NCBI GenBank assembly: GCA_001414325.1
Contig: LLKB01000005.1
Location: 1,001,285-1,065,284 of the forward strand
Direction: 5' to 3'
Length of the DNA stretch: 64,000 nt
From: Butyribacter intestini
GTDB lineage: Bacteria; Bacillota; Clostridia; Lachnospirales; Lachnospiraceae
This document shows positions 1 through 64,000 of this stretch, one piece after another. Made by a program: the position numbers and the translations under genes. The first letter of the stretch is position 1, and the number at the start of each line of letters is the position of its first letter. The notes beneath the pieces were generated by a model, which saw nothing but the letters and a program-made list of their open reading frames with translations, ran no database searches and was not told where the DNA came from.

Positions 1-1554
1 CGAAAATGTCTTTGAATATTTAAGTTCAATAATGATACCTGCGTCAAAGTCTTCTGTCTCAACTATTATGTCGGCGAAACCGTCTCCTGCTTCAACATTT
101 GATTTTACGAGCCAGTCTGCATTTCCTACCAAAAGTCCAACCAAAAGCGTATGATAAGAACTTTCTTTTTCCTCGTCCCTTGCCTTTGTGTCGAAAACAC
201 TTATCGAATTGCTTAGTGTCCTGTTCAGATAATTCTCAACCGCCTTTGTGTCTCCCACGTCAAATGCTTTCCAAAAGTTTTTTAACTGTTCTGTGTTGCT
301 CATTACTGTTCTCTTAAACCATTCTTGTATCTGAAGTTTATAAACCTCCCTGACCTCTTTATTCGGAATAACAAGCTTATACGCACCACTTTCAGTCATA
401 CCAGTCTGAGTCAGATACCCCGTTGTAAATAATACACTCCAAAGATTGTCGATAGTAGTATCGATTTCATCATATGTCAGTTCAAGACTGACCTGCTTCT
501 CGATTGTTTCCCCTGAAATCAAACGCTCAATTTCATCCCTTGTAGTCTTATTTGCCTTATCGATAAAGCGTTTGACAAGTCCGTTTCCGCTTGTATTTAT
601 CCAGTATGACTGCGGCTTTGCATCCGGTTCACCGCACAGTCTGTCTACATGATTTATAACATCCCACGGGCAGTAAACATCAGCATCACCAAAGTGATAA
701 CCGTCATACCATTCTTTTGTCTCTGAAATATGCTCCAAAAGACCGTATGACTCCAAAAGTGTTTGCACTTCTTCATCCGTAAACCCAAACTGCTCGTCAA
801 AGCGTGTATCTGCGATTGAAAGCACTTTAAAATTATTTAATCCTGTAAAAATACTTTCTTTTGAAACGCGGAGACACCCTGTCAAAACGGCAAACTGTAA
901 AAAATCATTGGTTTTAAGTGCGTCCCCAAACATTGCTCGTATAAGTGATACCATTTCTCTGTAGTAGCCATTCTGAAATGCTTTATCTAAAGGAACATCA
1001 TATTCATCTATAATTATTATTGTCTTTTTACCATAATGTTTATAAAGGAGTTCAGATAATAATCTCAATGCTGACGCAAGAATATTTACATCCATTGAAT
1101 ATCTGCCATTATCTAAACGGATAAGTGTCTTATATCTCTCTTTTTCATTTACCGTTAATTTTTTACTATCCAATAAAAAATAAAATCTTTCGGCTTCTCT
1201 GCCAATAATCTCAACAAATCTGTATAATGCTGTCTCAAAGTCAAGCCCCTCAACATTTTTAAGTGAGATAAATATAACCGGAAATTTTCCCATATATTCC
1301 TCACAGATTTTTTTATTATTTTTAATATATAATCCGTCAAACAGTGATTCATCTGTTCCGATTTCAAAAAAATAACGCAGCATACTCATATTTAAAGTTT
1401 TCCCAAATCGCCTTGGTCTGGTAAAAAGATTTACCTTTCCCCACTTTTCAAGAAGCTGCTCCAACAATTTTGTCTTATCAATATAGTAAAATTCTTCCTG
1501 TCGTATTTCCTTAAAATCCTCAATCCCCACCGGCAATTTAATTTTTCTTCCCAT
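1..1554 (-). CDS. AAA-ATPase / PD-(D/E)XK nuclease-like protein, 3' end beyond window
   Basis: The frame is open from an ATG at 1554 through the left edge, giving 518 codons; the C-terminal end is outside the window. A GGAGG lies upstream of the ATG. The N-terminus reads KLPVGIEDFKEI, then a P-loop-like RPRRFGKT around residue 45 and IIIIDEYDVPLDKAF around residue 185. Near the window edge it reads GIIIELKYSK, the E-x-K core of a PD-(D/E)XK nuclease fold. This order (AAA-ATPase_like then PDDEXK_9) is a common, uncharacterised and often multicopy family in gut Firmicutes and Bacteroidetes. Its biological role is unknown. No partner gene is visible. Confidence 0.85.
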   Translation of the reverse strand, partial: MGRKIKLPVGIEDFKEIRQEEFYYIDKTKLLEQLLEKWGKVNLFTRPRRFGKTLNMSMLRYFFEIGTDESLFDGLYIKNNKKICEEYMGKFPVIFISLKNVEGLDFETALYRFVEIIGREAERFYFLLDSKKLTVNEKERYKTLIRLDNGRYSMDVNILASALRLLSELLYKHYGKKTIIIIDEYDVPLDKAFQNGYYREMVSLIRAMFGDALKTNDFLQFAVLTGCLRVSKESIFTGLNNFKVLSIADTRFDEQFGFTDEEVQTLLESYGLLEHISETKEWYDGYHFGDADVYCPWDVINHVDRLCGEPDAKPQSYWINTSGNGLVKRFIDKANKTTRDEIERLISGETIEKQVSLELTYDEIDTTIDNLWSVLFTTGYLTQTGMTESGAYKLVIPNKEVREVYKLQIQEWFKRTVMSNTEQLKNFWKAFDVGDTKAVENYLNRTLSNSISVFDTKARDEEKESSYHTLLVGLLVGNADWLVKSNVEAGDGFADIIVETEDFDAGIIIELKYSKTFS

Positions 1555-1802
1555 AATTTATCATTCCTCCATAAATCAATAAGTCAATGACATTCGTCAT
1601 ACACTTTGCTACTTGCTCATATAAAGTTTGTGCTATGCACAATCCGCTTCCAGTTCCATCACAATCACCTGATTTAAGAGTCCCCCATCACCCAAATGTA
1701 ATTAATTTCTATCAGACATTAGTTCCTATTTAACGGCTTTTAGGCATTATATAAACTCACTGAACATACCCCCATTTTAACATTACATATAATAAATAGC
1801 AA

Positions 1803-1836
1803 ACAGGAGTATGTCATCATTTCAACATACTCCTGT
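1803..1836 (-). terminator. Terminator hairpin after porB
   Basis: A perfect 12-bp stem ACAGGAGTATGT / ACATACTCCTGT encloses a 10-nt loop. It lies about 120 nt past the porB stop on the transcribed strand and is followed there by TTGCTATTTATT, a moderately T-rich tail. It probably ends the porCDAB transcript. Confidence 0.6.
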
Positions 1837-1918
1837 CATAATTTATATATTTAATTTAACGCCTTAACATACTTTATATTAAAATGCAACCATAGTACAA
1901 AAACCTGCTTTTATGTTT

Positions 1919-1932
1919 GTAACAGTTCAGCC
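1919..1932. repeat. Solo end of repeat family A
   Basis: GTAACAGTTCAGCC is identical to the terminal inverted repeat of the 184-bp family A elements (27632, 37986). No partner end or internal region was recognised nearby, so this is a remnant. Confidence 0.5.
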
Positions 1933-1955
1933 TTGCATTACTTATGTTTTTCATA

Positions 1956-2897
1956 CTATCTCGCACATTTATACTGAAGGTCTTCCCATCTTCTGTCTAC
2001 TTCTGCCTGGAACTGGGCTATCAGGTCCTCGTTTCCTTTTTTGAAAAGATGTTTAAATCTTCCCTGTTCTCTTAAGAAGTCTTCGATAGGAAGTTTCTTC
2101 TTTGGCTCATATGAGAGTATCCATTTTCCATGGTCTACCTCAAAGAGTGGCCAGTAGCAGGTTTCTACGGCAAGTTTGCATATTTTCATTATCTCTGATG
2201 CATCATATCTCCATCCTCTTGGACATGGTGTCATGATGTTTAAGAAACTTGCTCCCTCTGTGTAGATTGCTTTTTCTGATTTTCTGTGAATGTCTTTAAA
2301 ATCCTGTAAGAGTGTTGTCTGTGCAACATATGGTACATCATGGTCTGCAATGATGCTTGCAAGGTCTTTGCGGTTCTGCATCTTACCATTAGACTGTGTT
2401 CCTACAGGTGTTGTTGTCGTATCTGCATACATTGGTGTTGCTGATGAACGCTGAATACCTGTGTTCATGTATGCACCGTTGTCGTAACACACATATACCA
2501 TGTCATGTCCTCTCTCCATTGCTCCTGAGAGTGACTGAAATCCTATATCATATGTTCCACCGTCACCACCAAATGTGATAAATTTGAATGTTTCGTCCTT
2601 TGGAAGTTTCCCTCTCTTTTTGAGTGCCTTGTATGCCGTTTCAACACCACTGAGTGTTGCTCCTGCATTTTCAAATGCGTTGTGTATATAACTATCCTCC
2701 CATGCCGTATATGGGTACATGAATGAAGATACCTCCAGACAGCCTGTTGCATTTCCTATAACTGCCCTATCTCCCTCATGAAGTCCACGAAGCACGGCAC
2801 GAACTGCTATCGTCGCACCACATCCTGCACACATACGGTGTCCCGGTGCAAGACGCTCTGGTTTATTCATCATTGTTTTTAAACTGTAATCGCTCAT
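1956..2897 (-). CDS. porB: Pyruvate:ferredoxin oxidoreductase, beta subunit
   Basis: 313 residues. This is the thiamine-diphosphate subunit of the four-subunit pyruvate:ferredoxin oxidoreductase, which converts pyruvate and CoA to acetyl-CoA, CO2 and reduced ferredoxin. HRMCAGCGATIAVRA near the N-terminus matches the Cys-x-x-Cys segment that helps bind the proximal cluster. FGGDGGTYDIGFQSLSGAME (about residues 107-127) followed by NGAYMNTGIQRS is the TPP/Mg binding motif. It is the last gene of the por cluster, 12 nt after porA, with an AGGAGG ribosome site. The whole cluster points to pyruvate specificity rather than 2-oxoglutarate. Confidence 0.95.
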   Translation of the reverse strand: MSDYSLKTMMNKPERLAPGHRMCAGCGATIAVRAVLRGLHEGDRAVIGNATGCLEVSSFMYPYTAWEDSYIHNAFENAGATLSGVETAYKALKKRGKLPKDETFKFITFGGDGGTYDIGFQSLSGAMERGHDMVYVCYDNGAYMNTGIQRSSATPMYADTTTTPVGTQSNGKMQNRKDLASIIADHDVPYVAQTTLLQDFKDIHRKSEKAIYTEGASFLNIMTPCPRGWRYDASEIMKICKLAVETCYWPLFEVDHGKWILSYEPKKKLPIEDFLREQGRFKHLFKKGNEDLIAQFQAEVDRRWEDLQYKCAR

Positions 2898-2909
2898 TAT
2901 GGCCTCCTA

Positions 2910-4091
2910 TTATTTGCGTAATCCGATATACTGATATTGCTCTACTTTCTTTCCATTCTCTACTGCTTCTTCAAGTTCAGCAAATATATCATATACTTCA
3001 TTTACCGTGAAATCCCTGCCTGCAAGACCATAAATATAATTTACAGCTTCAATCATTACTTTGCTTCTGTAAAGTCCTGCTGTAACTTCACTTCCAAGAG
3101 GTCCGCCGTTTCCATTGTAGCTTTCACAACGGTCCATAATTGCGACTGCCTTACAGTCTTTGAGTGCTTTTGCTATCTCCTCTGCCGGGAACGGACGGAA
3201 TACTCTGAGTTTTAATACTCCGACTTTCTTTCCCTGCTCACGAAGATTATCAACTGCCTCTTTTGCCGTTCCTGCTGCCGAACCCATAATAAGCATGATA
3301 TAATCGGCATCTTCTGTCTTATATTCTTCAAAAAGTCCATACTCCCTGCCTGAAATCTCTTTAAATTTCTTTGCCACTTCAAGTATAACTTCTTTTGCGT
3401 TTTCTAATGCTGTCTCCTGATTTTTCTTTGCTTCCATAGCATAATTTGTCACTGAATAAGGACCTACTGCTATAGGCTTACCCGGATTTAAAAGATACTC
3501 TTCAGGCTCATATTCACCGACGAAATCTTTTACAAGCTCATCCTCCATAAGCTCAATATTTTCAACAGCATGGCTTGTGATAAATCCGTCCTGACATATC
3601 ATAATAGGAAGATGCACCCTCTTATCCTCTGCGATAGGATATGCCTGAATGAAATTGTCATATGCCTCCTGATTGTTCTCTGCATATATCTGAATCCATC
3701 CTGTATCTCTCGCACCCATACCGTCTGAATGGTCGCAGTTAATATTTATAGGACCTGAAAGTGTACGGTTTACAAGTGTGAGTGCAAGCGGAAGTCTGTT
3801 TGATGCTGCAAGAAGAAGTTCCTCCCACATAAGTGCAAGTCCTGCCGATGATGTTGCAGTAAGACTTCTTGCTCCTGCTGCCTCTGCTCCGATTGCAGCA
3901 CTCATTGATGAATGTTCACTCTCTACCGGGATAAACTCTGTATCCATCTCACCGTTTGCAATATATGTAGATACCATCTGCGGTATTTCTGTTGAAGGTG
4001 TTATAGGAAATGCCGGCATAACATCCGGATTTACCTGACGGATAGCATATGATACTGCCTCGTTTCCTGACATACGTTCTTTAATAGCCAT
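2910..4091 (-). CDS. porA: Pyruvate:ferredoxin oxidoreductase, alpha subunit
   Basis: 393 residues, full length for PorA. It carries the pyrimidine-binding and substrate domains of the enzyme. The N-terminus MSGNEAVSYAIRQVNPDVMPAFPITPSTEI holds the family's conserved YPITPST-like motif, and the EHSSMSAAIGAEAAGARS segment follows the expected catalytic-face Glu. The C-terminal half has the transketolase-C-like fold (GSAAGTAKEAVDNLREQGKKVG). Its ATG overlaps the porD stop by one base (TAATG), so translation is probably coupled. Confidence 0.95.
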   Translation of the reverse strand: MAIKERMSGNEAVSYAIRQVNPDVMPAFPITPSTEIPQMVSTYIANGEMDTEFIPVESEHSSMSAAIGAEAAGARSLTATSSAGLALMWEELLLAASNRLPLALTLVNRTLSGPININCDHSDGMGARDTGWIQIYAENNQEAYDNFIQAYPIAEDKRVHLPIMICQDGFITSHAVENIELMEDELVKDFVGEYEPEEYLLNPGKPIAVGPYSVTNYAMEAKKNQETALENAKEVILEVAKKFKEISGREYGLFEEYKTEDADYIMLIMGSAAGTAKEAVDNLREQGKKVGVLKLRVFRPFPAEEIAKALKDCKAVAIMDRCESYNGNGGPLGSEVTAGLYRSKVMIEAVNYIYGLAGRDFTVNEVYDIFAELEEAVENGKKVEQYQYIGLRK

Positions 4092-4396
4092 TATTCTACG
4101 CCCTCCTTCATCTCAATCGCCCCAAATGGACAGACTTTTGCACATATTCCACAGCCCTTGCAATGGTCATAATCAAAATCAAGTCTCTTTCCGTCAACAA
4201 CCGGAATACTCACATCCGGACAGACAGGTGCACAGAGTAAACACTGTTTGCATAAATCTGCTTTAAATACCGGTGTATTTGTTCTCCACTCTCCTGTATT
4301 AAAAAGCTTTGAAGTTCCTCCGGCAAATACCATAAGCCCCTCTGTAAGCTCACCGACAGGAGTTTGTTCATTTATTTTTGTAATATCGGTTCTCAT
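4091..4396 (-). CDS. porD: Pyruvate:ferredoxin oxidoreductase, delta (2[4Fe-4S] ferredoxin) subunit
   Basis: 101 residues from the ATG at 4396, which has GGAG seven nt upstream; an in-frame TTG four codons earlier overlaps that site and is less likely. Two bacterial ferredoxin motifs are present, CKQCLLCAPVCP and CKGCGICAKVCP, each binding a [4Fe-4S] cluster that passes electrons out of the PorB centre. It lies between porC and porA, but 389 nt separate it from porC, which is unusually long for a por operon. Confidence 0.93.
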   Translation of the reverse strand: MRTDITKINEQTPVGELTEGLMVFAGGTSKLFNTGEWRTNTPVFKADLCKQCLLCAPVCPDVSIPVVDGKRLDFDYDHCKGCGICAKVCPFGAIEMKEGVE

Positions 4397-4785
4397 TTTT
4401 TTCTCCAATCAATTTATTTGTTTATCAGGTGATTGCATGATTTTGAAACTAAAATTATATTGCAAAAATTTGTGCAACATATACATTACTGAGAGTATCG
4501 CAATTACCTATAGCTATTTATGATTAAAGGGAACTGTAAACCTGTCCCTCATATCATTTTTAATTTTAAATATATTTTAATGAAATAAATCTGCCTTTTT
4601 TAAGTTTGTGATATTTACATTTTTTCATATCAGGAAAAATTTGTGCCCTGCATTCCTGATGCAGAGCACATTGTGTATTTTCATACACTTAGGACAACTT
4701 ATTTTTGGCATTTATTTCTTGTCAGCTATTTATTATGTACTTTTATCTATGCAATAATGCTATGCAGTCATGCTATGCAGTCATG
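4397..4785. other. Long spacer between porC and porD
   Basis: No gene is supported. The porD-proximal part (about 4428-4508) has ends resembling repeat family B (GTGATTGC...GAAACT and GTATCGCAATTACC), diverged. The porC-proximal part contains the 13-bp tandem repeat. Both could affect the relative expression of porC and porDAB. Confidence 0.4.
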
Positions 4786-4798
4786 CTATGCAGTCATG
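4747..4798. repeat. 13-bp tandem repeat at the porC 3' end
   Basis: Three exact copies of CTATGCAGTCATG at 4760-4772, 4773-4785 and 4786-4798, plus a degenerate copy CTATGCAATAATG at 4747-4759. The porC stop codon lies in the copy beginning at 4786. Because the unit is not a multiple of three, slippage would change the last residues of PorC. Confidence 0.85.
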
Positions 4799-5391
4799 CT
4801 CATATCTTTGTCGATATCTTCTGCAAGTGTATCAAATGTCATCTCAAGAGCTTCCATATTTCCGTCAATGACCTCAGGCTTCTTTGCAAATTTGTGCTGG
4901 TATGAAGCTCTCATTTCTCTGATAAATGTATCTCTCGGCATTACATTACTTACTGCAACTACTGCTGCGAGCATCGGTGAGTTAGGGAAATTCTTTCCAA
5001 GTGTCTTTACTGAGATGTGTCTTGCATCTACAGTGTAAACCTTTCCCTCATAGCCATTGAGCTTATCCTTAATCTCGTCTCTTGACTTTGGTGTGTTGAT
5101 AATGATAGCACCGTCTTTCTTAAGACCTGCCGTAACATCAACTGAGTCAAGGAGTGTCTCATCTACAACAACCACATAATCAGGTGTGTATATATTAGAA
5201 TGAATACGGATCTTGTCTTCACTAATTCTATTGTAAGCCGTAATAGGTGCACCCATACGCTCCGGACCATACTCAGGAAATCCCTGAACATACTGTCCTG
5301 TCTTAAATGCTACATCTGCAAGAAGTAAAGCTGCTGTCTTTGCTCCCTGACCGCCACGACCATGCCATCTGATTTCCATTCCGTTATTCAT
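4786..5391 (-). CDS. porC: Pyruvate:ferredoxin oxidoreductase, gamma subunit
   Basis: 201 residues. The start MNNGMEIRWHGRGGQGAKTA has the family's HGRGGQG motif. PorC is the structural gamma subunit that stabilises the CoA-binding side of the complex. It is the first gene of the cluster and has a GGAG ribosome site. The coding frame ends in MSMTA within a 13-bp tandem repeat, so its extreme C-terminus is repeat-derived. A promoter and a 12-bp palindrome lie upstream. Confidence 0.93.
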   Translation of the reverse strand: MNNGMEIRWHGRGGQGAKTAALLLADVAFKTGQYVQGFPEYGPERMGAPITAYNRISEDKIRIHSNIYTPDYVVVVDETLLDSVDVTAGLKKDGAIIINTPKSRDEIKDKLNGYEGKVYTVDARHISVKTLGKNFPNSPMLAAVVAVSNVMPRDTFIREMRASYQHKFAKKPEVIDGNMEALEMTFDTLAEDIDKDMSMTA

Positions 5392-5471
5392 GATTATTTC
5401 TCCTCATATAATATCTTTCAGATACATAAATAACATGTATCTCAGTTAAAAAGTTACCAAATCACTATTGC

Positions 5472-5498
5472 ATTAAGATGAATCAAATTCATCTTAAT
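5472..5498. promoter_or_regulatory. 27-bp palindrome in the porC leader
   Basis: ATTAAGATGAAT-CAA-ATTCATCTTAAT is a perfect 12-bp inverted repeat with a 3-nt centre, about 80-107 nt upstream of porC. A candidate promoter on the minus strand (TTTACT, 16-bp spacer, TATAAT at 5531-5526) lies just upstream, so the palindrome would sit early in the transcript. It may be a repressor site or a leader hairpin. No regulator gene is adjacent. Confidence 0.5.
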
Positions 5499-5673
5499 AA
5501 TGTTTTTTTCTCAAGTGCAAGTACCATTATATACGCAATAAAAAAAAAGTAAATACCTTTCATTCAATTTTTTTCATTTTATCGATGAAAGATATTCACT
5601 TAAAATCATTTTAGTTTTTCTTATTTTAAAACATATTCAAAAGCAGCATAACAACTTAACTTATCCACTTAAA

Positions 5674-6510
5674 TCAATCATTTTCCTTCAATATCATCTC
5701 ATATATAACCTGTGCGACACCATCCTCATCATTGGAAGCCGTTATATAATCTGCTACCGCCTTTACTTCCTCCTGTGCATTTGCCATAGCAACACCGACA
5801 CCCGCATACTTTATCATAGAAATATCATTAAAGCCGTCACCACAGGCTATCATATTTTCCCTTGAACTTCCGATTATCTCACAGAGATGTTCTAAAGAAG
5901 CCGCCTTATCAATGCCCTTCGGTGTAATCTCAATAAAAAACGGCTCTGAGCGTGACACATTTATCCTGTCACCAAATCTTTCCTTAAAAGCCTGCTCTTT
6001 TTCAGGAGCAACCTCCGGCTCTGCTGTTCCAAGACACTTATTGAGAGGAAAATCAATATATTCTATAATATTCTTTTTATATGAAACCGGCAGATGATTT
6101 ATCCTCGCTTCAAGGTCGATATACTTGTCAGGTCTGTCCGCAGCGATTATCCCTGTCCTGTCATATGAAACAAGTCCGATATTAAGCTCCTCAGCCAGTT
6201 TAAAAAGTTTGGGAACTATATCCTCCGGAAGTGTCTGCTGATAAATAACCTCACCCGTACCACAGTCAGTAATCTGACCGCCGTTAAACGCTGCGATAAA
6301 ACCACCAAACTTATCAAGTTTAAGTTTCTTCGCAACAGGTTCCGCCCCCGGCGTAGGTCTGCCCGTCGCAATCACAATCTTGTGCCCCTGCTCCTGCATT
6401 TTCATAATAGCATCCAATGTTCTGTCCGTAATCTCCTTCTGCGAATTGGTAAGCGTACCATCCAAATCAAGAACAAGAACCTTTTTATCTTTACCTATTT
6501 TTGTACTCAT
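5674..6510 (-). CDS. HAD-superfamily Cof-type phosphatase
   Basis: 278 residues, the usual size for the Cof/YidA subfamily (HAD IIB). Motif I is VLDLDGTLTNS with the nucleophile Asp and acid/base Asp. Motif II is VIATGRP. The cap lies in the middle, and the C-terminal motif is IACGDGFNDISMIKYAGVGVAMANA. These enzymes dephosphorylate sugar phosphates or flavin/pyridoxal phosphates; the substrate cannot be read from sequence. It is cytosolic, with an AAAGGAG ribosome site, and appears monocistronic. Confidence 0.9.
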   Translation of the reverse strand: MSTKIGKDKKVLVLDLDGTLTNSQKEITDRTLDAIMKMQEQGHKIVIATGRPTPGAEPVAKKLKLDKFGGFIAAFNGGQITDCGTGEVIYQQTLPEDIVPKLFKLAEELNIGLVSYDRTGIIAADRPDKYIDLEARINHLPVSYKKNIIEYIDFPLNKCLGTAEPEVAPEKEQAFKERFGDRINVSRSEPFFIEITPKGIDKAASLEHLCEIIGSSRENMIACGDGFNDISMIKYAGVGVAMANAQEEVKAVADYITASNDEDGVAQVIYEMILKEND

Positions 6511-6664
6511 TGTTTTTACTCCTTTAAAACCTACAAAATATTTTTCACTTTATAAACATTTTCATTTATAATTTTTCAACTCATTTTATTAACATTAGAA
6601 AATAATCCTAATTATTTATCATGAAAAAATACTGGTATAAACTCCATTTTATCATATTTACCTT

Positions 6665-6886
6665 TCAAAAACTCGTATGTTTTTTATCAATTATATATTT
6701 TGGTGTTAATAAAACAGGATTAGAACTTTGATTTTCATACTCTTCAGGAACAGAACCAAACAACTCTTTAGTTCTATTAATTCCTTTCAATTTATTTATG
6801 CATGACTCACCTATAAAATATGGTTCATTTCCCATAAAAAATCTCTTAACTCCACAATTACTACAAAAATTTATATATTGTTTCAT
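6665..6886 (-). CDS. Small Cys-containing hypothetical protein
   Basis: 73 residues from the ATG at 6886; a TTG at 6910 would add eight residues. MKQYINFCSNCGVKRFFMG has a single CxxC and a third Cys follows in GESCINKLKG, so half a zinc ribbon is possible. I do not recognise the family. The gene abuts the structured repeat at 6908, which may provide or disturb its promoter. It could also be a fragment of a larger protein. Confidence 0.45.
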   Translation of the reverse strand: MKQYINFCSNCGVKRFFMGNEPYFIGESCINKLKGINRTKELFGSVPEEYENQSSNPVLLTPKYIIDKKHTSF

Positions 6887-6907
6887 AACTATCGTCCACA
6901 CCTTTTG

Positions 6908-7069
6908 CAATTCACACCTGAGTTAAACAACATTCCTAAGCATTTTCGCCAAAGCGAAAACCGCAGTTTTTCAAACTGCTTAAAGCTTAGTCATGTCGTT
7001 TGGGTCAGGCTATTCGCCTTGATACAAGATACAGATATTGTTTTCTGCAAACAAGTTTGCAAAACTATA
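6908..7069. repeat. Structured repeat element, copy 1
   Basis: Positions 6930-7069 are essentially identical to 7114-7253 (140 bp). The copy starts with CAATTCACAC at 6908 like copy 2. Its right-hand stem arm is missing or decayed (7070-7090 is only partly similar), so it looks like a truncated copy. Confidence 0.85.
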
Positions 7070-7090
7070 ATATATCTTAATATTTTTAAC

Positions 7091-7280
7091 CAATTCACAC
7101 AGAACCCATCACGACATTCCTAAGCATTTTCGCCAAAGCGAAAACCGCAGTTTTTCAAACTGCTTAAAGCTTAGTCATGTCGTTTGGGTCAGGCTATTCG
7201 CCTTGATACAAGATACAGATATTGTTTTCTGCAAACAAGTTTGCAAAACTATATCTGTATCTTGTATTCTGTGTGAATTG
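7091..7280. repeat. Structured repeat element, copy 2 with 14-bp terminal inverted repeats
   Basis: A 190-bp element bounded by CAATTCACACAGAA (7091-7104) and its exact reverse complement TTCTGTGTGAATTG (7267-7280). The interior is a chain of hairpins: ACGACAT-TC-CTAAGC pairs with GCTTAG-TC-ATGTCGT and encloses TTTTCGC/GCGAAAA and GCAGTTT/AAACTGC. AGGC/GCCT follows. A long arm GATACAAGATACAGATAT pairs with ATATCTGTATCTTGTATT around GCAAAC/GTTTGC. It lies 8 nt past the stop of the ABC exporter gene. No clear target duplication was seen. Confidence 0.8.
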
Positions 7281-7288
7281 TGACTTTT

Positions 7289-9034
7289 TTACGCAAACTG
7301 ACTATTATAAAGATTATAATAAAATCCTTTTTTCTTAAGCAGTTCATCATGATTGCCCTGCTCTATTATATTTCCGTCTTTCATTACAAGTATAATATCC
7401 GCATTCTGTATCGTCGAAAGCCTGTGTGCAACTATAAAACTTGTTCTTCCCTCCATCAGCTTTCCAAATGCGTTTTGTATCTTTATCTCAGTTCTTGTAT
7501 CTATTGACGATGTTGCCTCATCAAGTATAAGCATTGGCGGTTTTAAAAGCATTACTCTTGTGATACAAAGGAGCTGTTTCTGTCCCTGTGATAATGTATC
7601 TCCGTCCTCTTTTATCACCGTGTCATAACCGTTTGCAAGTCTTTTTATAAAGCTGTGTGCGTGGGTTGCTTTTGCCGCCGCGATTACTTCTTCTTTTGTC
7701 GCATTCGGTTTTCCCATAACGATATTTTCAAATATAGTACCATCTTTAAGCCATGTTTCCTGAAGCACCATTCCTATGTTTTTCCTGAGACTTGCCCTTG
7801 TGAGATGTCTTATGTCTGTTCCGTCTACTTTTATGCTTCCCTCATTTACATCATAAAATCTCATCAAAAGATTTATAAGCGTTGTTTTTCCGCAGCCGGT
7901 AGGTCCTACTATGGCAACTCTCTGTCCCGGTTTTACATCAAGGTTAAAGTCGGTGATAAGTTTTTTGTCCTCGACATATGAGAAGTAAACTCCTGAAAGT
8001 TCCACCTCTCCTTTTACTCCGGTAAGCTCAACGGCATCATCGTCCTCCGGTATCTGAGGTTCTTCGTCGATAAGTTCAAGAACTCTCGACGCACACGCAA
8101 TGGCATTCTGAAGTTCCGTTACTACGCCTGAAATTTCATTGAACGGCTTTGTGTACTGGTTAGCATAACCTAAAAAGCATGATAACATTCCCACTGAAAG
8201 ATACCCGTTTAATGCGAAAAATGCTCCAGTCACTCCTACTCCTGCATACACGATATTGTTGACAAATCTTGTTGCCGGATTTGTTATTGATGAGAAGAAT
8301 GTTGCCTGAAGTGAATATTTTTGAAGTCTCTTGTTTATATCGTCAAACTTATCAAGTGCTTCTTTCTCGTGTCCGTATGCCTGCACAACTTTCTGGTTTC
8401 CTACCATCTCATCTATAAGTGCTGTCTGCTCTCCTCTTGTTGCCGATTGCAATTTAAACATAGTGTATGTCTTTCTCGCAATAAAACTCGCAACAAAAAA
8501 TGACAACGGCGTTACAATTACAACGACAAGTGTTATCCATACATTGAGGCTTAACATAAAGATAAGCGTTCCAAGTATCGTAAGCACTCCCGTAAATGCC
8601 TGTGTAAATCCCATAAGAAGTCCGTCTGCAAACTGGTCGGCATCTGCGATAACCCTGCTCACAACATCACCTGACGGATGTCCGTCAATATATTTTAATG
8701 GAAGTATCTGAATTTTTTCAAACGCATCTTTTCTTATATCCCTTACAACATTGTAAGTTATCTTGTTGTTGCAAATGTTCATAAGCCACTGTGCAAGTGC
8801 CGTAAACGCTATTATAACTACCATCTTCTTTAAAATAGCCATAAGTCCGGTAAATTTGACGGCATCTTTTCCGAGCATCAGGTCAACTGCATTACCCGTA
8901 AGTATAGGAAGATAAAGTGTAAGCACTACCGTTACCGCTGCGAGTATCAGTGAAAAAGCTATATAAATGTTGTATTTTTTTGTATATTTCAAAACACGCT
9001 TTATTGTTTCCCACTGTGATTTTTTCTTTTCCAT
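7289..9034 (-). CDS. ABC exporter half-transporter (TM-NBD), canonical ATP site half
   Basis: 581 residues: an N-terminal exporter transmembrane domain with six helices (about residues 20-310) and a C-terminal nucleotide-binding domain. Walker A is GPTGCGKTT, Walker B is MLILDEATSSID with the catalytic Glu, and the H-loop is VAHRLST. The signature is LSQGQ rather than LSGGQ. Its ATG overlaps the upstream partner's stop (TAATG), so the two form a heterodimer, as known for BmrCD/TM287-288-type multidrug or lipid exporters. The substrate is unknown. The gene ends 8 nt before the structured repeat. Confidence 0.9.
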   Translation of the reverse strand: MEKKKSQWETIKRVLKYTKKYNIYIAFSLILAAVTVVLTLYLPILTGNAVDLMLGKDAVKFTGLMAILKKMVVIIAFTALAQWLMNICNNKITYNVVRDIRKDAFEKIQILPLKYIDGHPSGDVVSRVIADADQFADGLLMGFTQAFTGVLTILGTLIFMLSLNVWITLVVVIVTPLSFFVASFIARKTYTMFKLQSATRGEQTALIDEMVGNQKVVQAYGHEKEALDKFDDINKRLQKYSLQATFFSSITNPATRFVNNIVYAGVGVTGAFFALNGYLSVGMLSCFLGYANQYTKPFNEISGVVTELQNAIACASRVLELIDEEPQIPEDDDAVELTGVKGEVELSGVYFSYVEDKKLITDFNLDVKPGQRVAIVGPTGCGKTTLINLLMRFYDVNEGSIKVDGTDIRHLTRASLRKNIGMVLQETWLKDGTIFENIVMGKPNATKEEVIAAAKATHAHSFIKRLANGYDTVIKEDGDTLSQGQKQLLCITRVMLLKPPMLILDEATSSIDTRTEIKIQNAFGKLMEGRTSFIVAHRLSTIQNADIILVMKDGNIIEQGNHDELLKKKGFYYNLYNSQFA

Positions 9035-10884
9035 TATGCTGACACCTCCCCATCTGCTTTTTTATCTTTAAACTGTGACATATAAATTTCATGGTAAACT
9101 TCACAATTTTCAAGAAGTTCGTCATGAGTTCCTTTTCCAACGACTTTTCCGTCGTCGAGTACAAGTATCATATCGGCGTGCTTTATTGACGATGTTCTCT
9201 GCGATACGATAAATGTTGTCGGCTCATAACCAAGCTGTTTAAGTGATTTTCTGAGTTTCGCATCAGTTGTAAAATCAAGTGCTGACGCACTGTCATCTAA
9301 TATAAGGACTTTTGGTCGTCTTACAAGTGCTCTTGCAATCGTAAATCTCTGTTTTTGTCCACCTGAAAGATTGCGTCCGCTCTGCTCTATCATATAATCA
9401 AGACCGCCCTCTTTGCCTGCGACTATCTCTGCCGCCTGTGCATTTTCAAGTGCAAAATTTATCTCGTCATCGGTTGCCTTATCATTTCCCCACTTCATGT
9501 TTTCTCTTATGCTGCCTTTAAATAACACGGCTTTCTGCATAACGATACCGACAATACTTCTTACTTCCGATACTTTATAATCTTTTACATTTTTTCCGTC
9601 AATAAGAACTTTTCCTGCGGTCGCATCATAAAATCTCGGTATAAGGTTTACAAGTGAAGATTTTCCTGAACCTGTTCCTCCTATGATACCTATAGTCGAG
9701 CCGGCAGGAGCCGTAAATGATATGTTTTCAAGTGACTTATCCCCTGCACCTTTATATGTCAGGTCTACATTTTCAAATACAATCTCTGCACCTTTTGAAA
9801 TACTGTCTGCTGATTTATTTATTAACTCTTTTTCAGAACCTAAAACATTTTCTTCGTCAGTCAGCTTGCTGCTTTCGGCACTATCTGATTTTTTCATACT
9901 ACCGAATTCTTCATCGTCTGATACAAAATCATCCATAATTGACGGTTTCATCTCAAATACAGACTGTATTCTGTTTCCGCAGGCAACAGCCTTTGTAGAA
10001 AGCACAATGGTATTTGCAAGTTTTATAAGTTCAACAAGAATCTGTGACATATAATTAACGAGTGCAATAACTTTTCCCTGTGTGAGAAATCCTCCGTCAA
10101 CTCTTATCGCACCGACATACAAAAGTACGACAAGTGCTACATTCAAAAAGATATATGTCACCGGATTTGTAAGTGCTGATATTTTTCCTACAAGAAGCTG
10201 TAGATTTGTAAGTATCTGATTTTCATTGTTGAAATCTTCTTTTTCCGCTTCCTCTTTGTCAAATGCCCTGATAACACGCACACCCGTAAGATTTTGTCTT
10301 GTCCTGCCTAGAATACCATCAAGTCCTGCCTGAACTTTTCTGTAAAGCGGCATACTGACAGCCATTATTCCAAGTACGACAACGGCAAGGATGGGGATAA
10401 CAACCGCAAACACTATTGCAGCTTTTACATCAACCGTAAATGCCATGACTTCTGCACCAAACACAATAAATGGCGAGCGCAGGAACAGTCTGAGTGCCAT
10501 ATTTACACCTGACTGCATCTGGTTTATATCACTTGTCATTCTTGTAATAAGAGTTGAGATACCGACCGTATCCATCTCCGTAAATGAAAGTGACTCAATA
10601 TGTTTAAAAAGTCCGTGTCTCAAATTTGTGGCAAATCCGACTGCTGCCTTAGCCGCAAAATATTGTGCCGTTATCGAACTTAAAAGTCCGACCGCTGCTA
10701 AAAGTATCAGGACACCTCCGTAGACAAGTATAAAATGAGAATCACTTTTTGCGATTCCTTCATCAATTATCTTTGCCATCACGATAGGCACTGTAAGATC
10801 AAAACAGGCCTCTAACAGCTTGAATAAAGGACCGAGGACACATTCCTTTTTGTAATCCTTTATATACTTTAATAACTCCTTCAT
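9034..10884 (-). CDS. ABC exporter half-transporter, degenerate ATP site half
   Basis: 616 residues from the ATG at 10884, preceded by GGAGGAAAAC; an upstream in-frame ATG would add 16 residues without a good ribosome site. Exporter transmembrane domain, then NBD with Walker A GGTGSGKSS and signature LSGGQ. Two catalytic positions are altered: Walker B reads LILDDSASALD (Asp in place of Glu) and the H-loop reads VSQRTSS (Gln in place of His). This is the noncanonical half of an asymmetric heterodimeric exporter. A Ser/Glu/Asp-rich insertion of about 45 residues (DDFVSDDEEFGSMKKSDSAE and following) links TMD and NBD. Confidence 0.9.
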   Translation of the reverse strand: MKELLKYIKDYKKECVLGPLFKLLEACFDLTVPIVMAKIIDEGIAKSDSHFILVYGGVLILLAAVGLLSSITAQYFAAKAAVGFATNLRHGLFKHIESLSFTEMDTVGISTLITRMTSDINQMQSGVNMALRLFLRSPFIVFGAEVMAFTVDVKAAIVFAVVIPILAVVVLGIMAVSMPLYRKVQAGLDGILGRTRQNLTGVRVIRAFDKEEAEKEDFNNENQILTNLQLLVGKISALTNPVTYIFLNVALVVLLYVGAIRVDGGFLTQGKVIALVNYMSQILVELIKLANTIVLSTKAVACGNRIQSVFEMKPSIMDDFVSDDEEFGSMKKSDSAESSKLTDEENVLGSEKELINKSADSISKGAEIVFENVDLTYKGAGDKSLENISFTAPAGSTIGIIGGTGSGKSSLVNLIPRFYDATAGKVLIDGKNVKDYKVSEVRSIVGIVMQKAVLFKGSIRENMKWGNDKATDDEINFALENAQAAEIVAGKEGGLDYMIEQSGRNLSGGQKQRFTIARALVRRPKVLILDDSASALDFTTDAKLRKSLKQLGYEPTTFIVSQRTSSIKHADMILVLDDGKVVGKGTHDELLENCEVYHEIYMSQFKDKKADGEVSA

Positions 10885-10939
10885 GTTTTCCTCCATCTCT
10901 AAAGTCTTGTGGATTGCTGTATTGCTACGCAATTTATTT

Positions 10940-10975
10940 ATTGTCGCACAGGCTGACAGCTAATGTCAAGCTGTG
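10940..10975 (-). promoter_or_regulatory. Exporter promoter overlapped by a dyad operator
   Basis: On the minus strand TTGACA (10969-10964), an 18-bp spacer and GACAAT (10945-10940) fit a sigma-A promoter about 50 nt upstream of the ABC start. CACAG-GC-TGACA-GCTAA-TGTCA-AG-CTGTG (10947-10975) is a dyad with 10 of 12 paired positions covering the -35 and spacer, as expected for a repressor site. Confidence 0.5.
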
Positions 10976-11046
10976 CAGCGATAAGAGCAGTATGTCTTGC
11001 CGCATCTGAAAAGCAACAATTCTGCCACATCTAAAAACAATATTTT

Positions 11047-11077
11047 AGGGAACTCTATTATAAAATAAAGTTCCCCT
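11047..11077 (-). terminator. Possible terminator after the RNA methyltransferase
   Basis: GGGAACT / AGTTCCC pairs around an AT-rich loop, followed on the minus strand by TAAAATATTGTTTTTAG. The T tract is weak, so the call is tentative. The rest of 10976-11209 shows nothing else. Confidence 0.4.
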
Positions 11078-11209
11078 GTTCAGATTATTTCTATTCGCCC
11101 CAAAAATCAGCAGACTCCTGTGTTCTGCCTGATATTCCAAATAATATTAACATTATTATACTATATACACCTTTTTTTGCAACATAATTAACACGCGAAT
11201 TTTACAGCA

Positions 11210-12364
11210 CTATCTTCTCGGCGGCTTTGGTCCCATATACTGATAAAAATATGTTTTCATCATGCCGTTATATATCTTGCGGTTTTTGTCCGCTTTCCTG
11301 CCGATGTACTTTTCAGCCTGCTCATAAGCTGTTATAAGATACATTGACCATGAGTCAAGACTTCTATAGACATTTCCTATCTCTTTATAAAGTGAAGGCA
11401 TTTCGTCAGGTTCATCGAGTCGTCTTCCGTATGGTGGATTTGTTATGATAAAACCATATTTCTTTCGGTGGCTCGTCTGGTTTAACGGTCGTCTCTGGAA
11501 ATGAACAAGATGGTCCACCTCCGCATTTCTCGCATTTTCCATTGCTGCTTTTATCGCATTTTCACTTATATCGTAGCCCTGTATATCCATCTCTATGTCT
11601 CTGATTATCATATCCTCGGCTTCATCAATGGCATCATACCACTCTTTTTTAGGAATGATATGTGTCCATTCCTCGGAAATAAACGAACGGTTCATGCCCG
11701 GTGCGATATTTGCTCCTATCATTGCCGCTTCAATAGGAAATGTACCGCTTCCGCAGAACGGGTCGAGCAGTATGCGTTCTTTATTCCACGGTGTGAGCAT
11801 GATAAGCGCCGCTGCAAGCGTCTCCGTAATCGGTGCTTTTACGGTGGCAAGACGATAACCTCTCTTGTGAAGCGACTCTCCCGATGTGTCAAGCCCCACC
11901 ACTACTTCATCTTTCATTATAGTTACCCTCACCGGATAACTTGCTCCATCCTCCTGAAACCAACTTACATTATATTTGGATTTAAGTCTGTCAACCATTG
12001 CCTTTTTCATAATGGACTGTATGTCTGACGGACTGAATAACTTACTTTTTATGGATGTAGCTTTCGTAACCCAGAACTTTCCGTTTTCAGGAATGTAATT
12101 TTCCCACGGCAGTGCTTTTGTCCCCTCAAAGAGTTCATCAAATGTAGTTGCCTTAAAGCTGCCTATCTTAAGCAGTATTCTTTCTGTTGTTCTAAGAAAT
12201 ATATTTGCACGGCAGATTGCATCTGAATCCCCCGTAAATGTCACTTTTCCATCTTCCACTTTTACTATCTCGTATCCGAGTCGTATTATCTCTTTCTTTA
12301 AAACCGCTTCCAGTCCAAAATGACATGGTGCGATAAATTCATATTTTCCCACGATTATCTCCAT
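11210..12364 (-). CDS. THUMP-domain class I SAM-dependent RNA methyltransferase (RlmL/YpsC-like)
   Basis: 384 residues from the ATG at 12364; a GTG at 12391 is an alternative, and neither has a strong ribosome site. The N-terminus GKYEFIAPCHFGLEAVLKKE is the ferredoxin-like/THUMP part seen in YpsC/RlmL proteins. The C-terminal Rossmann domain has LLDPFCGSGTFPIEAAM (SAM site) and IITNPPYGRRLDE (catalytic NPPY). Family members make N2-methylguanosine in 23S rRNA. It lies 60 nt downstream of the coiled-coil gene and may be cotranscribed with radA. Confidence 0.88.
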   Translation of the reverse strand: MEIIVGKYEFIAPCHFGLEAVLKKEIIRLGYEIVKVEDGKVTFTGDSDAICRANIFLRTTERILLKIGSFKATTFDELFEGTKALPWENYIPENGKFWVTKATSIKSKLFSPSDIQSIMKKAMVDRLKSKYNVSWFQEDGASYPVRVTIMKDEVVVGLDTSGESLHKRGYRLATVKAPITETLAAALIMLTPWNKERILLDPFCGSGTFPIEAAMIGANIAPGMNRSFISEEWTHIIPKKEWYDAIDEAEDMIIRDIEMDIQGYDISENAIKAAMENARNAEVDHLVHFQRRPLNQTSHRKKYGFIITNPPYGRRLDEPDEMPSLYKEIGNVYRSLDSWSMYLITAYEQAEKYIGRKADKNRKIYNGMMKTYFYQYMGPKPPRR

Positions 12365-12422
12365 TCCTATAATATCTTTTACAAGTATCACATTTTAATA
12401 AAATATATATTTAATATAAAAA

Positions 12423-12779
12423 TCAAAACATTCCGTCACCGGATATGGCATACAGATAATCAACTATCTGCCTGATAGAATCTACAGTTTCTCTCTGATA
12501 TACAGTTTCTTTTTCCAATTCATGAGATACATTGTTTACTTCAAATGAAGTCTCCAAAAGTTGATTAAAAATGCTTTCAACTCCCTGTAATGCTTCTTCT
12601 TTATCTTTTTCATCACCTGTCTTGAAAGCTGCAAACAGTTCTCTGGCATCACTAAGTAATGTAACTATACGGTCAGTTATATTTATTGAATCAAATGACA
12701 TTTGTTCAAGATTCATCATTGTATTTTCCATTCTCTCCAATACAACTTCCGTAGTTTTTTCTGTTTCCTTCAACTCCAT
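12423..12779 (-). CDS. Hypothetical coiled-coil protein after radA
   Basis: 118 residues, almost entirely predicted helix, Glu-rich, without transmembrane segments or cysteines. The pattern (LSDARELFAAFKTGDEKDKE and EVNNVSHELEKETVYQRETV) resembles short methyl-accepting-chemotaxis-like or sensor coiled coils, but no family is recognised. Its ATG immediately follows the radA stop (TAA then ATG), so it is translationally linked to radA. Confidence 0.7.
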   Translation of the reverse strand: MELKETEKTTEVVLERMENTMMNLEQMSFDSINITDRIVTLLSDARELFAAFKTGDEKDKEEALQGVESIFNQLLETSFEVNNVSHELEKETVYQRETVDSIRQIVDYLYAISGDGMF

Positions 12780-14162
12780 TTATATTTCCTCCAGCAATTC
12801 ATATATACTCTTAACTCCTACAAGTTTCATCCCTTTTAACTGTGAACTGTCAATACTTAAACTTTCACAATTTACTTTAGGCATAATACATCTGTCAAAA
12901 CCAAGTTTTGCAGCTTCGAGAACTCTCTGCTCTGCCTGGTTTACTGCTCTTACCTCGCCTACAAGTCCAACCTCGCCAAAACATATCGTCTTACTGTCAA
13001 TAGCTATATTTTTATAACTTGAAAGAACAGCAAGAACTATGCCCATGTCAAGTGCAGGCTCATTTATCCTCATACCTCCTGCGACATTTATATATGCGTC
13101 GCAGTCGCCCAGATGCAGCCCTATCCTTTTTTCCATTACTGCCAATAGAAGATTTACCCTGTTATAATCAGTACCCGCTGATGTTCTTCTAGGCATATTA
13201 AAATTAGTGCGGCACACAAGTGCCTGTACCTCAACAAGTATCGGTCTTGTCCCCTCTATAGAACACGCAACAACCGACCCGGCTTCATTTTCAGGCTTTC
13301 CCTGAAGCATATATTCAGATGGATTTAAAACTTCCCTAAGCCCATCTGCACGCATCTCAAATACACCGATCTCATTTGTCGAACCAAATCTGTTCTTTAC
13401 TCCTCTTAAAAATCTGAACGATGCACCACCGTCTCCCTCAAAATAAAGCACCGTATCTACCATATGTTCGAGAACCCTCGGACCTGCCACCACACCTTCT
13501 TTTGTAACATGGCCGACGATAAATACCGTTATATGAAGCCCCTTTGCTATCCTCATAAGAATACTTGTAGCTTCCCTTACCTGGCTTACGCTTCCTGGTG
13601 CAGAGCCTACATCTTCCCTATACATAGTTTGTATCGAGTCTATTATGACAACATCAGGCATCATGTCAGTTATGCTGTTTGATATTATATCAAGATCCGT
13701 CTCACACAATATGGAAATGTCTCTAGAAAATGTTCCAAGTCTCTCTGCTCTCATTTTTATCTGGCGAAGTGATTCCTCACCTGATACATAGAGAACTTTT
13801 TTACCCTCATCCGAAAGATTTCTGCACATCTGAAGCAAAAGTGTTGATTTTCCTATGCCGGGATCACCTCCCACGAGCACAAGCGAACCGACAACAATAC
13901 CTCCTCCGAGAACTCTGTCCATCTCTGATATTTTTGTACTTATTCTGTTTTCATCATCTGTGGTAACATTAGAAAGCAGCGTCGGAACTGCATCCTTTTT
14001 AGTCGCAGAAACGGTACCCGAAACTCCCGGTACCGCTTTTGCAACTGGTTCTTCAACAAATGAATCCCACTCATGACATCCGGGACACTGTCCAAGCCAC
14101 TTAGATGATTCATATCCGCACTGCTTACAGAAAAAAACCGTCTTTTTTTTAGATTTTGCCAT
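12780..14162 (-). CDS. radA: DNA repair protein RadA (Sms)
   Basis: 460 residues from the ATG at 14162, which has GAGGATAAGT directly upstream. The N-terminal zinc finger is CKQCGYESSKWLGQCPGC, Walker A is GGDPGIGKST, the RadA-specific motif is KNRFGSTNEIG, and a C-terminal Lon-like domain follows. RadA is a DnaB-like helicase that promotes branch migration during recombination. The length is normal and all motifs are intact. Confidence 0.96.
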   Translation of the reverse strand: MAKSKKKTVFFCKQCGYESSKWLGQCPGCHEWDSFVEEPVAKAVPGVSGTVSATKKDAVPTLLSNVTTDDENRISTKISEMDRVLGGGIVVGSLVLVGGDPGIGKSTLLLQMCRNLSDEGKKVLYVSGEESLRQIKMRAERLGTFSRDISILCETDLDIISNSITDMMPDVVIIDSIQTMYREDVGSAPGSVSQVREATSILMRIAKGLHITVFIVGHVTKEGVVAGPRVLEHMVDTVLYFEGDGGASFRFLRGVKNRFGSTNEIGVFEMRADGLREVLNPSEYMLQGKPENEAGSVVACSIEGTRPILVEVQALVCRTNFNMPRRTSAGTDYNRVNLLLAVMEKRIGLHLGDCDAYINVAGGMRINEPALDMGIVLAVLSSYKNIAIDSKTICFGEVGLVGEVRAVNQAEQRVLEAAKLGFDRCIMPKVNCESLSIDSSQLKGMKLVGVKSIYELLEEI

Positions 14163-14253
14163 ACTTATCCTCATTATCGGCTGCTGTCCACACTTATGCG
14201 TGAACAGCTATGATTATTGTGTCATATTACACTACTTGGCAAGTTTATAAATA

Positions 14254-14667
14254 TTACAACTTAACAACCTGAATCTTATACTGCTTTTCAGGCTCTACCT
14301 CTATGCTTATACTAATCTTTCCAGCAAGATTTGACTTCATTTTACCGATATTTGTACCATCTACAAATACTTTATATTCTGTATCAGGCTCAAGCTCAAC
14401 CGTAATAGAACTGTCCTCCCAGCCCTCTACCATGAAACTCATTTCACTATCAGTATTCTTCATCTCAGTTACAACAGTTCCCGGTACTGATTCATAAACG
14501 AACAATCCGTTTTTCTCAAGTTTTGTTATCTCTTTAAAGGTCTTTACCTTATATAAATCTCCCTCATACTCAAAATCAGATTTCTTCTGTTTTGTGTCAA
14601 ACTCAAAGTTTCCAAAACTTAATGTTCCGTCGTTCTCCTTGCGAATCAATTCCTTTATAACAGCCAT
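14254..14667 (-). CDS. Conserved Lachnospiraceae 137-residue protein (often labelled endosialidase)
   Basis: 137 residues, acidic, no signal peptide, with a strong AGGAGG ribosome site. It begins MAVIKELIRKENDGTLSFG and is beta-rich (ELEPDTEYKVFVDGTNIGKM). I recall close relatives across Lachnospiraceae annotated as endosialidase catalytic beta chain, a label with no visible catalytic support here. The role is unknown. It stands alone between radA and clpC. Confidence 0.75.
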   Translation of the reverse strand: MAVIKELIRKENDGTLSFGNFEFDTKQKKSDFEYEGDLYKVKTFKEITKLEKNGLFVYESVPGTVVTEMKNTDSEMSFMVEGWEDSSITVELEPDTEYKVFVDGTNIGKMKSNLAGKISISIEVEPEKQYKIQVVKL

Positions 14668-14767
14668 AATCTTTCCTCCTATGTCCTTTTATTTTGACGA
14701 AATAATTATGCGGAATGAATAAGCGTTTCACTCATATTTTCTTTCCGCTTATTGTATTTTGCTTTAA

Positions 14768-14805
14768 GTAACAATTCATCATTTCTTTTATGACTGAACT
14801 GTTAC
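14768..14805. repeat. Minimal 38-bp family A remnant
   Basis: GTAACAATTCATC and TGACTGAACTGTTAC form near-inverted ends separated by about 10 nt. These match the family A termini with no internal region. Confidence 0.45.
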
Positions 14806-14876
14806 TGATTTACTCTTAGAATATCACATTTTGTTGCAATTTGCAAAAAAATATATCGGATTTTAGTCACTTTTTT

Positions 14877-15060
14877 GTAACAAGTTCAGCCATAAAAATA
14901 TAATCGTAATATCTGAGCTTGCTCATTGTATTGCTGATTATATTTTTATGGTAGAATAGCCTTTCATTTATTACATGAGGTAAACATAAGCTGCGTAGCA
15001 GCGACTGACATTTTACCGGCAGATTTATGAATGTAATAAATGGAAGGCTGAACTGTTATC
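14877..15060 (-). mobile_element. Family A foldback element (MITE), full 184-bp copy, reverse orientation
   Basis: Ends GTAACAAGTTCAGCC and GGCTGAACTGTTATC are flanked on both sides by the 8-bp target duplication ACTTTTTT (14869-14876 and 15061-15068). The two internal hairpins occur in reverse order relative to the copies at 27632 and 37986. No coding capacity. The GTAA end and 8-bp duplication resemble IS66-family insertion. Confidence 0.85.
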
Positions 15061-15134
15061 ACTTTTTTATAATTTTGATTTCCGTTGTCAAGTTGTCTAA
15101 AACAAATCGATTTGTTTGAAGCTGCAGCTATTTT

Positions 15135-17585
15135 CTACTGTTCCACTGATATGATTATCTTTTTCTCAGTTTCATCATAATCAACATTTACTTTCTCTCC
15201 CGCCTTAACTTCTCCTGCAAGAAGTTTATCTGCAAGAAGATCTTCTATCTCTGTCTGTATTGCTCTTCTTATAGGTCTTGCACCATAATTTTTGTCAAAT
15301 CCTTTGTCTGCAATATATTCTACTGCTTTCTCTGATACAGCAAGATTTATACGCATCTGTGCATTGGTTCTGCTGCTAAGGTTTCTGAGCAGTATTCTTA
15401 CTATCTCTTTGAGATTTTCTTTTGTGAGCATATGGAATACAAGTACTTCATCAATTCTGTTTATAAACTCAGGCTTGAAGATTTTCTTTACTTCATCCAT
15501 AACGCCCTCTTTCATCTTTTTGTAATCGGCTTCCTCACTGTCGTCAGTACCAAAACCAAGGCGGCTAGGCGATACTATACGCTGTGCACCTGCATTTGAA
15601 GTCATAATGATGATAGTATTCTTAAAACTTACCTTTCTTCCCTGTGCATCCGTAACATGACCATCTTCAAGTATTTGAAGAAGAATGTTAAATACATCAG
15701 GATGAGCCTTTTCGATTTCGTCAAAGAGTACGACTGAATAAGGATGTCTCCTCACTTTTTCGCTTAACTGACCACCCTCTTCATATCCTACATATCCCGG
15801 AGGTGAACCAATCATTTTTGAAACACTGTGTTTCTCCATATATTCGGACATATCAACTCTTATTATCTCATTTTCTTTTCCAAATACAGCTTCAGCAAGT
15901 GCCTTTGAAAGTTCCGTTTTTCCTACACCTGTTGGTCCTAAGAAAAGGAATGAGCCTATCGGTCTGTTCGGATCTTTAAGCCCTACCCTTCCTCGTCTCA
16001 CAGCTTTTGATACTGCTTCGATAGCTTCTTCCTGTCCGACTACTCTCTCATGAAGTATGCTCTCAAGTTTTTTTAGACGCTCTGTCTCTTCCTCCTGAAG
16101 CTTTTGAACCGGTATTTTTGTCCAGTCGGCGATAACCGCTGCCACATCATTTTCATCCACACATACTTCTTTTCTGTTTTTCTCTTTCTCTATGTCAGTG
16201 CGAAGTTTTTCAAGTCTTTTTTCTGCATCAGACTGCATTTTCTTTAGCTCTCCGGCATGGGCATAATCTTCATTTCTAATGGCATCCTCTTTTTCTTTTT
16301 CCCACCTTAATATATCTTCTTCAAGCTCACGGAGTTCAGGTGTTGAAAGGTATCTGCTAAGACTGACTCTAGCCCCCGCCTCGTCAATAACATCTATCGC
16401 CTTGTCAGGAAGAAATCTGTCATTTACATATCTCTCAGACATTTTTACTGCCGATACTATGGCACTGTCACTTATCTTTACTCCGTGGTGCTCCTCATAT
16501 CTTTCTTTAAGACCTGCAAGTATCGCAATAGTCTCCTCCGTGTCCGGCTCACTTACATCTACCGGCTGAAAACGGCGTTCTAAAGCTGCATCTTTTTCTA
16601 TATACTTGCGGTACTCGTCTAGCGTTGTTGCTCCGATAAGCTGAAGTTCACCTCTTGCAAGTGACGGCTTTAATATGTTTGCCGCATCAAGTGCACCCTC
16701 TGCACCACCTGCTCCGATAATAGTGTGTATCTCATCTATAAATAAAAGAATATTTCCCGACTGTGTAACTTCTCTTACAGCCCTTTTTATCCTCTCCTCA
16801 AACTCTCCTCTGTATTTTGAACCTGCGACCATTCCTGAAAGATCAAGTGTGAGCACCTTTTTGTCCTTAATAATATCAGGCACATCACCTACCGCAATCT
16901 TTTGTGCAAGTCCCTCAACCACTGCCGTCTTTCCGACACCCGGTTCTCCGACAAGACACGGATTGTTCTTTGTTCTTCTGCTAAGTATCTCTATAAGTCT
17001 TGTAATCTCTCTGTCCCTGCCTATGACCGGATCAAGTTTTCCGTCTTTTGCATACTCGGTAAGATTTCTGCTGTACTGGTCAAGCATCGGTGTTGCAGAT
17101 TTATTCCTTCTGCTTTTCTGCATCATATACTCATTTTTGGCACTGTTTACATCCTGCCCCGTCGCCGTAAGAAGATCCACATAGAGTTTCTGGACATTTA
17201 TCCCTCTCGTATTGAGAAGTCTTACTCCAAGACACTCCGTCTCTTTAAGCATTGCAATAAGGATATGCTCTGTTCCCGCCTGAGCTGAGCCTAATCTCTC
17301 CGCCTCGGTTATGCTGTTTTCAATAATCTTTCTGGCTCTTGGTGTATATTGCGGTCTTTCTGCCACCGCTACTCCCTCGCCTGTTTCAATCATTTCCTCT
17401 ATAAGAACCCTGAGTTTTTCTTCTTCCACTCCGTTCTCACGCATAACCTCTGCTGCAACACCCTTAGTTTTTACAAGTGCTATAAGCAGATGTTCAGTTC
17501 CAATATAACCGTGTCCAAATGATTTTGCGACACCCAACGAATTATCAAGTGCTTTTTGTGCACTTTTGGTAAATTTATTTCGCAT
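15135..17585 (-). CDS. clpC: ATP-dependent Clp protease ATP-binding subunit ClpC
   Basis: 816 residues. Duplicated Clp-N repeats (about 1-140), AAA1 with Walker A GEPGVGKTAV and LLFIDEIHT, a middle domain holding a UVR-like segment (EDYAHAGELKKMQSDAEKRL), then AAA2 with GPTGVGKTELSKALAEA. ClpC unfolds proteins for ClpP and is an AAA+ stress and development factor. AAGGAG precedes the ATG. In many Firmicutes it follows ctsR-mcsA-mcsB; those genes are absent here, so clpC appears to be monocistronic. Confidence 0.95.
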   Translation of the reverse strand: MRNKFTKSAQKALDNSLGVAKSFGHGYIGTEHLLIALVKTKGVAAEVMRENGVEEEKLRVLIEEMIETGEGVAVAERPQYTPRARKIIENSITEAERLGSAQAGTEHILIAMLKETECLGVRLLNTRGINVQKLYVDLLTATGQDVNSAKNEYMMQKSRRNKSATPMLDQYSRNLTEYAKDGKLDPVIGRDREITRLIEILSRRTKNNPCLVGEPGVGKTAVVEGLAQKIAVGDVPDIIKDKKVLTLDLSGMVAGSKYRGEFEERIKRAVREVTQSGNILLFIDEIHTIIGAGGAEGALDAANILKPSLARGELQLIGATTLDEYRKYIEKDAALERRFQPVDVSEPDTEETIAILAGLKERYEEHHGVKISDSAIVSAVKMSERYVNDRFLPDKAIDVIDEAGARVSLSRYLSTPELRELEEDILRWEKEKEDAIRNEDYAHAGELKKMQSDAEKRLEKLRTDIEKEKNRKEVCVDENDVAAVIADWTKIPVQKLQEEETERLKKLESILHERVVGQEEAIEAVSKAVRRGRVGLKDPNRPIGSFLFLGPTGVGKTELSKALAEAVFGKENEIIRVDMSEYMEKHSVSKMIGSPPGYVGYEEGGQLSEKVRRHPYSVVLFDEIEKAHPDVFNILLQILEDGHVTDAQGRKVSFKNTIIIMTSNAGAQRIVSPSRLGFGTDDSEEADYKKMKEGVMDEVKKIFKPEFINRIDEVLVFHMLTKENLKEIVRILLRNLSSRTNAQMRINLAVSEKAVEYIADKGFDKNYGARPIRRAIQTEIEDLLADKLLAGEVKAGEKVNVDYDETEKKIIISVEQ

Positions 17586-17619
17586 ACGCTCAAAACTCCT
17601 TCATTTTATTAGTCTGCCT

Positions 17620-17705
17620 GCAACAGCTAAGTCTTTAATTTCTTATATCCATAAATCTGTAACCAGGCTGTCAACCGCTGCTATACGGCTTTCTTATTTC
17701 ATAAT
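17620..17705. repeat. Decayed internal fragment of repeat family A
   Basis: The segment with TTTCTTATATCCATAAATCT, GCTGTCAACCGCTGCTA and TTATTTCATAA follows the internal left half of family A (compare 37999-38075) closely, but both ends are lost. It fills most of the clpC upstream spacer. Confidence 0.5.
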
Positions 17706-17713
17706 TTTTACTC

Positions 17714-19114
17714 TCATTCTCTATGCCAATAATGCGTAATGTTGTTACTTTTTTCCTCAAACGAATCCAAATCTGTTTTTTCGTTATTATCTCCCAACAT
17801 CTCTTTTTCTGATATATCTGTTCCTGATACATCTTTTTTTGACATACCATCTTTTAGACTGTCAAATTTCGGCATATTTTCACCATATGTGTGTTTTATC
17901 TTTCCCATATATTCTATTGTATCTGTGCTGTCAACAGTTCCGGCATTATCAATACCACCGGCACTGCCGTCTGAAATACCACCATATGCACTTATAATAT
18001 TATTATTCTGCCGATAATGCAAATATATTGTTATCATTCCTATAAACATCAACAGACATATGATAACCATTATTCCCACAATATATTTCATCGTCTTTAA
18101 TTTTGTTTCACTGACAGAATCTGAACCTACAACAGTATTTCCGATACTTTCTTTGTACCATGCTTTTACTTTATCATAGGGCATAAAGCTGTCATTTTCC
18201 GTATCATACAGATAAAACTCCGGCTCCTGTCTTCCGCATTTACAATATATAAGTACAAATTTATGCTCAAGATTATCTTCGGTGGCATATGCCGTTATGA
18301 CATGACCACTTAGAACTATCTCTGTTTTTCCAAACCCTGTCGGAATATCCTTGTCATTCTCTAGCGTAACAACCTTATATTCTTCATTATAATGAATGGT
18401 TATAACGCTGTTCTGATATGTTGCGGTCACACTCTTAACCGCATTTTTTGTAGTATTTTTTTTATCATCAGCGTTTATTTTTTTCTTTTTCGTTTTAGGT
18501 TTCGGACTTTCACTCGGCTTTATATCATCTTTCGCAGACTCATCATTATTTTTTTTGCCATCGTAAGGTTTTTCTGTCCCTGCCGGTTCTTTACCGTCAG
18601 GCTCTTTATTGTCATTTTTTTGGGGTGCATCCGCTTTTTTAGCACTCTTACTCTTAACCATTATATTAAGTGTGTCAGAAGATACTGACATCTTTGAAGA
18701 ATCTTCTGAATTATATACTGCATATGGCTGTTTTAATTCTATTGATGTACTGCCCTCTTTTCTCGCGACAAACTTAATGGAATATTTAAGACTGTTCACC
18801 CCGGTCTCCCTGCCTGTATCTTCTATTTGAAACCGGTTGTCATTGCCACTTGCAACACTCCCGCCTGTCATATACTGAAGGACCCTGCTGTCATAAGAAA
18901 AACTGCCCTCAAAGCCACTCATGGCATCAGATGAATTTATCGTGATTATCACATAAACTATATCCCCTTTTGAAACCTGACCGGATGATGCCCTTATCGA
19001 CACCTCAGCACTTGCCGCACTCACATTTACAGCTTTGGTATTTATGCATACCATTAAAAAAAATAATGCAAATGCAAACTTATAAAATATATTAGTTTTT
19101 CTTTCTTTTTTCAA
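17714..19114 (-). CDS. Cohesin-like, membrane-anchored surface protein
   Basis: 466 residues, with a TTG start six nt after AGGGGTG. A signal peptide (about 1-34) precedes a beta-sandwich of about 120 residues that resembles cohesin/CBM-type domains (SAEVSIRASSGQVSKGDIVY, FEGSFSYDSRVLQYMTGG). A Lys/Pro/Asp-rich linker, a second short beta region and one transmembrane helix near 340-365 (KYIVGIMVIICLLMFIGMI) follow, then an acidic cytoplasmic tail of about 100 residues. No dockerin partner is seen in the window. It is 35 nt after the SH3/glucosaminidase gene, so the two are probably one transcript acting at the cell wall. Confidence 0.75.
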   Translation of the reverse strand: MKKERKTNIFYKFAFALFFLMVCINTKAVNVSAASAEVSIRASSGQVSKGDIVYVIITINSSDAMSGFEGSFSYDSRVLQYMTGGSVASGNDNRFQIEDTGRETGVNSLKYSIKFVARKEGSTSIELKQPYAVYNSEDSSKMSVSSDTLNIMVKSKSAKKADAPQKNDNKEPDGKEPAGTEKPYDGKKNNDESAKDDIKPSESPKPKTKKKKINADDKKNTTKNAVKSVTATYQNSVITIHYNEEYKVVTLENDKDIPTGFGKTEIVLSGHVITAYATEDNLEHKFVLIYCKCGRQEPEFYLYDTENDSFMPYDKVKAWYKESIGNTVVGSDSVSETKLKTMKYIVGIMVIICLLMFIGMITIYLHYRQNNNIISAYGGISDGSAGGIDNAGTVDSTDTIEYMGKIKHTYGENMPKFDSLKDGMSKKDVSGTDISEKEMLGDNNEKTDLDSFEEKSNNITHYWHRE

Positions 19115-19149
19115 TCAAATCACCCCTGCCACCACTAATACAATATCAT

Positions 19150-21363
19150 CTATTTTCGTGTCACAACAATTTTGTATTTTCTTGTATTTCCGCTTTCAGA
19201 TTTCACTTTTACATAGAAAGTATTTGTCCCGACTTCAAGGCTCTTTATTCCTGTGCCTGTCATCGTCGAATGTTTGCTTACCTTTGAAGCACATATCTTT
19301 ACACTTGAAACACTGTTGTTCACCGTAAGTGTATATGTCTTTGTTCCGTTATCTCCAAGCACAAACTTACTGTCAAACGCATGATCTTTAATATAAAGCG
19401 TACTCAGATAATTGTTTGGATTCTTGCCACCGGACGGAACATCACATGCTTCCTCAGGCATATTATCATACACCGGTATTGAAAATACCATCGACATATT
19501 TTTGTCTATCACACCATAAGCCGCAACTGTTTTTGTCGCCTCATTGTTTGGTGCTTCTATATTTCCCATATACTGATGATTATACCTGTTTTTAGCTGTG
19601 ACATTAAATTTTTCAAGGTACAGAGTATTCTGTCCCATATTTATATAATTTTTTCCTATATACTGTGCACCGCCGACTAATGACTTGTATCTGTTATTCC
19701 ACGGGCGAAGATAGGTCTTTCCCGTTTTCGCCCATTTCAATCCGTTTGCCACTGCACCTCCGGCAACAACACTGTTATTTGCACCGATATTATAAAAATT
19801 GTATATTCCTTTATATCCGGATACAGTTCCAGATACCGAGCTGCTCATTTTATTCGCATTTATTACAACCTCCTGCTTCACTCGTGACGCAAGATGATAA
19901 GGACTTACCTTAGATTTTTTTGCAGCCGTCATAAATGTTTTTGAATATTTGACACTCACATTTTTGCCGCTGCTCTTATATGTATATTTTTTATTATACA
20001 TAGGTGTATTTTTTAAGATATTTTCAACACCCGACTGTGTCTGACTTCCCCTCTGATACTCAAGACTCTCAAACTGGAAAATTCCTCTTTCATCAAGGAA
20101 ATTTCGCGGATCCATATAATATTTTACCGCTTTTTTTGATGCCGTAACCCAGGTACTTCCATCGTATGGTATATACCTGTCCTTTGTCCAGTCATAAGCC
20201 TTTGCTTCTGTCGATTTCCACGCATATGACTTATTTATACTCAAAAGATTAAGCCCTACCTTTGACTCATTATTTATGACCGTAGACCATTTTAAACCGG
20301 TCTTATAAGGCTTAAACTCCCAACATGGATATTTCTCATGAAGTTTTACAAGTTCCGTTATATAATCATCCGGAAATCCTGCCTTTTTCAGATTTTTCTT
20401 AAATTCAGCATTAGTTTCAGGTGCAGCTGTCGGCTTTTCCGTCACTTTAGGTGCTGCCGTTGCATCAGGTTTCTTTGAAGGTTTAGCTGTCACTGTCGGT
20501 TTCTTTGTCACTGCAGGTTTTTTTGTTGCACTTGCACTTTTCCCTTTGATTATCTGAAAATATACATTGTCAGCCAAAATATACCCTGTATGTGTTATCT
20601 TTGCCGATATGAATTTCACCTTAAAATATCTTTTTGATGCGACCGTCCTTTCCCCTAAAATAACAAACTGGTCACCATTTTTTACAACTATTTCTCTGCC
20701 TGATGAATTGGTAATAACAATAGCCTTTCCCGGTGTTTTTAACATATTAAGATTTCTACTGCTCTTTGATATTCCCGGAAGTCCTGTCCCATATGAAACA
20801 TTCACATTTTCTGCTGCTATATATCCCTTATAAGATGTTCCCTCATATACAAATAAAGCATAATACCATCTTTTCACTCCGGATTTTTTTTCAATGTATA
20901 TTCTTACTTTTCTTTTTGAAGGAAGTGTGATTTTTTTGCCATCTTTTGTAAGATATTCCTTTTTTGCATTAAGATTTTTTCTTACATTTGTCTCAGAAGA
21001 CACATATCCTACTATTGAAGTATATGTTTTACCTGTTTTAAATTTTAAATATTTTTTATTTACATAACCGTTGAGATTTCTACTGTTTTGCGTAAATTTA
21101 ATATGATACCAGTCTCCATTTTTTTCAATAACGATAACCTTCTGTCCATTTGACAGCACAACTGATGTTCCGCCTGCCTGTAATTTAGCATAAGCTATCC
21201 CCGGTCCTTTTCGTACATTTAAATACCCGTTCACATTTACGACACCTATCGCATCTGCCTTAAGCTCTTTGTGACTCTTACCCAGATTCAAAAAAAGTAA
21301 AAAGCAAATAAATGTAACTGTAAAAAGTATATATTTTTTCTTTTTTAAAGGCTTTAAAGACAT
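19150..21363 (-). CDS. Secreted SH3-domain / N-acetylglucosaminidase cell-wall protein
   Basis: 737 residues with an N-terminal signal/anchor helix. Bacterial SH3 repeats occupy about 38-275 (GYLNVRKGPGIAYAKLQAGG is the clearest). A Thr/Lys/Pro linker (KKPTVTAKPSKKPDATAAP) leads to a mannosyl-glycoprotein endo-beta-N-acetylglucosaminidase-like domain (SKVSPYHLASRVKQEVVIN; YNFYNIGANNS) at about 330-620. The C-terminus is a cadherin-like beta-sandwich (LYIKDHAFDSKF through TRKYKIVVTRK). It probably cleaves peptidoglycan glycan strands during growth or separation. First gene of a two-gene unit. Confidence 0.85.
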   Translation of the reverse strand: MSLKPLKKKKYILFTVTFICFLLFLNLGKSHKELKADAIGVVNVNGYLNVRKGPGIAYAKLQAGGTSVVLSNGQKVIVIEKNGDWYHIKFTQNSRNLNGYVNKKYLKFKTGKTYTSIVGYVSSETNVRKNLNAKKEYLTKDGKKITLPSKRKVRIYIEKKSGVKRWYYALFVYEGTSYKGYIAAENVNVSYGTGLPGISKSSRNLNMLKTPGKAIVITNSSGREIVVKNGDQFVILGERTVASKRYFKVKFISAKITHTGYILADNVYFQIIKGKSASATKKPAVTKKPTVTAKPSKKPDATAAPKVTEKPTAAPETNAEFKKNLKKAGFPDDYITELVKLHEKYPCWEFKPYKTGLKWSTVINNESKVGLNLLSINKSYAWKSTEAKAYDWTKDRYIPYDGSTWVTASKKAVKYYMDPRNFLDERGIFQFESLEYQRGSQTQSGVENILKNTPMYNKKYTYKSSGKNVSVKYSKTFMTAAKKSKVSPYHLASRVKQEVVINANKMSSSVSGTVSGYKGIYNFYNIGANNSVVAGGAVANGLKWAKTGKTYLRPWNNRYKSLVGGAQYIGKNYINMGQNTLYLEKFNVTAKNRYNHQYMGNIEAPNNEATKTVAAYGVIDKNMSMVFSIPVYDNMPEEACDVPSGGKNPNNYLSTLYIKDHAFDSKFVLGDNGTKTYTLTVNNSVSSVKICASKVSKHSTMTGTGIKSLEVGTNTFYVKVKSESGNTRKYKIVVTRK

Positions 21364-21492
21364 CTGAACATTATCTCCTTAATCTACGCTGTATATCTCT
21401 CAGTCGTTTCATGTATCTCATAATCATTATCTGCTTGATTATCACAATACTTTTAATATATTTTTTCTGCCTGTTTGCTTAATCTAAAACAG

Positions 21493-22371
21493 TTATTTTA
21501 TAAACTCTTTCAACTGCTCCGTATCAAATTTATAATGTGAGCCGCAGAACTGACAATTAACTTCTACCGGCTTACCGTCATCTATCATTTCCTGCAGTTC
21601 TTTTTTTCCCAGACTTGCTATAACCTTTGATACCCGCTCGAACGAACAGTCACATTTATACTGCGTAGGTACAGTTTCAAGTATCTCCACATCCATTCCC
21701 TCAAGTACATAATTCAAAATATCCTCAGGAGTCATGCCCTTATCAAGCATCTCTGTAACAGAATGAACTTCGCCAAGTCTTGCCTCCAGCTTGTCAATAA
21801 CCTCATCATCTGTGTCCGGCATAACCTGAATTATAAAACCTCCTGCCTGACGCACATGATTATCCTTATCCATAAGAACTCCAAGACCCACCGAAGACGG
21901 AACCTGCTCAGATGTTGCAAAATAATATGTCAGGTCTTCTGCTATCTCACCTGATACAAGATGTGTCTGTCCATTGTAAGGCTCTCTAAGACCTATATCT
22001 TTTATAACATTTAAAAATCCCGGTCCGAGTGCACCCGAAACATCAAGCTTTCCCTGTGCATTTGGAGGAAGTATAACATTCGGATTGTTTACATATCCCT
22101 TTACATCTGCGTTTGAGTCAGCCGTAACAGTTATGCCGCCGATAGGACCACCACATTCTATCTGAAGTGTGAGCACATCTTTTTCACCTTTCATCATACT
22201 TCCCATCATTGAAGCTGCCGTAAGAAGTCTGCCGATAGCCGCTGTTGCAACCGGGCTTGTGTTATGTATTTCCCTTGCTTTCTCAACAATATCCTTACTC
22301 GTAACCGCAAACGCTCTAAGCTGATGGTCTGCCGCTGTTGCCCTAACTATATAATCTTTATATTCACTCAT
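21493..22371 (-). CDS. hslO: Redox-regulated chaperone Hsp33
   Basis: 292 residues, full length. The N-terminal domain has DYIVRATAADHQLRAFAV and the C-terminal redox zinc site has CDC (in QYKCDCSFERV) and CQFC, the four cysteines that release zinc and form disulfides under oxidative stress to switch on chaperone holdase activity. A GGAG ribosome site precedes the ATG. Confidence 0.95.
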   Translation of the reverse strand: MSEYKDYIVRATAADHQLRAFAVTSKDIVEKAREIHNTSPVATAAIGRLLTAASMMGSMMKGEKDVLTLQIECGGPIGGITVTADSNADVKGYVNNPNVILPPNAQGKLDVSGALGPGFLNVIKDIGLREPYNGQTHLVSGEIAEDLTYYFATSEQVPSSVGLGVLMDKDNHVRQAGGFIIQVMPDTDDEVIDKLEARLGEVHSVTEMLDKGMTPEDILNYVLEGMDVEILETVPTQYKCDCSFERVSKVIASLGKKELQEMIDDGKPVEVNCQFCGSHYKFDTEQLKEFIK

Positions 22372-22500
22372 TTTTAATCTCCGTTTCTGATGATATTTTT
22401 GAACTTTTTAATCAGTAGTATCCATTTATATTTATCTGTAACTGGTGAACAATAAAATGATATTTGTCAATACAATAAGCTCATTCATTGTATTATTAGT

Positions 22501-22599
22501 GTAACAGTTCAGCCTTTCATTTCTTACATTCATAAACCAGCCAGCAAGCTGTCAGTCGCTGCTTTGCAGCTTTTGTTTATTTCATGGCTGAACTGTTAC
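22501..22599. mobile_element. Short 99-bp family A foldback element with target duplication
   Basis: GTAACAGTTCAGCC (22501-22514) and GGCTGAACTGTTAC (22586-22599) bound only the left internal half of family A. TTATTAGT occurs on both sides (22493-22500 and 22600-22607), a perfect 8-bp duplication. The flank at 22470-22490 also contains an AATACAAT / ATTGTATT hairpin like that of the missing right half. Confidence 0.85.
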
Positions 22600-22614
22600 T
22601 TATTAGTTCTCATT

Positions 22615-23493
22615 TTACGCTAAAATAGTCTTTTTTTCAGGTCGCTGTGCCACGAAATAAATCCTCTCGCTGTCCTCTTTCGCCGCATTTTCCGTGAAAG
22701 CGTCATAAACTTCAAGACATGAAAGCCCCGCCTTTTCAAGACAATCTCTTACAAACTTAATATCATATGCCCTCTGGTGATGAATTTCTTCCGACCTTTC
22801 AAAAAGGTCGTTCTCATCATCAACAAGACTATATATCGTAAGCAGATATTCATTGACACCTGTATCCTTATGAAATTCATTTTCCCATATAAAACTTGCA
22901 TCCTCTCTGTTCTCTGCAATCGTCCTGCTGCCAAGTATATTCTCATAAAAATGTCCCGTTTTCATGTCAAAAATAAAAATTCCTCCAAAATCAAGAAAAA
23001 TCTTTACTTTTTTAAAAACCTTAAGCAGATCATTTTCATCCGTTATATAATTCATGCCGTCACAGACACACACCATAGCGGCGGCAGTACCGTAAAGGTC
23101 AAGTTCACGCATATCCTGATTTAAAAACAGTATCTCATTTTTACTCTCGCCTGTTTCCTGTCCCTGTGCGTTATACTCCATAGCATCCTTCAAACTATCA
23201 GACTTACTTTCACTTTCATATGGAATTTCATCAAAATCCTGACAGCAATACTTCTGCCTTGCAACCTCAAGCATCTCATATGACATATCGACACCTATCA
23301 TATCATACCCGTCATCTGCAAGCAACTTTGTCATTGTACCTGTACCACAGGCAAGATCTGCCACTATTCCGTCTGTAACACCATATTTTATCAATAAACC
23401 ATGAAGATAATCATGCCACTGTTCATAGGGAATGTTATCCATGAACTCATCATAGACATAGGCAAATTCTCCATATATCTCGTCCTGTTCCAT
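22615..23493 (-). CDS. Class I SAM-dependent methyltransferase
   Basis: 292 residues from the ATG at 23493, with GAGG six nt upstream; an ATG four codons earlier is weaker. The N-terminus EFAYVYDEFMDNIPYEQW is typical of the YqeM-like small-molecule methyltransferase group. Motif I is VADLACGTGTMTKLL, followed by IGVDMSYEMLEVARQKY. A hydrophilic insertion of about 35 residues (YESESKSDSLKDAMEYNAQG) interrupts the Rossmann domain. The substrate is unknown. Confidence 0.85.
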   Translation of the reverse strand: MEQDEIYGEFAYVYDEFMDNIPYEQWHDYLHGLLIKYGVTDGIVADLACGTGTMTKLLADDGYDMIGVDMSYEMLEVARQKYCCQDFDEIPYESESKSDSLKDAMEYNAQGQETGESKNEILFLNQDMRELDLYGTAAAMVCVCDGMNYITDENDLLKVFKKVKIFLDFGGIFIFDMKTGHFYENILGSRTIAENREDASFIWENEFHKDTGVNEYLLTIYSLVDDENDLFERSEEIHHQRAYDIKFVRDCLEKAGLSCLEVYDAFTENAAKEDSERIYFVAQRPEKKTILA

Positions 23494-23546
23494 AATATAC
23501 CTCATTTTCTGTGTTTTTCATAGAGTTTTTCTTACTTAATCATTAA

Positions 23547-23660
23547 TCAAACGGCATTTCTTTTCATATTCTTCCAAAAATCCCTGCCAATGACAGTTAT
23601 TCCATCCAGTTCAATATCGGCACGATTTATCAGACCTATGTTACTTACAGATATTTTCAT
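23547..23660 (-). pseudogene. Truncated N-terminus of an AAA/SMC-like ATPase
   Basis: A 37-codon frame begins MKISVSNIGLINRADIELDG and continues ITVIGRDFWKNMKRNAV before a stop. The first 25 residues match the start of ABC/SMC-like AAA ATPases, in which ITVI is followed by a GxNGSGKS P-loop. Here the P-loop is missing, so this looks like a deletion remnant of a larger, possibly defence-related ATPase. The inverted repeat at 23683-23840 lies immediately upstream. Confidence 0.5.
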
Positions 23661-23682
23661 AATTCACTCCTATCCTATATTA

Positions 23683-23840
23683 TGTACTCTCGGAATCTTC
23701 TGAACGAAGAATTTCGAGATGGATTTTTGATATACAATGACATTTTCGCAGTGCGTACACGGTGTGTACGACGGGAAAAGGGAAACAGAATATCGGAAAT
23801 GCAGCCGAAATGACTCGTTTTGAGAAGATACCGAGAGTAC
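23683..23840. repeat. 158-bp inverted-repeat element
   Basis: TGTACTCTCGGAATCTTCT (23683-23701) pairs with AGAAGATACCGAGAGTACA (23822-23840), 18 of 19 positions. The loop carries CGTACAC-GGT-GTGTACG. No coding potential. It may be a MITE or the edge of the deleted ATPase locus. Confidence 0.65.
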
Positions 23841-23955
23841 ATTATTAGTTCACATAATCAGATATATTATAATTGACTCAAATATAATCGTCAATCACCT
23901 TTACTTTTCCTACCGCTTAGTATTCTACGCACTGGAAGTGTGGAAATACTCATTC

Positions 23956-24546
23956 TCAGTTCAACTCATCCAGCGTCTTTTCATACTCCGGCACAAACTC
24001 CTCACAGAATATCTCAGCTTCTTTGCACTCTAATTCTCTTATCGCCTTAAAAGTTGACTCTCTCGCATGATTAAACTCTCTGTTTCCTGTTTTTTCTTCC
24101 TCTATGCACTTGATAAGAGCCGATATTTTATCTGCCGCTTTTATAAGTCTCATAACTGATGCATCCTCTTTTGGCAAAAGATATTTTTCATACTCCAAAG
24201 CCATATCCTCAGGAAGTCTTGAAAGAAGATTTTTCGCCGCATTTACCTCAATCTCCTTATAGGCATCTTTTATTTCAGTGTTGTAATATTTAACTGGTGT
24301 CGGCATATCTCCGGTAATAATCTCCGTACAGTCATGATACATTGCAAGCAACGCTATATGCTCAATATCATAGTCCATACCGAGCCTGCAATTTCCTATA
24401 ATGGCTAGAGCATGAGCAACCATCGCTGTTTCGAGAGAATGTTCACTGACATTCTCCCTAAGCGAATTACGCATCAATGCCCATCTTTCAATATATTTCA
24501 TCCTCGACAGCATGGCAAAAAATGAGTTGTCATTTTTCTTATCCAT
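23956..24546 (-). CDS. HD-domain 5'-nucleotidase (YfbR-like)
   Basis: 196 residues from the ATG at 24546, with AGGAG eight nt upstream. RENVSEHSLETAMVAHALA gives the first metal ligands, LLAMYHDCTEIITGDMPTPV the HD pair, and ADKISALIKCIEEE the distal Asp. YfbR-type enzymes hydrolyse dNMPs. Single-domain and cytosolic. Confidence 0.88.
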   Translation of the reverse strand: MDKKNDNSFFAMLSRMKYIERWALMRNSLRENVSEHSLETAMVAHALAIIGNCRLGMDYDIEHIALLAMYHDCTEIITGDMPTPVKYYNTEIKDAYKEIEVNAAKNLLSRLPEDMALEYEKYLLPKEDASVMRLIKAADKISALIKCIEEEKTGNREFNHARESTFKAIRELECKEAEIFCEEFVPEYEKTLDELN

Positions 24547-24584
24547 AAGCATATCTCCTCTCCACTTTTTATCTCCCACTAAGC

Positions 24585-24634
24585 ATTTGCAAAACCATCA
24601 TAATCTGTCAGGTAAGCTGATATTCGCAATCACC
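24585..24634. repeat. Short family B-like repeat remnant at the uvrA end
   Basis: CATTTGCAAAACCATCATAA and ATATTCGCAATCACC resemble the two ends of the family B element at 42215-42498. The inverted end overlaps the uvrA stop codon (GGTGA). Confidence 0.4.
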
Positions 24635-27473
24635 TCTCAAGCATCTTCTTTATAAATGCCCCTGTATAAGACTTCTTGCTTTTTGCCACCTTTTCAGGTG
24701 TGCCCTTTGCTATGACTGTTCCACCTTTTGCTCCTCCCTCAGGACCTAAGTCAATTATATAATCTGCTGTTTTTATAACATCAAGATTATGCTCTATCAC
24801 AATAACGGTATTGCCATTCTCTGTAAGTCTCCTCAATATGTCAACGAGTTTGTGCACATCTGCAAAATGAAGTCCTGTTGTCGGCTCATCAAGTACATAT
24901 ACCGTTTTTCCCGTACTTCTCCTGCTAAGTTCTGTGGCAAGTTTGATTCTTTGTGCTTCACCACCTGAAAGCGTTGTTGACGGCTGACCGAGTTTTATAT
25001 ATGAAAGTCCCACTTCATAAAGTGTTTCTATCTTTCTTCTGATAGTCGGTACTGCTTCAAAGAATGTGAGTGCTTCTTCCACTGTCATGTCCAGCACATC
25101 ATATATGCTCTTGCCTTTATATTTTACATCGAGCGTTTCCCTGTTGTATCTCTTTCCGCCGCATACCTCGCAAGGAACATATACATCCGGCAGAAAGTTC
25201 ATCTCTATCTTTATAATTCCATCACCGTGGCAGTTTTCACATCTTCCTCCCTTTACATTGAAGCTGAAACGGCCTTTTTTATATCCTTTCGCTTTTGCAT
25301 CAGGTGTTGCGGCAAACAAATCTCTTATCATATCAAATACCCCTGTATAAGTTGCAGGATTTGAGCGTGGTGTTCTTCCTATCGGAGACTGGTCTATATT
25401 GATAACCTTGTCAAGCTGTTCAAGACCCTCAACACTATTGCAAAGTCCCGGTATAGTTCTCGCCCTATTCAACTGTTTTGCCATATACTTGTAAAGTATC
25501 TCATTTACAAGCGAACTTTTTCCCGAACCTGAAACTCCCGTAACACAGGTCATAACTCCCGTCGGAAACTCTACATTTATATTTTTGAGATTATTTTCTT
25601 TTGCACCTTTTACCTTTATCCAGCCTGTAGGCTCTTTTCTCACCTCAGGAACAGGTATCTTTTTTCTGCCGCTTAAATAATCACCTGTTATCGACTCCTT
25701 GCAAGCCATGATGTCTTTTGCCGTTCCAGTCGCAATCACTTTGCCGCCATGTGAACCGGCTCCAGGTCCTATGTCTACTATATAGTCAGCCGCAAGCATC
25801 GTATCTTCGTCATGTTCTACAACGATAAGTGTATTTCCGAGGTCTTTTAACTTCATCAACGCACCGAGCAGCTTATCATTGTCCCTCTGGTGAAGTCCTA
25901 TGCTCGGCTCATCAAGTATATAGGCAACTCCTACAAGCCCCGAACCTATCTGCGTTGCAAGTCTGATACGCTGTGCTTCACCACCTGAAAGACTCGCCGT
26001 GTATCTTGAAAGTGAGAGATACTCAAGACCTACCTCAACGAGAAATCCAACTCTTGCTTTTATCTCTTTAAGTACAACCCTGCCTATATTTAACTGATTT
26101 TTTGTAAGTTCAAGGTTATCAAGGTAATTTTTAAGTTCTATTATTGAAAGTTCAGTTATCTGGGCGATATTTTTGTCCCCAACTGTTACTGCAAGTGCTT
26201 CCGGGCGGAGTCTTTTTCCTTTACAAGCCTTACAAGGTGTTATTCTCATAAAACTCTCATACTCTTTCTTGGTGCTCTCTGACGCTGTCTCCCTGTATCT
26301 TCTCTCGACATTTTTGATAATTCCCTCAAAAACAACATCATAGACACCAACGCCACGCTGACCTCTGTAGTGTACCTGTACACTCCTGCCATCCGTTCCG
26401 TGCATAAGCATATGCCTGATATTTTCAGGAAGGTCCTGATAAGGGGTATCAAGATCAAAACCATACTCCTTAGCAAGTGCATCAAGGACACATCTGGCAT
26501 AGCTTGTCTTGTTTGTAACAGACTGCCATCCGTTTACGACAAGTGCCCCATCTGTGATACTCAACGAAGGATCAGGTATCATAAGTTCCTCGGCAAACTC
26601 CATCTTATAACCGATACCGTGGCATACCTCACACGCACCAAAAGGATTGTTAAAAGAGAATGTCCTCGGCTCTATCTCATCAATGCTCACACCACAGTCA
26701 GCACACGAAAAACTCTGGCTGAATCTAATCTGTTCTTTACCCGGAATATCTACTATAAGAAGCCCGTCAGAAAGTCTCATAACATTTTCAATAGAATCGG
26801 TAAGTCTCTTTTCTATTCCCTCTCTTACAACAAGCCTGTCAACCATTATCTCTATATCATGCTTTTTATTTTTCTCTAACTTTATATCCTCTGACAGTTC
26901 ATAGATGTGACCGTCAACGACAACTCTTACATAACCGCTCTTTCTGGCACTTTCCAAAACTTTGATATGTTCACCCTTTCTACCTCTGACAACAGGTGCA
27001 AGGAGCTGTAATCTCGTGCCTTTTTCAAGCTTCATAATCTCATCACATATCTGGTCTACCGTCTGTCTCTTTATCTCTTTTCCACACTTAGGACAATGTG
27101 GTATTCCAACTCTCGCATAGAGAAGTCTGAAGTAATCATAAATCTCCGTAACAGTACCTACAGTCGAACGCGGATTTCTGTTTGTAGACTTCTGATCAAT
27201 AGAAATAGCCGGCGGAAGTCCTTCTATCTTCTCGACATCAGGTTTTTCCATAAGCCCCAAAAACTGTCTGGCATAAGAAGACAGAGACTCCATATATCTT
27301 CTCTGTCCCTCCGCATAGATTGTATCAAATGCAAGAGATGACTTTCCCGAACCGCTAAGTCCCGTAAGAACCACAAACTCATCCCTTGGAATATCAATAT
27401 CAATACCTTTAAGATTATGCTCAGATGCCTTTCTTATCTTTATATACTTCTTAACTTCCTCATGTTTTGCCAT
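24630..27473 (-). CDS. uvrA: Excinuclease ABC subunit UvrA
   Basis: 947 residues, complete. Two ABC ATPase modules: Walker [20 protein letters not shown] and [10 protein letters not shown]; signatures [17 protein letters not shown] and [15 protein letters not shown]. Zinc modules are visible as [18 protein letters not shown]...CEVC and [18 protein letters not shown]...CEVC. UvrA scans DNA for bulky lesions and loads UvrB in nucleotide excision repair. A near-consensus LexA box and promoter lie upstream. uvrB is not adjacent. Confidence 0.97.
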
Positions 27474-27527
27474 AAAAACCTCATTTCTAAATCATCTTAT
27501 CAACATTGCAACATAAATATTTCTTTT

Positions 27528-27569
27528 ATCTTAACACCAAATATTTATGTTTTCAAGCACATATGTTCG
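27528..27569 (-). promoter_or_regulatory. uvrA promoter with LexA (SOS) box
   Basis: The minus strand has TTGAAA (27556-27551), a 17-bp spacer and TAAGAT (27533-27528). CGAACATATGTGCT (27569-27556) matches 8 of 10 fixed positions of the Firmicute LexA box CGAAC-N4-GTTCG and touches the -35. Damage induction of uvrA is expected. Confidence 0.65.
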
Positions 27570-27631
27570 TTTCATTTTAACTGTTAAATAAAAACTCATA
27601 TATTATTCGCTGCATCAAATCATCCACAGCG

Positions 27632-27815
27632 GTAACAGTTCAGCCTTTCATTTATTACATTCATAAAACTGCCAGCGAGCTGTCAGTCGCTGCTTTGCAG
27701 CTTATGTTTATCTCATATAATAAATGAAAGGCTATTCTACCATAAAAAGGTACTTAACAATACAATGAACAAGCTCATTGTATTGCCAATTATCTTTTTA
27801 TGGCTGAACTGTTAC
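27632..27815 (+). mobile_element. Family A foldback element (MITE), full 184-bp copy
   Basis: GTAACAGTTCAGCC (27632-27645) and GGCTGAACTGTTAC (27802-27815) are exact 14-bp inverted repeats. Flanks CCACAGCG and CCACAACG are an 8-bp target duplication with one mismatch. Inside, AGCCTTTCATTTATTA pairs with TAATAAATGAAAGGCT, and a second hairpin pairs CCATAAAAAG / CTTTTTATGG around CAATACAATGA / TCATTGTATTG. The surrounding 27474-28010 holds the uvrA promoter and otherwise nothing. Confidence 0.88.
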
Positions 27816-28010
27816 CCACAACGAAAATAATTCCAAATATATTGTTGCAGTTCTTTCTTTTTTTTATTATAATAAAAGAATGTAAATCGGCAAATTATTT
27901 TTATATAACTGATATTATGATGTCATGGACAAAATGTGCTTTGTCCCAAAACGGACACCACGGATTGCTTCATTGCATCATATTATTTTATTTAGGAAAG
28001 GTCGTGAAAA

Positions 28011-29939
28011 ATGTTAAGTATTAAAAATCGCATTATAGCTGTCTGTTGTGCTGCAATTGATTCAGACTCCATCAAATACTATATGAATTATTTTACTGAA
28101 TATGCCAAAAAAAACAACTACAAAATACTATTTTTCCGTTCCTTTAGTGATTTGTACAGAGCAGCTTCACAGGGTAAACACGATATAGGTGAGAGTTGTA
28201 TATTCAGCCTTATAAATTATAAACTCATAGATGCCATGATAATATTGCCGGAAACGATAAAATGTCCTGCCGTCCGTGATGATCTTATTCGTCACGCAAA
28301 ACTTAATAATATACCGGTAATTTCAATAGACCACTATATTGAGGGCTGCTACAATATAAATTTTGATTATAAGACTGCACTTGAAAAAATATTATGTCAT
28401 CTTATAGAAGATCACCATTATACCTGCATCAATTTTATTGCCGGTATAAAGGGAAACGCCTATTCAGATGAACGCATCGACATTTATAAAAAAGTTCTTA
28501 AAGAACATAATATTCCTATTGAGGAAGAACGTATAGGATATGGTGGATTTTGGAGTATTCCTACCAAAAAAGTCATAAAAGATTTTATAAACAGTGAGCT
28601 TCCGATGCCACAGGCAATAGCTTGTGCCAATGATACGATGGCTATCACGGCATACAATTCACTTATCAATGCAGGATATGACCTTCCACAGGAAATAGCC
28701 ATTACCGGATTTGATGGTCTGATACAGGCTATCGAGCACTATCCTGCTATCACTACCGCACAGCATGATTATGAAAATGCAGTTATAAAAGCATTTGATA
28801 TTTTAAATGATATTTTTAATCATAAGGAAGTTCCTGCCGCCAACTATATAAATTCCAATGTTATAATAGGCGGTTCATGCGGATGTCATTATGACAGCAT
28901 TAAAAAATACAATAACCTTTCATATAACCTAAACAACAGGTATGACGCTCAGATTCAATTTAATAAAGACCAGATAAACATGACTGCCGACCTTAACGAC
29001 AACACCTCATTTCAAGGTATGTTTGACAAACTAACACGGTATGCAAAAAATTTTTTCAGCCATCGTTTCTGGCTTTGCGTTGTTGATAATTTCCTGACAG
29101 AAGATGAAGAATTGTCCGACATTTTGGACGATAATGCATCACTTCATTTCGGATATTCAAATCATATGGATGTTGTATTATCAAAACACGATACCATATG
29201 GCAGGGAATGACTGACTTTGAAACTTCAAATCTTCTGCCAAATATTGAATCCGTGCTTGAAGAGGAAGATAATATACTATTTCTTCCATTGCATGTACTG
29301 GATCATACGATTGGATATGCGGCTTTAGTGTATGAACCTGACAAAATGAATATGGAACAGCTCTACCAGTTTCTTATGAATGTAAGTACTGCACTTGAAA
29401 CCATGAAAGTACACCAGAGACAGCAAAATATTATATCCAGTCTTGAAAATAAATATATACATGATCCTCTTACCGGTCTTTTAAACAGACGCGGTTTTTA
29501 TCAAAAAGTTTTGCCTGATTTTAACCGGTGCATAAATGAAGAAAAACATTTTATCGCAATCTCTGTTGATTTGAACGGATTAAAAAAGATAAATGACACA
29601 TATGGTCATTCAGATGGTGATATTGCTATCTCTGCAATAGGAAACATACTTATAAATTCAAGCTTTCAGGATGAGACTTGTGCAAGATTTGGCGGTGATG
29701 AATTTGTCATGGCAGGTCCCCTCGCCGATGGTCTTGATGCCAATGATTTTTGGGATAAAATTCATCAAAATATCAATATTTATAATAAAATGCATAACCA
29801 TCCTTATGATGTAAGTGCAAGTATCGGCATAATAACCGGGATTCCTACTCCGGAGATTTCACTTGATGACTTTATAAAAGCTGCTGACGAAGAAATGTAT
29901 AAAGATAAAGTTCTTCACCATCAACTAAGAGAACAATAA
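28011..29939 (+). CDS. Diguanylate cyclase with periplasmic-binding-protein-like sensor domain
   Basis: 642 residues, no signal peptide. Residues about 8-300 form a LacI/Peripla_BP_3 fold (GIKGNAYSDERIDIYKKVLK; QAIACANDTMAITAYNSLIN; ITGFDGLIQAIEHYP) without the usual N-terminal helix-turn-helix. A GAF-like middle part (about 310-470) leads to a GGDEF domain with DPLTGLLNRRGFY and the intact active site RFGGDEFVMA. It probably makes c-di-GMP in response to an intracellular sugar-like ligand. It is convergent with a PilZ chemoreceptor and shares a terminator with it. AAAGG precedes the ATG. Confidence 0.9.
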   Translation: MLSIKNRIIAVCCAAIDSDSIKYYMNYFTEYAKKNNYKILFFRSFSDLYRAASQGKHDIGESCIFSLINYKLIDAMIILPETIKCPAVRDDLIRHAKLNNIPVISIDHYIEGCYNINFDYKTALEKILCHLIEDHHYTCINFIAGIKGNAYSDERIDIYKKVLKEHNIPIEEERIGYGGFWSIPTKKVIKDFINSELPMPQAIACANDTMAITAYNSLINAGYDLPQEIAITGFDGLIQAIEHYPAITTAQHDYENAVIKAFDILNDIFNHKEVPAANYINSNVIIGGSCGCHYDSIKKYNNLSYNLNNRYDAQIQFNKDQINMTADLNDNTSFQGMFDKLTRYAKNFFSHRFWLCVVDNFLTEDEELSDILDDNASLHFGYSNHMDVVLSKHDTIWQGMTDFETSNLLPNIESVLEEEDNILFLPLHVLDHTIGYAALVYEPDKMNMEQLYQFLMNVSTALETMKVHQRQQNIISSLENKYIHDPLTGLLNRRGFYQKVLPDFNRCINEEKHFIAISVDLNGLKKINDTYGHSDGDIAISAIGNILINSSFQDETCARFGGDEFVMAGPLADGLDANDFWDKIHQNINIYNKMHNHPYDVSASIGIITGIPTPEISLDDFIKAADEEMYKDKVLHHQLREQ

Positions 29940-29965
29940 ATCTTGTCAGTATCTATCCTGCATCG

Positions 29966-30045
29966 TAACAGTCAGATATTGCATTTCTTATATTATGAAA
30001 CCTGCTATCCATTGCAATGCAGCTTTTGTCTACTTCATCTTAGAA
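29966..30045. repeat. Decayed family A copy
   Basis: GTAACAGTCAGATATTGC, TTTCTTATATTATGAAACCT and GCAGCTTTTGTCTACTTCAT parallel the left half of family A, but the right end is unrecognisable. Confidence 0.5.
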
Positions 30046-30054
30046 TAAAATAAC

Positions 30055-30107
30055 AATATGCCAAAAACTATCACGAACCAAAAGATTCTGAGAGTTTTTG
30101 GCATATT
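30055..30107. terminator. Bidirectional terminator between convergent genes
   Basis: AATATGCCAAAAACT / AGTTTTTGGCATATT form a perfect 15-bp stem. It serves both the GGDEF gene (plus) and the chemoreceptor gene (minus), whose stop is 2 nt away. Confidence 0.75.
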
Positions 30108-30109
30108 GC

Positions 30110-32197
30110 TTAAATACTGTTATTAACATATTCTCTTATTTCATTGTCGTCCTCCGGCATCTGGCATCCCACTATGAACACACCTTCATTCTCAGAGCAC
30201 CTGATGACTTTACCTTCGAGAACATTATGCTTTGGAAGATCAAAATCTTCTATGGTTATCTTAATCTTTGCTCCTTTGTTTTCCTTAAAATAAGACTCTT
30301 TCGTGAGCAATGCAAAACCATTTGCACTTATATTGTCAAGTTGTCCATCAATCTCTTTTCCGGTCTCTTCAACAAATATCTTACACTTATTGCTTATATC
30401 CATACGAGGATACTTTCTGCGGTTCTTTATCTTCGGTCTTGATGTCACGAGTATCTCAAATAAATGTGAATTTTGTGAAGCTGACGAAACAACTTTCGCA
30501 TCTTTCCATATATATAATACATTTCCAACCGTAATCTGCATCCTGCATAATCTATCCTTTGCCAAATCGCTATTTAATTTAGGAAGATTTACTTCTATCC
30601 TGTCGTCTTTCTGCTTTTCAACTTCACCATGATATACTTCTGCCGATGCACCATCCATCGTTATCTGGACTTTCATTCCCGGCATAATATCTTCAACTCC
30701 CATAAAACCACCAATACCAAGTTCACACATAAGAGCTTCAACTGTTTTTTCAATATCATTAATATTTGTCATGGACTCTTCATATTTACTAAGCATACGG
30801 CTGCTCATCTCGTTTGAATATGATATACATCCCGTCATATCGGAAACAATTCCGGATACACTATCCATGTTATCCACAAGCTGATGATTTGAGTTTTCAA
30901 CCTCTTTCATTGCAATATCAATTTCCTGAATATGACTTTCAAGCTGTTTTGAATCATTATTTATCTTGCCAACATTTTTCCCGGTCTTTGTAACTTTCTT
31001 GTATGTTTCCTGAACAAGATTTATCGTCTCCTCCATAGAAGCCGTCATCTTGTCTGATGTTTCCTGAAGCCTTATAAGTGCATCCTCTATCATTCCTGAT
31101 GATGACTGTGTTTCTGTACTTAATGAACTTATCTGCTGTGCAACTACTCCAAAACCTCTTCCTGCTTCACCTGCTCTTGCTGCTTCTATAGAAGCGTTTA
31201 ATGCAAGCAATGTTGTCTGTTCAGTTATTTCTTCAATTTTGCCTGTTTCAGCCTTAACTCTTTCAAACTCTTCCCTGAAATTTTCAAGAATCTGTCCCAT
31301 ATCAGATGCCAGATCTGTCATAGCATGAGTAGTCTCCACAAGACTCTCAAGATCTGTCGAACTTGTCTTTGCGTGTTCTGTTGACTCTGCTGTCAGGCTG
31401 ACCATCTGCTCTATCATTTCTGCCACGCGTTCTACCTGCGAACTTATGTCAGTTGTCATTTCCACCGATGAATCGGTTGTATTTTCAAGCTTTGTGTTAT
31501 TATCTGTCAATGTAACCATTCCATCGGCAACAACACCTGCACTATGTGTATTTTCAACTGAAATCTCTCTTACAACGGAAACCCCGCTCATAATAGAGTT
31601 ACTTGCCTTTTTAACTTTCTCTACAGTAGTTATAACTCGTTTAAGGTCAGCCTTTATACTGTTTGTCATTGCACCATCTGATTCGTTAAGATGATGTATC
31701 GACATGACATAACATATATAACAAAGCACTGTAGCTGAAAATTCAAGCTGGTAATTTTTCATATCTGCTGCCGAATTGTAACCACCCATTACATGATATA
31801 CAGAACTTATAATGATTATTATAGAATTGACAATTCCACAATATATCATAAATTTACGGTTCTTATACAATACCAAAAGACTTGTCACCGGCAATACATA
31901 TGTAAATGCTATAGGTGACTCAGTCGTACTTATAACAAAAGTATAAAAAATCCCATATCCGACAACAAGGTCATATTTATACAAATCCGTTTCCCAGCCT
32001 TTTTTTCTAAGCAATATCTCGCCAGCTATTATCGGAATCCAGCAAAGTGCCAGAAATACAAAATAATATGATGCGGTATTTAATCCTTTAGATACATCCG
32101 AACCATAATTTGCTGAAAGAAGTATCGCAAAAACAAACCATATACGCCTTGCTTTTCTGTTTGCTTTTTCTTTAAATTCATTTTCATTATAATCCAT
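30110..32197 (-). CDS. Methyl-accepting chemotaxis protein with C-terminal PilZ domain
   Basis: 695 residues. The N-terminus has about six hydrophobic helices (20-180) and no large extracellular loop. The MCP signalling hairpin peaks at [20 protein letters not shown] and [13 protein letters not shown]. At about 590-690 a PilZ domain reads [13 protein letters not shown] (the R-x-x-x-R arm) and [10 protein letters not shown] (the D/N-x-S-x-x-G motif), so it should bind c-di-GMP. No HAMP domain is evident. It couples c-di-GMP level, perhaps from the neighbouring cyclase, to chemotaxis signalling. Confidence 0.9.
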
Positions 32198-32308
32198 AAC
32201 AGCTTTACCTCCGTATATTATAACTGTTCGGATAATTGCAAAATCAATGTTAAATTTTATTCACTCTATAAGAACAACAAATAATTAGTTTTCAATTTTA
32301 TCCTCAAA

Positions 32309-33217
32309 CTATACAATGATTCGTGCAAAATAATCCGACATTCTTTTCATCGTTTCATAACTTTCCGCCAAATCAGGTTCAAAAACACTGAATGCGTGTG
32401 TTAGTTTTTTATCTTTTTTAAAATATAACAATTCACTTTTTGTATTTACCGGTTTCAGTGCTTTATAAAAATTGAGTGTATATTTTCTAAGATTGTCACC
32501 TCTGCTTGATACAAGAAAACATGGCGGCAAGGCTTTAAGCAGCTCTTTATTTTCCGGATTTACATACTTAGCAAATGCACTCTTTTTATAATCTTTTCCA
32601 TAAAGATATTTCGGAAGAAACAATCCTAATTTATCAAATTTATTTGTATAAAACATTCCACTTATAAGTCCCATTGCCTTTATGTCTATTTGAGCCGGTT
32701 TTACTTTTGCCCCATTTGCCATACCGGCACATTTCATCATCGCAGCAGTGTATGTGAGCAGACACGCCCCTCCACTGTCTCCTGCTGCAAATATCCTTTC
32801 TGCATCTCCATTATAATTTGAAAGATTATCGTTTATAAAATCTAATGCTCTTGACAAATCTTCACACTGGTCATAAAACATACAGTCAGGCACAAGTCTG
32901 TATTCCACACTGAATACAATATATCCGAGTTTACACAGTTTGGCACAAAAATATCTGTTAAACTCCTTATTTCCAAGAATAAGTCCACCTCCATGTACAT
33001 TTATTATGACTGGAAGCTTTCTATGCTCCTGCTCCGGTGTTATAATTTTAGACTTGTAGACATCAAGATGGTGTGCTTTTAATCCATCTTTAAGATATGG
33101 AATATCTCTGATTTCTTCAACATCATCCGGAAATTTAAGCCTTTTGTCTCTTTCTTTTTGTTCTTCTAAGAAGTCTGCTCTTTGCTTATAAAATACATTT
33201 GCAATAGTCTGCCCCAT
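32309..33217 (-). CDS. Alpha/beta hydrolase (HSL/GDXG esterase family)
   Basis: 302 residues, cytosolic. The oxyanion motif is INVHGGGLILGNKE, the nucleophile serine is in AAGDSGGACLLTY, the Asp probably in VSSRGDNLRKY, and the His in LTHAFSVF. This is the hormone-sensitive-lipase-like layout of short-chain esterases/deacetylases. The substrate is unknown; a carbohydrate-ester role is conceivable given nearby glycosidases. Confidence 0.85.
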   Translation of the reverse strand: MGQTIANVFYKQRADFLEEQKERDKRLKFPDDVEEIRDIPYLKDGLKAHHLDVYKSKIITPEQEHRKLPVIINVHGGGLILGNKEFNRYFCAKLCKLGYIVFSVEYRLVPDCMFYDQCEDLSRALDFINDNLSNYNGDAERIFAAGDSGGACLLTYTAAMMKCAGMANGAKVKPAQIDIKAMGLISGMFYTNKFDKLGLFLPKYLYGKDYKKSAFAKYVNPENKELLKALPPCFLVSSRGDNLRKYTLNFYKALKPVNTKSELLYFKKDKKLTHAFSVFEPDLAESYETMKRMSDYFARIIV

Positions 33218-33274
33218 TTTTTCCTCATTTCCTTTTTTAATTATGTAAATATAAAACTTTTATGTATATTATTA

Positions 33275-33305
33275 AGAGGGTGTCACTCTTTCGTGACATC
33301 CCTCT
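33275..33305 (-). terminator. Terminator after the ABC importer genes
   Basis: AGAGGGTGTCAC / GTGACATCCCTCT form a strong stem with one bulge and a 6-nt loop just past the stop at 33314. Confidence 0.65.
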
Positions 33306-33313
33306 GTTGAAAC

Positions 33314-34108
33314 CTATCCTAACAACGCCTTGTCATTTGAAAACTCCTCACCGCTCACTTCCTCAAATTTCTGAAGAAGATCTTCGACAGTAAGTTTTTT
33401 CTTCTCCTCGCCTTTTATATCAAGAATAACCTTTCCTTCATTCATCATAATAAGGCGGTTTCCGTGTATTATCGCATCTCTCATATTATGTGTTACCATC
33501 ATAGCAGTAAGATGATTGTCAGCGATAATCTTATCTGATAATTCCAGCACTTTTGCTGCGGTCTTTGGATCGAGTGCCGCCGTATGCTCATCTAAAAGAA
33601 GAAGCTTAGGCTTTTTAATCGTTGCCATAAGAAGTGTAAGTGCCTGTCTCTGACCGCCCGAAAGAAGTCCGACTTTTGATGTCATTCTATCTTCAAGACC
33701 AAGATCAAGTTTTGCAAGCATTTCTCTGTATTTTTTCTTCTCAGACTTAGTAACGCCCCACTTAAGACCTCTGCGCTGTCCTCTTCTTGCCGCAAGAGCA
33801 AGATTTTCTATAATTTCCATTGTCGCCGCTGTCCCGTTCATCGGATCCTGGAATACCCTGCCAAGATAAGGTGCTCTCTTATGCTCTGAAAGACCTGTCA
33901 TATCAACTCCGTCAATAATAATACTTCCCGAATCTATAGGCCATACACCTGCAACAGCATTTAGAGTGGTAGATTTTCCTGCTCCGTTTCCACCGATAAC
34001 GGTAACAAAATCTCCATCCTCAAGTTTTAAATTGACACCATTTAATGCCTTCTTTTCGTTTATAGTACCAAGATTAAATGTTTTATACACATTGTTTAAC
34101 TCTAACAT
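33314..34108 (-). CDS. ABC transporter ATP-binding protein (PF04392-associated type)
   Basis: 264 residues. Walker A GGNGAGKSTT, signature LLSGGQRQALTLLMA and Walker B KLLLLDEHTAALDP. The companion permease overlaps it by a few bases. This pair belongs to the branched-chain-like importers normally paired with an ABC_sub_bind (PF04392) lipoprotein; TrpXYZ is a characterised relative. The substrate is unproven. Confidence 0.88.
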   Translation of the reverse strand: MLELNNVYKTFNLGTINEKKALNGVNLKLEDGDFVTVIGGNGAGKSTTLNAVAGVWPIDSGSIIIDGVDMTGLSEHKRAPYLGRVFQDPMNGTAATMEIIENLALAARRGQRRGLKWGVTKSEKKKYREMLAKLDLGLEDRMTSKVGLLSGGQRQALTLLMATIKKPKLLLLDEHTAALDPKTAAKVLELSDKIIADNHLTAMMVTHNMRDAIIHGNRLIMMNEGKVILDIKGEEKKKLTVEDLLQKFEEVSGEEFSNDKALLG

Positions 34109-35058
34109 TTTCCGGCACCTCCTTTTGCGGCTTTTCTGTATGAATTTTTAGCCTTTCCCCTGAGGTAAGGAACTGCAAGGAATATCGCAACTACCATAGC
34201 TGAGAACATCTTCATATCTATTGTAGGAAGACCGAGCCACAATACAAACTGGATAACTATGTAGTAAATTATACTTCCGACAGCAACAAATGCAAGTCTT
34301 CCGCTGAAATTGAGTTTCTTTCCGAATATAGCTTCTCCAAGTACCTCACCGATGATAACAGAAGCAAGTCCGATAACGATAGAACCCCTGCCCATGTTTA
34401 CATCGAAGTTACCCTGATACTGTGAGAGAAGTCCGCCTGCAAATCCAACAAGACCATTTGAAAATACAAGTGCAAGTACCTTTGCAACATTTGTGTTGAT
34501 TCCCTGTGCCCTTGACATATTTGGATTGCATCCTGTTGCCCTGATAGTGAAACCAAGCTCTGTTCCAAAGAACCAGTACATAAGTGCGATAACGACCAAA
34601 AGTATGATAACGACCGTAACTATCGCGGCAGGATTGTCTCTGCCTGAAACAACGAGTTTATACATATCTACATTTACAGCCTGATTTGCTTTTCCTTCAG
34701 ATATGTTCAGATTTATCGAATATAATGAAAGCTGTGTAAGAATACCTGCCAAAATATCCGGAATACCGAGTACCGTATGTAAGATACCCGTTATAAGTCC
34801 GGCAAGCATACCCGCAACAAATGCAACTGCAACTGCTGCAAGCGGATTCCATCCTTTCAATATAAGCATTACCGTAACAACACCACCGGTTGCCATAGTA
34901 CCATCAACCGTAAGATCGGCAAAATCAAGTATTTTAAATGTTAAAAACACTCCTATCGCCATAATTCCCCAGATAAGACCCTGGGCTACAGAACCAGGCA
35001 GTGCACGAACAAGTGCTGTGATATCCTGTGCACATACCACTGGAATTAAACTGTACAT
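34102..35058 (-). CDS. ABC transporter permease (BPD_transp_2 type)
   Basis: 318 residues with about eight transmembrane segments (VAQGLIWGIMAIGVFLTFKI; GFAGGLLSQYQGNFDVNMGR). The start has GGAGGAAAAA upstream. The gene for a substrate-binding lipoprotein, which usually precedes this permease, is absent. Promoter and palindrome lie upstream. Confidence 0.88.
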   Translation of the reverse strand: MYSLIPVVCAQDITALVRALPGSVAQGLIWGIMAIGVFLTFKILDFADLTVDGTMATGGVVTVMLILKGWNPLAAVAVAFVAGMLAGLITGILHTVLGIPDILAGILTQLSLYSINLNISEGKANQAVNVDMYKLVVSGRDNPAAIVTVVIILLVVIALMYWFFGTELGFTIRATGCNPNMSRAQGINTNVAKVLALVFSNGLVGFAGGLLSQYQGNFDVNMGRGSIVIGLASVIIGEVLGEAIFGKKLNFSGRLAFVAVGSIIYYIVIQFVLWLGLPTIDMKMFSAMVVAIFLAVPYLRGKAKNSYRKAAKGGAGKC

Positions 35059-35105
35059 TTTTTCCTCCGTTCCGCCGTTTTTACATCCGGCACTTTATTC
35101 CGTCC

Positions 35106-35191
35106 GGGGTATTTTTATAACCCCACAAACACCTCCAATGTTATTGTCAGTGTTTGTTGTGTCAAGCAATTTGTATGTAAACATACATTGC
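35106..35191 (-). promoter_or_regulatory. Importer promoter, upstream palindrome and leader hairpin
   Basis: On the minus strand TTGACA (35165-35160), 16 bp, TAACAT (35143-35138). Just upstream, an imperfect palindrome centred on TGTATGT-AA-ACATACA (35172-35187) is flanked by GCAA/TTGC. In the leader GGGGT/ACCCC (35106-35124) forms a hairpin. The rest of 35192-35351 is AT-rich without a gene. Confidence 0.5.
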
Positions 35192-35351
35192 TATATATTT
35201 TTAATCCTTTCATCACATTATATTATAATTATAATTATAAAAGCAATGAAAATATATAAATAACGGACAACTTTTTTGCTGTGTAGTTATTGCTATCCTA
35301 TTTTGCGGCAGCAATACAATATAATTATTGTGAGAAACTACCGCACACTCT

Positions 35352-35621
35352 CTACTCATCAGTCTTTTTTATGGTATCACCCGTAGATATTTTCGTATTT
35401 TTGTCAACTCCGCCTATACTGCTGCCGCCGACATAATAATCTTTCTGTGGCTTTGGTGATACCGTTTCATTGACGCCTGCACTGTAGGCACTCTCAAGTC
35501 CCCATTTGCCATGCCTTTCCACCACAAAATAATGTATGACTATTGCAGCCGCAATAACTGTCACAACTGCTATGACGGTTTTTCTTCCACTGCCGTGCAT
35601 CCAGTCTCTTATCTTTCCCAT
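35352..35621 (-). CDS. Small single-pass membrane protein after GH13 gene
   Basis: 89 residues. A positively charged start (MGKIRDWMHGSGRKT) leads into one transmembrane helix (VIAVVTVIAAAIVIHYF, about 16-32), then a polar outer segment rich in Gly/Thr/Lys. Not recognised. It starts 7 nt after the GH13 stop and is probably cotranscribed. Confidence 0.6.
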   Translation of the reverse strand: MGKIRDWMHGSGRKTVIAVVTVIAAAIVIHYFVVERHGKWGLESAYSAGVNETVSPKPQKDYYVGGSSIGGVDKNTKISTGDTIKKTDE

Positions 35622-35628
35622 ATCTCAT

Positions 35629-37776
35629 CTATCCCATGCTTTCTATATCTTTTATTATCATTCCCGACATCGGAGGACATTCAACATGGATAAGTCCATT
35701 TACGACCGGATATACCTTTGCTTCATCTGAATAACCTTCCCTGTCACTAAGCATCAGTCTTGCCATTCGTGTCTCCTGTATAATTCCCATTCGCCATACC
35801 GGTATGTCAGCTTCACGAACCTCATCGCTGCTGTTTATCATAACAACTATCTTATCATTTTCATCAAATCGTCCATAACCTATAAGTTTATACTGACCTT
35901 TTAAGAACATTATCGAGCCGGTCTTAAACACCTGATAATCCTTGTGTATCCTTATAAGCTGTCTGTGGAACTCTATAAGTTCATTGTCCTCTCTGCCCCA
36001 TGGATAAGTTCTTCTGTTATCCGGGTCAGTCCAACCGCAAAGTCCTGCCTCATCGCCATAATATATAGTCGGTGCTCCCGGCCATGTCATCTGTATCATG
36101 ACACCAAGCCTGAAAAGAGCCTTATCTATGCCCTCATCTGCCGCCTGAGGTCCTACACTTGCCGTTCTTCCGACTTTGTGATTTGTTCTCGTCATAAATC
36201 TTGAATGATCGTGATTTGAAAGTTCATTCATGGCAACCTGAAGCGACTGTGTATTAAATCTTGTCATATAATTTCGCATAGAACCGAAAAACGCATCAGC
36301 ATTACCAAGAAGATCTTCCCTGTACTCATCACTGTGCTTTTCTACACCTGTCAAAAACCATGTGATAGGTTCCATAAACGCATCGTAGTTCATAACGGTA
36401 TCCCACTGGTCACCTTGAAGCCAGCTTGTCGGATCACCATAATGCTCTGCAAGAACGATAGCTTCAGGATTTGCTTCCTTGACATTTCTTCTAAACTCTT
36501 TCCAGAAATAGTGATTGTACTCCTGTGACTGACCAAGATCTGCCGCCACATCAAGTCTCCAGCCGTCAACATTGTACGGCGGTGAAACCCATTTTCTCGC
36601 TATATGCATGATATAGTCAAATAAAAGCGGTGAATCTTCATAATTTAACTTAGGTAGTGTATCGTGTCCCCACCAGCCATCATAGTGATAATTGTACGGC
36701 CACATATCTTCATTAAACCTGAAGAAAGTCCTGTAAGGACTGTCTGCGGATATATAAGCTCCTTTTTCATAACCCTCGGCATCCTCATAAATGCACTCTC
36801 TGTCAAGCCATTTATTGAAAGAACCACAGTGATTGAAAACTCCGTCGAGAATAACTTTCATGCCCCTTTTGTGAACTTCCTCGACAAACTCAGCAAAAAA
36901 ACGGTTGCTCGCCTCAAGGTTTTCTTTGTCTGTAACCCTGCACACATATTTTGTTGCATATTTGTTTGGGTAAGTACCGTCACACATGAGATTTCCATTT
37001 TCGTCCCTGTGAAGCACTTCACCCTCATCTTTAACTATCTTTCCGAAATGAGGATCTATATAATCATAATCCTGAATATCATATTTGTGATTTGACGGTG
37101 ATACAAAAATCGGATTAAAATATATCGCATCTACACCAAGTTCCTGCAGATAATCAAGTTTCTGCCATACTCCTGCTATATCTCCGCCGTAAAATTCCCT
37201 TACCCCCATTGCTGCCGGATACTTAAACCAGTCAGTAACCTTGTCTGTACCCTCACCTATATAGACATACTCATCTTTTTCAACATCATTTGACCTGTCA
37301 CCGTTATAAAAACGGTCAACATATATCTGATAAAATATTGCACCCTTTGCCCAGTCAGGAGTGTGAAATGATGGTGTTATCGTAAAATTATAATACGGCT
37401 CAACTCCGCTGCACACACCTACGCTGTTGTAATAGACAGTGACCGTTCCGCTCGTCACCTCAAAATAATAATCTATCATCTTGTCAGAAAGTTCGACCAT
37501 ACTCTCATAATAATCAAACAGTCTGTCATTATATACTTTCTTCATCTCGATGCGCGTATCAGTACACACAACAAGAACCACTCTGTCAATATTTTCCCTG
37601 CCGGTTCTGAATCTGAGCTTTACACTCTCATTTGCTTTTGGTTCAGGCGGAATACGATACTGTGCCGTACCATCACTAAAAAGAGCCTGTGGGTTAAATA
37701 TCGTTGTAAGATTGTCGATAAAAAGCTGTGTCTTCATAGCTTTTGTCATCTTCGCAAGCCTTACATTTAAATCCAT
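35629..37776 (-). CDS. GH13 alpha-glycosidase (neopullulanase/cyclomaltodextrinase-like)
   Basis: 715 residues from the ATG at 37776, with GGGG seven nt upstream; an ATG four codons earlier is possible. No signal peptide, so intracellular. An N-terminal CBM34-like domain (about 1-150), then the (beta/alpha)8 barrel: YFNPIFVSPSNHKYD, VILDGVFNHCG, GWRLDVAADLG (nucleophile Asp), AIVLAEHYGD (acid/base Glu), MNELSNHDHSRF (third Asp). This matches the GH13_20 group that hydrolyses imported maltooligosaccharides, cyclodextrins or pullulan fragments. Confidence 0.9.
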   Translation of the reverse strand: MDLNVRLAKMTKAMKTQLFIDNLTTIFNPQALFSDGTAQYRIPPEPKANESVKLRFRTGRENIDRVVLVVCTDTRIEMKKVYNDRLFDYYESMVELSDKMIDYYFEVTSGTVTVYYNSVGVCSGVEPYYNFTITPSFHTPDWAKGAIFYQIYVDRFYNGDRSNDVEKDEYVYIGEGTDKVTDWFKYPAAMGVREFYGGDIAGVWQKLDYLQELGVDAIYFNPIFVSPSNHKYDIQDYDYIDPHFGKIVKDEGEVLHRDENGNLMCDGTYPNKYATKYVCRVTDKENLEASNRFFAEFVEEVHKRGMKVILDGVFNHCGSFNKWLDRECIYEDAEGYEKGAYISADSPYRTFFRFNEDMWPYNYHYDGWWGHDTLPKLNYEDSPLLFDYIMHIARKWVSPPYNVDGWRLDVAADLGQSQEYNHYFWKEFRRNVKEANPEAIVLAEHYGDPTSWLQGDQWDTVMNYDAFMEPITWFLTGVEKHSDEYREDLLGNADAFFGSMRNYMTRFNTQSLQVAMNELSNHDHSRFMTRTNHKVGRTASVGPQAADEGIDKALFRLGVMIQMTWPGAPTIYYGDEAGLCGWTDPDNRRTYPWGREDNELIEFHRQLIRIHKDYQVFKTGSIMFLKGQYKLIGYGRFDENDKIVVMINSSDEVREADIPVWRMGIIQETRMARLMLSDREGYSDEAKVYPVVNGLIHVECPPMSGMIIKDIESMG

Positions 37777-37985
37777 AATAATCCCCATTTCCGAGCAATT
37801 TATTTATAATACTATTTATCTTTGCTCCAAAATAAATAGAAGTAGTGAAACTAACTTAATACTTATGCCACATCATAAGTTATCATTATCCCTTACAATG
37901 TAACAGGTGCTAAACACATTTACAGTTATTTTACTATAAATCTTCGTTCTCCTCAACATTTTTATTGCCGTTCTCACATTTTAGA

Positions 37986-38169
37986 GTAACAGTTCAGCCT
38001 TTCATTTCTTACATTCATAAACCTGCCAGCGAGCTGTCAGTCGCTGCTTTGCAGCTTTTGTTTATTTCATTTCAGAAATGAAAGGCTATTCTACCATAAA
38101 AAGGTACTTAACAATACAATGAACAAGCTCATTGTATTGCCAATTATCTTTTTATGGCTGAACTGTTAC
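37986..38169 (+). mobile_element. Family A foldback element (MITE) inserted in the cca 3' end
   Basis: 184 bp with exact GTAACAGTTCAGCC / GGCTGAACTGTTAC ends and the perfect 8-bp duplication ATTTTAGA (37978-37985 and 38170-38177). It supplies the present last codons and stop of cca. The rest of 37789-37985 holds the former cca 3' end and the GH13 upstream region. Confidence 0.92.
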
Positions 38170-39586
38170 ATTTTAGATAATTTAACAGACCATCTTTCGT
38201 GTTCAGTTCAGGTTCATCAAGTACCTTGTCGAGCATTGCCTTAAGTATCTCTCCCATCTTTGGTCCCGGTTTTACTCCGGCGGCTATAAGGTCTGAACCT
38301 GTCACCGCAAGGTCTTTTATCGACAAAGGCTGTGCATTTGCCATAATATATTCAAATCTCTTAACACCTGCGTCTATCTTTGCAAGTTTTTCATCACGCT
38401 GCATATCGCTCTGTGCCAGAACATCGGCATACTCAACAAGAAAAAGCATATCCATAATGTCAGCACCTATCTTTGACACGGCACGCCTGAAAGCCCTGCT
38501 CTTATCTTCCATACGGTAATCATGAAATCTTATGAGCCTGCACGCTTTTGATATAGAGTCATTGTCAAAAGTAAGCCTTCTCATTATCTTCTTTGCCATT
38601 TTCTCACTCTGTGCCGGATGACCGATAAAGTGACCGATTCCTTTTTCATCGACTGTCATGACTGCTGGTTTTGCTATATCGTGAAGAAGCATCGTCATGC
38701 ACAAAACCGTCTGCTGTTTTTTATCCATTTTAGCGGCAAGTTTTTTTGCCGTTTCAAGTACATTCTCAGGTATCTTATCATAAATCTTTTCATCAGAAGT
38801 AATCCCAAAGAAACAGTTCATAAGCTCTATACCGCATATGCTGTGTTCTCCGACCGTGTAGATATGATGCGGATTTTTCTGTTCAGTTTGCATCGCAGCA
38901 TCAAGTTCAGGCAGAAAATATTTTGTCATGCCTGTTTTATATGCATCCCTTATCCGCCCTGCTTCTTTAGAAACAAGCAGTTTCGTAAGTTCAACTCTTA
39001 TCCTCTCGGCACTTATATTTTTAAGATGGTCTGCTCTCTCAACGATAGCTTCTCTTGTCTTTTCCTCGATGGCAAAACCAAGCTGTCCTGCAAACCTCAC
39101 TGCCCTTAACATCCTGAGTGCGTCCTCGTCAAATCTCTGACCCGCATCACCAACACATCTTATTATACCATCTTTGAGGTCTTTAATACCCCCAAATTCG
39201 TCGACAAGCCCTCTATTATCGTTATAAGCCATGGCATTTATCGTAAAATCGCGTCTTTCAAGGTCAAGTTTGAGATTGTCTGTAAACTCTACTTTTTTAG
39301 GATGCCTGTTATCCTCATATTCACCGTCTATCCTGTAAGTTGTCACCTCATAACCGACATGGTCAAGCATGACAGTGACCGTGCCATGCTGTATCCCCGT
39401 GTCGATAGTCTTTTTAAAAAGCTCCTTTATCTGTAAAGGTTTTGCGGAGGTCGTAATATCCCAGTCCTGCGGTTTTCTGTCAAGCAGAGTGTCCCTCACA
39501 CAGCCGCCTACCGCATAGGCTTCAAATCCTGCCTGTTCAAGTTTACTAATAATATATGAAACATTTTTAGGTAATATCATCTTCAA
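38144..39586 (-). CDS. cca: CCA tRNA nucleotidyltransferase with HD domain
   Basis: 480 residues. YAVGGCVRDTLLDRKPQDWD gives the polymerase-beta-type GG and DxD-like motif, RRDFTINAMAYN the next, then the RNA-binding head and an HD domain (LLHDIAKPAVM; HPAQSEKMAKKIM). It adds or repairs the 3'-CCA of tRNA. GAGGTG lies 8 nt upstream of TTG 39586 and 14 nt upstream of ATG 39580, so the TTG is preferred. The last residues CNSSAIKR and the stop come partly from a family A insertion. Confidence 0.92.
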   Translation of the reverse strand: MKMILPKNVSYIISKLEQAGFEAYAVGGCVRDTLLDRKPQDWDITTSAKPLQIKELFKKTIDTGIQHGTVTVMLDHVGYEVTTYRIDGEYEDNRHPKKVEFTDNLKLDLERRDFTINAMAYNDNRGLVDEFGGIKDLKDGIIRCVGDAGQRFDEDALRMLRAVRFAGQLGFAIEEKTREAIVERADHLKNISAERIRVELTKLLVSKEAGRIRDAYKTGMTKYFLPELDAAMQTEQKNPHHIYTVGEHSICGIELMNCFFGITSDEKIYDKIPENVLETAKKLAAKMDKKQQTVLCMTMLLHDIAKPAVMTVDEKGIGHFIGHPAQSEKMAKKIMRRLTFDNDSISKACRLIRFHDYRMEDKSRAFRRAVSKIGADIMDMLFLVEYADVLAQSDMQRDEKLAKIDAGVKRFEYIMANAQPLSIKDLAVTGSDLIAAGVKPGPKMGEILKAMLDKVLDEPELNTKDGLLNYLKCNSSAIKR

Positions 39587-39717
39587 ATTTATTTCACCTC
39601 ATTTTCAGACAGCCTGCCGCAAAAAATATCCTAAAAATCTCAGGTTAAGGGCAATCCGCCAGATAATAATCTGTATGTAAATGCACATTACCATCTGCAT
39701 TTGCCACAATAAATTAT

Positions 39718-42183
39718 TTAATTGCTGCTGTCTTTTATTGTAATAGTAACATTGGCATTAAAAGCTACTGCGTTAGAACCTTTATCAACCATGCCAATAT
39801 ATATATTATCATAACCCGAAAGCCCGTCTTTTGACAAATCAATCTTTAACATTTCTCCTGTACTCAGCTTAAATGTTCCACTTGCCTTTGCATCAGAGGT
39901 ATTTATATATTTATAGTATGGATTATCTTCATTTACTTTATTAGCCACTTTGTAGTCTACACTACCGCCGCTGCCCGCTGTAAGCGAATTTATCTTTATC
40001 TCAAGATACGGATTTGTAAATTTTGTCCAGTCTATGCCACTAATCTGATATGCAGCTCCAACAGAACTAACAGGCAGATTCCAGTCATCATCAGTAGCAA
40101 CCGGTGCCACTGCATTCCAGCCTGATGCACCTATATTTCCAGTCCATACATATTCATTTTTTGTCTCATCAGGCACATATGCTGTTCCACTCTCAGCTTT
40201 CTTATAAAGTCCCTCAAACAATTCCTTATCAATGTCATTTGACATTCTGCACTGTGAACGGTTGTAACCCATACCCGTATCCCACAAAACAGGACACATT
40301 CCATTTGCAAGTGCATATTCGCATACATTTCTTATAAACACTTCCCTGCCTGTTTTTCTTGTATATGTTCCGTCGGAATTTTTAGTATCGCAGACATTGT
40401 ATTCACCTATAATCACAGGATAACCTTTATCGACAAACTGAAGTTTCATTTTCTTAAAGTCACTTTTAAGCGTGCTTATCTCATCATTACTTCCCCACGA
40501 TGCAATATACCCTTCTTTTGAAGGTTTTGCTATATCACAGTAACCATATGGTGAATAGTAGTGAACTGAAACCATAAGATGACTTTCTATAGTATCGGTC
40601 GGCATCTTGTATCTTGTGTCACAGGTTTTTGATATATCGGTATCATATCCTGCTATAAGAAGAAATCTGTTTGCATTATTTCCGCCTGATGCACGCACTA
40701 TATCGACAAATTTCTGATTTATCTGATTGACAAGAGCGTATTTTTCATCTTCTGTCAGATTTCCTGAAATAATATCATCGCTGCTCATGTCTTCTGTAAA
40801 TCCGTAACCGTTTGAGTTAAGTGCATCATTTAATCTTGTACCAAGTTCCTCGTTTGCACTCTCAAAAATAACATGACCTGAATATTTTTTAAATCTTTCA
40901 GAAATCTGTTTCCAATAACTCTCATATCGTTTCCATGCAGCGGCACGCCTTGTCTCATCGGCAACTGTATTTCCGGCAGAGTCCTTTTTGCACGCACCAA
41001 ACTGTCCCCACCATCCACCGTCATAGTGGATATTTACTATAACATACATATCATTGTCGAGGGCATAACCCATGATTTCTTCAACTCTGTTAAAATAACC
41101 ATCACTTATCGTATAATTTCCATCATCTGAAACCATATTTGACCATGCCACAGGTATTCTTATCGTCTTAAAACCTGCATTTTTCATACCGTCAATCATT
41201 GCCTTAGTCGTGGTCGGTGCTCCCCAGCAAGTTTCATAGGCATTAACACTGCCAAGTTTGTAACGTGACACACTCTCCATTGTGTTTCCGAGATTTATGC
41301 CAAGTCCGAGGTCGTGAACCATCTGATATGCCTCGGAAGCTGTTTCCGTGGCAGGTCTTCTTGTCGGAGTGGCTGTCGGTGTCGGGCTTGCCGTTGCTGT
41401 CGGTGTCGGACTTGCTGTTGCTATCGGGGGAACTGTCTGTGTCGGGCTTACTGCTGCCGTTGGAGCAGCCCCAGGTATCTGGCTCGCTGCCGCTGTCGGC
41501 TTATCCGTTGTATTCTGACCTGCTGTTGCCGTCGGCTTAGCTGTCGTGGTCTGACCCACTGTCGCTGTTGGCTTAGCTGTCGTATCCTGACCCGCTGTTG
41601 CTGTTGGCTTAGCTGTCGTATTCTGACCTGCTGTTGCTGTCGGCTCTGTTGTTGTATTCTGACCTGCTGTTGCTGTTGGCTTAGCTGTCGTGGTCTGACC
41701 CGCTGTCGCTGTTGGCTTAGCTGTCACCATCGGATTTTCGCTCACCTTCGGCGTATTTGTCGGTGTTACCTTCTTTGCCACAACTCTTACATTACATTTT
41801 AGTGTTTTGCTAAAGGATTTCCACTTTGTCTTTCCTTTAATCTTCTTTTTTTCCTTATAGGAAACCTTACACCAGATAACGGATTTTCCAACCTTATTTC
41901 CTTTTACCTTGCCCTTTGCCGTAACTGAAGCAACACTCTTTTTGCTACTCGTAAATTTAATCTTCTTTGATTTGATATTTTTGGGAACATTTTTGACTTT
42001 CAATGTAAAAGTCTTTCCCTTTTGAAGCTTTTTTGATATTGCATTTAAAGTAACTTTTTGTTTACCAGTTTTGGCATATGTTGAAAAATCACCATAATAA
42101 CTTCCTGTAATCGTCATTCCTGCTATCAAAACTGCCGCTGTCAGTCTCTTACAATATTTTTTTAATCTTCTGTTGTACCTCAT
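39718..42183 (-). CDS. Secreted GH5 endoglucanase with repeat linker and C-terminal binding domain
   Basis: 821 residues. Signal peptide (to about 37), a Lys-rich bacterial Ig-like domain (KKIKFTSSKKSVASVTAKGK), a long Thr/Pro linker (about 148-278) with seven near-copies of a 10-11-residue unit around TAKPTATAGQ, then the GH5 barrel (about 285-645): LGLGINLGNTMES, acid/base Glu in IFESANEELG, nucleophile Glu in PVIIGEYNVCD, VLWDTGMGYN. The C-terminal 150 residues are beta-rich and probably a carbohydrate-binding module. It cleaves beta-1,4-glucan outside the cell. AAAGGAG precedes the ATG. Confidence 0.92.
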   Translation of the reverse strand: MRYNRRLKKYCKRLTAAVLIAGMTITGSYYGDFSTYAKTGKQKVTLNAISKKLQKGKTFTLKVKNVPKNIKSKKIKFTSSKKSVASVTAKGKVKGNKVGKSVIWCKVSYKEKKKIKGKTKWKSFSKTLKCNVRVVAKKVTPTNTPKVSENPMVTAKPTATAGQTTTAKPTATAGQNTTTEPTATAGQNTTAKPTATAGQDTTAKPTATVGQTTTAKPTATAGQNTTDKPTAAASQIPGAAPTAAVSPTQTVPPIATASPTPTATASPTPTATPTRRPATETASEAYQMVHDLGLGINLGNTMESVSRYKLGSVNAYETCWGAPTTTKAMIDGMKNAGFKTIRIPVAWSNMVSDDGNYTISDGYFNRVEEIMGYALDNDMYVIVNIHYDGGWWGQFGACKKDSAGNTVADETRRAAAWKRYESYWKQISERFKKYSGHVIFESANEELGTRLNDALNSNGYGFTEDMSSDDIISGNLTEDEKYALVNQINQKFVDIVRASGGNNANRFLLIAGYDTDISKTCDTRYKMPTDTIESHLMVSVHYYSPYGYCDIAKPSKEGYIASWGSNDEISTLKSDFKKMKLQFVDKGYPVIIGEYNVCDTKNSDGTYTRKTGREVFIRNVCEYALANGMCPVLWDTGMGYNRSQCRMSNDIDKELFEGLYKKAESGTAYVPDETKNEYVWTGNIGASGWNAVAPVATDDDWNLPVSSVGAAYQISGIDWTKFTNPYLEIKINSLTAGSGGSVDYKVANKVNEDNPYYKYINTSDAKASGTFKLSTGEMLKIDLSKDGLSGYDNIYIGMVDKGSNAVAFNANVTITIKDSSN

Positions 42184-42214
42184 ACTTTTCTCCTTTTATC
42201 TTTTTTAATATTGG

Positions 42215-42498
42215 GCGTTTGCGAAACTGTCATAAATCTTGATTAAATTGTGCAGATATAACAAATAGTGTTAGTCGGCATTTTTGTCGTCGTCAGCACT
42301 TTGTACTCTAAATGAAAATTATATGAGTGAAACGAACAGCGAGAAAATTTTATTTTCGAGCTGTAGCATTCATTTATATGGCAGCGTTTTTTGCTGATTT
42401 ATGTACTGCTACGAACGACAACATAGCGAAAGCGTGCCGACGATATTATTTGTTATAGCTGTGCAATTGACACAACATATAGTTAGTTTCGCAATCAC
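42215..42498. repeat. Family B foldback element (long copy)
   Basis: GCGTTTGCGAAACT at the left and AGTTTCGCAATCAC (42485-42498) at the right are near-inverted ends. Inside, GTCGGCA pairs with TGCCGAC. The same ends and arrangement recur at 47628-47837. It lies 32 nt upstream of the GH5 ATG, so it may affect its promoter. The rest of 42499-42740 is AT-rich and shows no gene. Confidence 0.6.
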
Positions 42499-42743
42499 TT
42501 TAATTTTTTATGTAATGAGTATCAAAATAATTTTATCATATAAAGATTAAATACAATACTTAAAATATTAGTAACAGTTGCTTTAATAAATAGAAATCAA
42601 TATGCATATTTCCATTATAAATAAATATTAATTTATAATAATTATATTGCAAATTCTTCACTCAGGATACTTTTCTCTTTCATAAAGCATTTATGAAATA
42701 TACCGTTATCTTTTTCAATTTACAATTTTATTTTCAGAGATTT

Positions 42744-42812
42744 AAAAAGCTGATAAACCTATGGCTACGCTATATTCCTATACAACATAGTCCATAACTC
42801 TATCAGCTTTTT
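42744..42812 (-). terminator. metK terminator
   Basis: AAAAAGCTGATA / TATCAGCTTTTT, a 12-bp stem with a structured loop (CTATGG / CCATAA region), 31 nt past the metK stop. Confidence 0.65.
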
Positions 42813-42842
42813 GTTTCTAAAAAATCATCAACTTATTCTTTT

Positions 42843-44030
42843 TTATAAATATTTCTTAAGTATCTCCACTTTATCAAGCTGCTCCCATGGAAGATTTAGC
42901 TCATTGCGTCCAAAGTGACCGTAAGCTGCCGTCTGTTTGTAGATAGGTCTTCTAAGGTCAAGCATCTTGATTATTCCTGCCGGACGAAGGTCAAAGTTTT
43001 CTCTTATTATCTCAACAAGTTTCTCATCTGAGAGTTTTCCTGTTCCAAATGTGTCAACCATTATTGATGTAGGCTGTGCGACACCGATGGCATATGAAAG
43101 CTGTATCTCGCACTTGTCGGCAAGTCCTGCTGCCACAATATTTTTCGCAACATAACGCGCTGCATATGCTGCCGAACGGTCAACCTTTGTGCAGTCCTTT
43201 CCTGAGAATGCACCGCCGCCGTGACGGGCATATCCGCCGTATGTGTCTACGATTATCTTACGGCCTGTAAGTCCGCTGTCTCCGTTTGGTCCACCTATAA
43301 CAAAACGACCTGTTGGATTTATAAAATACTTTGTATTTTCATCTGTGAGTTCCTGTGGAACTACAGGGTCAATAACATATTTACGGATGTCCTCATGTAT
43401 CTGTTCCTGCGAAACCTCAGCAGCGTGCTGTGATGAGATAACTACCGCATTTACATGAACAGGTCTGCCATTCTCGTCATATTCAACAGTAACCTGACTC
43501 TTACCGTCAGCACGAAGATAAGGAAGTGTTCCGTCTTTGCGGACCTCCGTAAGTTTCTTTGTAAGTTTGTGTGCAAGTGCGATAGGATAAGGCATATATT
43601 CGTCTGTTTCGTTTGTTGCATAACCAAACATCATACCCTGGTCGCCTGCACCGATTGCCTCAAGTTCCTCGTCCGTCATCTGATTTTCTTTTGCTTCAAG
43701 TGCCTTGTCAACACCCATTGCAATATCTGCTGACTGTGAGTCGAGAAGAACATTTACCTTACAGGTATCACAGTTAAAACCTTTCTCGTCAGAGTCATAT
43801 CCGATTTCTCTTATTGTCTCTCTTGCAATCTTTTCATAGTCAACTTTTGCCTTAGTCGTAATCTCACCCATGATAAGCACATAATCTGTCGTGATAGCTG
43901 TCTCGCAAGCAACACGGCTCATGGGATCCTGCTCCATAAGTGCGTCAAGTATCGCATCCGAAATATTGTCGCTTATCTTGTCAGGATGTCCTTCTGTTAC
44001 TGATTCAGATGTAAATAATCTTTTCTCCAT
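42843..44030 (-). CDS. metK: S-adenosylmethionine synthetase
   Basis: 395 residues, full length. [20 protein letters not shown], the signature [16 protein letters not shown] (about 120-135) and the glycine-rich loop [20 protein letters not shown] (about 265-285) are intact. It makes SAM from methionine and ATP. An S-box riboswitch in its 308-nt leader should shut it off when SAM is high. Monocistronic. Confidence 0.97.
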
Positions 44031-44045
44031 CGTATCCTCTTTTCT

Positions 44046-44165
44046 GCACTGCTCTGTACCTTTCAGTCCGTATCAGGCAGTGCAAAGATACGGCTGTACT
44101 CTTATCTTGAGGAAAAAGCGACATATCACTGTGTAGGGTAAAAATGGCAAAACCAGCGTTTTGCC
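44046..44165 (-). other. Extra hairpins in the metK leader
   Basis: Between the S-box terminator and metK are two further structures: GGCAAAAC-CAGC-GTTTTGCC (44146-44165), followed on the transcript by ATTTTTACCC and so terminator-like, and GCACTGC / GCAGTGC (44046-44083) close to the ribosome site. Confidence 0.5.
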
Positions 44166-44203
44166 CTGGCATCACACTACATTAAGAGCATTTTCCTATG
44201 CAT

Positions 44204-44350
44204 CAAAAAAAGTCCACCGATACAACTCGATGGACTTGATATATCTCAACTCCTCTTATTGTTCGATTTCTCGCTTAGATTGGCACCTTCCTGTATGGGG
44301 TTGCCGTGGTTTCACAGAGCCTTCACTCTCCGCCACTCGGAATAAGAGTA
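44204..44350 (-). promoter_or_regulatory. SAM-I (S-box) riboswitch with terminator
   Basis: Reading the minus strand: ACTCTTATTCCGAGTGGCGG, GAAACCACGGCAACC, GGTGCCAATCTAAGC and ATCGAACAATAAGAGG are the conserved S-box core and closing P1 stem (44252-44350). A terminator AAGTCCATCGAG...GGTGGACTTTTTTT follows (44204-44237). SAM binding ends transcription before metK. Confidence 0.93.
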
Positions 44351-44375
44351 TTTATTATTTTATACAAACATGGTT

Positions 44376-44404
44376 ATCATACATCATTTATCAGATAAAA
44401 TCAA
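44376..44404 (-). promoter_or_regulatory. metK promoter
   Basis: Minus strand TTGATT (44404-44399), 17-bp spacer, TATGAT (44381-44376), about 26 nt upstream of the S-box. Confidence 0.7.
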
Positions 44405-44459
44405 GTAATAAAATTGTACATAAATAAAGAAATTATTTGTATTATTTTTGTATATCTTT

Positions 44460-44488
44460 TTGATTTTTTCTTTGAAATGTGTTATAAT
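44460..44488 (+). promoter_or_regulatory. Promoter of the secreted glucosaminidase gene
   Basis: TTGATT (44460-44465), 17-bp spacer, TATAAT (44483-44488). It is divergent from the metK promoter. Confidence 0.75.
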
Positions 44489-44545
44489 CAATAAATATAA
44501 TTTTTACTTATAAATGAATACATATTTAGTTTTTAGGAGGTTTTT

Positions 44546-45940
44546 ATGCGAAAAAAACTATTTTCAAGAAACAACTTAGTTAAAATTTCAGCCATAAGTC
44601 TTACTTGTGCTTTGGTATTCATCCCGGTTAGCAGCCACATAAACTCATTGTCTACCGTTCATGCAGATAACAGCGTTTCTATAAGTTCTGTTGATACATC
44701 GGACAGTAATGAGCAGACATCAGATAACGATGAACAATCTGATGAAAAAACTGCTGACACTGACAACAGTTCAGATAATACAGTTTCAAACACAACAGGC
44801 AATAAGGCAGACAGTGAGCAGCCGGTTTCAGGCAAAAATACTTCACAGTCTAAGAAAACAACCATAAAAAAGACTAATACTTCAACCGCTTCCACTAAAA
44901 AAGGAAGCAGTAAAAAAAATACCCAATCAAAAAAGAATAAAAACAAAAATCAGGAGCCAAAACATTACAAACCAATAATAGGCAAGACTGTAATTGTCAC
45001 AATGAAACATCTTCAGAAAAAATTAAATAAAATTTCTTCTGAGCTTCAGACTGCACAGAGCAAGGCTTCACGCACGAAACGCGTAATATTATCAAAGAAA
45101 AAACAGTTATCTTCAATAAACACACTTAAAGACAATGCCATTGAAGAAACCAACTGTGTAACTGTTTCAGATGTTTTTGAACCATCACAGTCGTTAAAAT
45201 CATATGCTAAACAATATGACTCATCACTTAGCATATATCTCAACCAGAATGTTTCATCAAAAACGGCAAAAACATCTTCCGATGATAATACCGTATTACC
45301 TGATTTTGAAAAAATTTCTGGACTTATGGATACTGTATCTATAAAGAAGAATATTAAACATTCAAAAAAAGCTATTAAGTCATCAATAAACAAAAATACT
45401 ACAAAAGTAAAAAATATGCAGAAAAAAATCAAAGATACGAAAAAAGTCAAAAATACAGTTTCAAAATATGTTGTTGTTTCAATAAACTCTAATAACATAT
45501 TTGAACCATCAAATGTAAGTACAAAAACCTTAAAGAATGCACTTGAGGGAACTAAGCTTGAAGAACTTGCACCTGCATTTGTCAAGGCAGAAAAAAAATA
45601 TGGCATAAATGCCATTGCCATGACTTCAATAGCAGCCCTTGAATCAGGCTGGGGCAAAAGCAAGCGTGCCGTAAAAGACAACAATCTCACCGGTCTCGGT
45701 GTCTACAGCGATTCTGCAAAAGGAATAAATGCCGACACCAAAGAAAAAAATATCCTTATGACAGCCGAAAGACTTGCCACACATTACAGTAAACCCGGTC
45801 AGACATTTTATCATGGAACAGGTTTTGACGGAGTAAATAAAAAATACTCGGCATCAAAGACATGGGGATGGAAATGCGAAAATATTGCATTCCGTATTAT
45901 GAACAAGATAGCAAATCCGGGAATTGAGTCACTCGGATGA
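44546..45940 (+). CDS. Secreted glucosaminidase-domain autolysin
   Basis: 464 residues with TAGGAGG before the ATG. A signal peptide (about 1-40), a Ser/Thr/Asp/Lys-rich low-complexity region (about 45-145), a coiled-coil middle part, then a C-terminal glucosaminidase-type domain: FVKAEKKYGINAIAMTSIAA, LESGWGKSKRAVKDNN, THYSKPGQTFYHGTGFDG. The Glu of LESGWG is the probable catalytic acid. Predicted to cut peptidoglycan. Monocistronic, between its own promoter and a strong terminator. Confidence 0.88.
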   Translation: MRKKLFSRNNLVKISAISLTCALVFIPVSSHINSLSTVHADNSVSISSVDTSDSNEQTSDNDEQSDEKTADTDNSSDNTVSNTTGNKADSEQPVSGKNTSQSKKTTIKKTNTSTASTKKGSSKKNTQSKKNKNKNQEPKHYKPIIGKTVIVTMKHLQKKLNKISSELQTAQSKASRTKRVILSKKKQLSSINTLKDNAIEETNCVTVSDVFEPSQSLKSYAKQYDSSLSIYLNQNVSSKTAKTSSDDNTVLPDFEKISGLMDTVSIKKNIKHSKKAIKSSINKNTTKVKNMQKKIKDTKKVKNTVSKYVVVSINSNNIFEPSNVSTKTLKNALEGTKLEELAPAFVKAEKKYGINAIAMTSIAALESGWGKSKRAVKDNNLTGLGVYSDSAKGINADTKEKNILMTAERLATHYSKPGQTFYHGTGFDGVNKKYSASKTWGWKCENIAFRIMNKIANPGIESLG

Positions 45941-46078
45941 TTCTATTTATGGTAAATAAAAAGAACGAAACAGGCATAAAAAGAAGCAAAAAAAGATATA
46001 CTTGTAATAGCTGATTTAATGTGTTATAATTGAGTCAGATATTAAAAGATGATAGTGCTATATACTGGCACAAAAAAC

Positions 46079-46117
46079 AAAACCTCATAAGGTGCGAACT
46101 TATGAGGTTTTTTCTTG
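46079..46117 (+). terminator. Rho-independent terminator
   Basis: AACCTCATAAG-GTGCGAA-CTTATGAGGTT followed by TTTTCTTGTTTTG, about 140 nt past the glucosaminidase gene. Confidence 0.85.
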
Positions 46118-46153
46118 TTTTGTTAAAGCAGTTAAGTGTTAAAAGTATATATT

Positions 46154-46665
46154 TCACATTTTCCTAAAACTTTTCGGCAATTTCACCTTTTTACAACTCT
46201 TGAAAGCATTCTTTCCTATCTTCTTCACGGCTTTTCCGCCGCTTACTTTCTTAAGTTTGGTACAGTTCCTGAAAGCATCCTTTCCAATAGTCTTTACATA
46301 CTTTCCTATCTTTACAGAAGTTGTCTTCTTATTGTTTTAAAAGCCTTATCTCCGATTGCCGTTACTTTAAGTGTATATCCGTTTATCTTAATGCTGTCTG
46401 CTATCACAAGGCTTTTCTTACTGCCCTTTACTCCTGCAGCCTTAACAGTCCCTTTCTTTGCATCAGATTTAGTTACCGTGTATTTACAGGTGCCGGGATA
46501 GCTGATGGAACAATCACCTGCTAATTTCCCATTATCAATAAGAACCGGAGATTTATCCGCCACTTTATCATCATCAGATGTTTCTAAATGCCCGCTATGC
46601 TCGCTGGTATCTGTAATAATATTGGCATTGCTTTCTCCCGTGCGTAACTGCTCGCCTGATAGCAA
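46154..46665 (-). pseudogene. BspA-type leucine-rich-repeat fragment, frameshifted
   Basis: Frame one from 46665 reads KADKSPV-like polar sequence, then SDAKKGTVKAAGVKGSKKSL and TLKVTAIGDKAFK before a premature stop. The adjacent frame continues the repeat with TSVKIGKYVKTIGKDAFRNC, TKLKKVSGGKAVKKIGKNAF and KSCKKVKLPKSFRKM to a TGA at 46154. A single A lost from an A tract after GCTTTT near 46338 reconciles the frames. The 5' part (signal peptide and earlier domains) is missing, with a stop two codons upstream of the opening. Similar to the C-terminus of the GH5 protein at 55475. Confidence 0.65.
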
Positions 46666-47270
46666 AGGCTAAGATACTTCGGAAATGGCATATTCTCCGT
46701 CTTGTGTTCGTTCGTGTACAAATCCTCCAGTTTGAACATTTCCGTCAGAAATTCCTCTACCCTCTGATGCACGAAGCCTTTCATTTTGTTCAATCCCATA
46801 AGCATCGTGTACATTTCTATATCGTTCTCGTATATGTACTCCATCAGTATCTTTGCATACTGACCTTCCTCGCTTATTATCTCCGCTTCCGTCGGAAATC
46901 CCAGAACTTCCTCTTCGGACGGCATTTCCCCCAGATACTCTTCCTCTGTCATGTTGTCCGCTAACATTATTAGTTCTTTCCTTTCCTCTTCCGTTATTTG
47001 TTCCTTCTCCAACTTGTCCAACAGTTGATTTAACCTTATCACTCTTCCTGTCATAAATATTGCTCCTTTCCTTTTTAATTCTTCAAAATAATTTCTTAAT
47101 CGAAAAATAACATTATTTGATAATAGGCTTATTGCTGCTCCTACATCTGCCAAAAATTGAGCATAATCTTTGACAATAATACTATAATAGATTTTTTCCG
47201 GAAGTATGTAAGAATCATTATATCTGTTCATTATAACAAACATACTACACTCAAAAACAAACTCAGCCAT
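46584..47270 (-). CDS. Unknown protein behind a LexA-type promoter
   Basis: Open from at least ATG 47270 (228 residues). An internal ATG at 47054 has a far better ribosome site (AAAGGAG, 8-nt spacing) and would give 156 residues starting MTGRVIRLNQLLDKLEKEQI. The sequence is acidic and helical (ITEEERKELIMLADNMTEEE). No family recognised. Any start further upstream would lie inside the promoter. The last 28 codons overlap the LRR pseudogene in another frame, so the natural C-terminus may have been lost by a rearrangement. Confidence 0.45.
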   Translation of the reverse strand: MAEFVFECSMFVIMNRYNDSYILPEKIYYSIIVKDYAQFLADVGAAISLLSNNVIFRLRNYFEELKRKGAIFMTGRVIRLNQLLDKLEKEQITEEERKELIMLADNMTEEEYLGEMPSEEEVLGFPTEAEIISEEGQYAKILMEYIYENDIEMYTMLMGLNKMKGFVHQRVEEFLTEMFKLEDLYTNEHKTENMPFPKYLSLCYQASSYAREKAMPILLQIPASIAGI

Positions 47271-47307
47271 ATCATCATTTTTAAATAAATTTACTTTCCT
47301 ACCTAAA

Positions 47308-47336
47308 ATCATATCACAAACATATGTTCGAGTCAA
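47308..47336 (-). promoter_or_regulatory. Sigma-A promoter with LexA box in the spacer
   Basis: Minus strand TTGACT (47336-47331), 17-bp spacer, TATGAT (47313-47308). The spacer contains CGAACATATGTTTG (47330-47317), matching 9 of 10 fixed positions of the Firmicute LexA box CGAAC-N4-GTTCG. Confidence 0.7.
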
Positions 47337-47354
47337 GTTTTTTATGCTTTCCCA

Positions 47355-47537
47355 TCAATTCAACTTATCCTTATATTCCTTATTATAATAAGACAGTATC
47401 TGTTTTATAAGCAAATGCTGATAGATAAAAGCAGGCATAAAAATAATTAAGCAAACATATATTTCTATGTTGCCTGCCAAGAAAGCACCCAAAGAATAGA
47501 TTATGCCACTGCGAAAATAATTCGGCACCACAACCAC
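47355..47537 (-). CDS. Possible small membrane protein or fragment
   Basis: 60 residues with GTG start. Hydrophobic helices (GIIYSLGAFLAG; IYVCLIIFMPAFIYQHLLI) and a charged tail YYNKEYKDKLN. The ribosome site is weak and no family is recognised; it may be a remnant of a larger membrane protein. Confidence 0.3.
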   Translation of the reverse strand: MVVVPNYFRSGIIYSLGAFLAGNIEIYVCLIIFMPAFIYQHLLIKQILSYYNKEYKDKLN

Positions 47538-47627
47538 CTTGCCTTATATCCCCATTTTGTGTATATTATTACTAACAATAGCTTATGTATCATTGCTATT
47601 TAGCTAAAAATCAGTAATACACTACAT

Positions 47628-47837
47628 AGTTAATTGCGAAACTCTAGGTAGGCTATATTTTTTTGTGCAACTTTACATATCATAAGCAAGGTGCTTCTGA
47701 CACCGTCGGTACTTAAGCTGCGTTTTTTACAGCTTTATGTACCGCTACGAGTGTCGGGCAGCGAGAGCGTGCCTTGTGTTGATATTGTATATGTTACACA
47801 AAAATTCACAACCTATAACGAGTTTCGCAATCACCTA
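47628..47837. repeat. Family B foldback element with 12-bp flanking direct repeat
   Basis: Left AGTTAATTGCGAAACT and right AGTTTCGCAATCACCT are near-inverted ends (14 of 16). AATACACTACAT occurs on each side (47616-47627 and 47838-47849), a probable 12-bp target duplication. Internal pairs include CGGTAC / GTACCG, AGCTG / CAGCT and GACAC / GTGTC. It sits just upstream of the histidine kinase ATG. Confidence 0.7.
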
Positions 47838-47864
47838 AATACACTACATTATGTAAGGAGAACT

Positions 47865-50483
47865 ATGAAAATACTAAAAAAACTTATATGGGTCGCTCTT
47901 GCGATAGAGATAATCGTGCTTTTAGTCGTGGTTATCAATTCAAATGTTGACAATATGACCCTGTCAAAAGGCGAGATTTATGATTTTAATACCGGATGGA
48001 TCATCACCAGACAAGACGGTTCTTCCCAAAAGATTAAGTCACTTCCATACAGTGAAAAGTCAAAAGCCGGTGAGAAAATAATACTCAGCAATACCATTCC
48101 CAAAAAATACAGTGGTATGACTATGTCCTTTTTGTCCGCTGATAAACAGTTCCGTGTTACGATAGACGGCAGACAGGTTTATGAATTTGGTGTCAACGAC
48201 TCAAGACCTTTCGGCAAGACTCCGGGTAGTGTCACAAATTTTATCGACATTCCCGAAAATCTTACAGAAGGAAAAATTGAGATTGAAATGATCTCGCCGT
48301 ACGACAACTATGCCTCTAACATTACAGGCATTACTATCTCGAAGCGAGATACTTCTATATTAAATCTCCTTAAATCAAACCTTGGCAATTTTGCTATGTG
48401 CATCATAATACTTGCCTGCGGCATTACGCTTTTTATGCTCGCTTTTATTCAGGCATTTTCAAGACAGACAAGAGACGGTATAAGTTACCTTGGCTTTATG
48501 TGTATTTTCGGTACGATTTACTTCTCAATAGAAACAAAATCACTGAATGTTTTCTATGGAAACCAGACGCTTTACTCAAATCTTGTGTTCCTCGTACTTA
48601 TGCTCTGGCCTGTCTTTATGCAGATGTACTACATTAACAATCTTGAGGAAAAATTCCAGAAAATTTTCTATATATTACTTTTTCTTACTCTGACAAATGT
48701 AGCATGCCAGCTTACATTACAGATTCTTGGAGTATTTGATTTTATGAATATGGCTTTTGTATCACATATTCTTATATTTATATCAGGTATGGCAATACTC
48801 TTTTCACTTATCTGCACGATACGAAAAGGTAAAGATAAATTATTCGCATTGGAATTTCTCGGAATTTTAGCCTTTATAGGTGGCAGTGCTGCAGACCTTA
48901 TCCGTACATATACTATCCATATCGGTGATTTTGGCAAATACAGCCGCTTTGGAATGACTATCTTCTCTCTCCTTATGGTATTTGTACATATATTAAAAGT
49001 AATCCGAGGTTACAGTGCGAGCATTGCCGAAAATGCCCGTCATATGCAGATGGAAGTTCAGGTAATCGAGGAGAAAAATCAGGAACTTACTATCGCAAAT
49101 GAGGAAGCCGAAAAAGCTAAGGCTGAGGCAATAGCCGCCGCAAAAGCAAAAAGCGTATTTCTTGCCAATATGTCGCATGAAATACGAACTCCTATCAATG
49201 CTATTCTCGGAATGGACACGATGATACTTCGTGAAAGCGATGATAAAGATATTCTCGAATATGCTGGAAATATCCAGTCTGCAAGCCAGACACTTTTATC
49301 ACTTATAAACGATATTCTTGATTTTTCAAAAATAGAAACAGGCAAACTTGAACTTGTTCAAGGTGACTATGCACTTTCCTCTCTTATAAATGATGTTTAT
49401 CATATGCTTCTCGGCAAGGCGAAAGAAAAAGGACTTGCACTTAATGTCGATAGTGACAAAAACCTCCCTGCCAAACTGTACGGTGACGAGGTACGCATAC
49501 GACAAATACTCGTAAACATATTAAACAATGCAATAAAATATACTGAGAAAGGCTCTGTCACATTAAAAGTCGGTATGTCTGAGCAACAAAATGCCGATGC
49601 CATAAACAATAATAAGAAAACGAAAACAAATGACTGTACAGAAAACAATAATACTTCTGATATTGAAAATAAAACTATGCCTTATTATGATAATATTAGT
49701 GATACAGATAATAAAACTATACATAACAATAATAATGTTACCAGATTACAGCCTGCAAAAAATATAATAATAACTTTCACTATATCAGATACAGGCATTG
49801 GCATTAAGCCTGAAAACATCTCACACCTTTTCGACTCATTTTCACGATTTGATGAGAACAAAAACAAACATATAGAGGGGACGGGGCTTGGTCTTGCCAT
49901 CACAAAACAGCTAACAAAACTTATGAACGGCAAGATAAATGTCACAAGCAAATACGGTGAGGGTTCTGTTTTTGAAGTAAGTATTCCTCAGAAAATTGTT
50001 TCTGATTTAAAGATAGGCGATATTTCCGAAAAATACAATGCAACACCTGATAAAAAGAAGAAAAAAGCTTCATTTACCGCACCTGATGCTAAAGTTCTTG
50101 TCGTTGACGATGTAAAAATGAATATCAATGTGTTTAAGGCACTCCTTAAACGAACTAAAATATCGGTTGACTCTGCAATGTCAGGTCCTGAGGCACTTGA
50201 AATGATTAAGGACAATAAATATGATATTATTTTCTTAGACCACATGATGCCTGATATGGATGGTATCGAAACTTACAAACATATGAAAGAATTTGAAGAA
50301 AGTCCTAACAAAGATACAACAGTTATCATGCTCACCGCCAATGCCATAATGGGAGCAAAAGAAGAATATCTCGGCATCGGATTTAGTGACTATCTGAGTA
50401 AGCCGGTGCAGGCGGCAAAACTCGAAGCGATGATACTCAAATATCTTCCTGAGGAACTTGTCACAAAGCCTGATATTTCATAA
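47865..50483 (+). CDS. Hybrid sensor histidine kinase with 7TM sensor and receiver
   Basis: 872 residues from the ATG at 47865 (TAAGGAG upstream); longer upstream reading is repeat sequence. One N-terminal membrane helix, an extracellular beta domain (about 30-190), a seven-helix membrane block (about 195-395, 7TMR-DISM-like), a coiled coil, HisKA with NMSHEIRTPINAIL (His about 439), HATPase with DEVRIRQILVNILNNAIKYT and GTGLGLAI, and a receiver with VLVVDDVKMN and FLDHMMPDMDG (Asp about 792). An Asn/Asp/Lys-rich insertion of about 58 residues (572-630) interrupts the ATPase domain. Possibly senses polysaccharide or signals to the GH2 gene downstream. Confidence 0.92.
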   Translation: MKILKKLIWVALAIEIIVLLVVVINSNVDNMTLSKGEIYDFNTGWIITRQDGSSQKIKSLPYSEKSKAGEKIILSNTIPKKYSGMTMSFLSADKQFRVTIDGRQVYEFGVNDSRPFGKTPGSVTNFIDIPENLTEGKIEIEMISPYDNYASNITGITISKRDTSILNLLKSNLGNFAMCIIILACGITLFMLAFIQAFSRQTRDGISYLGFMCIFGTIYFSIETKSLNVFYGNQTLYSNLVFLVLMLWPVFMQMYYINNLEEKFQKIFYILLFLTLTNVACQLTLQILGVFDFMNMAFVSHILIFISGMAILFSLICTIRKGKDKLFALEFLGILAFIGGSAADLIRTYTIHIGDFGKYSRFGMTIFSLLMVFVHILKVIRGYSASIAENARHMQMEVQVIEEKNQELTIANEEAEKAKAEAIAAAKAKSVFLANMSHEIRTPINAILGMDTMILRESDDKDILEYAGNIQSASQTLLSLINDILDFSKIETGKLELVQGDYALSSLINDVYHMLLGKAKEKGLALNVDSDKNLPAKLYGDEVRIRQILVNILNNAIKYTEKGSVTLKVGMSEQQNADAINNNKKTKTNDCTENNNTSDIENKTMPYYDNISDTDNKTIHNNNNVTRLQPAKNIIITFTISDTGIGIKPENISHLFDSFSRFDENKNKHIEGTGLGLAITKQLTKLMNGKINVTSKYGEGSVFEVSIPQKIVSDLKIGDISEKYNATPDKKKKKASFTAPDAKVLVVDDVKMNINVFKALLKRTKISVDSAMSGPEALEMIKDNKYDIIFLDHMMPDMDGIETYKHMKEFEESPNKDTTVIMLTANAIMGAKEEYLGIGFSDYLSKPVQAAKLEAMILKYLPEELVTKPDIS

Positions 50484-50661
50484 TGTAACATAAAACAATG
50501 ATAGTGTGATAAATACTGCATCGACAATATTTTGTCACAAGGCTCGTACATTAAGCAGCCACTACAAAACAGAAAATAACAATTTGTTTCCGAGCAAAAT
50601 AAGTTGATTTTATGTGGTTAAAAACTTGATATGCACAAATGTGTACAGAAATGGAGATAGC

Positions 50662-52629
50662 ATGAAACAAAACAGCAGATTTGAAAAAAAACTTTATACA
50701 ACATGGGGACGAAATATTGATAAGAACAATGTTTTAACAGAGTACCCAAGACCTCTTTTAAAGCGTGACGCTGACAGCTATGTAAATTTAAACGGTATAT
50801 GGAAGTATGCTTTCACAGCTTCTAATAAAAGACCGGTGCGTTTTGACGGTGATATTCTCGTTCCTTTTTCACCCGAAGCACCTCTTTCAGGTGTCAACAG
50901 ACAGCTTAAACCTAACGAATATCTCTGGTACGAACGAATAGTTACATTTGATATAAACAGGTTGTCAGACAATTCACGATTTATAATCCATTTTGGAGCA
51001 GTAGACCAAATATGCAGCGTATATGTAAACGGAATAAAAGTCTGTTCCCACTCAGGCGGCTATCTCCCATTTGATGCTGATATAACCGATATTTTAAAAA
51101 GCACTGCCACAAAAACTTCATTCAGACTGACCGTGCGTGTGAAAGATTTCTCTGACACTTCATATCACGCAAGAGGTAAGCAGTCACTTAACCCAAAGGG
51201 AATATTTTATACTGCACAGAGCGGTATATGGCAGACTGTATGGCTTGAATATGTACCGGAAATATATATCAAAAAGATTATTGCAAAACCAGATCTTGAT
51301 ACAAAGGTACTGCGTATTAAAGTTGTCACAAACTCCGACAATACAGTAAAAAATCTTTATTATATATCAGAAACAGAAAAAAAACATGATAACTGTCAGA
51401 TTAACAAAAATGATACTAAAATTTCAAGTGACAAGACACACCTTCACAGACACAAATCAACAAAAACAAATGAAATCAAAGTCTGTATCAACAATCCGGG
51501 TATTTATATAGACATACCTGACAATAAAACACAAGCTGACAGCAACAAAAAAAACGACAGTTACGATGAATTATATAAAGACAGCCCTTACGCTCCATTT
51601 ACATATTACGGCATAAGTGACACTTTTATTGAAATCCCACTTGACGAGCTCGATATTAAAGCATGGACTCCCGACACCCCATACCTTTACACTTTTTCAG
51701 TAAATTTTGGAAAAGATTATGTACAAAGCTATTTCGCACTCCGTACTTTTACGATAGAAAAAGATTCAAATGATATTCCCCGCATCTGTCTTAACCACAG
51801 ACCAATCTTTCAAAAAGGTGTTTTAGATCAGGGTTACTGGCCTGACGGACTTTATACTTCTCCATGTGACAACGCACTTATATATGATATTAAGACCATG
51901 AAATCTCTCGGTTTCAATATGCTCAGAAAACATATCAAGATAGAAAATAACCGCTGGTACTACCACTGTGACCGTCTCGGCATGATAGTCTGGCAGGATA
52001 TGGTTAATAGCGGCAGCAGGTACAAATCATGGTTTGTGACCTATCTCGCCACTTTTATGAGCCTTTTTGATATTTCCTGCAGCGATAATTTTAATCATCT
52101 TTTTGCAAGAACTTCCAAAAAAGGCAGAAAAGAATTTATAAAAGAAACTATGCAGACGATTGACACGCTCTCAAATCATCCTTCAATCGCAGCATGGGTG
52201 ATATTCAATGAGGGCTGGGGACAGTTTGAGACAAACAAAATCACAAAACTTGTAAGAAAAGCCGACAATTCAAGGCTTATAGACCAGGCAAGCGGATGGT
52301 TTGACCAGGGCGGCGGTGACATCAAAAGCATACACAATTACTTTTTCCCTCTCCGTCTTTTTAAGAAAAAAAACCGTGCTTATGCACTTACCGAGTACGG
52401 CGGCTATACGCAGATAATAAAGCACCATAATACCGCCAATAAATGTTACGGTTATGGTGACTGTAAAAATTCAAAAGAATTAAAAAGACGCTATAAGAAA
52501 AGAGAGAAAGAAATCTCCTCTCTTATCCCACATGGGCTTTGTGCAAGTATATACACACAGCTTTCTGATATTGAAAATGAATTAAACGGAATCCTTACTT
52601 ATGACAGGAAGTTCAATAAAATGACATAA
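50662..52629 (+). CDS. GH2 family beta-glycosidase
   Basis: 655 residues from the ATG at 50662 with GGAG six nt upstream. No signal peptide, so cytosolic. Sugar-binding jelly roll (about 30-190: GIWKYAFTAS, GIFYTAQSGIWQTVWLE), an Ig-like domain interrupted by a Lys/Asn/Asp-rich stretch (about 237-310), and a TIM barrel with HPSIAAWVIFNEGWGQFET (acid/base Glu about 517) and ALTEYGGYTQ (nucleophile Glu about 578). Shorter than LacZ. The specificity could be beta-galactosidase, -glucuronidase or -mannosidase; sequence alone does not decide. Confidence 0.88.
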   Translation: MKQNSRFEKKLYTTWGRNIDKNNVLTEYPRPLLKRDADSYVNLNGIWKYAFTASNKRPVRFDGDILVPFSPEAPLSGVNRQLKPNEYLWYERIVTFDINRLSDNSRFIIHFGAVDQICSVYVNGIKVCSHSGGYLPFDADITDILKSTATKTSFRLTVRVKDFSDTSYHARGKQSLNPKGIFYTAQSGIWQTVWLEYVPEIYIKKIIAKPDLDTKVLRIKVVTNSDNTVKNLYYISETEKKHDNCQINKNDTKISSDKTHLHRHKSTKTNEIKVCINNPGIYIDIPDNKTQADSNKKNDSYDELYKDSPYAPFTYYGISDTFIEIPLDELDIKAWTPDTPYLYTFSVNFGKDYVQSYFALRTFTIEKDSNDIPRICLNHRPIFQKGVLDQGYWPDGLYTSPCDNALIYDIKTMKSLGFNMLRKHIKIENNRWYYHCDRLGMIVWQDMVNSGSRYKSWFVTYLATFMSLFDISCSDNFNHLFARTSKKGRKEFIKETMQTIDTLSNHPSIAAWVIFNEGWGQFETNKITKLVRKADNSRLIDQASGWFDQGGGDIKSIHNYFFPLRLFKKKNRAYALTEYGGYTQIIKHHNTANKCYGYGDCKNSKELKRRYKKREKEISSLIPHGLCASIYTQLSDIENELNGILTYDRKFNKMT

Positions 52630-52674
52630 CATAATATAAAATGTCAATAAACCGACAGACCCATTTTACTGATA

Positions 52675-52714
52675 TTTTAAGCCAAAGCATCACTTTATCA
52701 GCTTTGGCTTAAAA
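52675..52714. terminator. Bidirectional terminator overlapping the phosphoesterase 3' end
   Basis: TTTTAAGCCAAAGC / GCTTTGGCTTAAAA, a 14-bp stem between convergent genes. One arm encodes the final residues of the minus-strand gene. Confidence 0.8.
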
Positions 52715-53412
52715 TCAAGATAATCTGACGAAACAAGTGTATAATTTATACCGTCATGTTCTCCTATTATACTGTAATCAAATCTTTCTTTTCCATGAAG
52801 ATGCGAGTACACCACCTGCTCTGCACCAAACTCCCGTGCAAGCTCAGTAAACATCCCCTCTTTTTCATGCACATTTGTCGGTGGATAATGAAGAAACATA
52901 AGAAAGTCATCATATCCTGCACACCTTGCGGCTTCATATGACTTTATAAGTCTTTTTCTCTCATTCTTAAACCTTTTTTCTATCTTATCCTCTGCCAGAA
53001 AACAATACTCATCCGTCGAAAAACCTTTAGAACCGATAAGTGCATACTTCTTCCCGCTCTTATCATCCTCATACTCATAAAAATTGTCCTGTAGAAATAA
53101 AAGTTTCCCTACAAAAAGTTCATTTAGGCTGTCAGTCTTACTTGTCTTGTTCCAAAATCTGTCATGATTTCCACGAAGCAAAATCTTTCTACCGGGAAGA
53201 CCTGCTATAAACTCAAGGTCTTTCATACTATCCTCAAGCCTTTTACCCCACGAATGGTCACCTGTAATAACTACTGTATCAGTTTCCTTTACAATATCAT
53301 GCCAGTTATCCTTTATTTTCTTAGGATGGTCTTTCCACTCGTCACCAAACCTTTCCATAGATTTATCCGACTCAAAGCTAAGATGTAAATCCCCTATTGC
53401 ATACAGTGACAT
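52690..53412 (-). CDS. Calcineurin-like metallophosphoesterase
   Basis: 240 residues from the ATG at 53412 with GGAG eight nt upstream. Metal ligands: YAIGDLHLSF (D, H), VITGDHSWG (D), LLRGNHDRFW (N, H), MFLHYPPTN (H) and VYSHLHGKERF (H-x-H). A predicted phosphohydrolase of the type often found in Firmicutes; substrate unknown. The last codons form part of the terminator stem. Confidence 0.88.
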   Translation of the reverse strand: MSLYAIGDLHLSFESDKSMERFGDEWKDHPKKIKDNWHDIVKETDTVVITGDHSWGKRLEDSMKDLEFIAGLPGRKILLRGNHDRFWNKTSKTDSLNELFVGKLLFLQDNFYEYEDDKSGKKYALIGSKGFSTDEYCFLAEDKIEKRFKNERKRLIKSYEAARCAGYDDFLMFLHYPPTNVHEKEGMFTELAREFGAEQVVYSHLHGKERFDYSIIGEHDGINYTLVSSDYLDFKPKLIK

Positions 53413-53433
53413 AATCAAAACTCCATATATACA

Positions 53434-55008
53434 TTATTTCTTATTTGCTGGTTCTACATTTACATTTCTGCCTTTTATCTTTGCGTGCTTCATCGCCTCA
53501 ATTACATCTGCTGCATACTCTCTCGGCACTTCGACAAATGTATATTTATCATACATATCTATTGCTCCGACAAGGTTTCCCTGCATTCCGGATTCGCCTG
53601 CGATTGCACCTAAAATATCACCTATCCTGACACGGTCTTTCTTTCCTATATTTACGAAAAGTCGTACCATTCCAGGCTCTGCTCCGGTATCTCCAAATTC
53701 TTCACCTGAATTATTGTCAAGCACTGCATCTCCCATTTCCATAGAAAGGAGTGCTGCTGCCACCTCGATTGCCGAGTAATCACTGTCCTCAAGATGCTCC
53801 TCAAGAATATCTATCATCTTTCCGAGATTGTCCTGCTCGATTATTCCGCTTATCTTTTCAAGCACCTTTTCGACCTTTATATCCGTAATGTCATTTACTG
53901 ACGGTATCGGCTGGCGTTTTATCTTTGTCTTGCAATATCTCTGAATATCCTTAAGTTTGTATATCTCTTTTCCGACAACAAGCGTAAATGCACGACCTGT
54001 TCTTCCTGCACGGCCTGTTCTTCCGATACGGTGCACATAATATTCATCATCCTGTGGCACATCATAGTTAAAGACCGCTTCAACATCGTCAACATCTATT
54101 CCTCTTGCCGCCACATCCGTTGCCACGAGTATATCTGTTCTTCCGTTTCTAAAACCATTCATAACCCTGTCACGCTGGCTCTGTTTGAGGTCACCGTGAA
54201 GTCCTGCCGCAAAATATCCACGACCTTTTAAGTCCTCAACAAGTTCATCTACTTTTCTCTTTGTATTACAGAATACAAGTGAAAGTTCCGGATCATACAT
54301 ATCAAGAAGTCTTGAAAGTACTTCCGCTTTCTTTCTCGGATTTACTTCATAATAATACTGCTCTATCTTCGGAACAGTAAGCTCTTTCTTTACAACCTTG
54401 ATTATCTCAGGTTCTTTAAGATATGTCTTTGCTATCTCCATAATAGGCTTTGGCATTGTTGCTGAGAAAAGGAGTGTCTGGTGCTCCTCAGGAAGTGTCT
54501 GAAGCACTGTTTCTATATCCTCCCTGAATCCCATATTTAACATTTCGTCAGCCTCGTCAAGAACTATCGTCCCTACTGTTGCCATTTTCAATGTATGTCT
54601 TCTTATATGGTCGATAACTCGTCCCGGTGTTCCAATAACAACCTGTGTTCCACCTTTAAGCGAGCGTATCTGCTTTGTGATATCCTGCCCTCCATATATC
54701 GGAAGTACCTTTATTCCGTGCATAAATTTAGCAAATTTACGCATCTCATTTGCACACTGTATCGCAAGTTCTCTTGTCGGACAAAGTACAACTGCCTGCA
54801 GCTTCTTGTTGTGAGGATCTACTCTCTGCAAAAGCGGTATTCCAAACGCTGCTGTTTTTCCCGTTCCCGTCTGAGCCTGCCCTATCATATCCTTTCCTTC
54901 AATGGCAACCGGTATCGCCTGTGCCTGAATAGGACTCGCCTGCTCAAAACCCATCTCCGTAACTGCTCTCAATATACGCGTATCCAAACATAATTCTTCA
55001 AAATTCAT
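53434..55008 (-). CDS. DEAD-box RNA helicase with DbpA-type RNA-binding domain
   Basis: 524 residues. Q motif (ASPIQAQAIPVAIEGKDMIG), Walker A AQTGTGKTAA, PTRELAIQ, VLDEADEMLNMGF, SAT in LLFSATMPK, ARGIDVDDVEAVFNYDVPQD and HRIGRTGRAGRTGRA. The C-terminal 70-80 residues match the DbpA RRM-like domain (MVRLFVNIGKKDRVRIGDIL). A CshA/DeaD-type helicase for ribosome assembly or cold growth. It lies 21 nt upstream of the phosphoesterase gene. Confidence 0.93.
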   Translation of the reverse strand: MNFEELCLDTRILRAVTEMGFEQASPIQAQAIPVAIEGKDMIGQAQTGTGKTAAFGIPLLQRVDPHNKKLQAVVLCPTRELAIQCANEMRKFAKFMHGIKVLPIYGGQDITKQIRSLKGGTQVVIGTPGRVIDHIRRHTLKMATVGTIVLDEADEMLNMGFREDIETVLQTLPEEHQTLLFSATMPKPIMEIAKTYLKEPEIIKVVKKELTVPKIEQYYYEVNPRKKAEVLSRLLDMYDPELSLVFCNTKRKVDELVEDLKGRGYFAAGLHGDLKQSQRDRVMNGFRNGRTDILVATDVAARGIDVDDVEAVFNYDVPQDDEYYVHRIGRTGRAGRTGRAFTLVVGKEIYKLKDIQRYCKTKIKRQPIPSVNDITDIKVEKVLEKISGIIEQDNLGKMIDILEEHLEDSDYSAIEVAAALLSMEMGDAVLDNNSGEEFGDTGAEPGMVRLFVNIGKKDRVRIGDILGAIAGESGMQGNLVGAIDMYDKYTFVEVPREYAADVIEAMKHAKIKGRNVNVEPANKK

Positions 55009-55143
55009 CTTTTATTTTCCAATCTCTGTACGACGCACACATATGCAAATCTACCGTACAGTTATAGATTTGCAAAAAACGACATTACTGCCCACTCACA
55101 TACCTGACACTGCCGTCAAGCTATGCAAGTGAGCAGTAACCCA

Positions 55144-55274
55144 AATAAACTCGTCGATTATATCACAAATTCGCAATGCGGGAGAGCTTGTTCTCCTGCA
55201 CCGAATTTGTGAACGACAAAATCTTATAGCACGAAGTGCGACAGATGCAACGCATCTGGATTTTGGAGTTTATT
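55144..55274. repeat. Imperfect palindrome upstream of the DEAD-box gene
   Basis: AATAAACTC and GAGTTTATT are outer arms. CACAAATTCG (55164-55173) pairs with CGAATTTGTG (55202-55211) around GGAGA / TCTCC. TATATCACAAATTC recurs at about 55270-55287. A further pairing is ACTGC...GCAGT at 55087-55137. The 55009-55407 stretch has no gene. Confidence 0.55.
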
Positions 55275-55407
55275 ATATCACAAATTCAACCGGAAATAAT
55301 GAATAAACAGTAAATTTTTTACACTAATCTCCATTTTTGAACAGCTTGCTTTAAAACTATACAGTCAACGCTGTTTGCTTTCGTTAAGAAACAAACTTCA
55401 TTCAACA

Positions 55408-55447
55408 CAAACACCCCCTTATAAAACATATTATAAGAGGGTGTTTG
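55408..55447. terminator. Terminator after the GH5/LRR gene
   Basis: CAAACACCCCCTTATAA / TTATAAGAGGGTGTTTG form a 17-bp stem with one mismatch, 28 nt past the stop of the gene at 55475. Confidence 0.75.
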
Positions 55448-55474
55448 CAAATTTTTATAAATAAATTACTCTTT

Positions 55475-58399
55475 TTATTTTTTGATTACAGCCTTTTTAC
55501 TCTGACCTTTTCCTTTGAATATCTTCTTATATGAAGAAAGTTTTGCCGAAGGAACTTTTATCACAAGCTTTGAAGCTGTTTTCTTAAATGTATTTGCTCC
55601 TACTTTTGTTATGACTTTAGAGTTTACTTTAACACTCTTTAGTTTTGTGCAGCCGTTAAATACATCTTTTCCTATTTGTTTTACATTTGAACCGATAGTA
55701 ACCGTAGTAAGTTTCTTTGCATTTTTAAATACAGAATTTGAAATCTTTACTACTTTGTATTTTGTCTTTCCTACTGTTATAGTTGCAGGTATGCTTACTG
55801 TCTTAAGTGATGCTTTCTTTGAGTTTGATGCGTACTCAACACCTGTTATCTTGTTTGATGACTTGATATATTTGTATGTAACATTTCCAATCTTAACATT
55901 CTTTGCTTCACTTGTGTTTGTATTGTCATTCTTATTATCATTACTTCCGTTATTGCTGTTGTCATTTTTGTTTGGATTGTCATCATCTTCATCAAGTTTG
56001 CTGTCAGGCTGTTCATCATCTTTGGATGCCGCCATACTTGAAAGTCCTGATAATGTAAATGTTACACTTATCTTTTTTACACTTCCTAAGTCACTTGCAA
56101 AGTCAAGATACTGTGCACCCTCGCTGCTTGTCTTTGACTCTATTCCTGACGAAATCACTGAACCATCCCATACATTTAAAGGATTTCCGGTATCAAATGT
56201 TGTCCCACTCATTACTGACTTAGCTTCTTTGTTTGTTATCTCAATTTCTTTAGTGTCATTAACAACAAATTTTTTGTATATGATATTACCACTCTGAACC
56301 TGTGATTTTGTAAGTTTCTGTGACGCCACATCTGCATCCATTATATAAAGTGATGCTATGTGATTAATGCAGGCATTTCCGTTTGCATCTGCAAGTGCTT
56401 TTTTAGCTATATCGTTTAAATCCTTATCTGCATCTATCGTCAATGTGTATTCACCGTCTGCTTTAACAGCTACTCTGTCCGTGGCAACATCCGTGTAGTT
56501 GTATGAATTTGCAGCCTCATCAAAGTAGTACAGACGAAGTCCGAGGTTTGTCTCATAAGCACTCTCCGTAACTGAACCTACAGTCACATTTATGCTCTTT
56601 TCAAAGCCATCTGCTGTTATTACTGAGATTACTGCAACACCTGTACCTGTTGCTGCTATCTTTCCATTGCGTGATACAGTTGCAATCTTTTCATTTGATG
56701 AAGAATATCTTATTGCTGCACCATTTGCACTTCCGTCTGCCGCTTTCGCAATGGCATTTATAAATGCAGACTGTTTTTCCTCAAGTTTATATGAGTCAAA
56801 ATCCGTAGTAATAGCTGTTGTTGCTTTTGCAAGGTCTGTCTTTTCAACAGTTACTTTTATTGTCTTTTCAACTTTTGTCGTTGTACTGCTGTCATATGCA
56901 TCTGCCTGTGAATATGCATGGATTGTTGTTGTTCCGACACCAGTAGCCGTAATCTTTCCATTGTAAACTGAAGCTACACTGGAATCATCAGATTTCCAGA
57001 GAACTACATCATTGTTCCCGGCAGGTTCTGTTGTTGCTGTTATCTGCTTTTTCTCTCCAACTTTAAGAGTCACATCATCTGTATCTGTTTTGACAGATGT
57101 CATTTTTATAATCGCAAGTTCTCCGTCAGAAGCATCAAATCTGTACTGAGGAGCCTCTGTATCTACAAAGTATCCTCTCATAATAGCGGATACCGTCTTT
57201 ACGGAATATGGCTTATTAAAGTATCTGTTTAAAATTCTGAACGACTCTCCTGAGCCTGCTCCGTTGTTGTCCCATGCAACAACAACCATTCCGTACTTCT
57301 TTGCAAGGTAGTTTACACCCTCAAATTTGCACGCTCTTGCATCCGGAATAATCTTTGTCTGGAAACCATACTCATCTACAAGCACCGGCACACCTTTGTC
57401 TACAAATTTACTCTTAAGCTGTTTAAACTGATTTGCATACGATGCATCTGTTGCTTCATTTACCGAATTTTTGTTATATGCATCATAATCATGAACAGTT
57501 ACCATAATTTTTCCTGCCGCACTGTCCTTTGGAATTTCAAAGCTTGTTGAATAATTTCCTAATGCATATTTGATATTTGTATTTAATGAACACACCGTAA
57601 GCCATCTTTTGGCATTGTTAGAGCCTGTTGCTCTCACAGTGTCAACAAATATCTGGTTGAGTTCATTTATCTTTTTGTTCTGTTTAGATATTGACTCCGC
57701 ATCTGCCGTCCAGCCCTGACCATGAATATATACCTCGTTCATTGATTCAAGTATAAGATGCTCATCATAATTTTTAAATCTTTCTGCAATCGTCTTCCAC
57801 ACTCCTGCAAACTTTGTCTTAACTCCACTCCATACTGTCTCATCATCAGATGTAATGTCAAGCCAGCCATGACTATATTTTTCATCACCATAAGTACCCT
57901 TATAATCTGAATTATTGTCTGTACCGTCATGATGAATATTTAATACAACATACATATTTTCTGCTGTAGCATAATCAACTACATCCTGAACCCTGTTCAT
58001 CCACTCTTCATTGATTGAATAGTCAGCATTTATCATATTTCCCCATGTGACCGGAATACGGATTGTATTAAAGCCTGCATCATGTACATATTTTACAAAT
58101 GCCTTTGTAGTTTTTGCACCCTGCCATACAGTTTCCCCAACCGCATAATTTTGGTGTCCTTCTAATGTATTTCCAAGATTCCATCCTGTTCCCATTTCTG
58201 ATATTATCTCACCTGCTGAAAGGTCTGTATATGGTGATGGATTGTCAGGCGTCTCAACCTCGTTTGTTGATGAAGCCATAACTGCTCCGCCTTCATTTGT
58301 CTTTGTTGCAGCAGATGCAAAGCTTGTACCTGACATACCGGTAACTGCCATTGCTGCCGAAAGAGCAAATGTCATTATCTTTTTTAATGATTTCTTCAT
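55475..58399 (-). CDS. Secreted GH5 cellulase with Ig-like domains and C-terminal LRR
   Basis: 974 residues. Signal peptide (about 1-30), GH5 barrel (about 60-410) with GWNLGNTLEGHQ, NIHHDGTDN, acid/base Glu in ILESMNEVYIHG and nucleophile Glu in VPVLVDEYGFQ. Then two bacterial Ig-like (Big_2) domains (TLKVGEKKQITATTEPAGNN), a beta-rich possible carbohydrate-binding region, an Asp/Asn-rich linker (about 790-835) and a C-terminal BspA-type LRR segment (KTVSIPATITVGKTKYKVVK; VKQIGKDVFNGCTKLKSVKV). A cellulase tied to an adhesion-type repeat is a surface-retention design. AGGAGG upstream. Confidence 0.92.
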   Translation of the reverse strand: MKKSLKKIMTFALSAAMAVTGMSGTSFASAATKTNEGGAVMASSTNEVETPDNPSPYTDLSAGEIISEMGTGWNLGNTLEGHQNYAVGETVWQGAKTTKAFVKYVHDAGFNTIRIPVTWGNMINADYSINEEWMNRVQDVVDYATAENMYVVLNIHHDGTDNNSDYKGTYGDEKYSHGWLDITSDDETVWSGVKTKFAGVWKTIAERFKNYDEHLILESMNEVYIHGQGWTADAESISKQNKKINELNQIFVDTVRATGSNNAKRWLTVCSLNTNIKYALGNYSTSFEIPKDSAAGKIMVTVHDYDAYNKNSVNEATDASYANQFKQLKSKFVDKGVPVLVDEYGFQTKIIPDARACKFEGVNYLAKKYGMVVVAWDNNGAGSGESFRILNRYFNKPYSVKTVSAIMRGYFVDTEAPQYRFDASDGELAIIKMTSVKTDTDDVTLKVGEKKQITATTEPAGNNDVVLWKSDDSSVASVYNGKITATGVGTTTIHAYSQADAYDSSTTTKVEKTIKVTVEKTDLAKATTAITTDFDSYKLEEKQSAFINAIAKAADGSANGAAIRYSSSNEKIATVSRNGKIAATGTGVAVISVITADGFEKSINVTVGSVTESAYETNLGLRLYYFDEAANSYNYTDVATDRVAVKADGEYTLTIDADKDLNDIAKKALADANGNACINHIASLYIMDADVASQKLTKSQVQSGNIIYKKFVVNDTKEIEITNKEAKSVMSGTTFDTGNPLNVWDGSVISSGIESKTSSEGAQYLDFASDLGSVKKISVTFTLSGLSSMAASKDDEQPDSKLDEDDDNPNKNDNSNNGSNDNKNDNTNTSEAKNVKIGNVTYKYIKSSNKITGVEYASNSKKASLKTVSIPATITVGKTKYKVVKISNSVFKNAKKLTTVTIGSNVKQIGKDVFNGCTKLKSVKVNSKVITKVGANTFKKTASKLVIKVPSAKLSSYKKIFKGKGQSKKAVIKK

Positions 58400-58458
58400 A
58401 AATGCCTCCTATTTTGTCATATTTTATTGTTTTGCCCAAATATTGTTTTTTCTACCTT

Positions 58459-58505
58459 CGATACGACATGTCACCCGACCTGCGTGTGATGTCAGTCCAC
58501 GTATC
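58459..58505 (-). ncRNA. Possible structured leader upstream of the GH5/LRR gene
   Basis: GATACG / CGTATC are outer arms enclosing GACAT[GT]CAC / GTGATGTC with a short loop. It lies 60-106 nt upstream of the ATG. It matches no riboswitch I know. The remainder of 58400-58911 shows nothing else. Confidence 0.3.
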
Positions 58506-58911
58506 ATCCTAATTTATATTAACATTTTTTATTTAACAATTCATTTTGATAATCAGTTGTGTTTTACATTAAAAAACTAACAAATCTGCCGTTTTGCGGC
58601 AAACAGGATACTTTTTGCTGACTATACTAAAAGTCATCTTTATTTACCGTTCACATACGCAATGAAGCTGCCACATAATAATGTAACAGCTCCATCACTA
58701 TTGCTGCTTACAATATGGTTGTAATCAGCAATTTAATATTTAAGACTGTTTTGAATTCCCTGACTATATTAAAGTAAATTTTCAAGTCATAACAATGTCA
58801 TAAATAGTATATTTTTATGTCTTTTTACGGCTTAATCTTTTATTATGATATATATGCTTTTGTAAACCACCAGGTATCTCAAAACTTTTACTGATATCGT
58901 TAAACTAATTT

Positions 58912-60831
58912 TTAGTAATCAACCTTAAATCTTCCTGTCATATCCTTAAGTGCCGCCGCCTGCTCTGAAAGAACCTCCGTTGAGGCTGCCGTCTGCTGTG
59001 CCGTAGCCGTATTGGATTGAACTACTTGAGATATATTTTCTATCTCATTTCTTATATCGTTGGCATTTTTTGCCTGTATCTCATTTGCCTTAGACATTTC
59101 ATCAAATGCATTTGCAATATTGTTTGAATCTGACACAATCTTTGCAAGTGAATCTGATGTTATATCTGCATACTCTTTTGCACTTTCTATTCCTTTTATA
59201 CATTTTTCTATAAGCTCTGCCGTCTTTTTAGAAGCATCACTGCTCTTTGTGGCAAGTGTACCAATCTCCTGTGCTACAACAGCAAAACCTTTTCCACTTT
59301 CTCCTGCTCTTGCTGCTTCTACAGAAGCATTTAATGCAAGGATATTGGTCTGGAAAGCAATACCGTCTATCGTATTTACTATCTTTTTGATGTCCTCGGA
59401 CATTTCCTCAACTGTTCTTACGACATTGGAAAGTTCCTGCATTTTCTGATCTCCGTCTTTTATCTCGCTGTCAAGATTACCAAGACTTTCATTAACAAAA
59501 ATAGTCTTATCGGAATTTGCATTTATATTCTGTGCTACATTTTCCACATCCGTAACAAGTTTCTGTAATGAAGATGCCTGTGCCATAGTACCCTCCGACA
59601 GCATTGAAGCCGCCTCTGCAAGCTGCTTTGAACCACCGTCAACATTGACAGATGAATTTTGTATATTTAATATCATATTGCTTAAAATAGCCTTGATTGA
59701 ATTTATCGAAGCTGCAAGCTCATTAAACTTACCCGGATATTCTCTCATATCCTCGGATGTAAGGTCATATGCTGCCATCTTTGAAAGAACATCCCCCGAC
59801 TGTGTAAGCATATCCGAAAGCATCCTGTTAAGCGATACCGCCGAATTTTGAAGTATGCCAAGCTCATCTTTATTTTTGGTATCGTTAAGCTGCACTGACA
59901 AATCTCCCTGTGCCAATGCTGACAATAGATTTTTCACCCTTACTATTGGTCTGCTTATCACTCTTGCTATTATAAGTGCTACTATTATGGCTACTATAAG
60001 TGCTATAATATCACTTATAACAAGTTTTTTGACAAATCTGAGTATATCCGAATTATATGCTGATTCCGGTGATGCTATAACAACACGCCAATTTGCCGTT
60101 TTATCTATCTTTGAATAGCCGCATATATATTTATCACCGCCATAAGAACAGGTCATGCTGCCATTCTGTGAAGATATACAGTTTTTAATATCTTTAGGAA
60201 TCATCTCCTTATACTTATCGTTCATTATATATTTTTCATTTTTATGTGCAATGACATTGTTATTTTCATCAAGTATATAAGCATAACTTCCTTGACCTAC
60301 AGAAATGTGTTTTACAATATCATTCATAAAATCAACATCAGCTCTATAATAAACCACACCTATAATCCTGCCAGATGATATAAGTGGTGCTGCTATGCTT
60401 ATCCCATATGTATTTGTATATTTACTTAATGTGACATCTGAAATATTGGTTTTTCCATTAAGTGCTGCTTTTACATAATCTCTATCACTAAAGTCTGTGC
60501 CATCCTTAATACTCACACCTTTTTTATTTAACAGATTTCCGCTCGTAAAGCCATATTGTTTTGCAAGCTGTTCAACCTTTTTCACTCTTACTTCATTAGG
60601 AACATTTCCAATCAATGTAATATCGGAACCTGAAGCTTTAGCAATGTTTTTGTAATTTTGCAAAAGTGCTTCTATATCCCTTGCTGTTGTCTTTGCCGAT
60701 GACCTTGAATTTTTCTCCACAAGAGAAATAGTTGAACTATAACTATATAAACATGCCTCTGTACCGATAATATAAACCAGTATAATAATTGTCAAACTGA
60801 ATACAATACTTATTTTAGTGCTTAATTTCAT
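58912..60831 (-). CDS. Methyl-accepting chemotaxis protein with Cache sensor
   Basis: 639 residues. N-terminal membrane helix (about 9-30), double-Cache extracellular domain (about 35-265: [36 protein letters not shown]), second helix (about 270-292), HAMP ([20 protein letters not shown]), signalling hairpin with [20 protein letters not shown]. Cache receptors usually bind small carboxylates, amino acids or related ligands outside. AAAGGGGG precedes the ATG. Confidence 0.92.
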
Positions 60832-60945
60832 GTATTTTCCCCCTTTATTATTTAATGTACTCTAGATATCTGCCGATAGGAATACACCTGTCTTTTTTAT
60901 TATACTATATATCTTTAAATATTTCCATTTAAATTCATATTTTAA

Positions 60946-62570
60946 CAGCAGTGAAGAATAAATTTTTGTAATCATCTACAATATCTCATTTTTTTACAAT
61001 ATTTTTCTATTTCAACATTTCCACATTGATTTCATGTCTTTATCCACAGTCACAAGGCATAGTTTCCCAAATTTTATATGGATTTTTTTATTTATTTTGT
61101 GTATAATATATTTATTCCAAATGTATCGTTATATATTTGGTGATTTGTTTTACATCTTCATCTGTTATTGGGTCTCTTCGAAAACTTTCCAATAACCTTA
61201 AAGATGTATTTTTTATGCTCTGTTTTATTTCTTTTATGTATTTATTCCACGACAGATAAAGCTGCATTATTATATCTGATATCTGCGTTAGCAGATAGTG
61301 ATTTTTCATTGCCCTACTGTTTCGGCTATTTATATGGGATATCTTGTATATTCCATTTTTCTGATTATTAAATCCTTCATTTTCTATTTTCCATCTCCCT
61401 CTTCCTGCTGTTATCAGTTTTTCTAAATTTCTCCTTGTTATCTCTATATTCGTTACCCATTCCATTCTCTTCCTCTTTAATCCATTCTTTTCTTTTGTTT
61501 CAAAACTATACTCTAATATATTCATTTGTTCTGTTTTTCCGGCCAGTTTTCCTACATTGTTTGCAAATTTTCCTTCTCCTTTTTCTTGGCATACATTGGC
61601 AATGATATATTTGTCTTTTCCCTCTTCTAACAGCTCATAGTTTTCTTGTAACAATCTCTGTCTTGTTCCTTTATGAGTAAATATATACACCCATTTGTTT
61701 TCTCTGCATATCTTCATTATCGGCTCTGTTGCATATAATGCATCACCTTGTATACAAATTGGCAGTCTTGGATATTCTTTTTTTATTCTGCTTAAAATTC
61801 TTTTTCCTGCATTCTGCTCACAATCTTGTTTGCTTATATTTTCCTGTTCACCCTCTATAAATTCTGTATCAAGACTTAAGACAACCTTATTACTCATTAC
61901 TATTTTTGCCTCTAGAACTTTTTGATAATAAAATATTCTCGTACTACCATCTGATACCTTTCTTTTCACACACAGACAGTTTTCACAATGCCTTTCTTTA
62001 AAATAAAACTGTCCTGTCCCATCAAGTATTATTCTCCAATATTTATCTAATAAACGATGTTTATAAAAACTTTTTCTCCGTATCAGACTATAAATCATCT
62101 TTTTCCTTAAACCTCTTAAACATTCTGGAGATAATTTTTCAAGATAATAATTTATTGTATCGTAATGTGGCATTTCTGATAATTCTTTGTCCCCAGATAT
62201 CATTTTCAATGTTTTTATGCAGTTTTCTTTATTAAATTTTTCATCCATTTGCCTCATTGTTTCCACACCGCATATATTTTTCAGAATACCAAGTATAATA
62301 AAATCTGACTGTTCGTATTTAATATACCCCCGTTGCCTAGGATCGTTCATTTCATTTATCCATTTTAGAAGGTCTTTAAAAAAATGATTTGCTATAACAG
62401 CAATATCTACAATACCTCTGTCTTTTTCTTTGATTTTTCTTTTTTCCTTTTTGTTCATATCAAAATACCTCCCAATGCGTAAACTTTTTATAACTATTTT
62501 ACATCATCAGAAGATATTTTGTTAAATACTAGCGATTTTTAATGCGAAAAAAATTTATTCTTCATCGCTG
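60946..62570 (-). mobile_element. Complete IS4-superfamily insertion sequence
   Basis: 1625 bp. Inverted ends CAGCAGTGAAGAATAAATTT (60946-) and the reverse complement of AAATTTATTCTTCATCGCTG (-62570) match at 20 of 22 positions over 22 bp. The 9-bp ATATTTTAA flanks it on both sides (60937-60945 and 62571-62579). One intact transposase. A 9-bp duplication suits IS4-type elements. Confidence 0.9.
61112..62458 (-). CDS. DDE transposase (IS4-like)
   Basis: 448 residues, intact. The N-terminus is Lys-rich. Candidate catalytic residues are Asp in RIILDGTGQFYF, Asp in CIQGDALYATEP and Glu in GRGRWKIENEGFNNQK, the last resembling the IS4 Y/W-x2-Arg...Glu signature. CENC and C-rich residues near 165 could bind metal. 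GGGAGG lies before the ATG. Confidence 0.9.
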   Translation of the reverse strand: MNKKEKRKIKEKDRGIVDIAVIANHFFKDLLKWINEMNDPRQRGYIKYEQSDFIILGILKNICGVETMRQMDEKFNKENCIKTLKMISGDKELSEMPHYDTINYYLEKLSPECLRGLRKKMIYSLIRRKSFYKHRLLDKYWRIILDGTGQFYFKERHCENCLCVKRKVSDGSTRIFYYQKVLEAKIVMSNKVVLSLDTEFIEGEQENISKQDCEQNAGKRILSRIKKEYPRLPICIQGDALYATEPIMKICRENKWVYIFTHKGTRQRLLQENYELLEEGKDKYIIANVCQEKGEGKFANNVGKLAGKTEQMNILEYSFETKEKNGLKRKRMEWVTNIEITRRNLEKLITAGRGRWKIENEGFNNQKNGIYKISHINSRNSRAMKNHYLLTQISDIIMQLYLSWNKYIKEIKQSIKNTSLRLLESFRRDPITDEDVKQITKYITIHLE

Positions 62571-62587
62571 ATATTTTAATTTTTTAT

Positions 62588-62601
62588 GGCTGAGCTGTTA
62601 C
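62588..62601. repeat. Solo family A end
   Basis: GGCTGAGCTGTTAC preceded by TTTTTAT, one base different from the family A right end. The IS insertion site lies 9 bp to the left of it. A hairpin GACAGTTTA / TAAACTGTC (62735-62764) further on is another possible relic. 62602-62792 otherwise shows only promoter space. Confidence 0.5.
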
Positions 62602-62792
62602 TTTTTAAGTTCATTTTAACTTTGCTTTGTATTATACGGATATAACCAAACAACATATTACCCTGCTGCTCAGACTTACAGTGTAAACAACAGATAATTT
62701 TAATGCACATGAAATATCAAAAAACAAAAGCATAGACAGTTTAGCCTTACATTTTTAAACTGTCACCAAAATTTAGAAAGGTTGTGATTTTT

Positions 62793-63119
62793 ATGAGAAA
62801 TTGGAAAGGTATATTAGCAATGGGATTATCGTCTGCTCTTGTCATAGGTACAATACAGCTTGTTCCTGAACAGACCGCCAAAAATGCAAATGCAGAGACC
62901 GTAAACACAAGCGATAACATGACTCCACCAAGTGGGATGCCGCAGGGCACTCCTCCTGCAAAGCCTGATGGAGACACAAACGGAGGTCCCGGTGGTTCTG
63001 CCCCGGGTGGCTCAGGAATCGGTCTTTCTGTCGCAAAAAGCATTGTCACACTGCATGGCGGAACGATTCATGCTAAAAGCGATGATGGAAAAAAAATACA
63101 GATTATTATTTTTATGTAG
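62793..63119 (+). pseudogene. Chimera: secretory N-terminus fused to histidine-kinase C-terminal tail
   Basis: 108 codons. Residues 1-70 are a signal peptide and a Pro/Gly-rich stretch (TPPSGMPQGTPPAKPDGD) as in secreted carbohydrate-binding/CotH-like proteins. Residues about 73-103 read GGSGIGLSVAKSIVTLHGGT then IHAKSDDGKKIQI, the G2 box and last strand of a HATPase_c kinase domain. The join falls in a Gly-coding tract near 62996-63020. A deletion between two genes is the simplest origin, leaving a nonfunctional product. Its 3' end overlaps ptuB by 8 nt, tail to tail. Confidence 0.7.
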
Positions 63120-63762
63120 TACTATTTAATTTTTTATCTATATACCATATTGCAACACCCGCATATTCTTTTTTATAACCGTTTTCATCTGCATTTATGT
63201 ATTTGTTTTTTACTTTTTCCAACACACTTCTGCCCCATATTCCTCTTTTTTGCATTTTACACAATTCTTCTCTAACCTGCTTTAGCATACTTTTTCTATT
63301 TAGCTTAAGCAGGTGCTTTTCAGAATTCAGATTCAATACAACATCAATGTCTTTCTCAATAATCTCATTATCTGAATAAATTTCTCCATCAGAATTATAC
63401 TTTATAGAACACAATGTACTTCTATCCAATGGATTTACTGTTATTTTATCCCCTGATTTATGCGAATCACATGTATCATCTTTTTTTCCGTTTGTTCCAT
63501 CAATATGCCCTTCACATGATCCAAGCATATTTCTATAGTCTAATCTTTCTATATCACTCAGCTCATTTTCAGGAAACCAATGTTCTATTTTCATGTGCTC
63601 TATATCAATTCTCCTCATACAATAAGCACACAGATACCCCTGCTCTTTTAAAAGCATTTTTCGTAAATCATCTTTTTCTTTATACCCATCATAATAAGCA
63701 AATTTTTGTTTTTTATATTTAGTTAAGGATGCAGGTTCTTTCCCTTTCTTTATATATATCAT
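63112..63762 (-). CDS. ptuB: Septu antiphage system HNH nuclease PtuB
   Basis: 216 residues from the ATG at 63762, with GGGAG upstream and TAATG overlap with ptuA. KEQGYLCAYCMRRID, KIEHWFPENELSD, YRNMLGSCEGHIDG and CDSHKSGDK are the conserved Cys/His motifs of the TIGR02646/PtuB HNH family. In Septu systems the ATPase PtuA and nuclease PtuB form a complex that cuts nucleic acid upon phage infection. Complete. Confidence 0.85.
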   Translation of the reverse strand: MIYIKKGKEPASLTKYKKQKFAYYDGYKEKDDLRKMLLKEQGYLCAYCMRRIDIEHMKIEHWFPENELSDIERLDYRNMLGSCEGHIDGTNGKKDDTCDSHKSGDKITVNPLDRSTLCSIKYNSDGEIYSDNEIIEKDIDVVLNLNSEKHLLKLNRKSMLKQVREELCKMQKRGIWGRSVLEKVKNKYINADENGYKKEYAGVAIWYIDKKLNSTT

Positions 63763-64000
63763 TACTTCTCCCAATCTGTACTTTCAAATTCAAATCTTGT
63801 ACGCAGTTCTACTAACAACGGATGAGCCGGAGCTGTTTCTATTTCAAGTTGTTTTAAAATAACTTCAGCTTCTTCATATTTTTCATCATCCATTTTTTCA
63901 TTAAATAATTCAACTTTTTGTCTTACTTTTTCCGGGATTTCCCTTGTATTCTGATAATACTGCATAGAAGTATTAACATCCATACCATAATGCGACTCTG
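63762..64000 (-). CDS. ptuA: Septu ATPase PtuA, C-terminal end only
   Basis: The frame is open from the right edge (ESHYGMDVNTSMQYYQNTRE) to the TAA at 63762, 78 codons. It ends TRFEFESTDWEK. This helical Glu/Lys-rich tail fits the PtuA C-terminus; the ATPase core lies outside the window. The identity rests on the overlap with ptuB and on my memory of such tails. Confidence 0.65.
   Translation of the reverse strand, partial: ESHYGMDVNTSMQYYQNTREIPEKVRQKVELFNEKMDDEKYEEAEVILKQLEIETAPAHPLLVELRTRFEFESTDWEK

Follow-up and report, generated by a model that had tools for sequence, protein, structure and literature searches.

Two members of the IS66 family are described with 8-bp target repeats (PMC3281130), and classical IS66 ends begin GTAAGCG..., as in GTAAGCGTCCGG... 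of ISPa75/ISPsko1 (PMC12888890). In the ISBst12 group of the family, ISDge4 combines the ends GTGACTACTCAGCA and GTAACTGCTCAGCA with a single ORF of 449 aa and an 8-bp repeat, and the same article calls IS66 transposases insufficiently characterised (PMC12898284). Bacterial miniature inverted-repeat elements (MITEs) with known parents include MITECca01, which is paired with IS982 (PMC9769881), and MITEPsy1, which is paired with the IS5-family element ISPsy2 (PMC3189936). The available sections of the literature on IS66 MITEs and ISBst12 describe no IS66-driven MITE. The sequence GTAACAGTTCAG was not found in the literature matched by end sequence, where the matches appear unrelated from their titles and the openings of their abstracts.

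The window analysed here, a 64,000-nt stretch of the Butyribacter intestini genome, contains three full copies of a 184-bp element at 14877..15060 (- strand), 27632..27815 (+) and 37986..38169 (+). Direct reading of the sequence bears out these positions, which had been given in a first-pass annotation, together with the 8-bp duplications and shared inverted ends that it had described. The duplications are ACTTTTTT for copy 1 (8/8; left repeat 14869..14876, right counterpart 15061-15068), CCACAGCG/CCACAACG for copy 2 (7/8) and ATTTTAGA for copy 3 (8/8). The 14-bp inverted ends GTAACAGTTCAGCC are perfect in copies 2 and 3, while each end of copy 1 carries a 1-nt insertion. Allowing up to two mismatches, this 14-mer is found 11 times in the window, compared with a mean of 0.30 and a maximum of 2 in shuffled sequences (n = 100). 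The elements are MITE-like in being short (184 bp), having terminal inverted repeats and lacking a transposase gene. Copy 3 has an identical twin elsewhere in the genome (C5:1279961-1280144). It also runs 26 nt into the 3′ end of ORF 38144-39586 (-), which matches CCA tRNA nucleotidyltransferase (NF009814, 324.6 bits against a cut-off of 290); the stop and last residues of this ORF are therefore MITE sequence.

Shorter relatives accompany the full copies. A 99-bp deletion form that retains both ends (22501..22599, +) is flanked by the duplication TTATTAGT (8/8) and had previously been overlooked, and what had been taken for a solo end at 14768 is part of a 38-bp two-ended remnant (14768..14805, +; duplication 6/8). 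Decayed copies had been proposed at 17620 and 29966, and both are real but weak: the former (17615..17714, +) is 63% identical to the reference stretch 22496-22595, and the latter (29965..30045, +) consists of an end at 67% (29965-30003) and an internal part (30013-30045). Two further solo ends, placed by the same annotation at 1919 and 62588, are present as 14-mer matches, one an exact GTAACAGTTCAGCC with its subterminal sequence (1919..1957, +) and the other with one mismatch (62576..62601, -). The window also holds a 36-base tandem array at 41415-41761, in which the reference unit recurs as seven overlapping copies, and a 143-nt direct repeat (6927-7069 and 7111-7253, 99% identical, spacing 184 bases) that is, as far as seen, unrelated to the 184-bp element.

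Further copies, which the first-pass annotation had proposed to look for, are found across the genome. A DNA search in which 40 of 223 candidates were scored gave 40 near-full-length matches; they are 90-100% identical and, bar one or two terminal bases, cover at least 182 of the 184 positions. Counting ends with no more than one mismatch gives 256 (135 forward and 121 reverse), against 0 + 1 for a reversed-pattern control. When 842,299 bp were scanned, or 23% of the genome, 35 elements with both ends were recovered, of which 25 measure 180-189 bp, together with 28 solo ends that have no more than one mismatch. The window copy at 14877-15060 is absent from these 35 because its ends have indels. 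Extrapolation from this part, which includes the window, gives an estimate of ~150 two-ended elements for the whole genome. With ORFs called by a crude greedy rule, 34 of these 35 fall outside them even though 83.6% of the 842 kb is ORF, and the remaining one sits in a 435-nt ORF.

The copies duplicate their target at a single length of 8 bp, a further MITE-like trait of a multi-copy family. Of the 30 genome copies with the best scores, 24 show 7-8 of 8 flanking bases duplicated, compared with 1 of 870 pairings of mismatched left and right flanks. Duplication is perfect at k=8 only (14/30 copies), with zero at k=6, 7, 9 and 10, and the left 8 bases are 76% A+T. The other six copies fall under 7/8 (6, 2, 6, 5, 3 and 5 of 8) and are counted against a trans-acting IS66 explanation. 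In the 842,299-bp scan, whose rule partly selects for duplication, 24 of the 35 two-ended elements have duplications of 7-8/8.

The route to a matching transposase was a listing of the exact 14-mer in 28 low-copy genomes. Contigs of one of these (G041) break at the ends, another (G328) carries a 4.2-kb unit, and ORFs in G328 and G393 are IS66-like pieces. In G041, contigs C11, C15, C36, C44, C52, C60, C61 and C75 start or stop at most ~22 bases from GTAACAGTTCAGCCTTCCGGCT, which is what an unassembled multi-copy element would be expected to produce. With the 355-aa G393 protein as query, the named genomes yielded 32 loci, 26 of which were examined; L378, L379, L402, L405, L408 and L409, cut by contig ends, were left out. 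At 17 of the 26, GTAACAGTTCAGCC forms both ends without a mismatch, which matches the MITE to an autonomous element in other genomes. Fourteen of these 17, all 1812-1835 bp long, have 8/8 duplications, so that 14 of the 26 loci pair the GTAA start with the 8-bp duplication of IS66. Their hosts are Sporofaciens musculi WCA-9-b2 (6), Lachnospiraceae bacterium 3-2 (5) and, with one each, A77_70.CF.DSS, B67_67_LP_H and Blautia sp. S10_Bin4. The three exact-end loci without a perfect duplication (L384, L386 and L392) have 3, 1 and 3 of 8, and in the other nine of the 26 the ends are altered, one-sided or unrecognisable. The first-pass annotation had suggested an IS66-type transposase acting in trans and a search for an IS66 element with matching ends; these elements, found in the same bacterial family, support its suggestion.

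The S. musculi transposase (L380) is encoded by a single ORF of 555 aa, with remaining ORFs of at most 84 aa. It matches PF03050 (DDE_Tnp_IS66) at 68.9 bits against a cut-off of 23.1, and also DUF6444. Three proteins miss the NCBIfam IS66 equivalog cut-off of 180, scoring 136.6 (S. musculi), 147.8 and 142.7 bits. The D, D and E residues align with the resident canonical IS66 of the window's genome, and columns D321, D372 and E498 are invariant in 4 sequences. A single ORF in place of tnpA/tnpB, as in the ISBst12 group, is seen in L380; the copies inspected for this trait were L380 and L342. We call this transposase clade ISBst12-like because of the published end, the single ORF of the inspected copy and the 8-bp repeat. 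Within the same genus, G005 encodes a protein with 75% identity between ends GTAACAGTTCAGTC/GTAACAGTTCAGCC with no duplication, and G003 has a 53%-identical protein (L343) with ends GTTACTATTCAG and a 7/8 duplication. The ends of MITE and matching IS have only ~14 bp in common, which counts against movement in trans. No MITE of this kind was found in the sequence flanking the 32 named IS loci, so the IS and its matching MITE have yet to be seen together in one genome.

We consider it very probable that the repeats are non-autonomous MITEs that were moved in trans, with 8-bp duplication of the target, by an IS66-family (ISBst12-like) transposase whose source element was not detected in this genome. 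A transposase of the matching clade would bind the 14-bp ends in trans and join them to a target whose two strands are cut 8 bases apart, and the gaps would be filled by the host's repair. The source element would then have been lost from the genome, or would never have settled there, leaving orphaned copies that degenerate through point changes, internal deletions and the loss of an end.

A candidate mover closer to hand is the resident canonical IS66, which shares the family name, the GTAA start and the genome with the MITEs. The genome has three PF03050 matches, namely an intact transposase (546 aa, C1:62647-63507), one with two stops and a fragment. The resident end, however, reads GTAAGCGCAAAAAACTCAGG (by eye, three copies), and the MITE end (at most two mismatches) is absent both from resident loci L031 and L033 and from 29 IS66 loci of other genomes (L043-L071), among which ends such as GTAAGCGTCAAATA, GTAACCGTCAAATAAC and GTAAGTAGG... 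were found. At the third resident locus, L032, the sole MITE ends within two mismatches are those of a neighbouring 255-bp MITE. This variant (L032:33-287) has an extra hairpin in its body and lies ~1 kb from a decayed canonical IS66. Movement by the resident enzyme is accordingly very unlikely. No autonomous partner was found in the same genome: the 842,299 bp (23% of the genome) scanned for long elements contain no two-ended unit above 255 bp, a repeated-gene self-comparison of that stretch gave no candidate transposase with GTAACAGTTCAGCC ends, and the window's genome, some stretches of which read N and may conceal a copy, gave no homologue of the matching transposase at E<=0.001. With different resident ends and no such homologue the copies look orphaned, and it is from relatives that we infer the trans-acting source. 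A mover from another family, IS4 or other, appears equally improbable. It is brought to mind by G294, where a 1843-bp unit has perfect ends around an IS4-family transposase. There (L223:1099-2700), the IS4-family element sits inside a ~230-bp element with GTAACAGTTCAGCC ends and is bounded by separate ends, CAATGCCATTAAGTTAAG, and by a separate ~9-bp duplication within the MITE; we rejected it as the autonomous partner, since it is a nested insertion. The window's genome has no homologue of this IS4 transposase.

The fold of the elements bears on a different proposal, that they are structured regulatory or RNA repeats that were duplicated rather than transposed. Copy 3 folds on either strand as a closing stem and two hairpins, in agreement with the two internal hairpins of the first-pass annotation, and the folds are very stable (RNA z -11.73 and -10.05; DNA z -10.91). 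The fold is alike in five elements from four genomes. The intergenic placement would also suit such repeats, as would the internal core conserved between species: over 33 nt, L002 and L035 differ at one position (manual count), while ends and stems differ. Site-specific 8-bp duplications speak against this proposal. Covariation among the genome's own copies is also low, with double changes in 3 of 59 pairs and a covariation term of 0.1, and the Rfam scan matched no family to the elements. Its one match in the window is a SAM riboswitch elsewhere, at 44253-44348 (-) (RF00162, 67.1 bits, gathering threshold 44.4). We regard duplication as RNA repeats as a slim prospect beside transposition by an ISBst12-like enzyme in trans.

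Across the family Lachnospiraceae, 82 of the 397 genomes sampled, and 71 of 334 genera, contain the exact 14-mer, with one match for the reversed control, and 30 of the 397 have a transposase match of any strength. At least 120 stretches of viral contigs also match the 14-mer, one match each, and are left out of these counts. In four of the 397 (G393, G328, G341 and G043) the transposase match extends beyond 50 residues at 50% identity or higher, and all four carry the 14-mer; a 51%-identity fragment of 41 residues in G286, which is without the 14-mer, counts against the association. Five of the six other genomes richest in the 14-mer (G056, G101, G310, G368 and G198) have no transposase homologue. 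That 14-mer-rich genomes are mostly without a transposase match would fit a source that has been lost, or draft assemblies in which an element of many copies has collapsed. At 9 places in 8 other genomes there are micro-elements of 28-46 bp whose two ends almost abut and which have 7-8/8 duplications; this list, picked by duplication, comprises L231:1014-1041, L238:990-1017 and seven more loci, and its members may be either mobile units or remnants of deletion. In G302, a 28-bp form doubles as the left end of a 136-bp element. Slippage between direct repeats after insertion may explain this form, and we do not propose that a 28-bp unit can transpose. For gut Lachnospiraceae, a mini-element family of high copy number gains a concrete candidate enzyme, for which the genomes that carry the 14-bp end provide a natural substrate set.

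In sister species, the two-hairpin body and its core recur between other ends, and those ends match other IS66 elements. One genome (G011) has five exact pairs of GTAACAGTTCAGCC ends and three elements with GTTACAGTTCACAC ends, all of them with the core; 0 of its 8 element pairs has a 7/8 duplication, which counts against IS66 acting in trans. G005 and G027 have GTTACTATTCACGG elements in which the core is recognised by eye (L037 and L038). Three fetched GTTACTATTCACGG pairs have duplications of 8, 7 and 5 of 8, and the core of the third escaped a stricter motif rule; 5 of the 15 stretches in this sister-species fetch yielded no pair. The core is absent from every IS locus scanned (at most 6 mismatches in 25). 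The ends GTAACAGTTCAGCC, GTTACAGTTCACAC and GTTACTATTCACGG each resemble those of a different IS66 subgroup, with transposases ~27-30% identical to the first. Among 20 divergent IS66 loci, four have 7-8/8 duplications. These four are L362 in G321 (ends GTTACAGTTCACACCC, protein 28% identical to the query), L363 in G350 (ends GTTACCATTCACGGGG, 27%), L351 in G131 (ends GTTACTGTTCAC/GTTACTGTTCAG) and L343 in G003, described above.

These bodies can be read as having been carried between end types, and the plain alternative is common descent with ends that slowly diverge. It is conceivable, though we think it rather doubtful, that the foldback body with its ~33-nt core is durable and the ends exchangeable, the core being under selection while the body switches transposase. 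A host factor might then recognise the core, or the core might act as an RNA or DNA structure. If the body truly swaps ends, this would be a mini-transposon that outlives its transposase by moving to another.

Compared with described systems, the elements come close to the ISBst12 group, in which GTAACTGCTCAGCA of ISDge4 is identical to GTAACAGTTCAGCC of the window at 11 of 14 positions and the single ORF and 8-bp repeat recur in the published description (PMC12898284). The window elements, however, are gene-less, and the Lachnospiraceae transposases form a divergent branch under the NCBIfam IS66 cut-off. Classical three-ORF IS66 elements share the GTAA start and 8-bp repeats (PMC12888890, PMC3281130) but differ in the sequence past GTAA, and the inspected matching IS has one long ORF. 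MITECca01 and MITEPsy1 are likewise short, multi-copy and gene-less with IS-like ends (PMC9769881, PMC3189936). Their parents belong to other families, whereas no parent of the window elements was detected in the genome. The window family is further set apart from both by a conserved internal body that is common to families with different ends.
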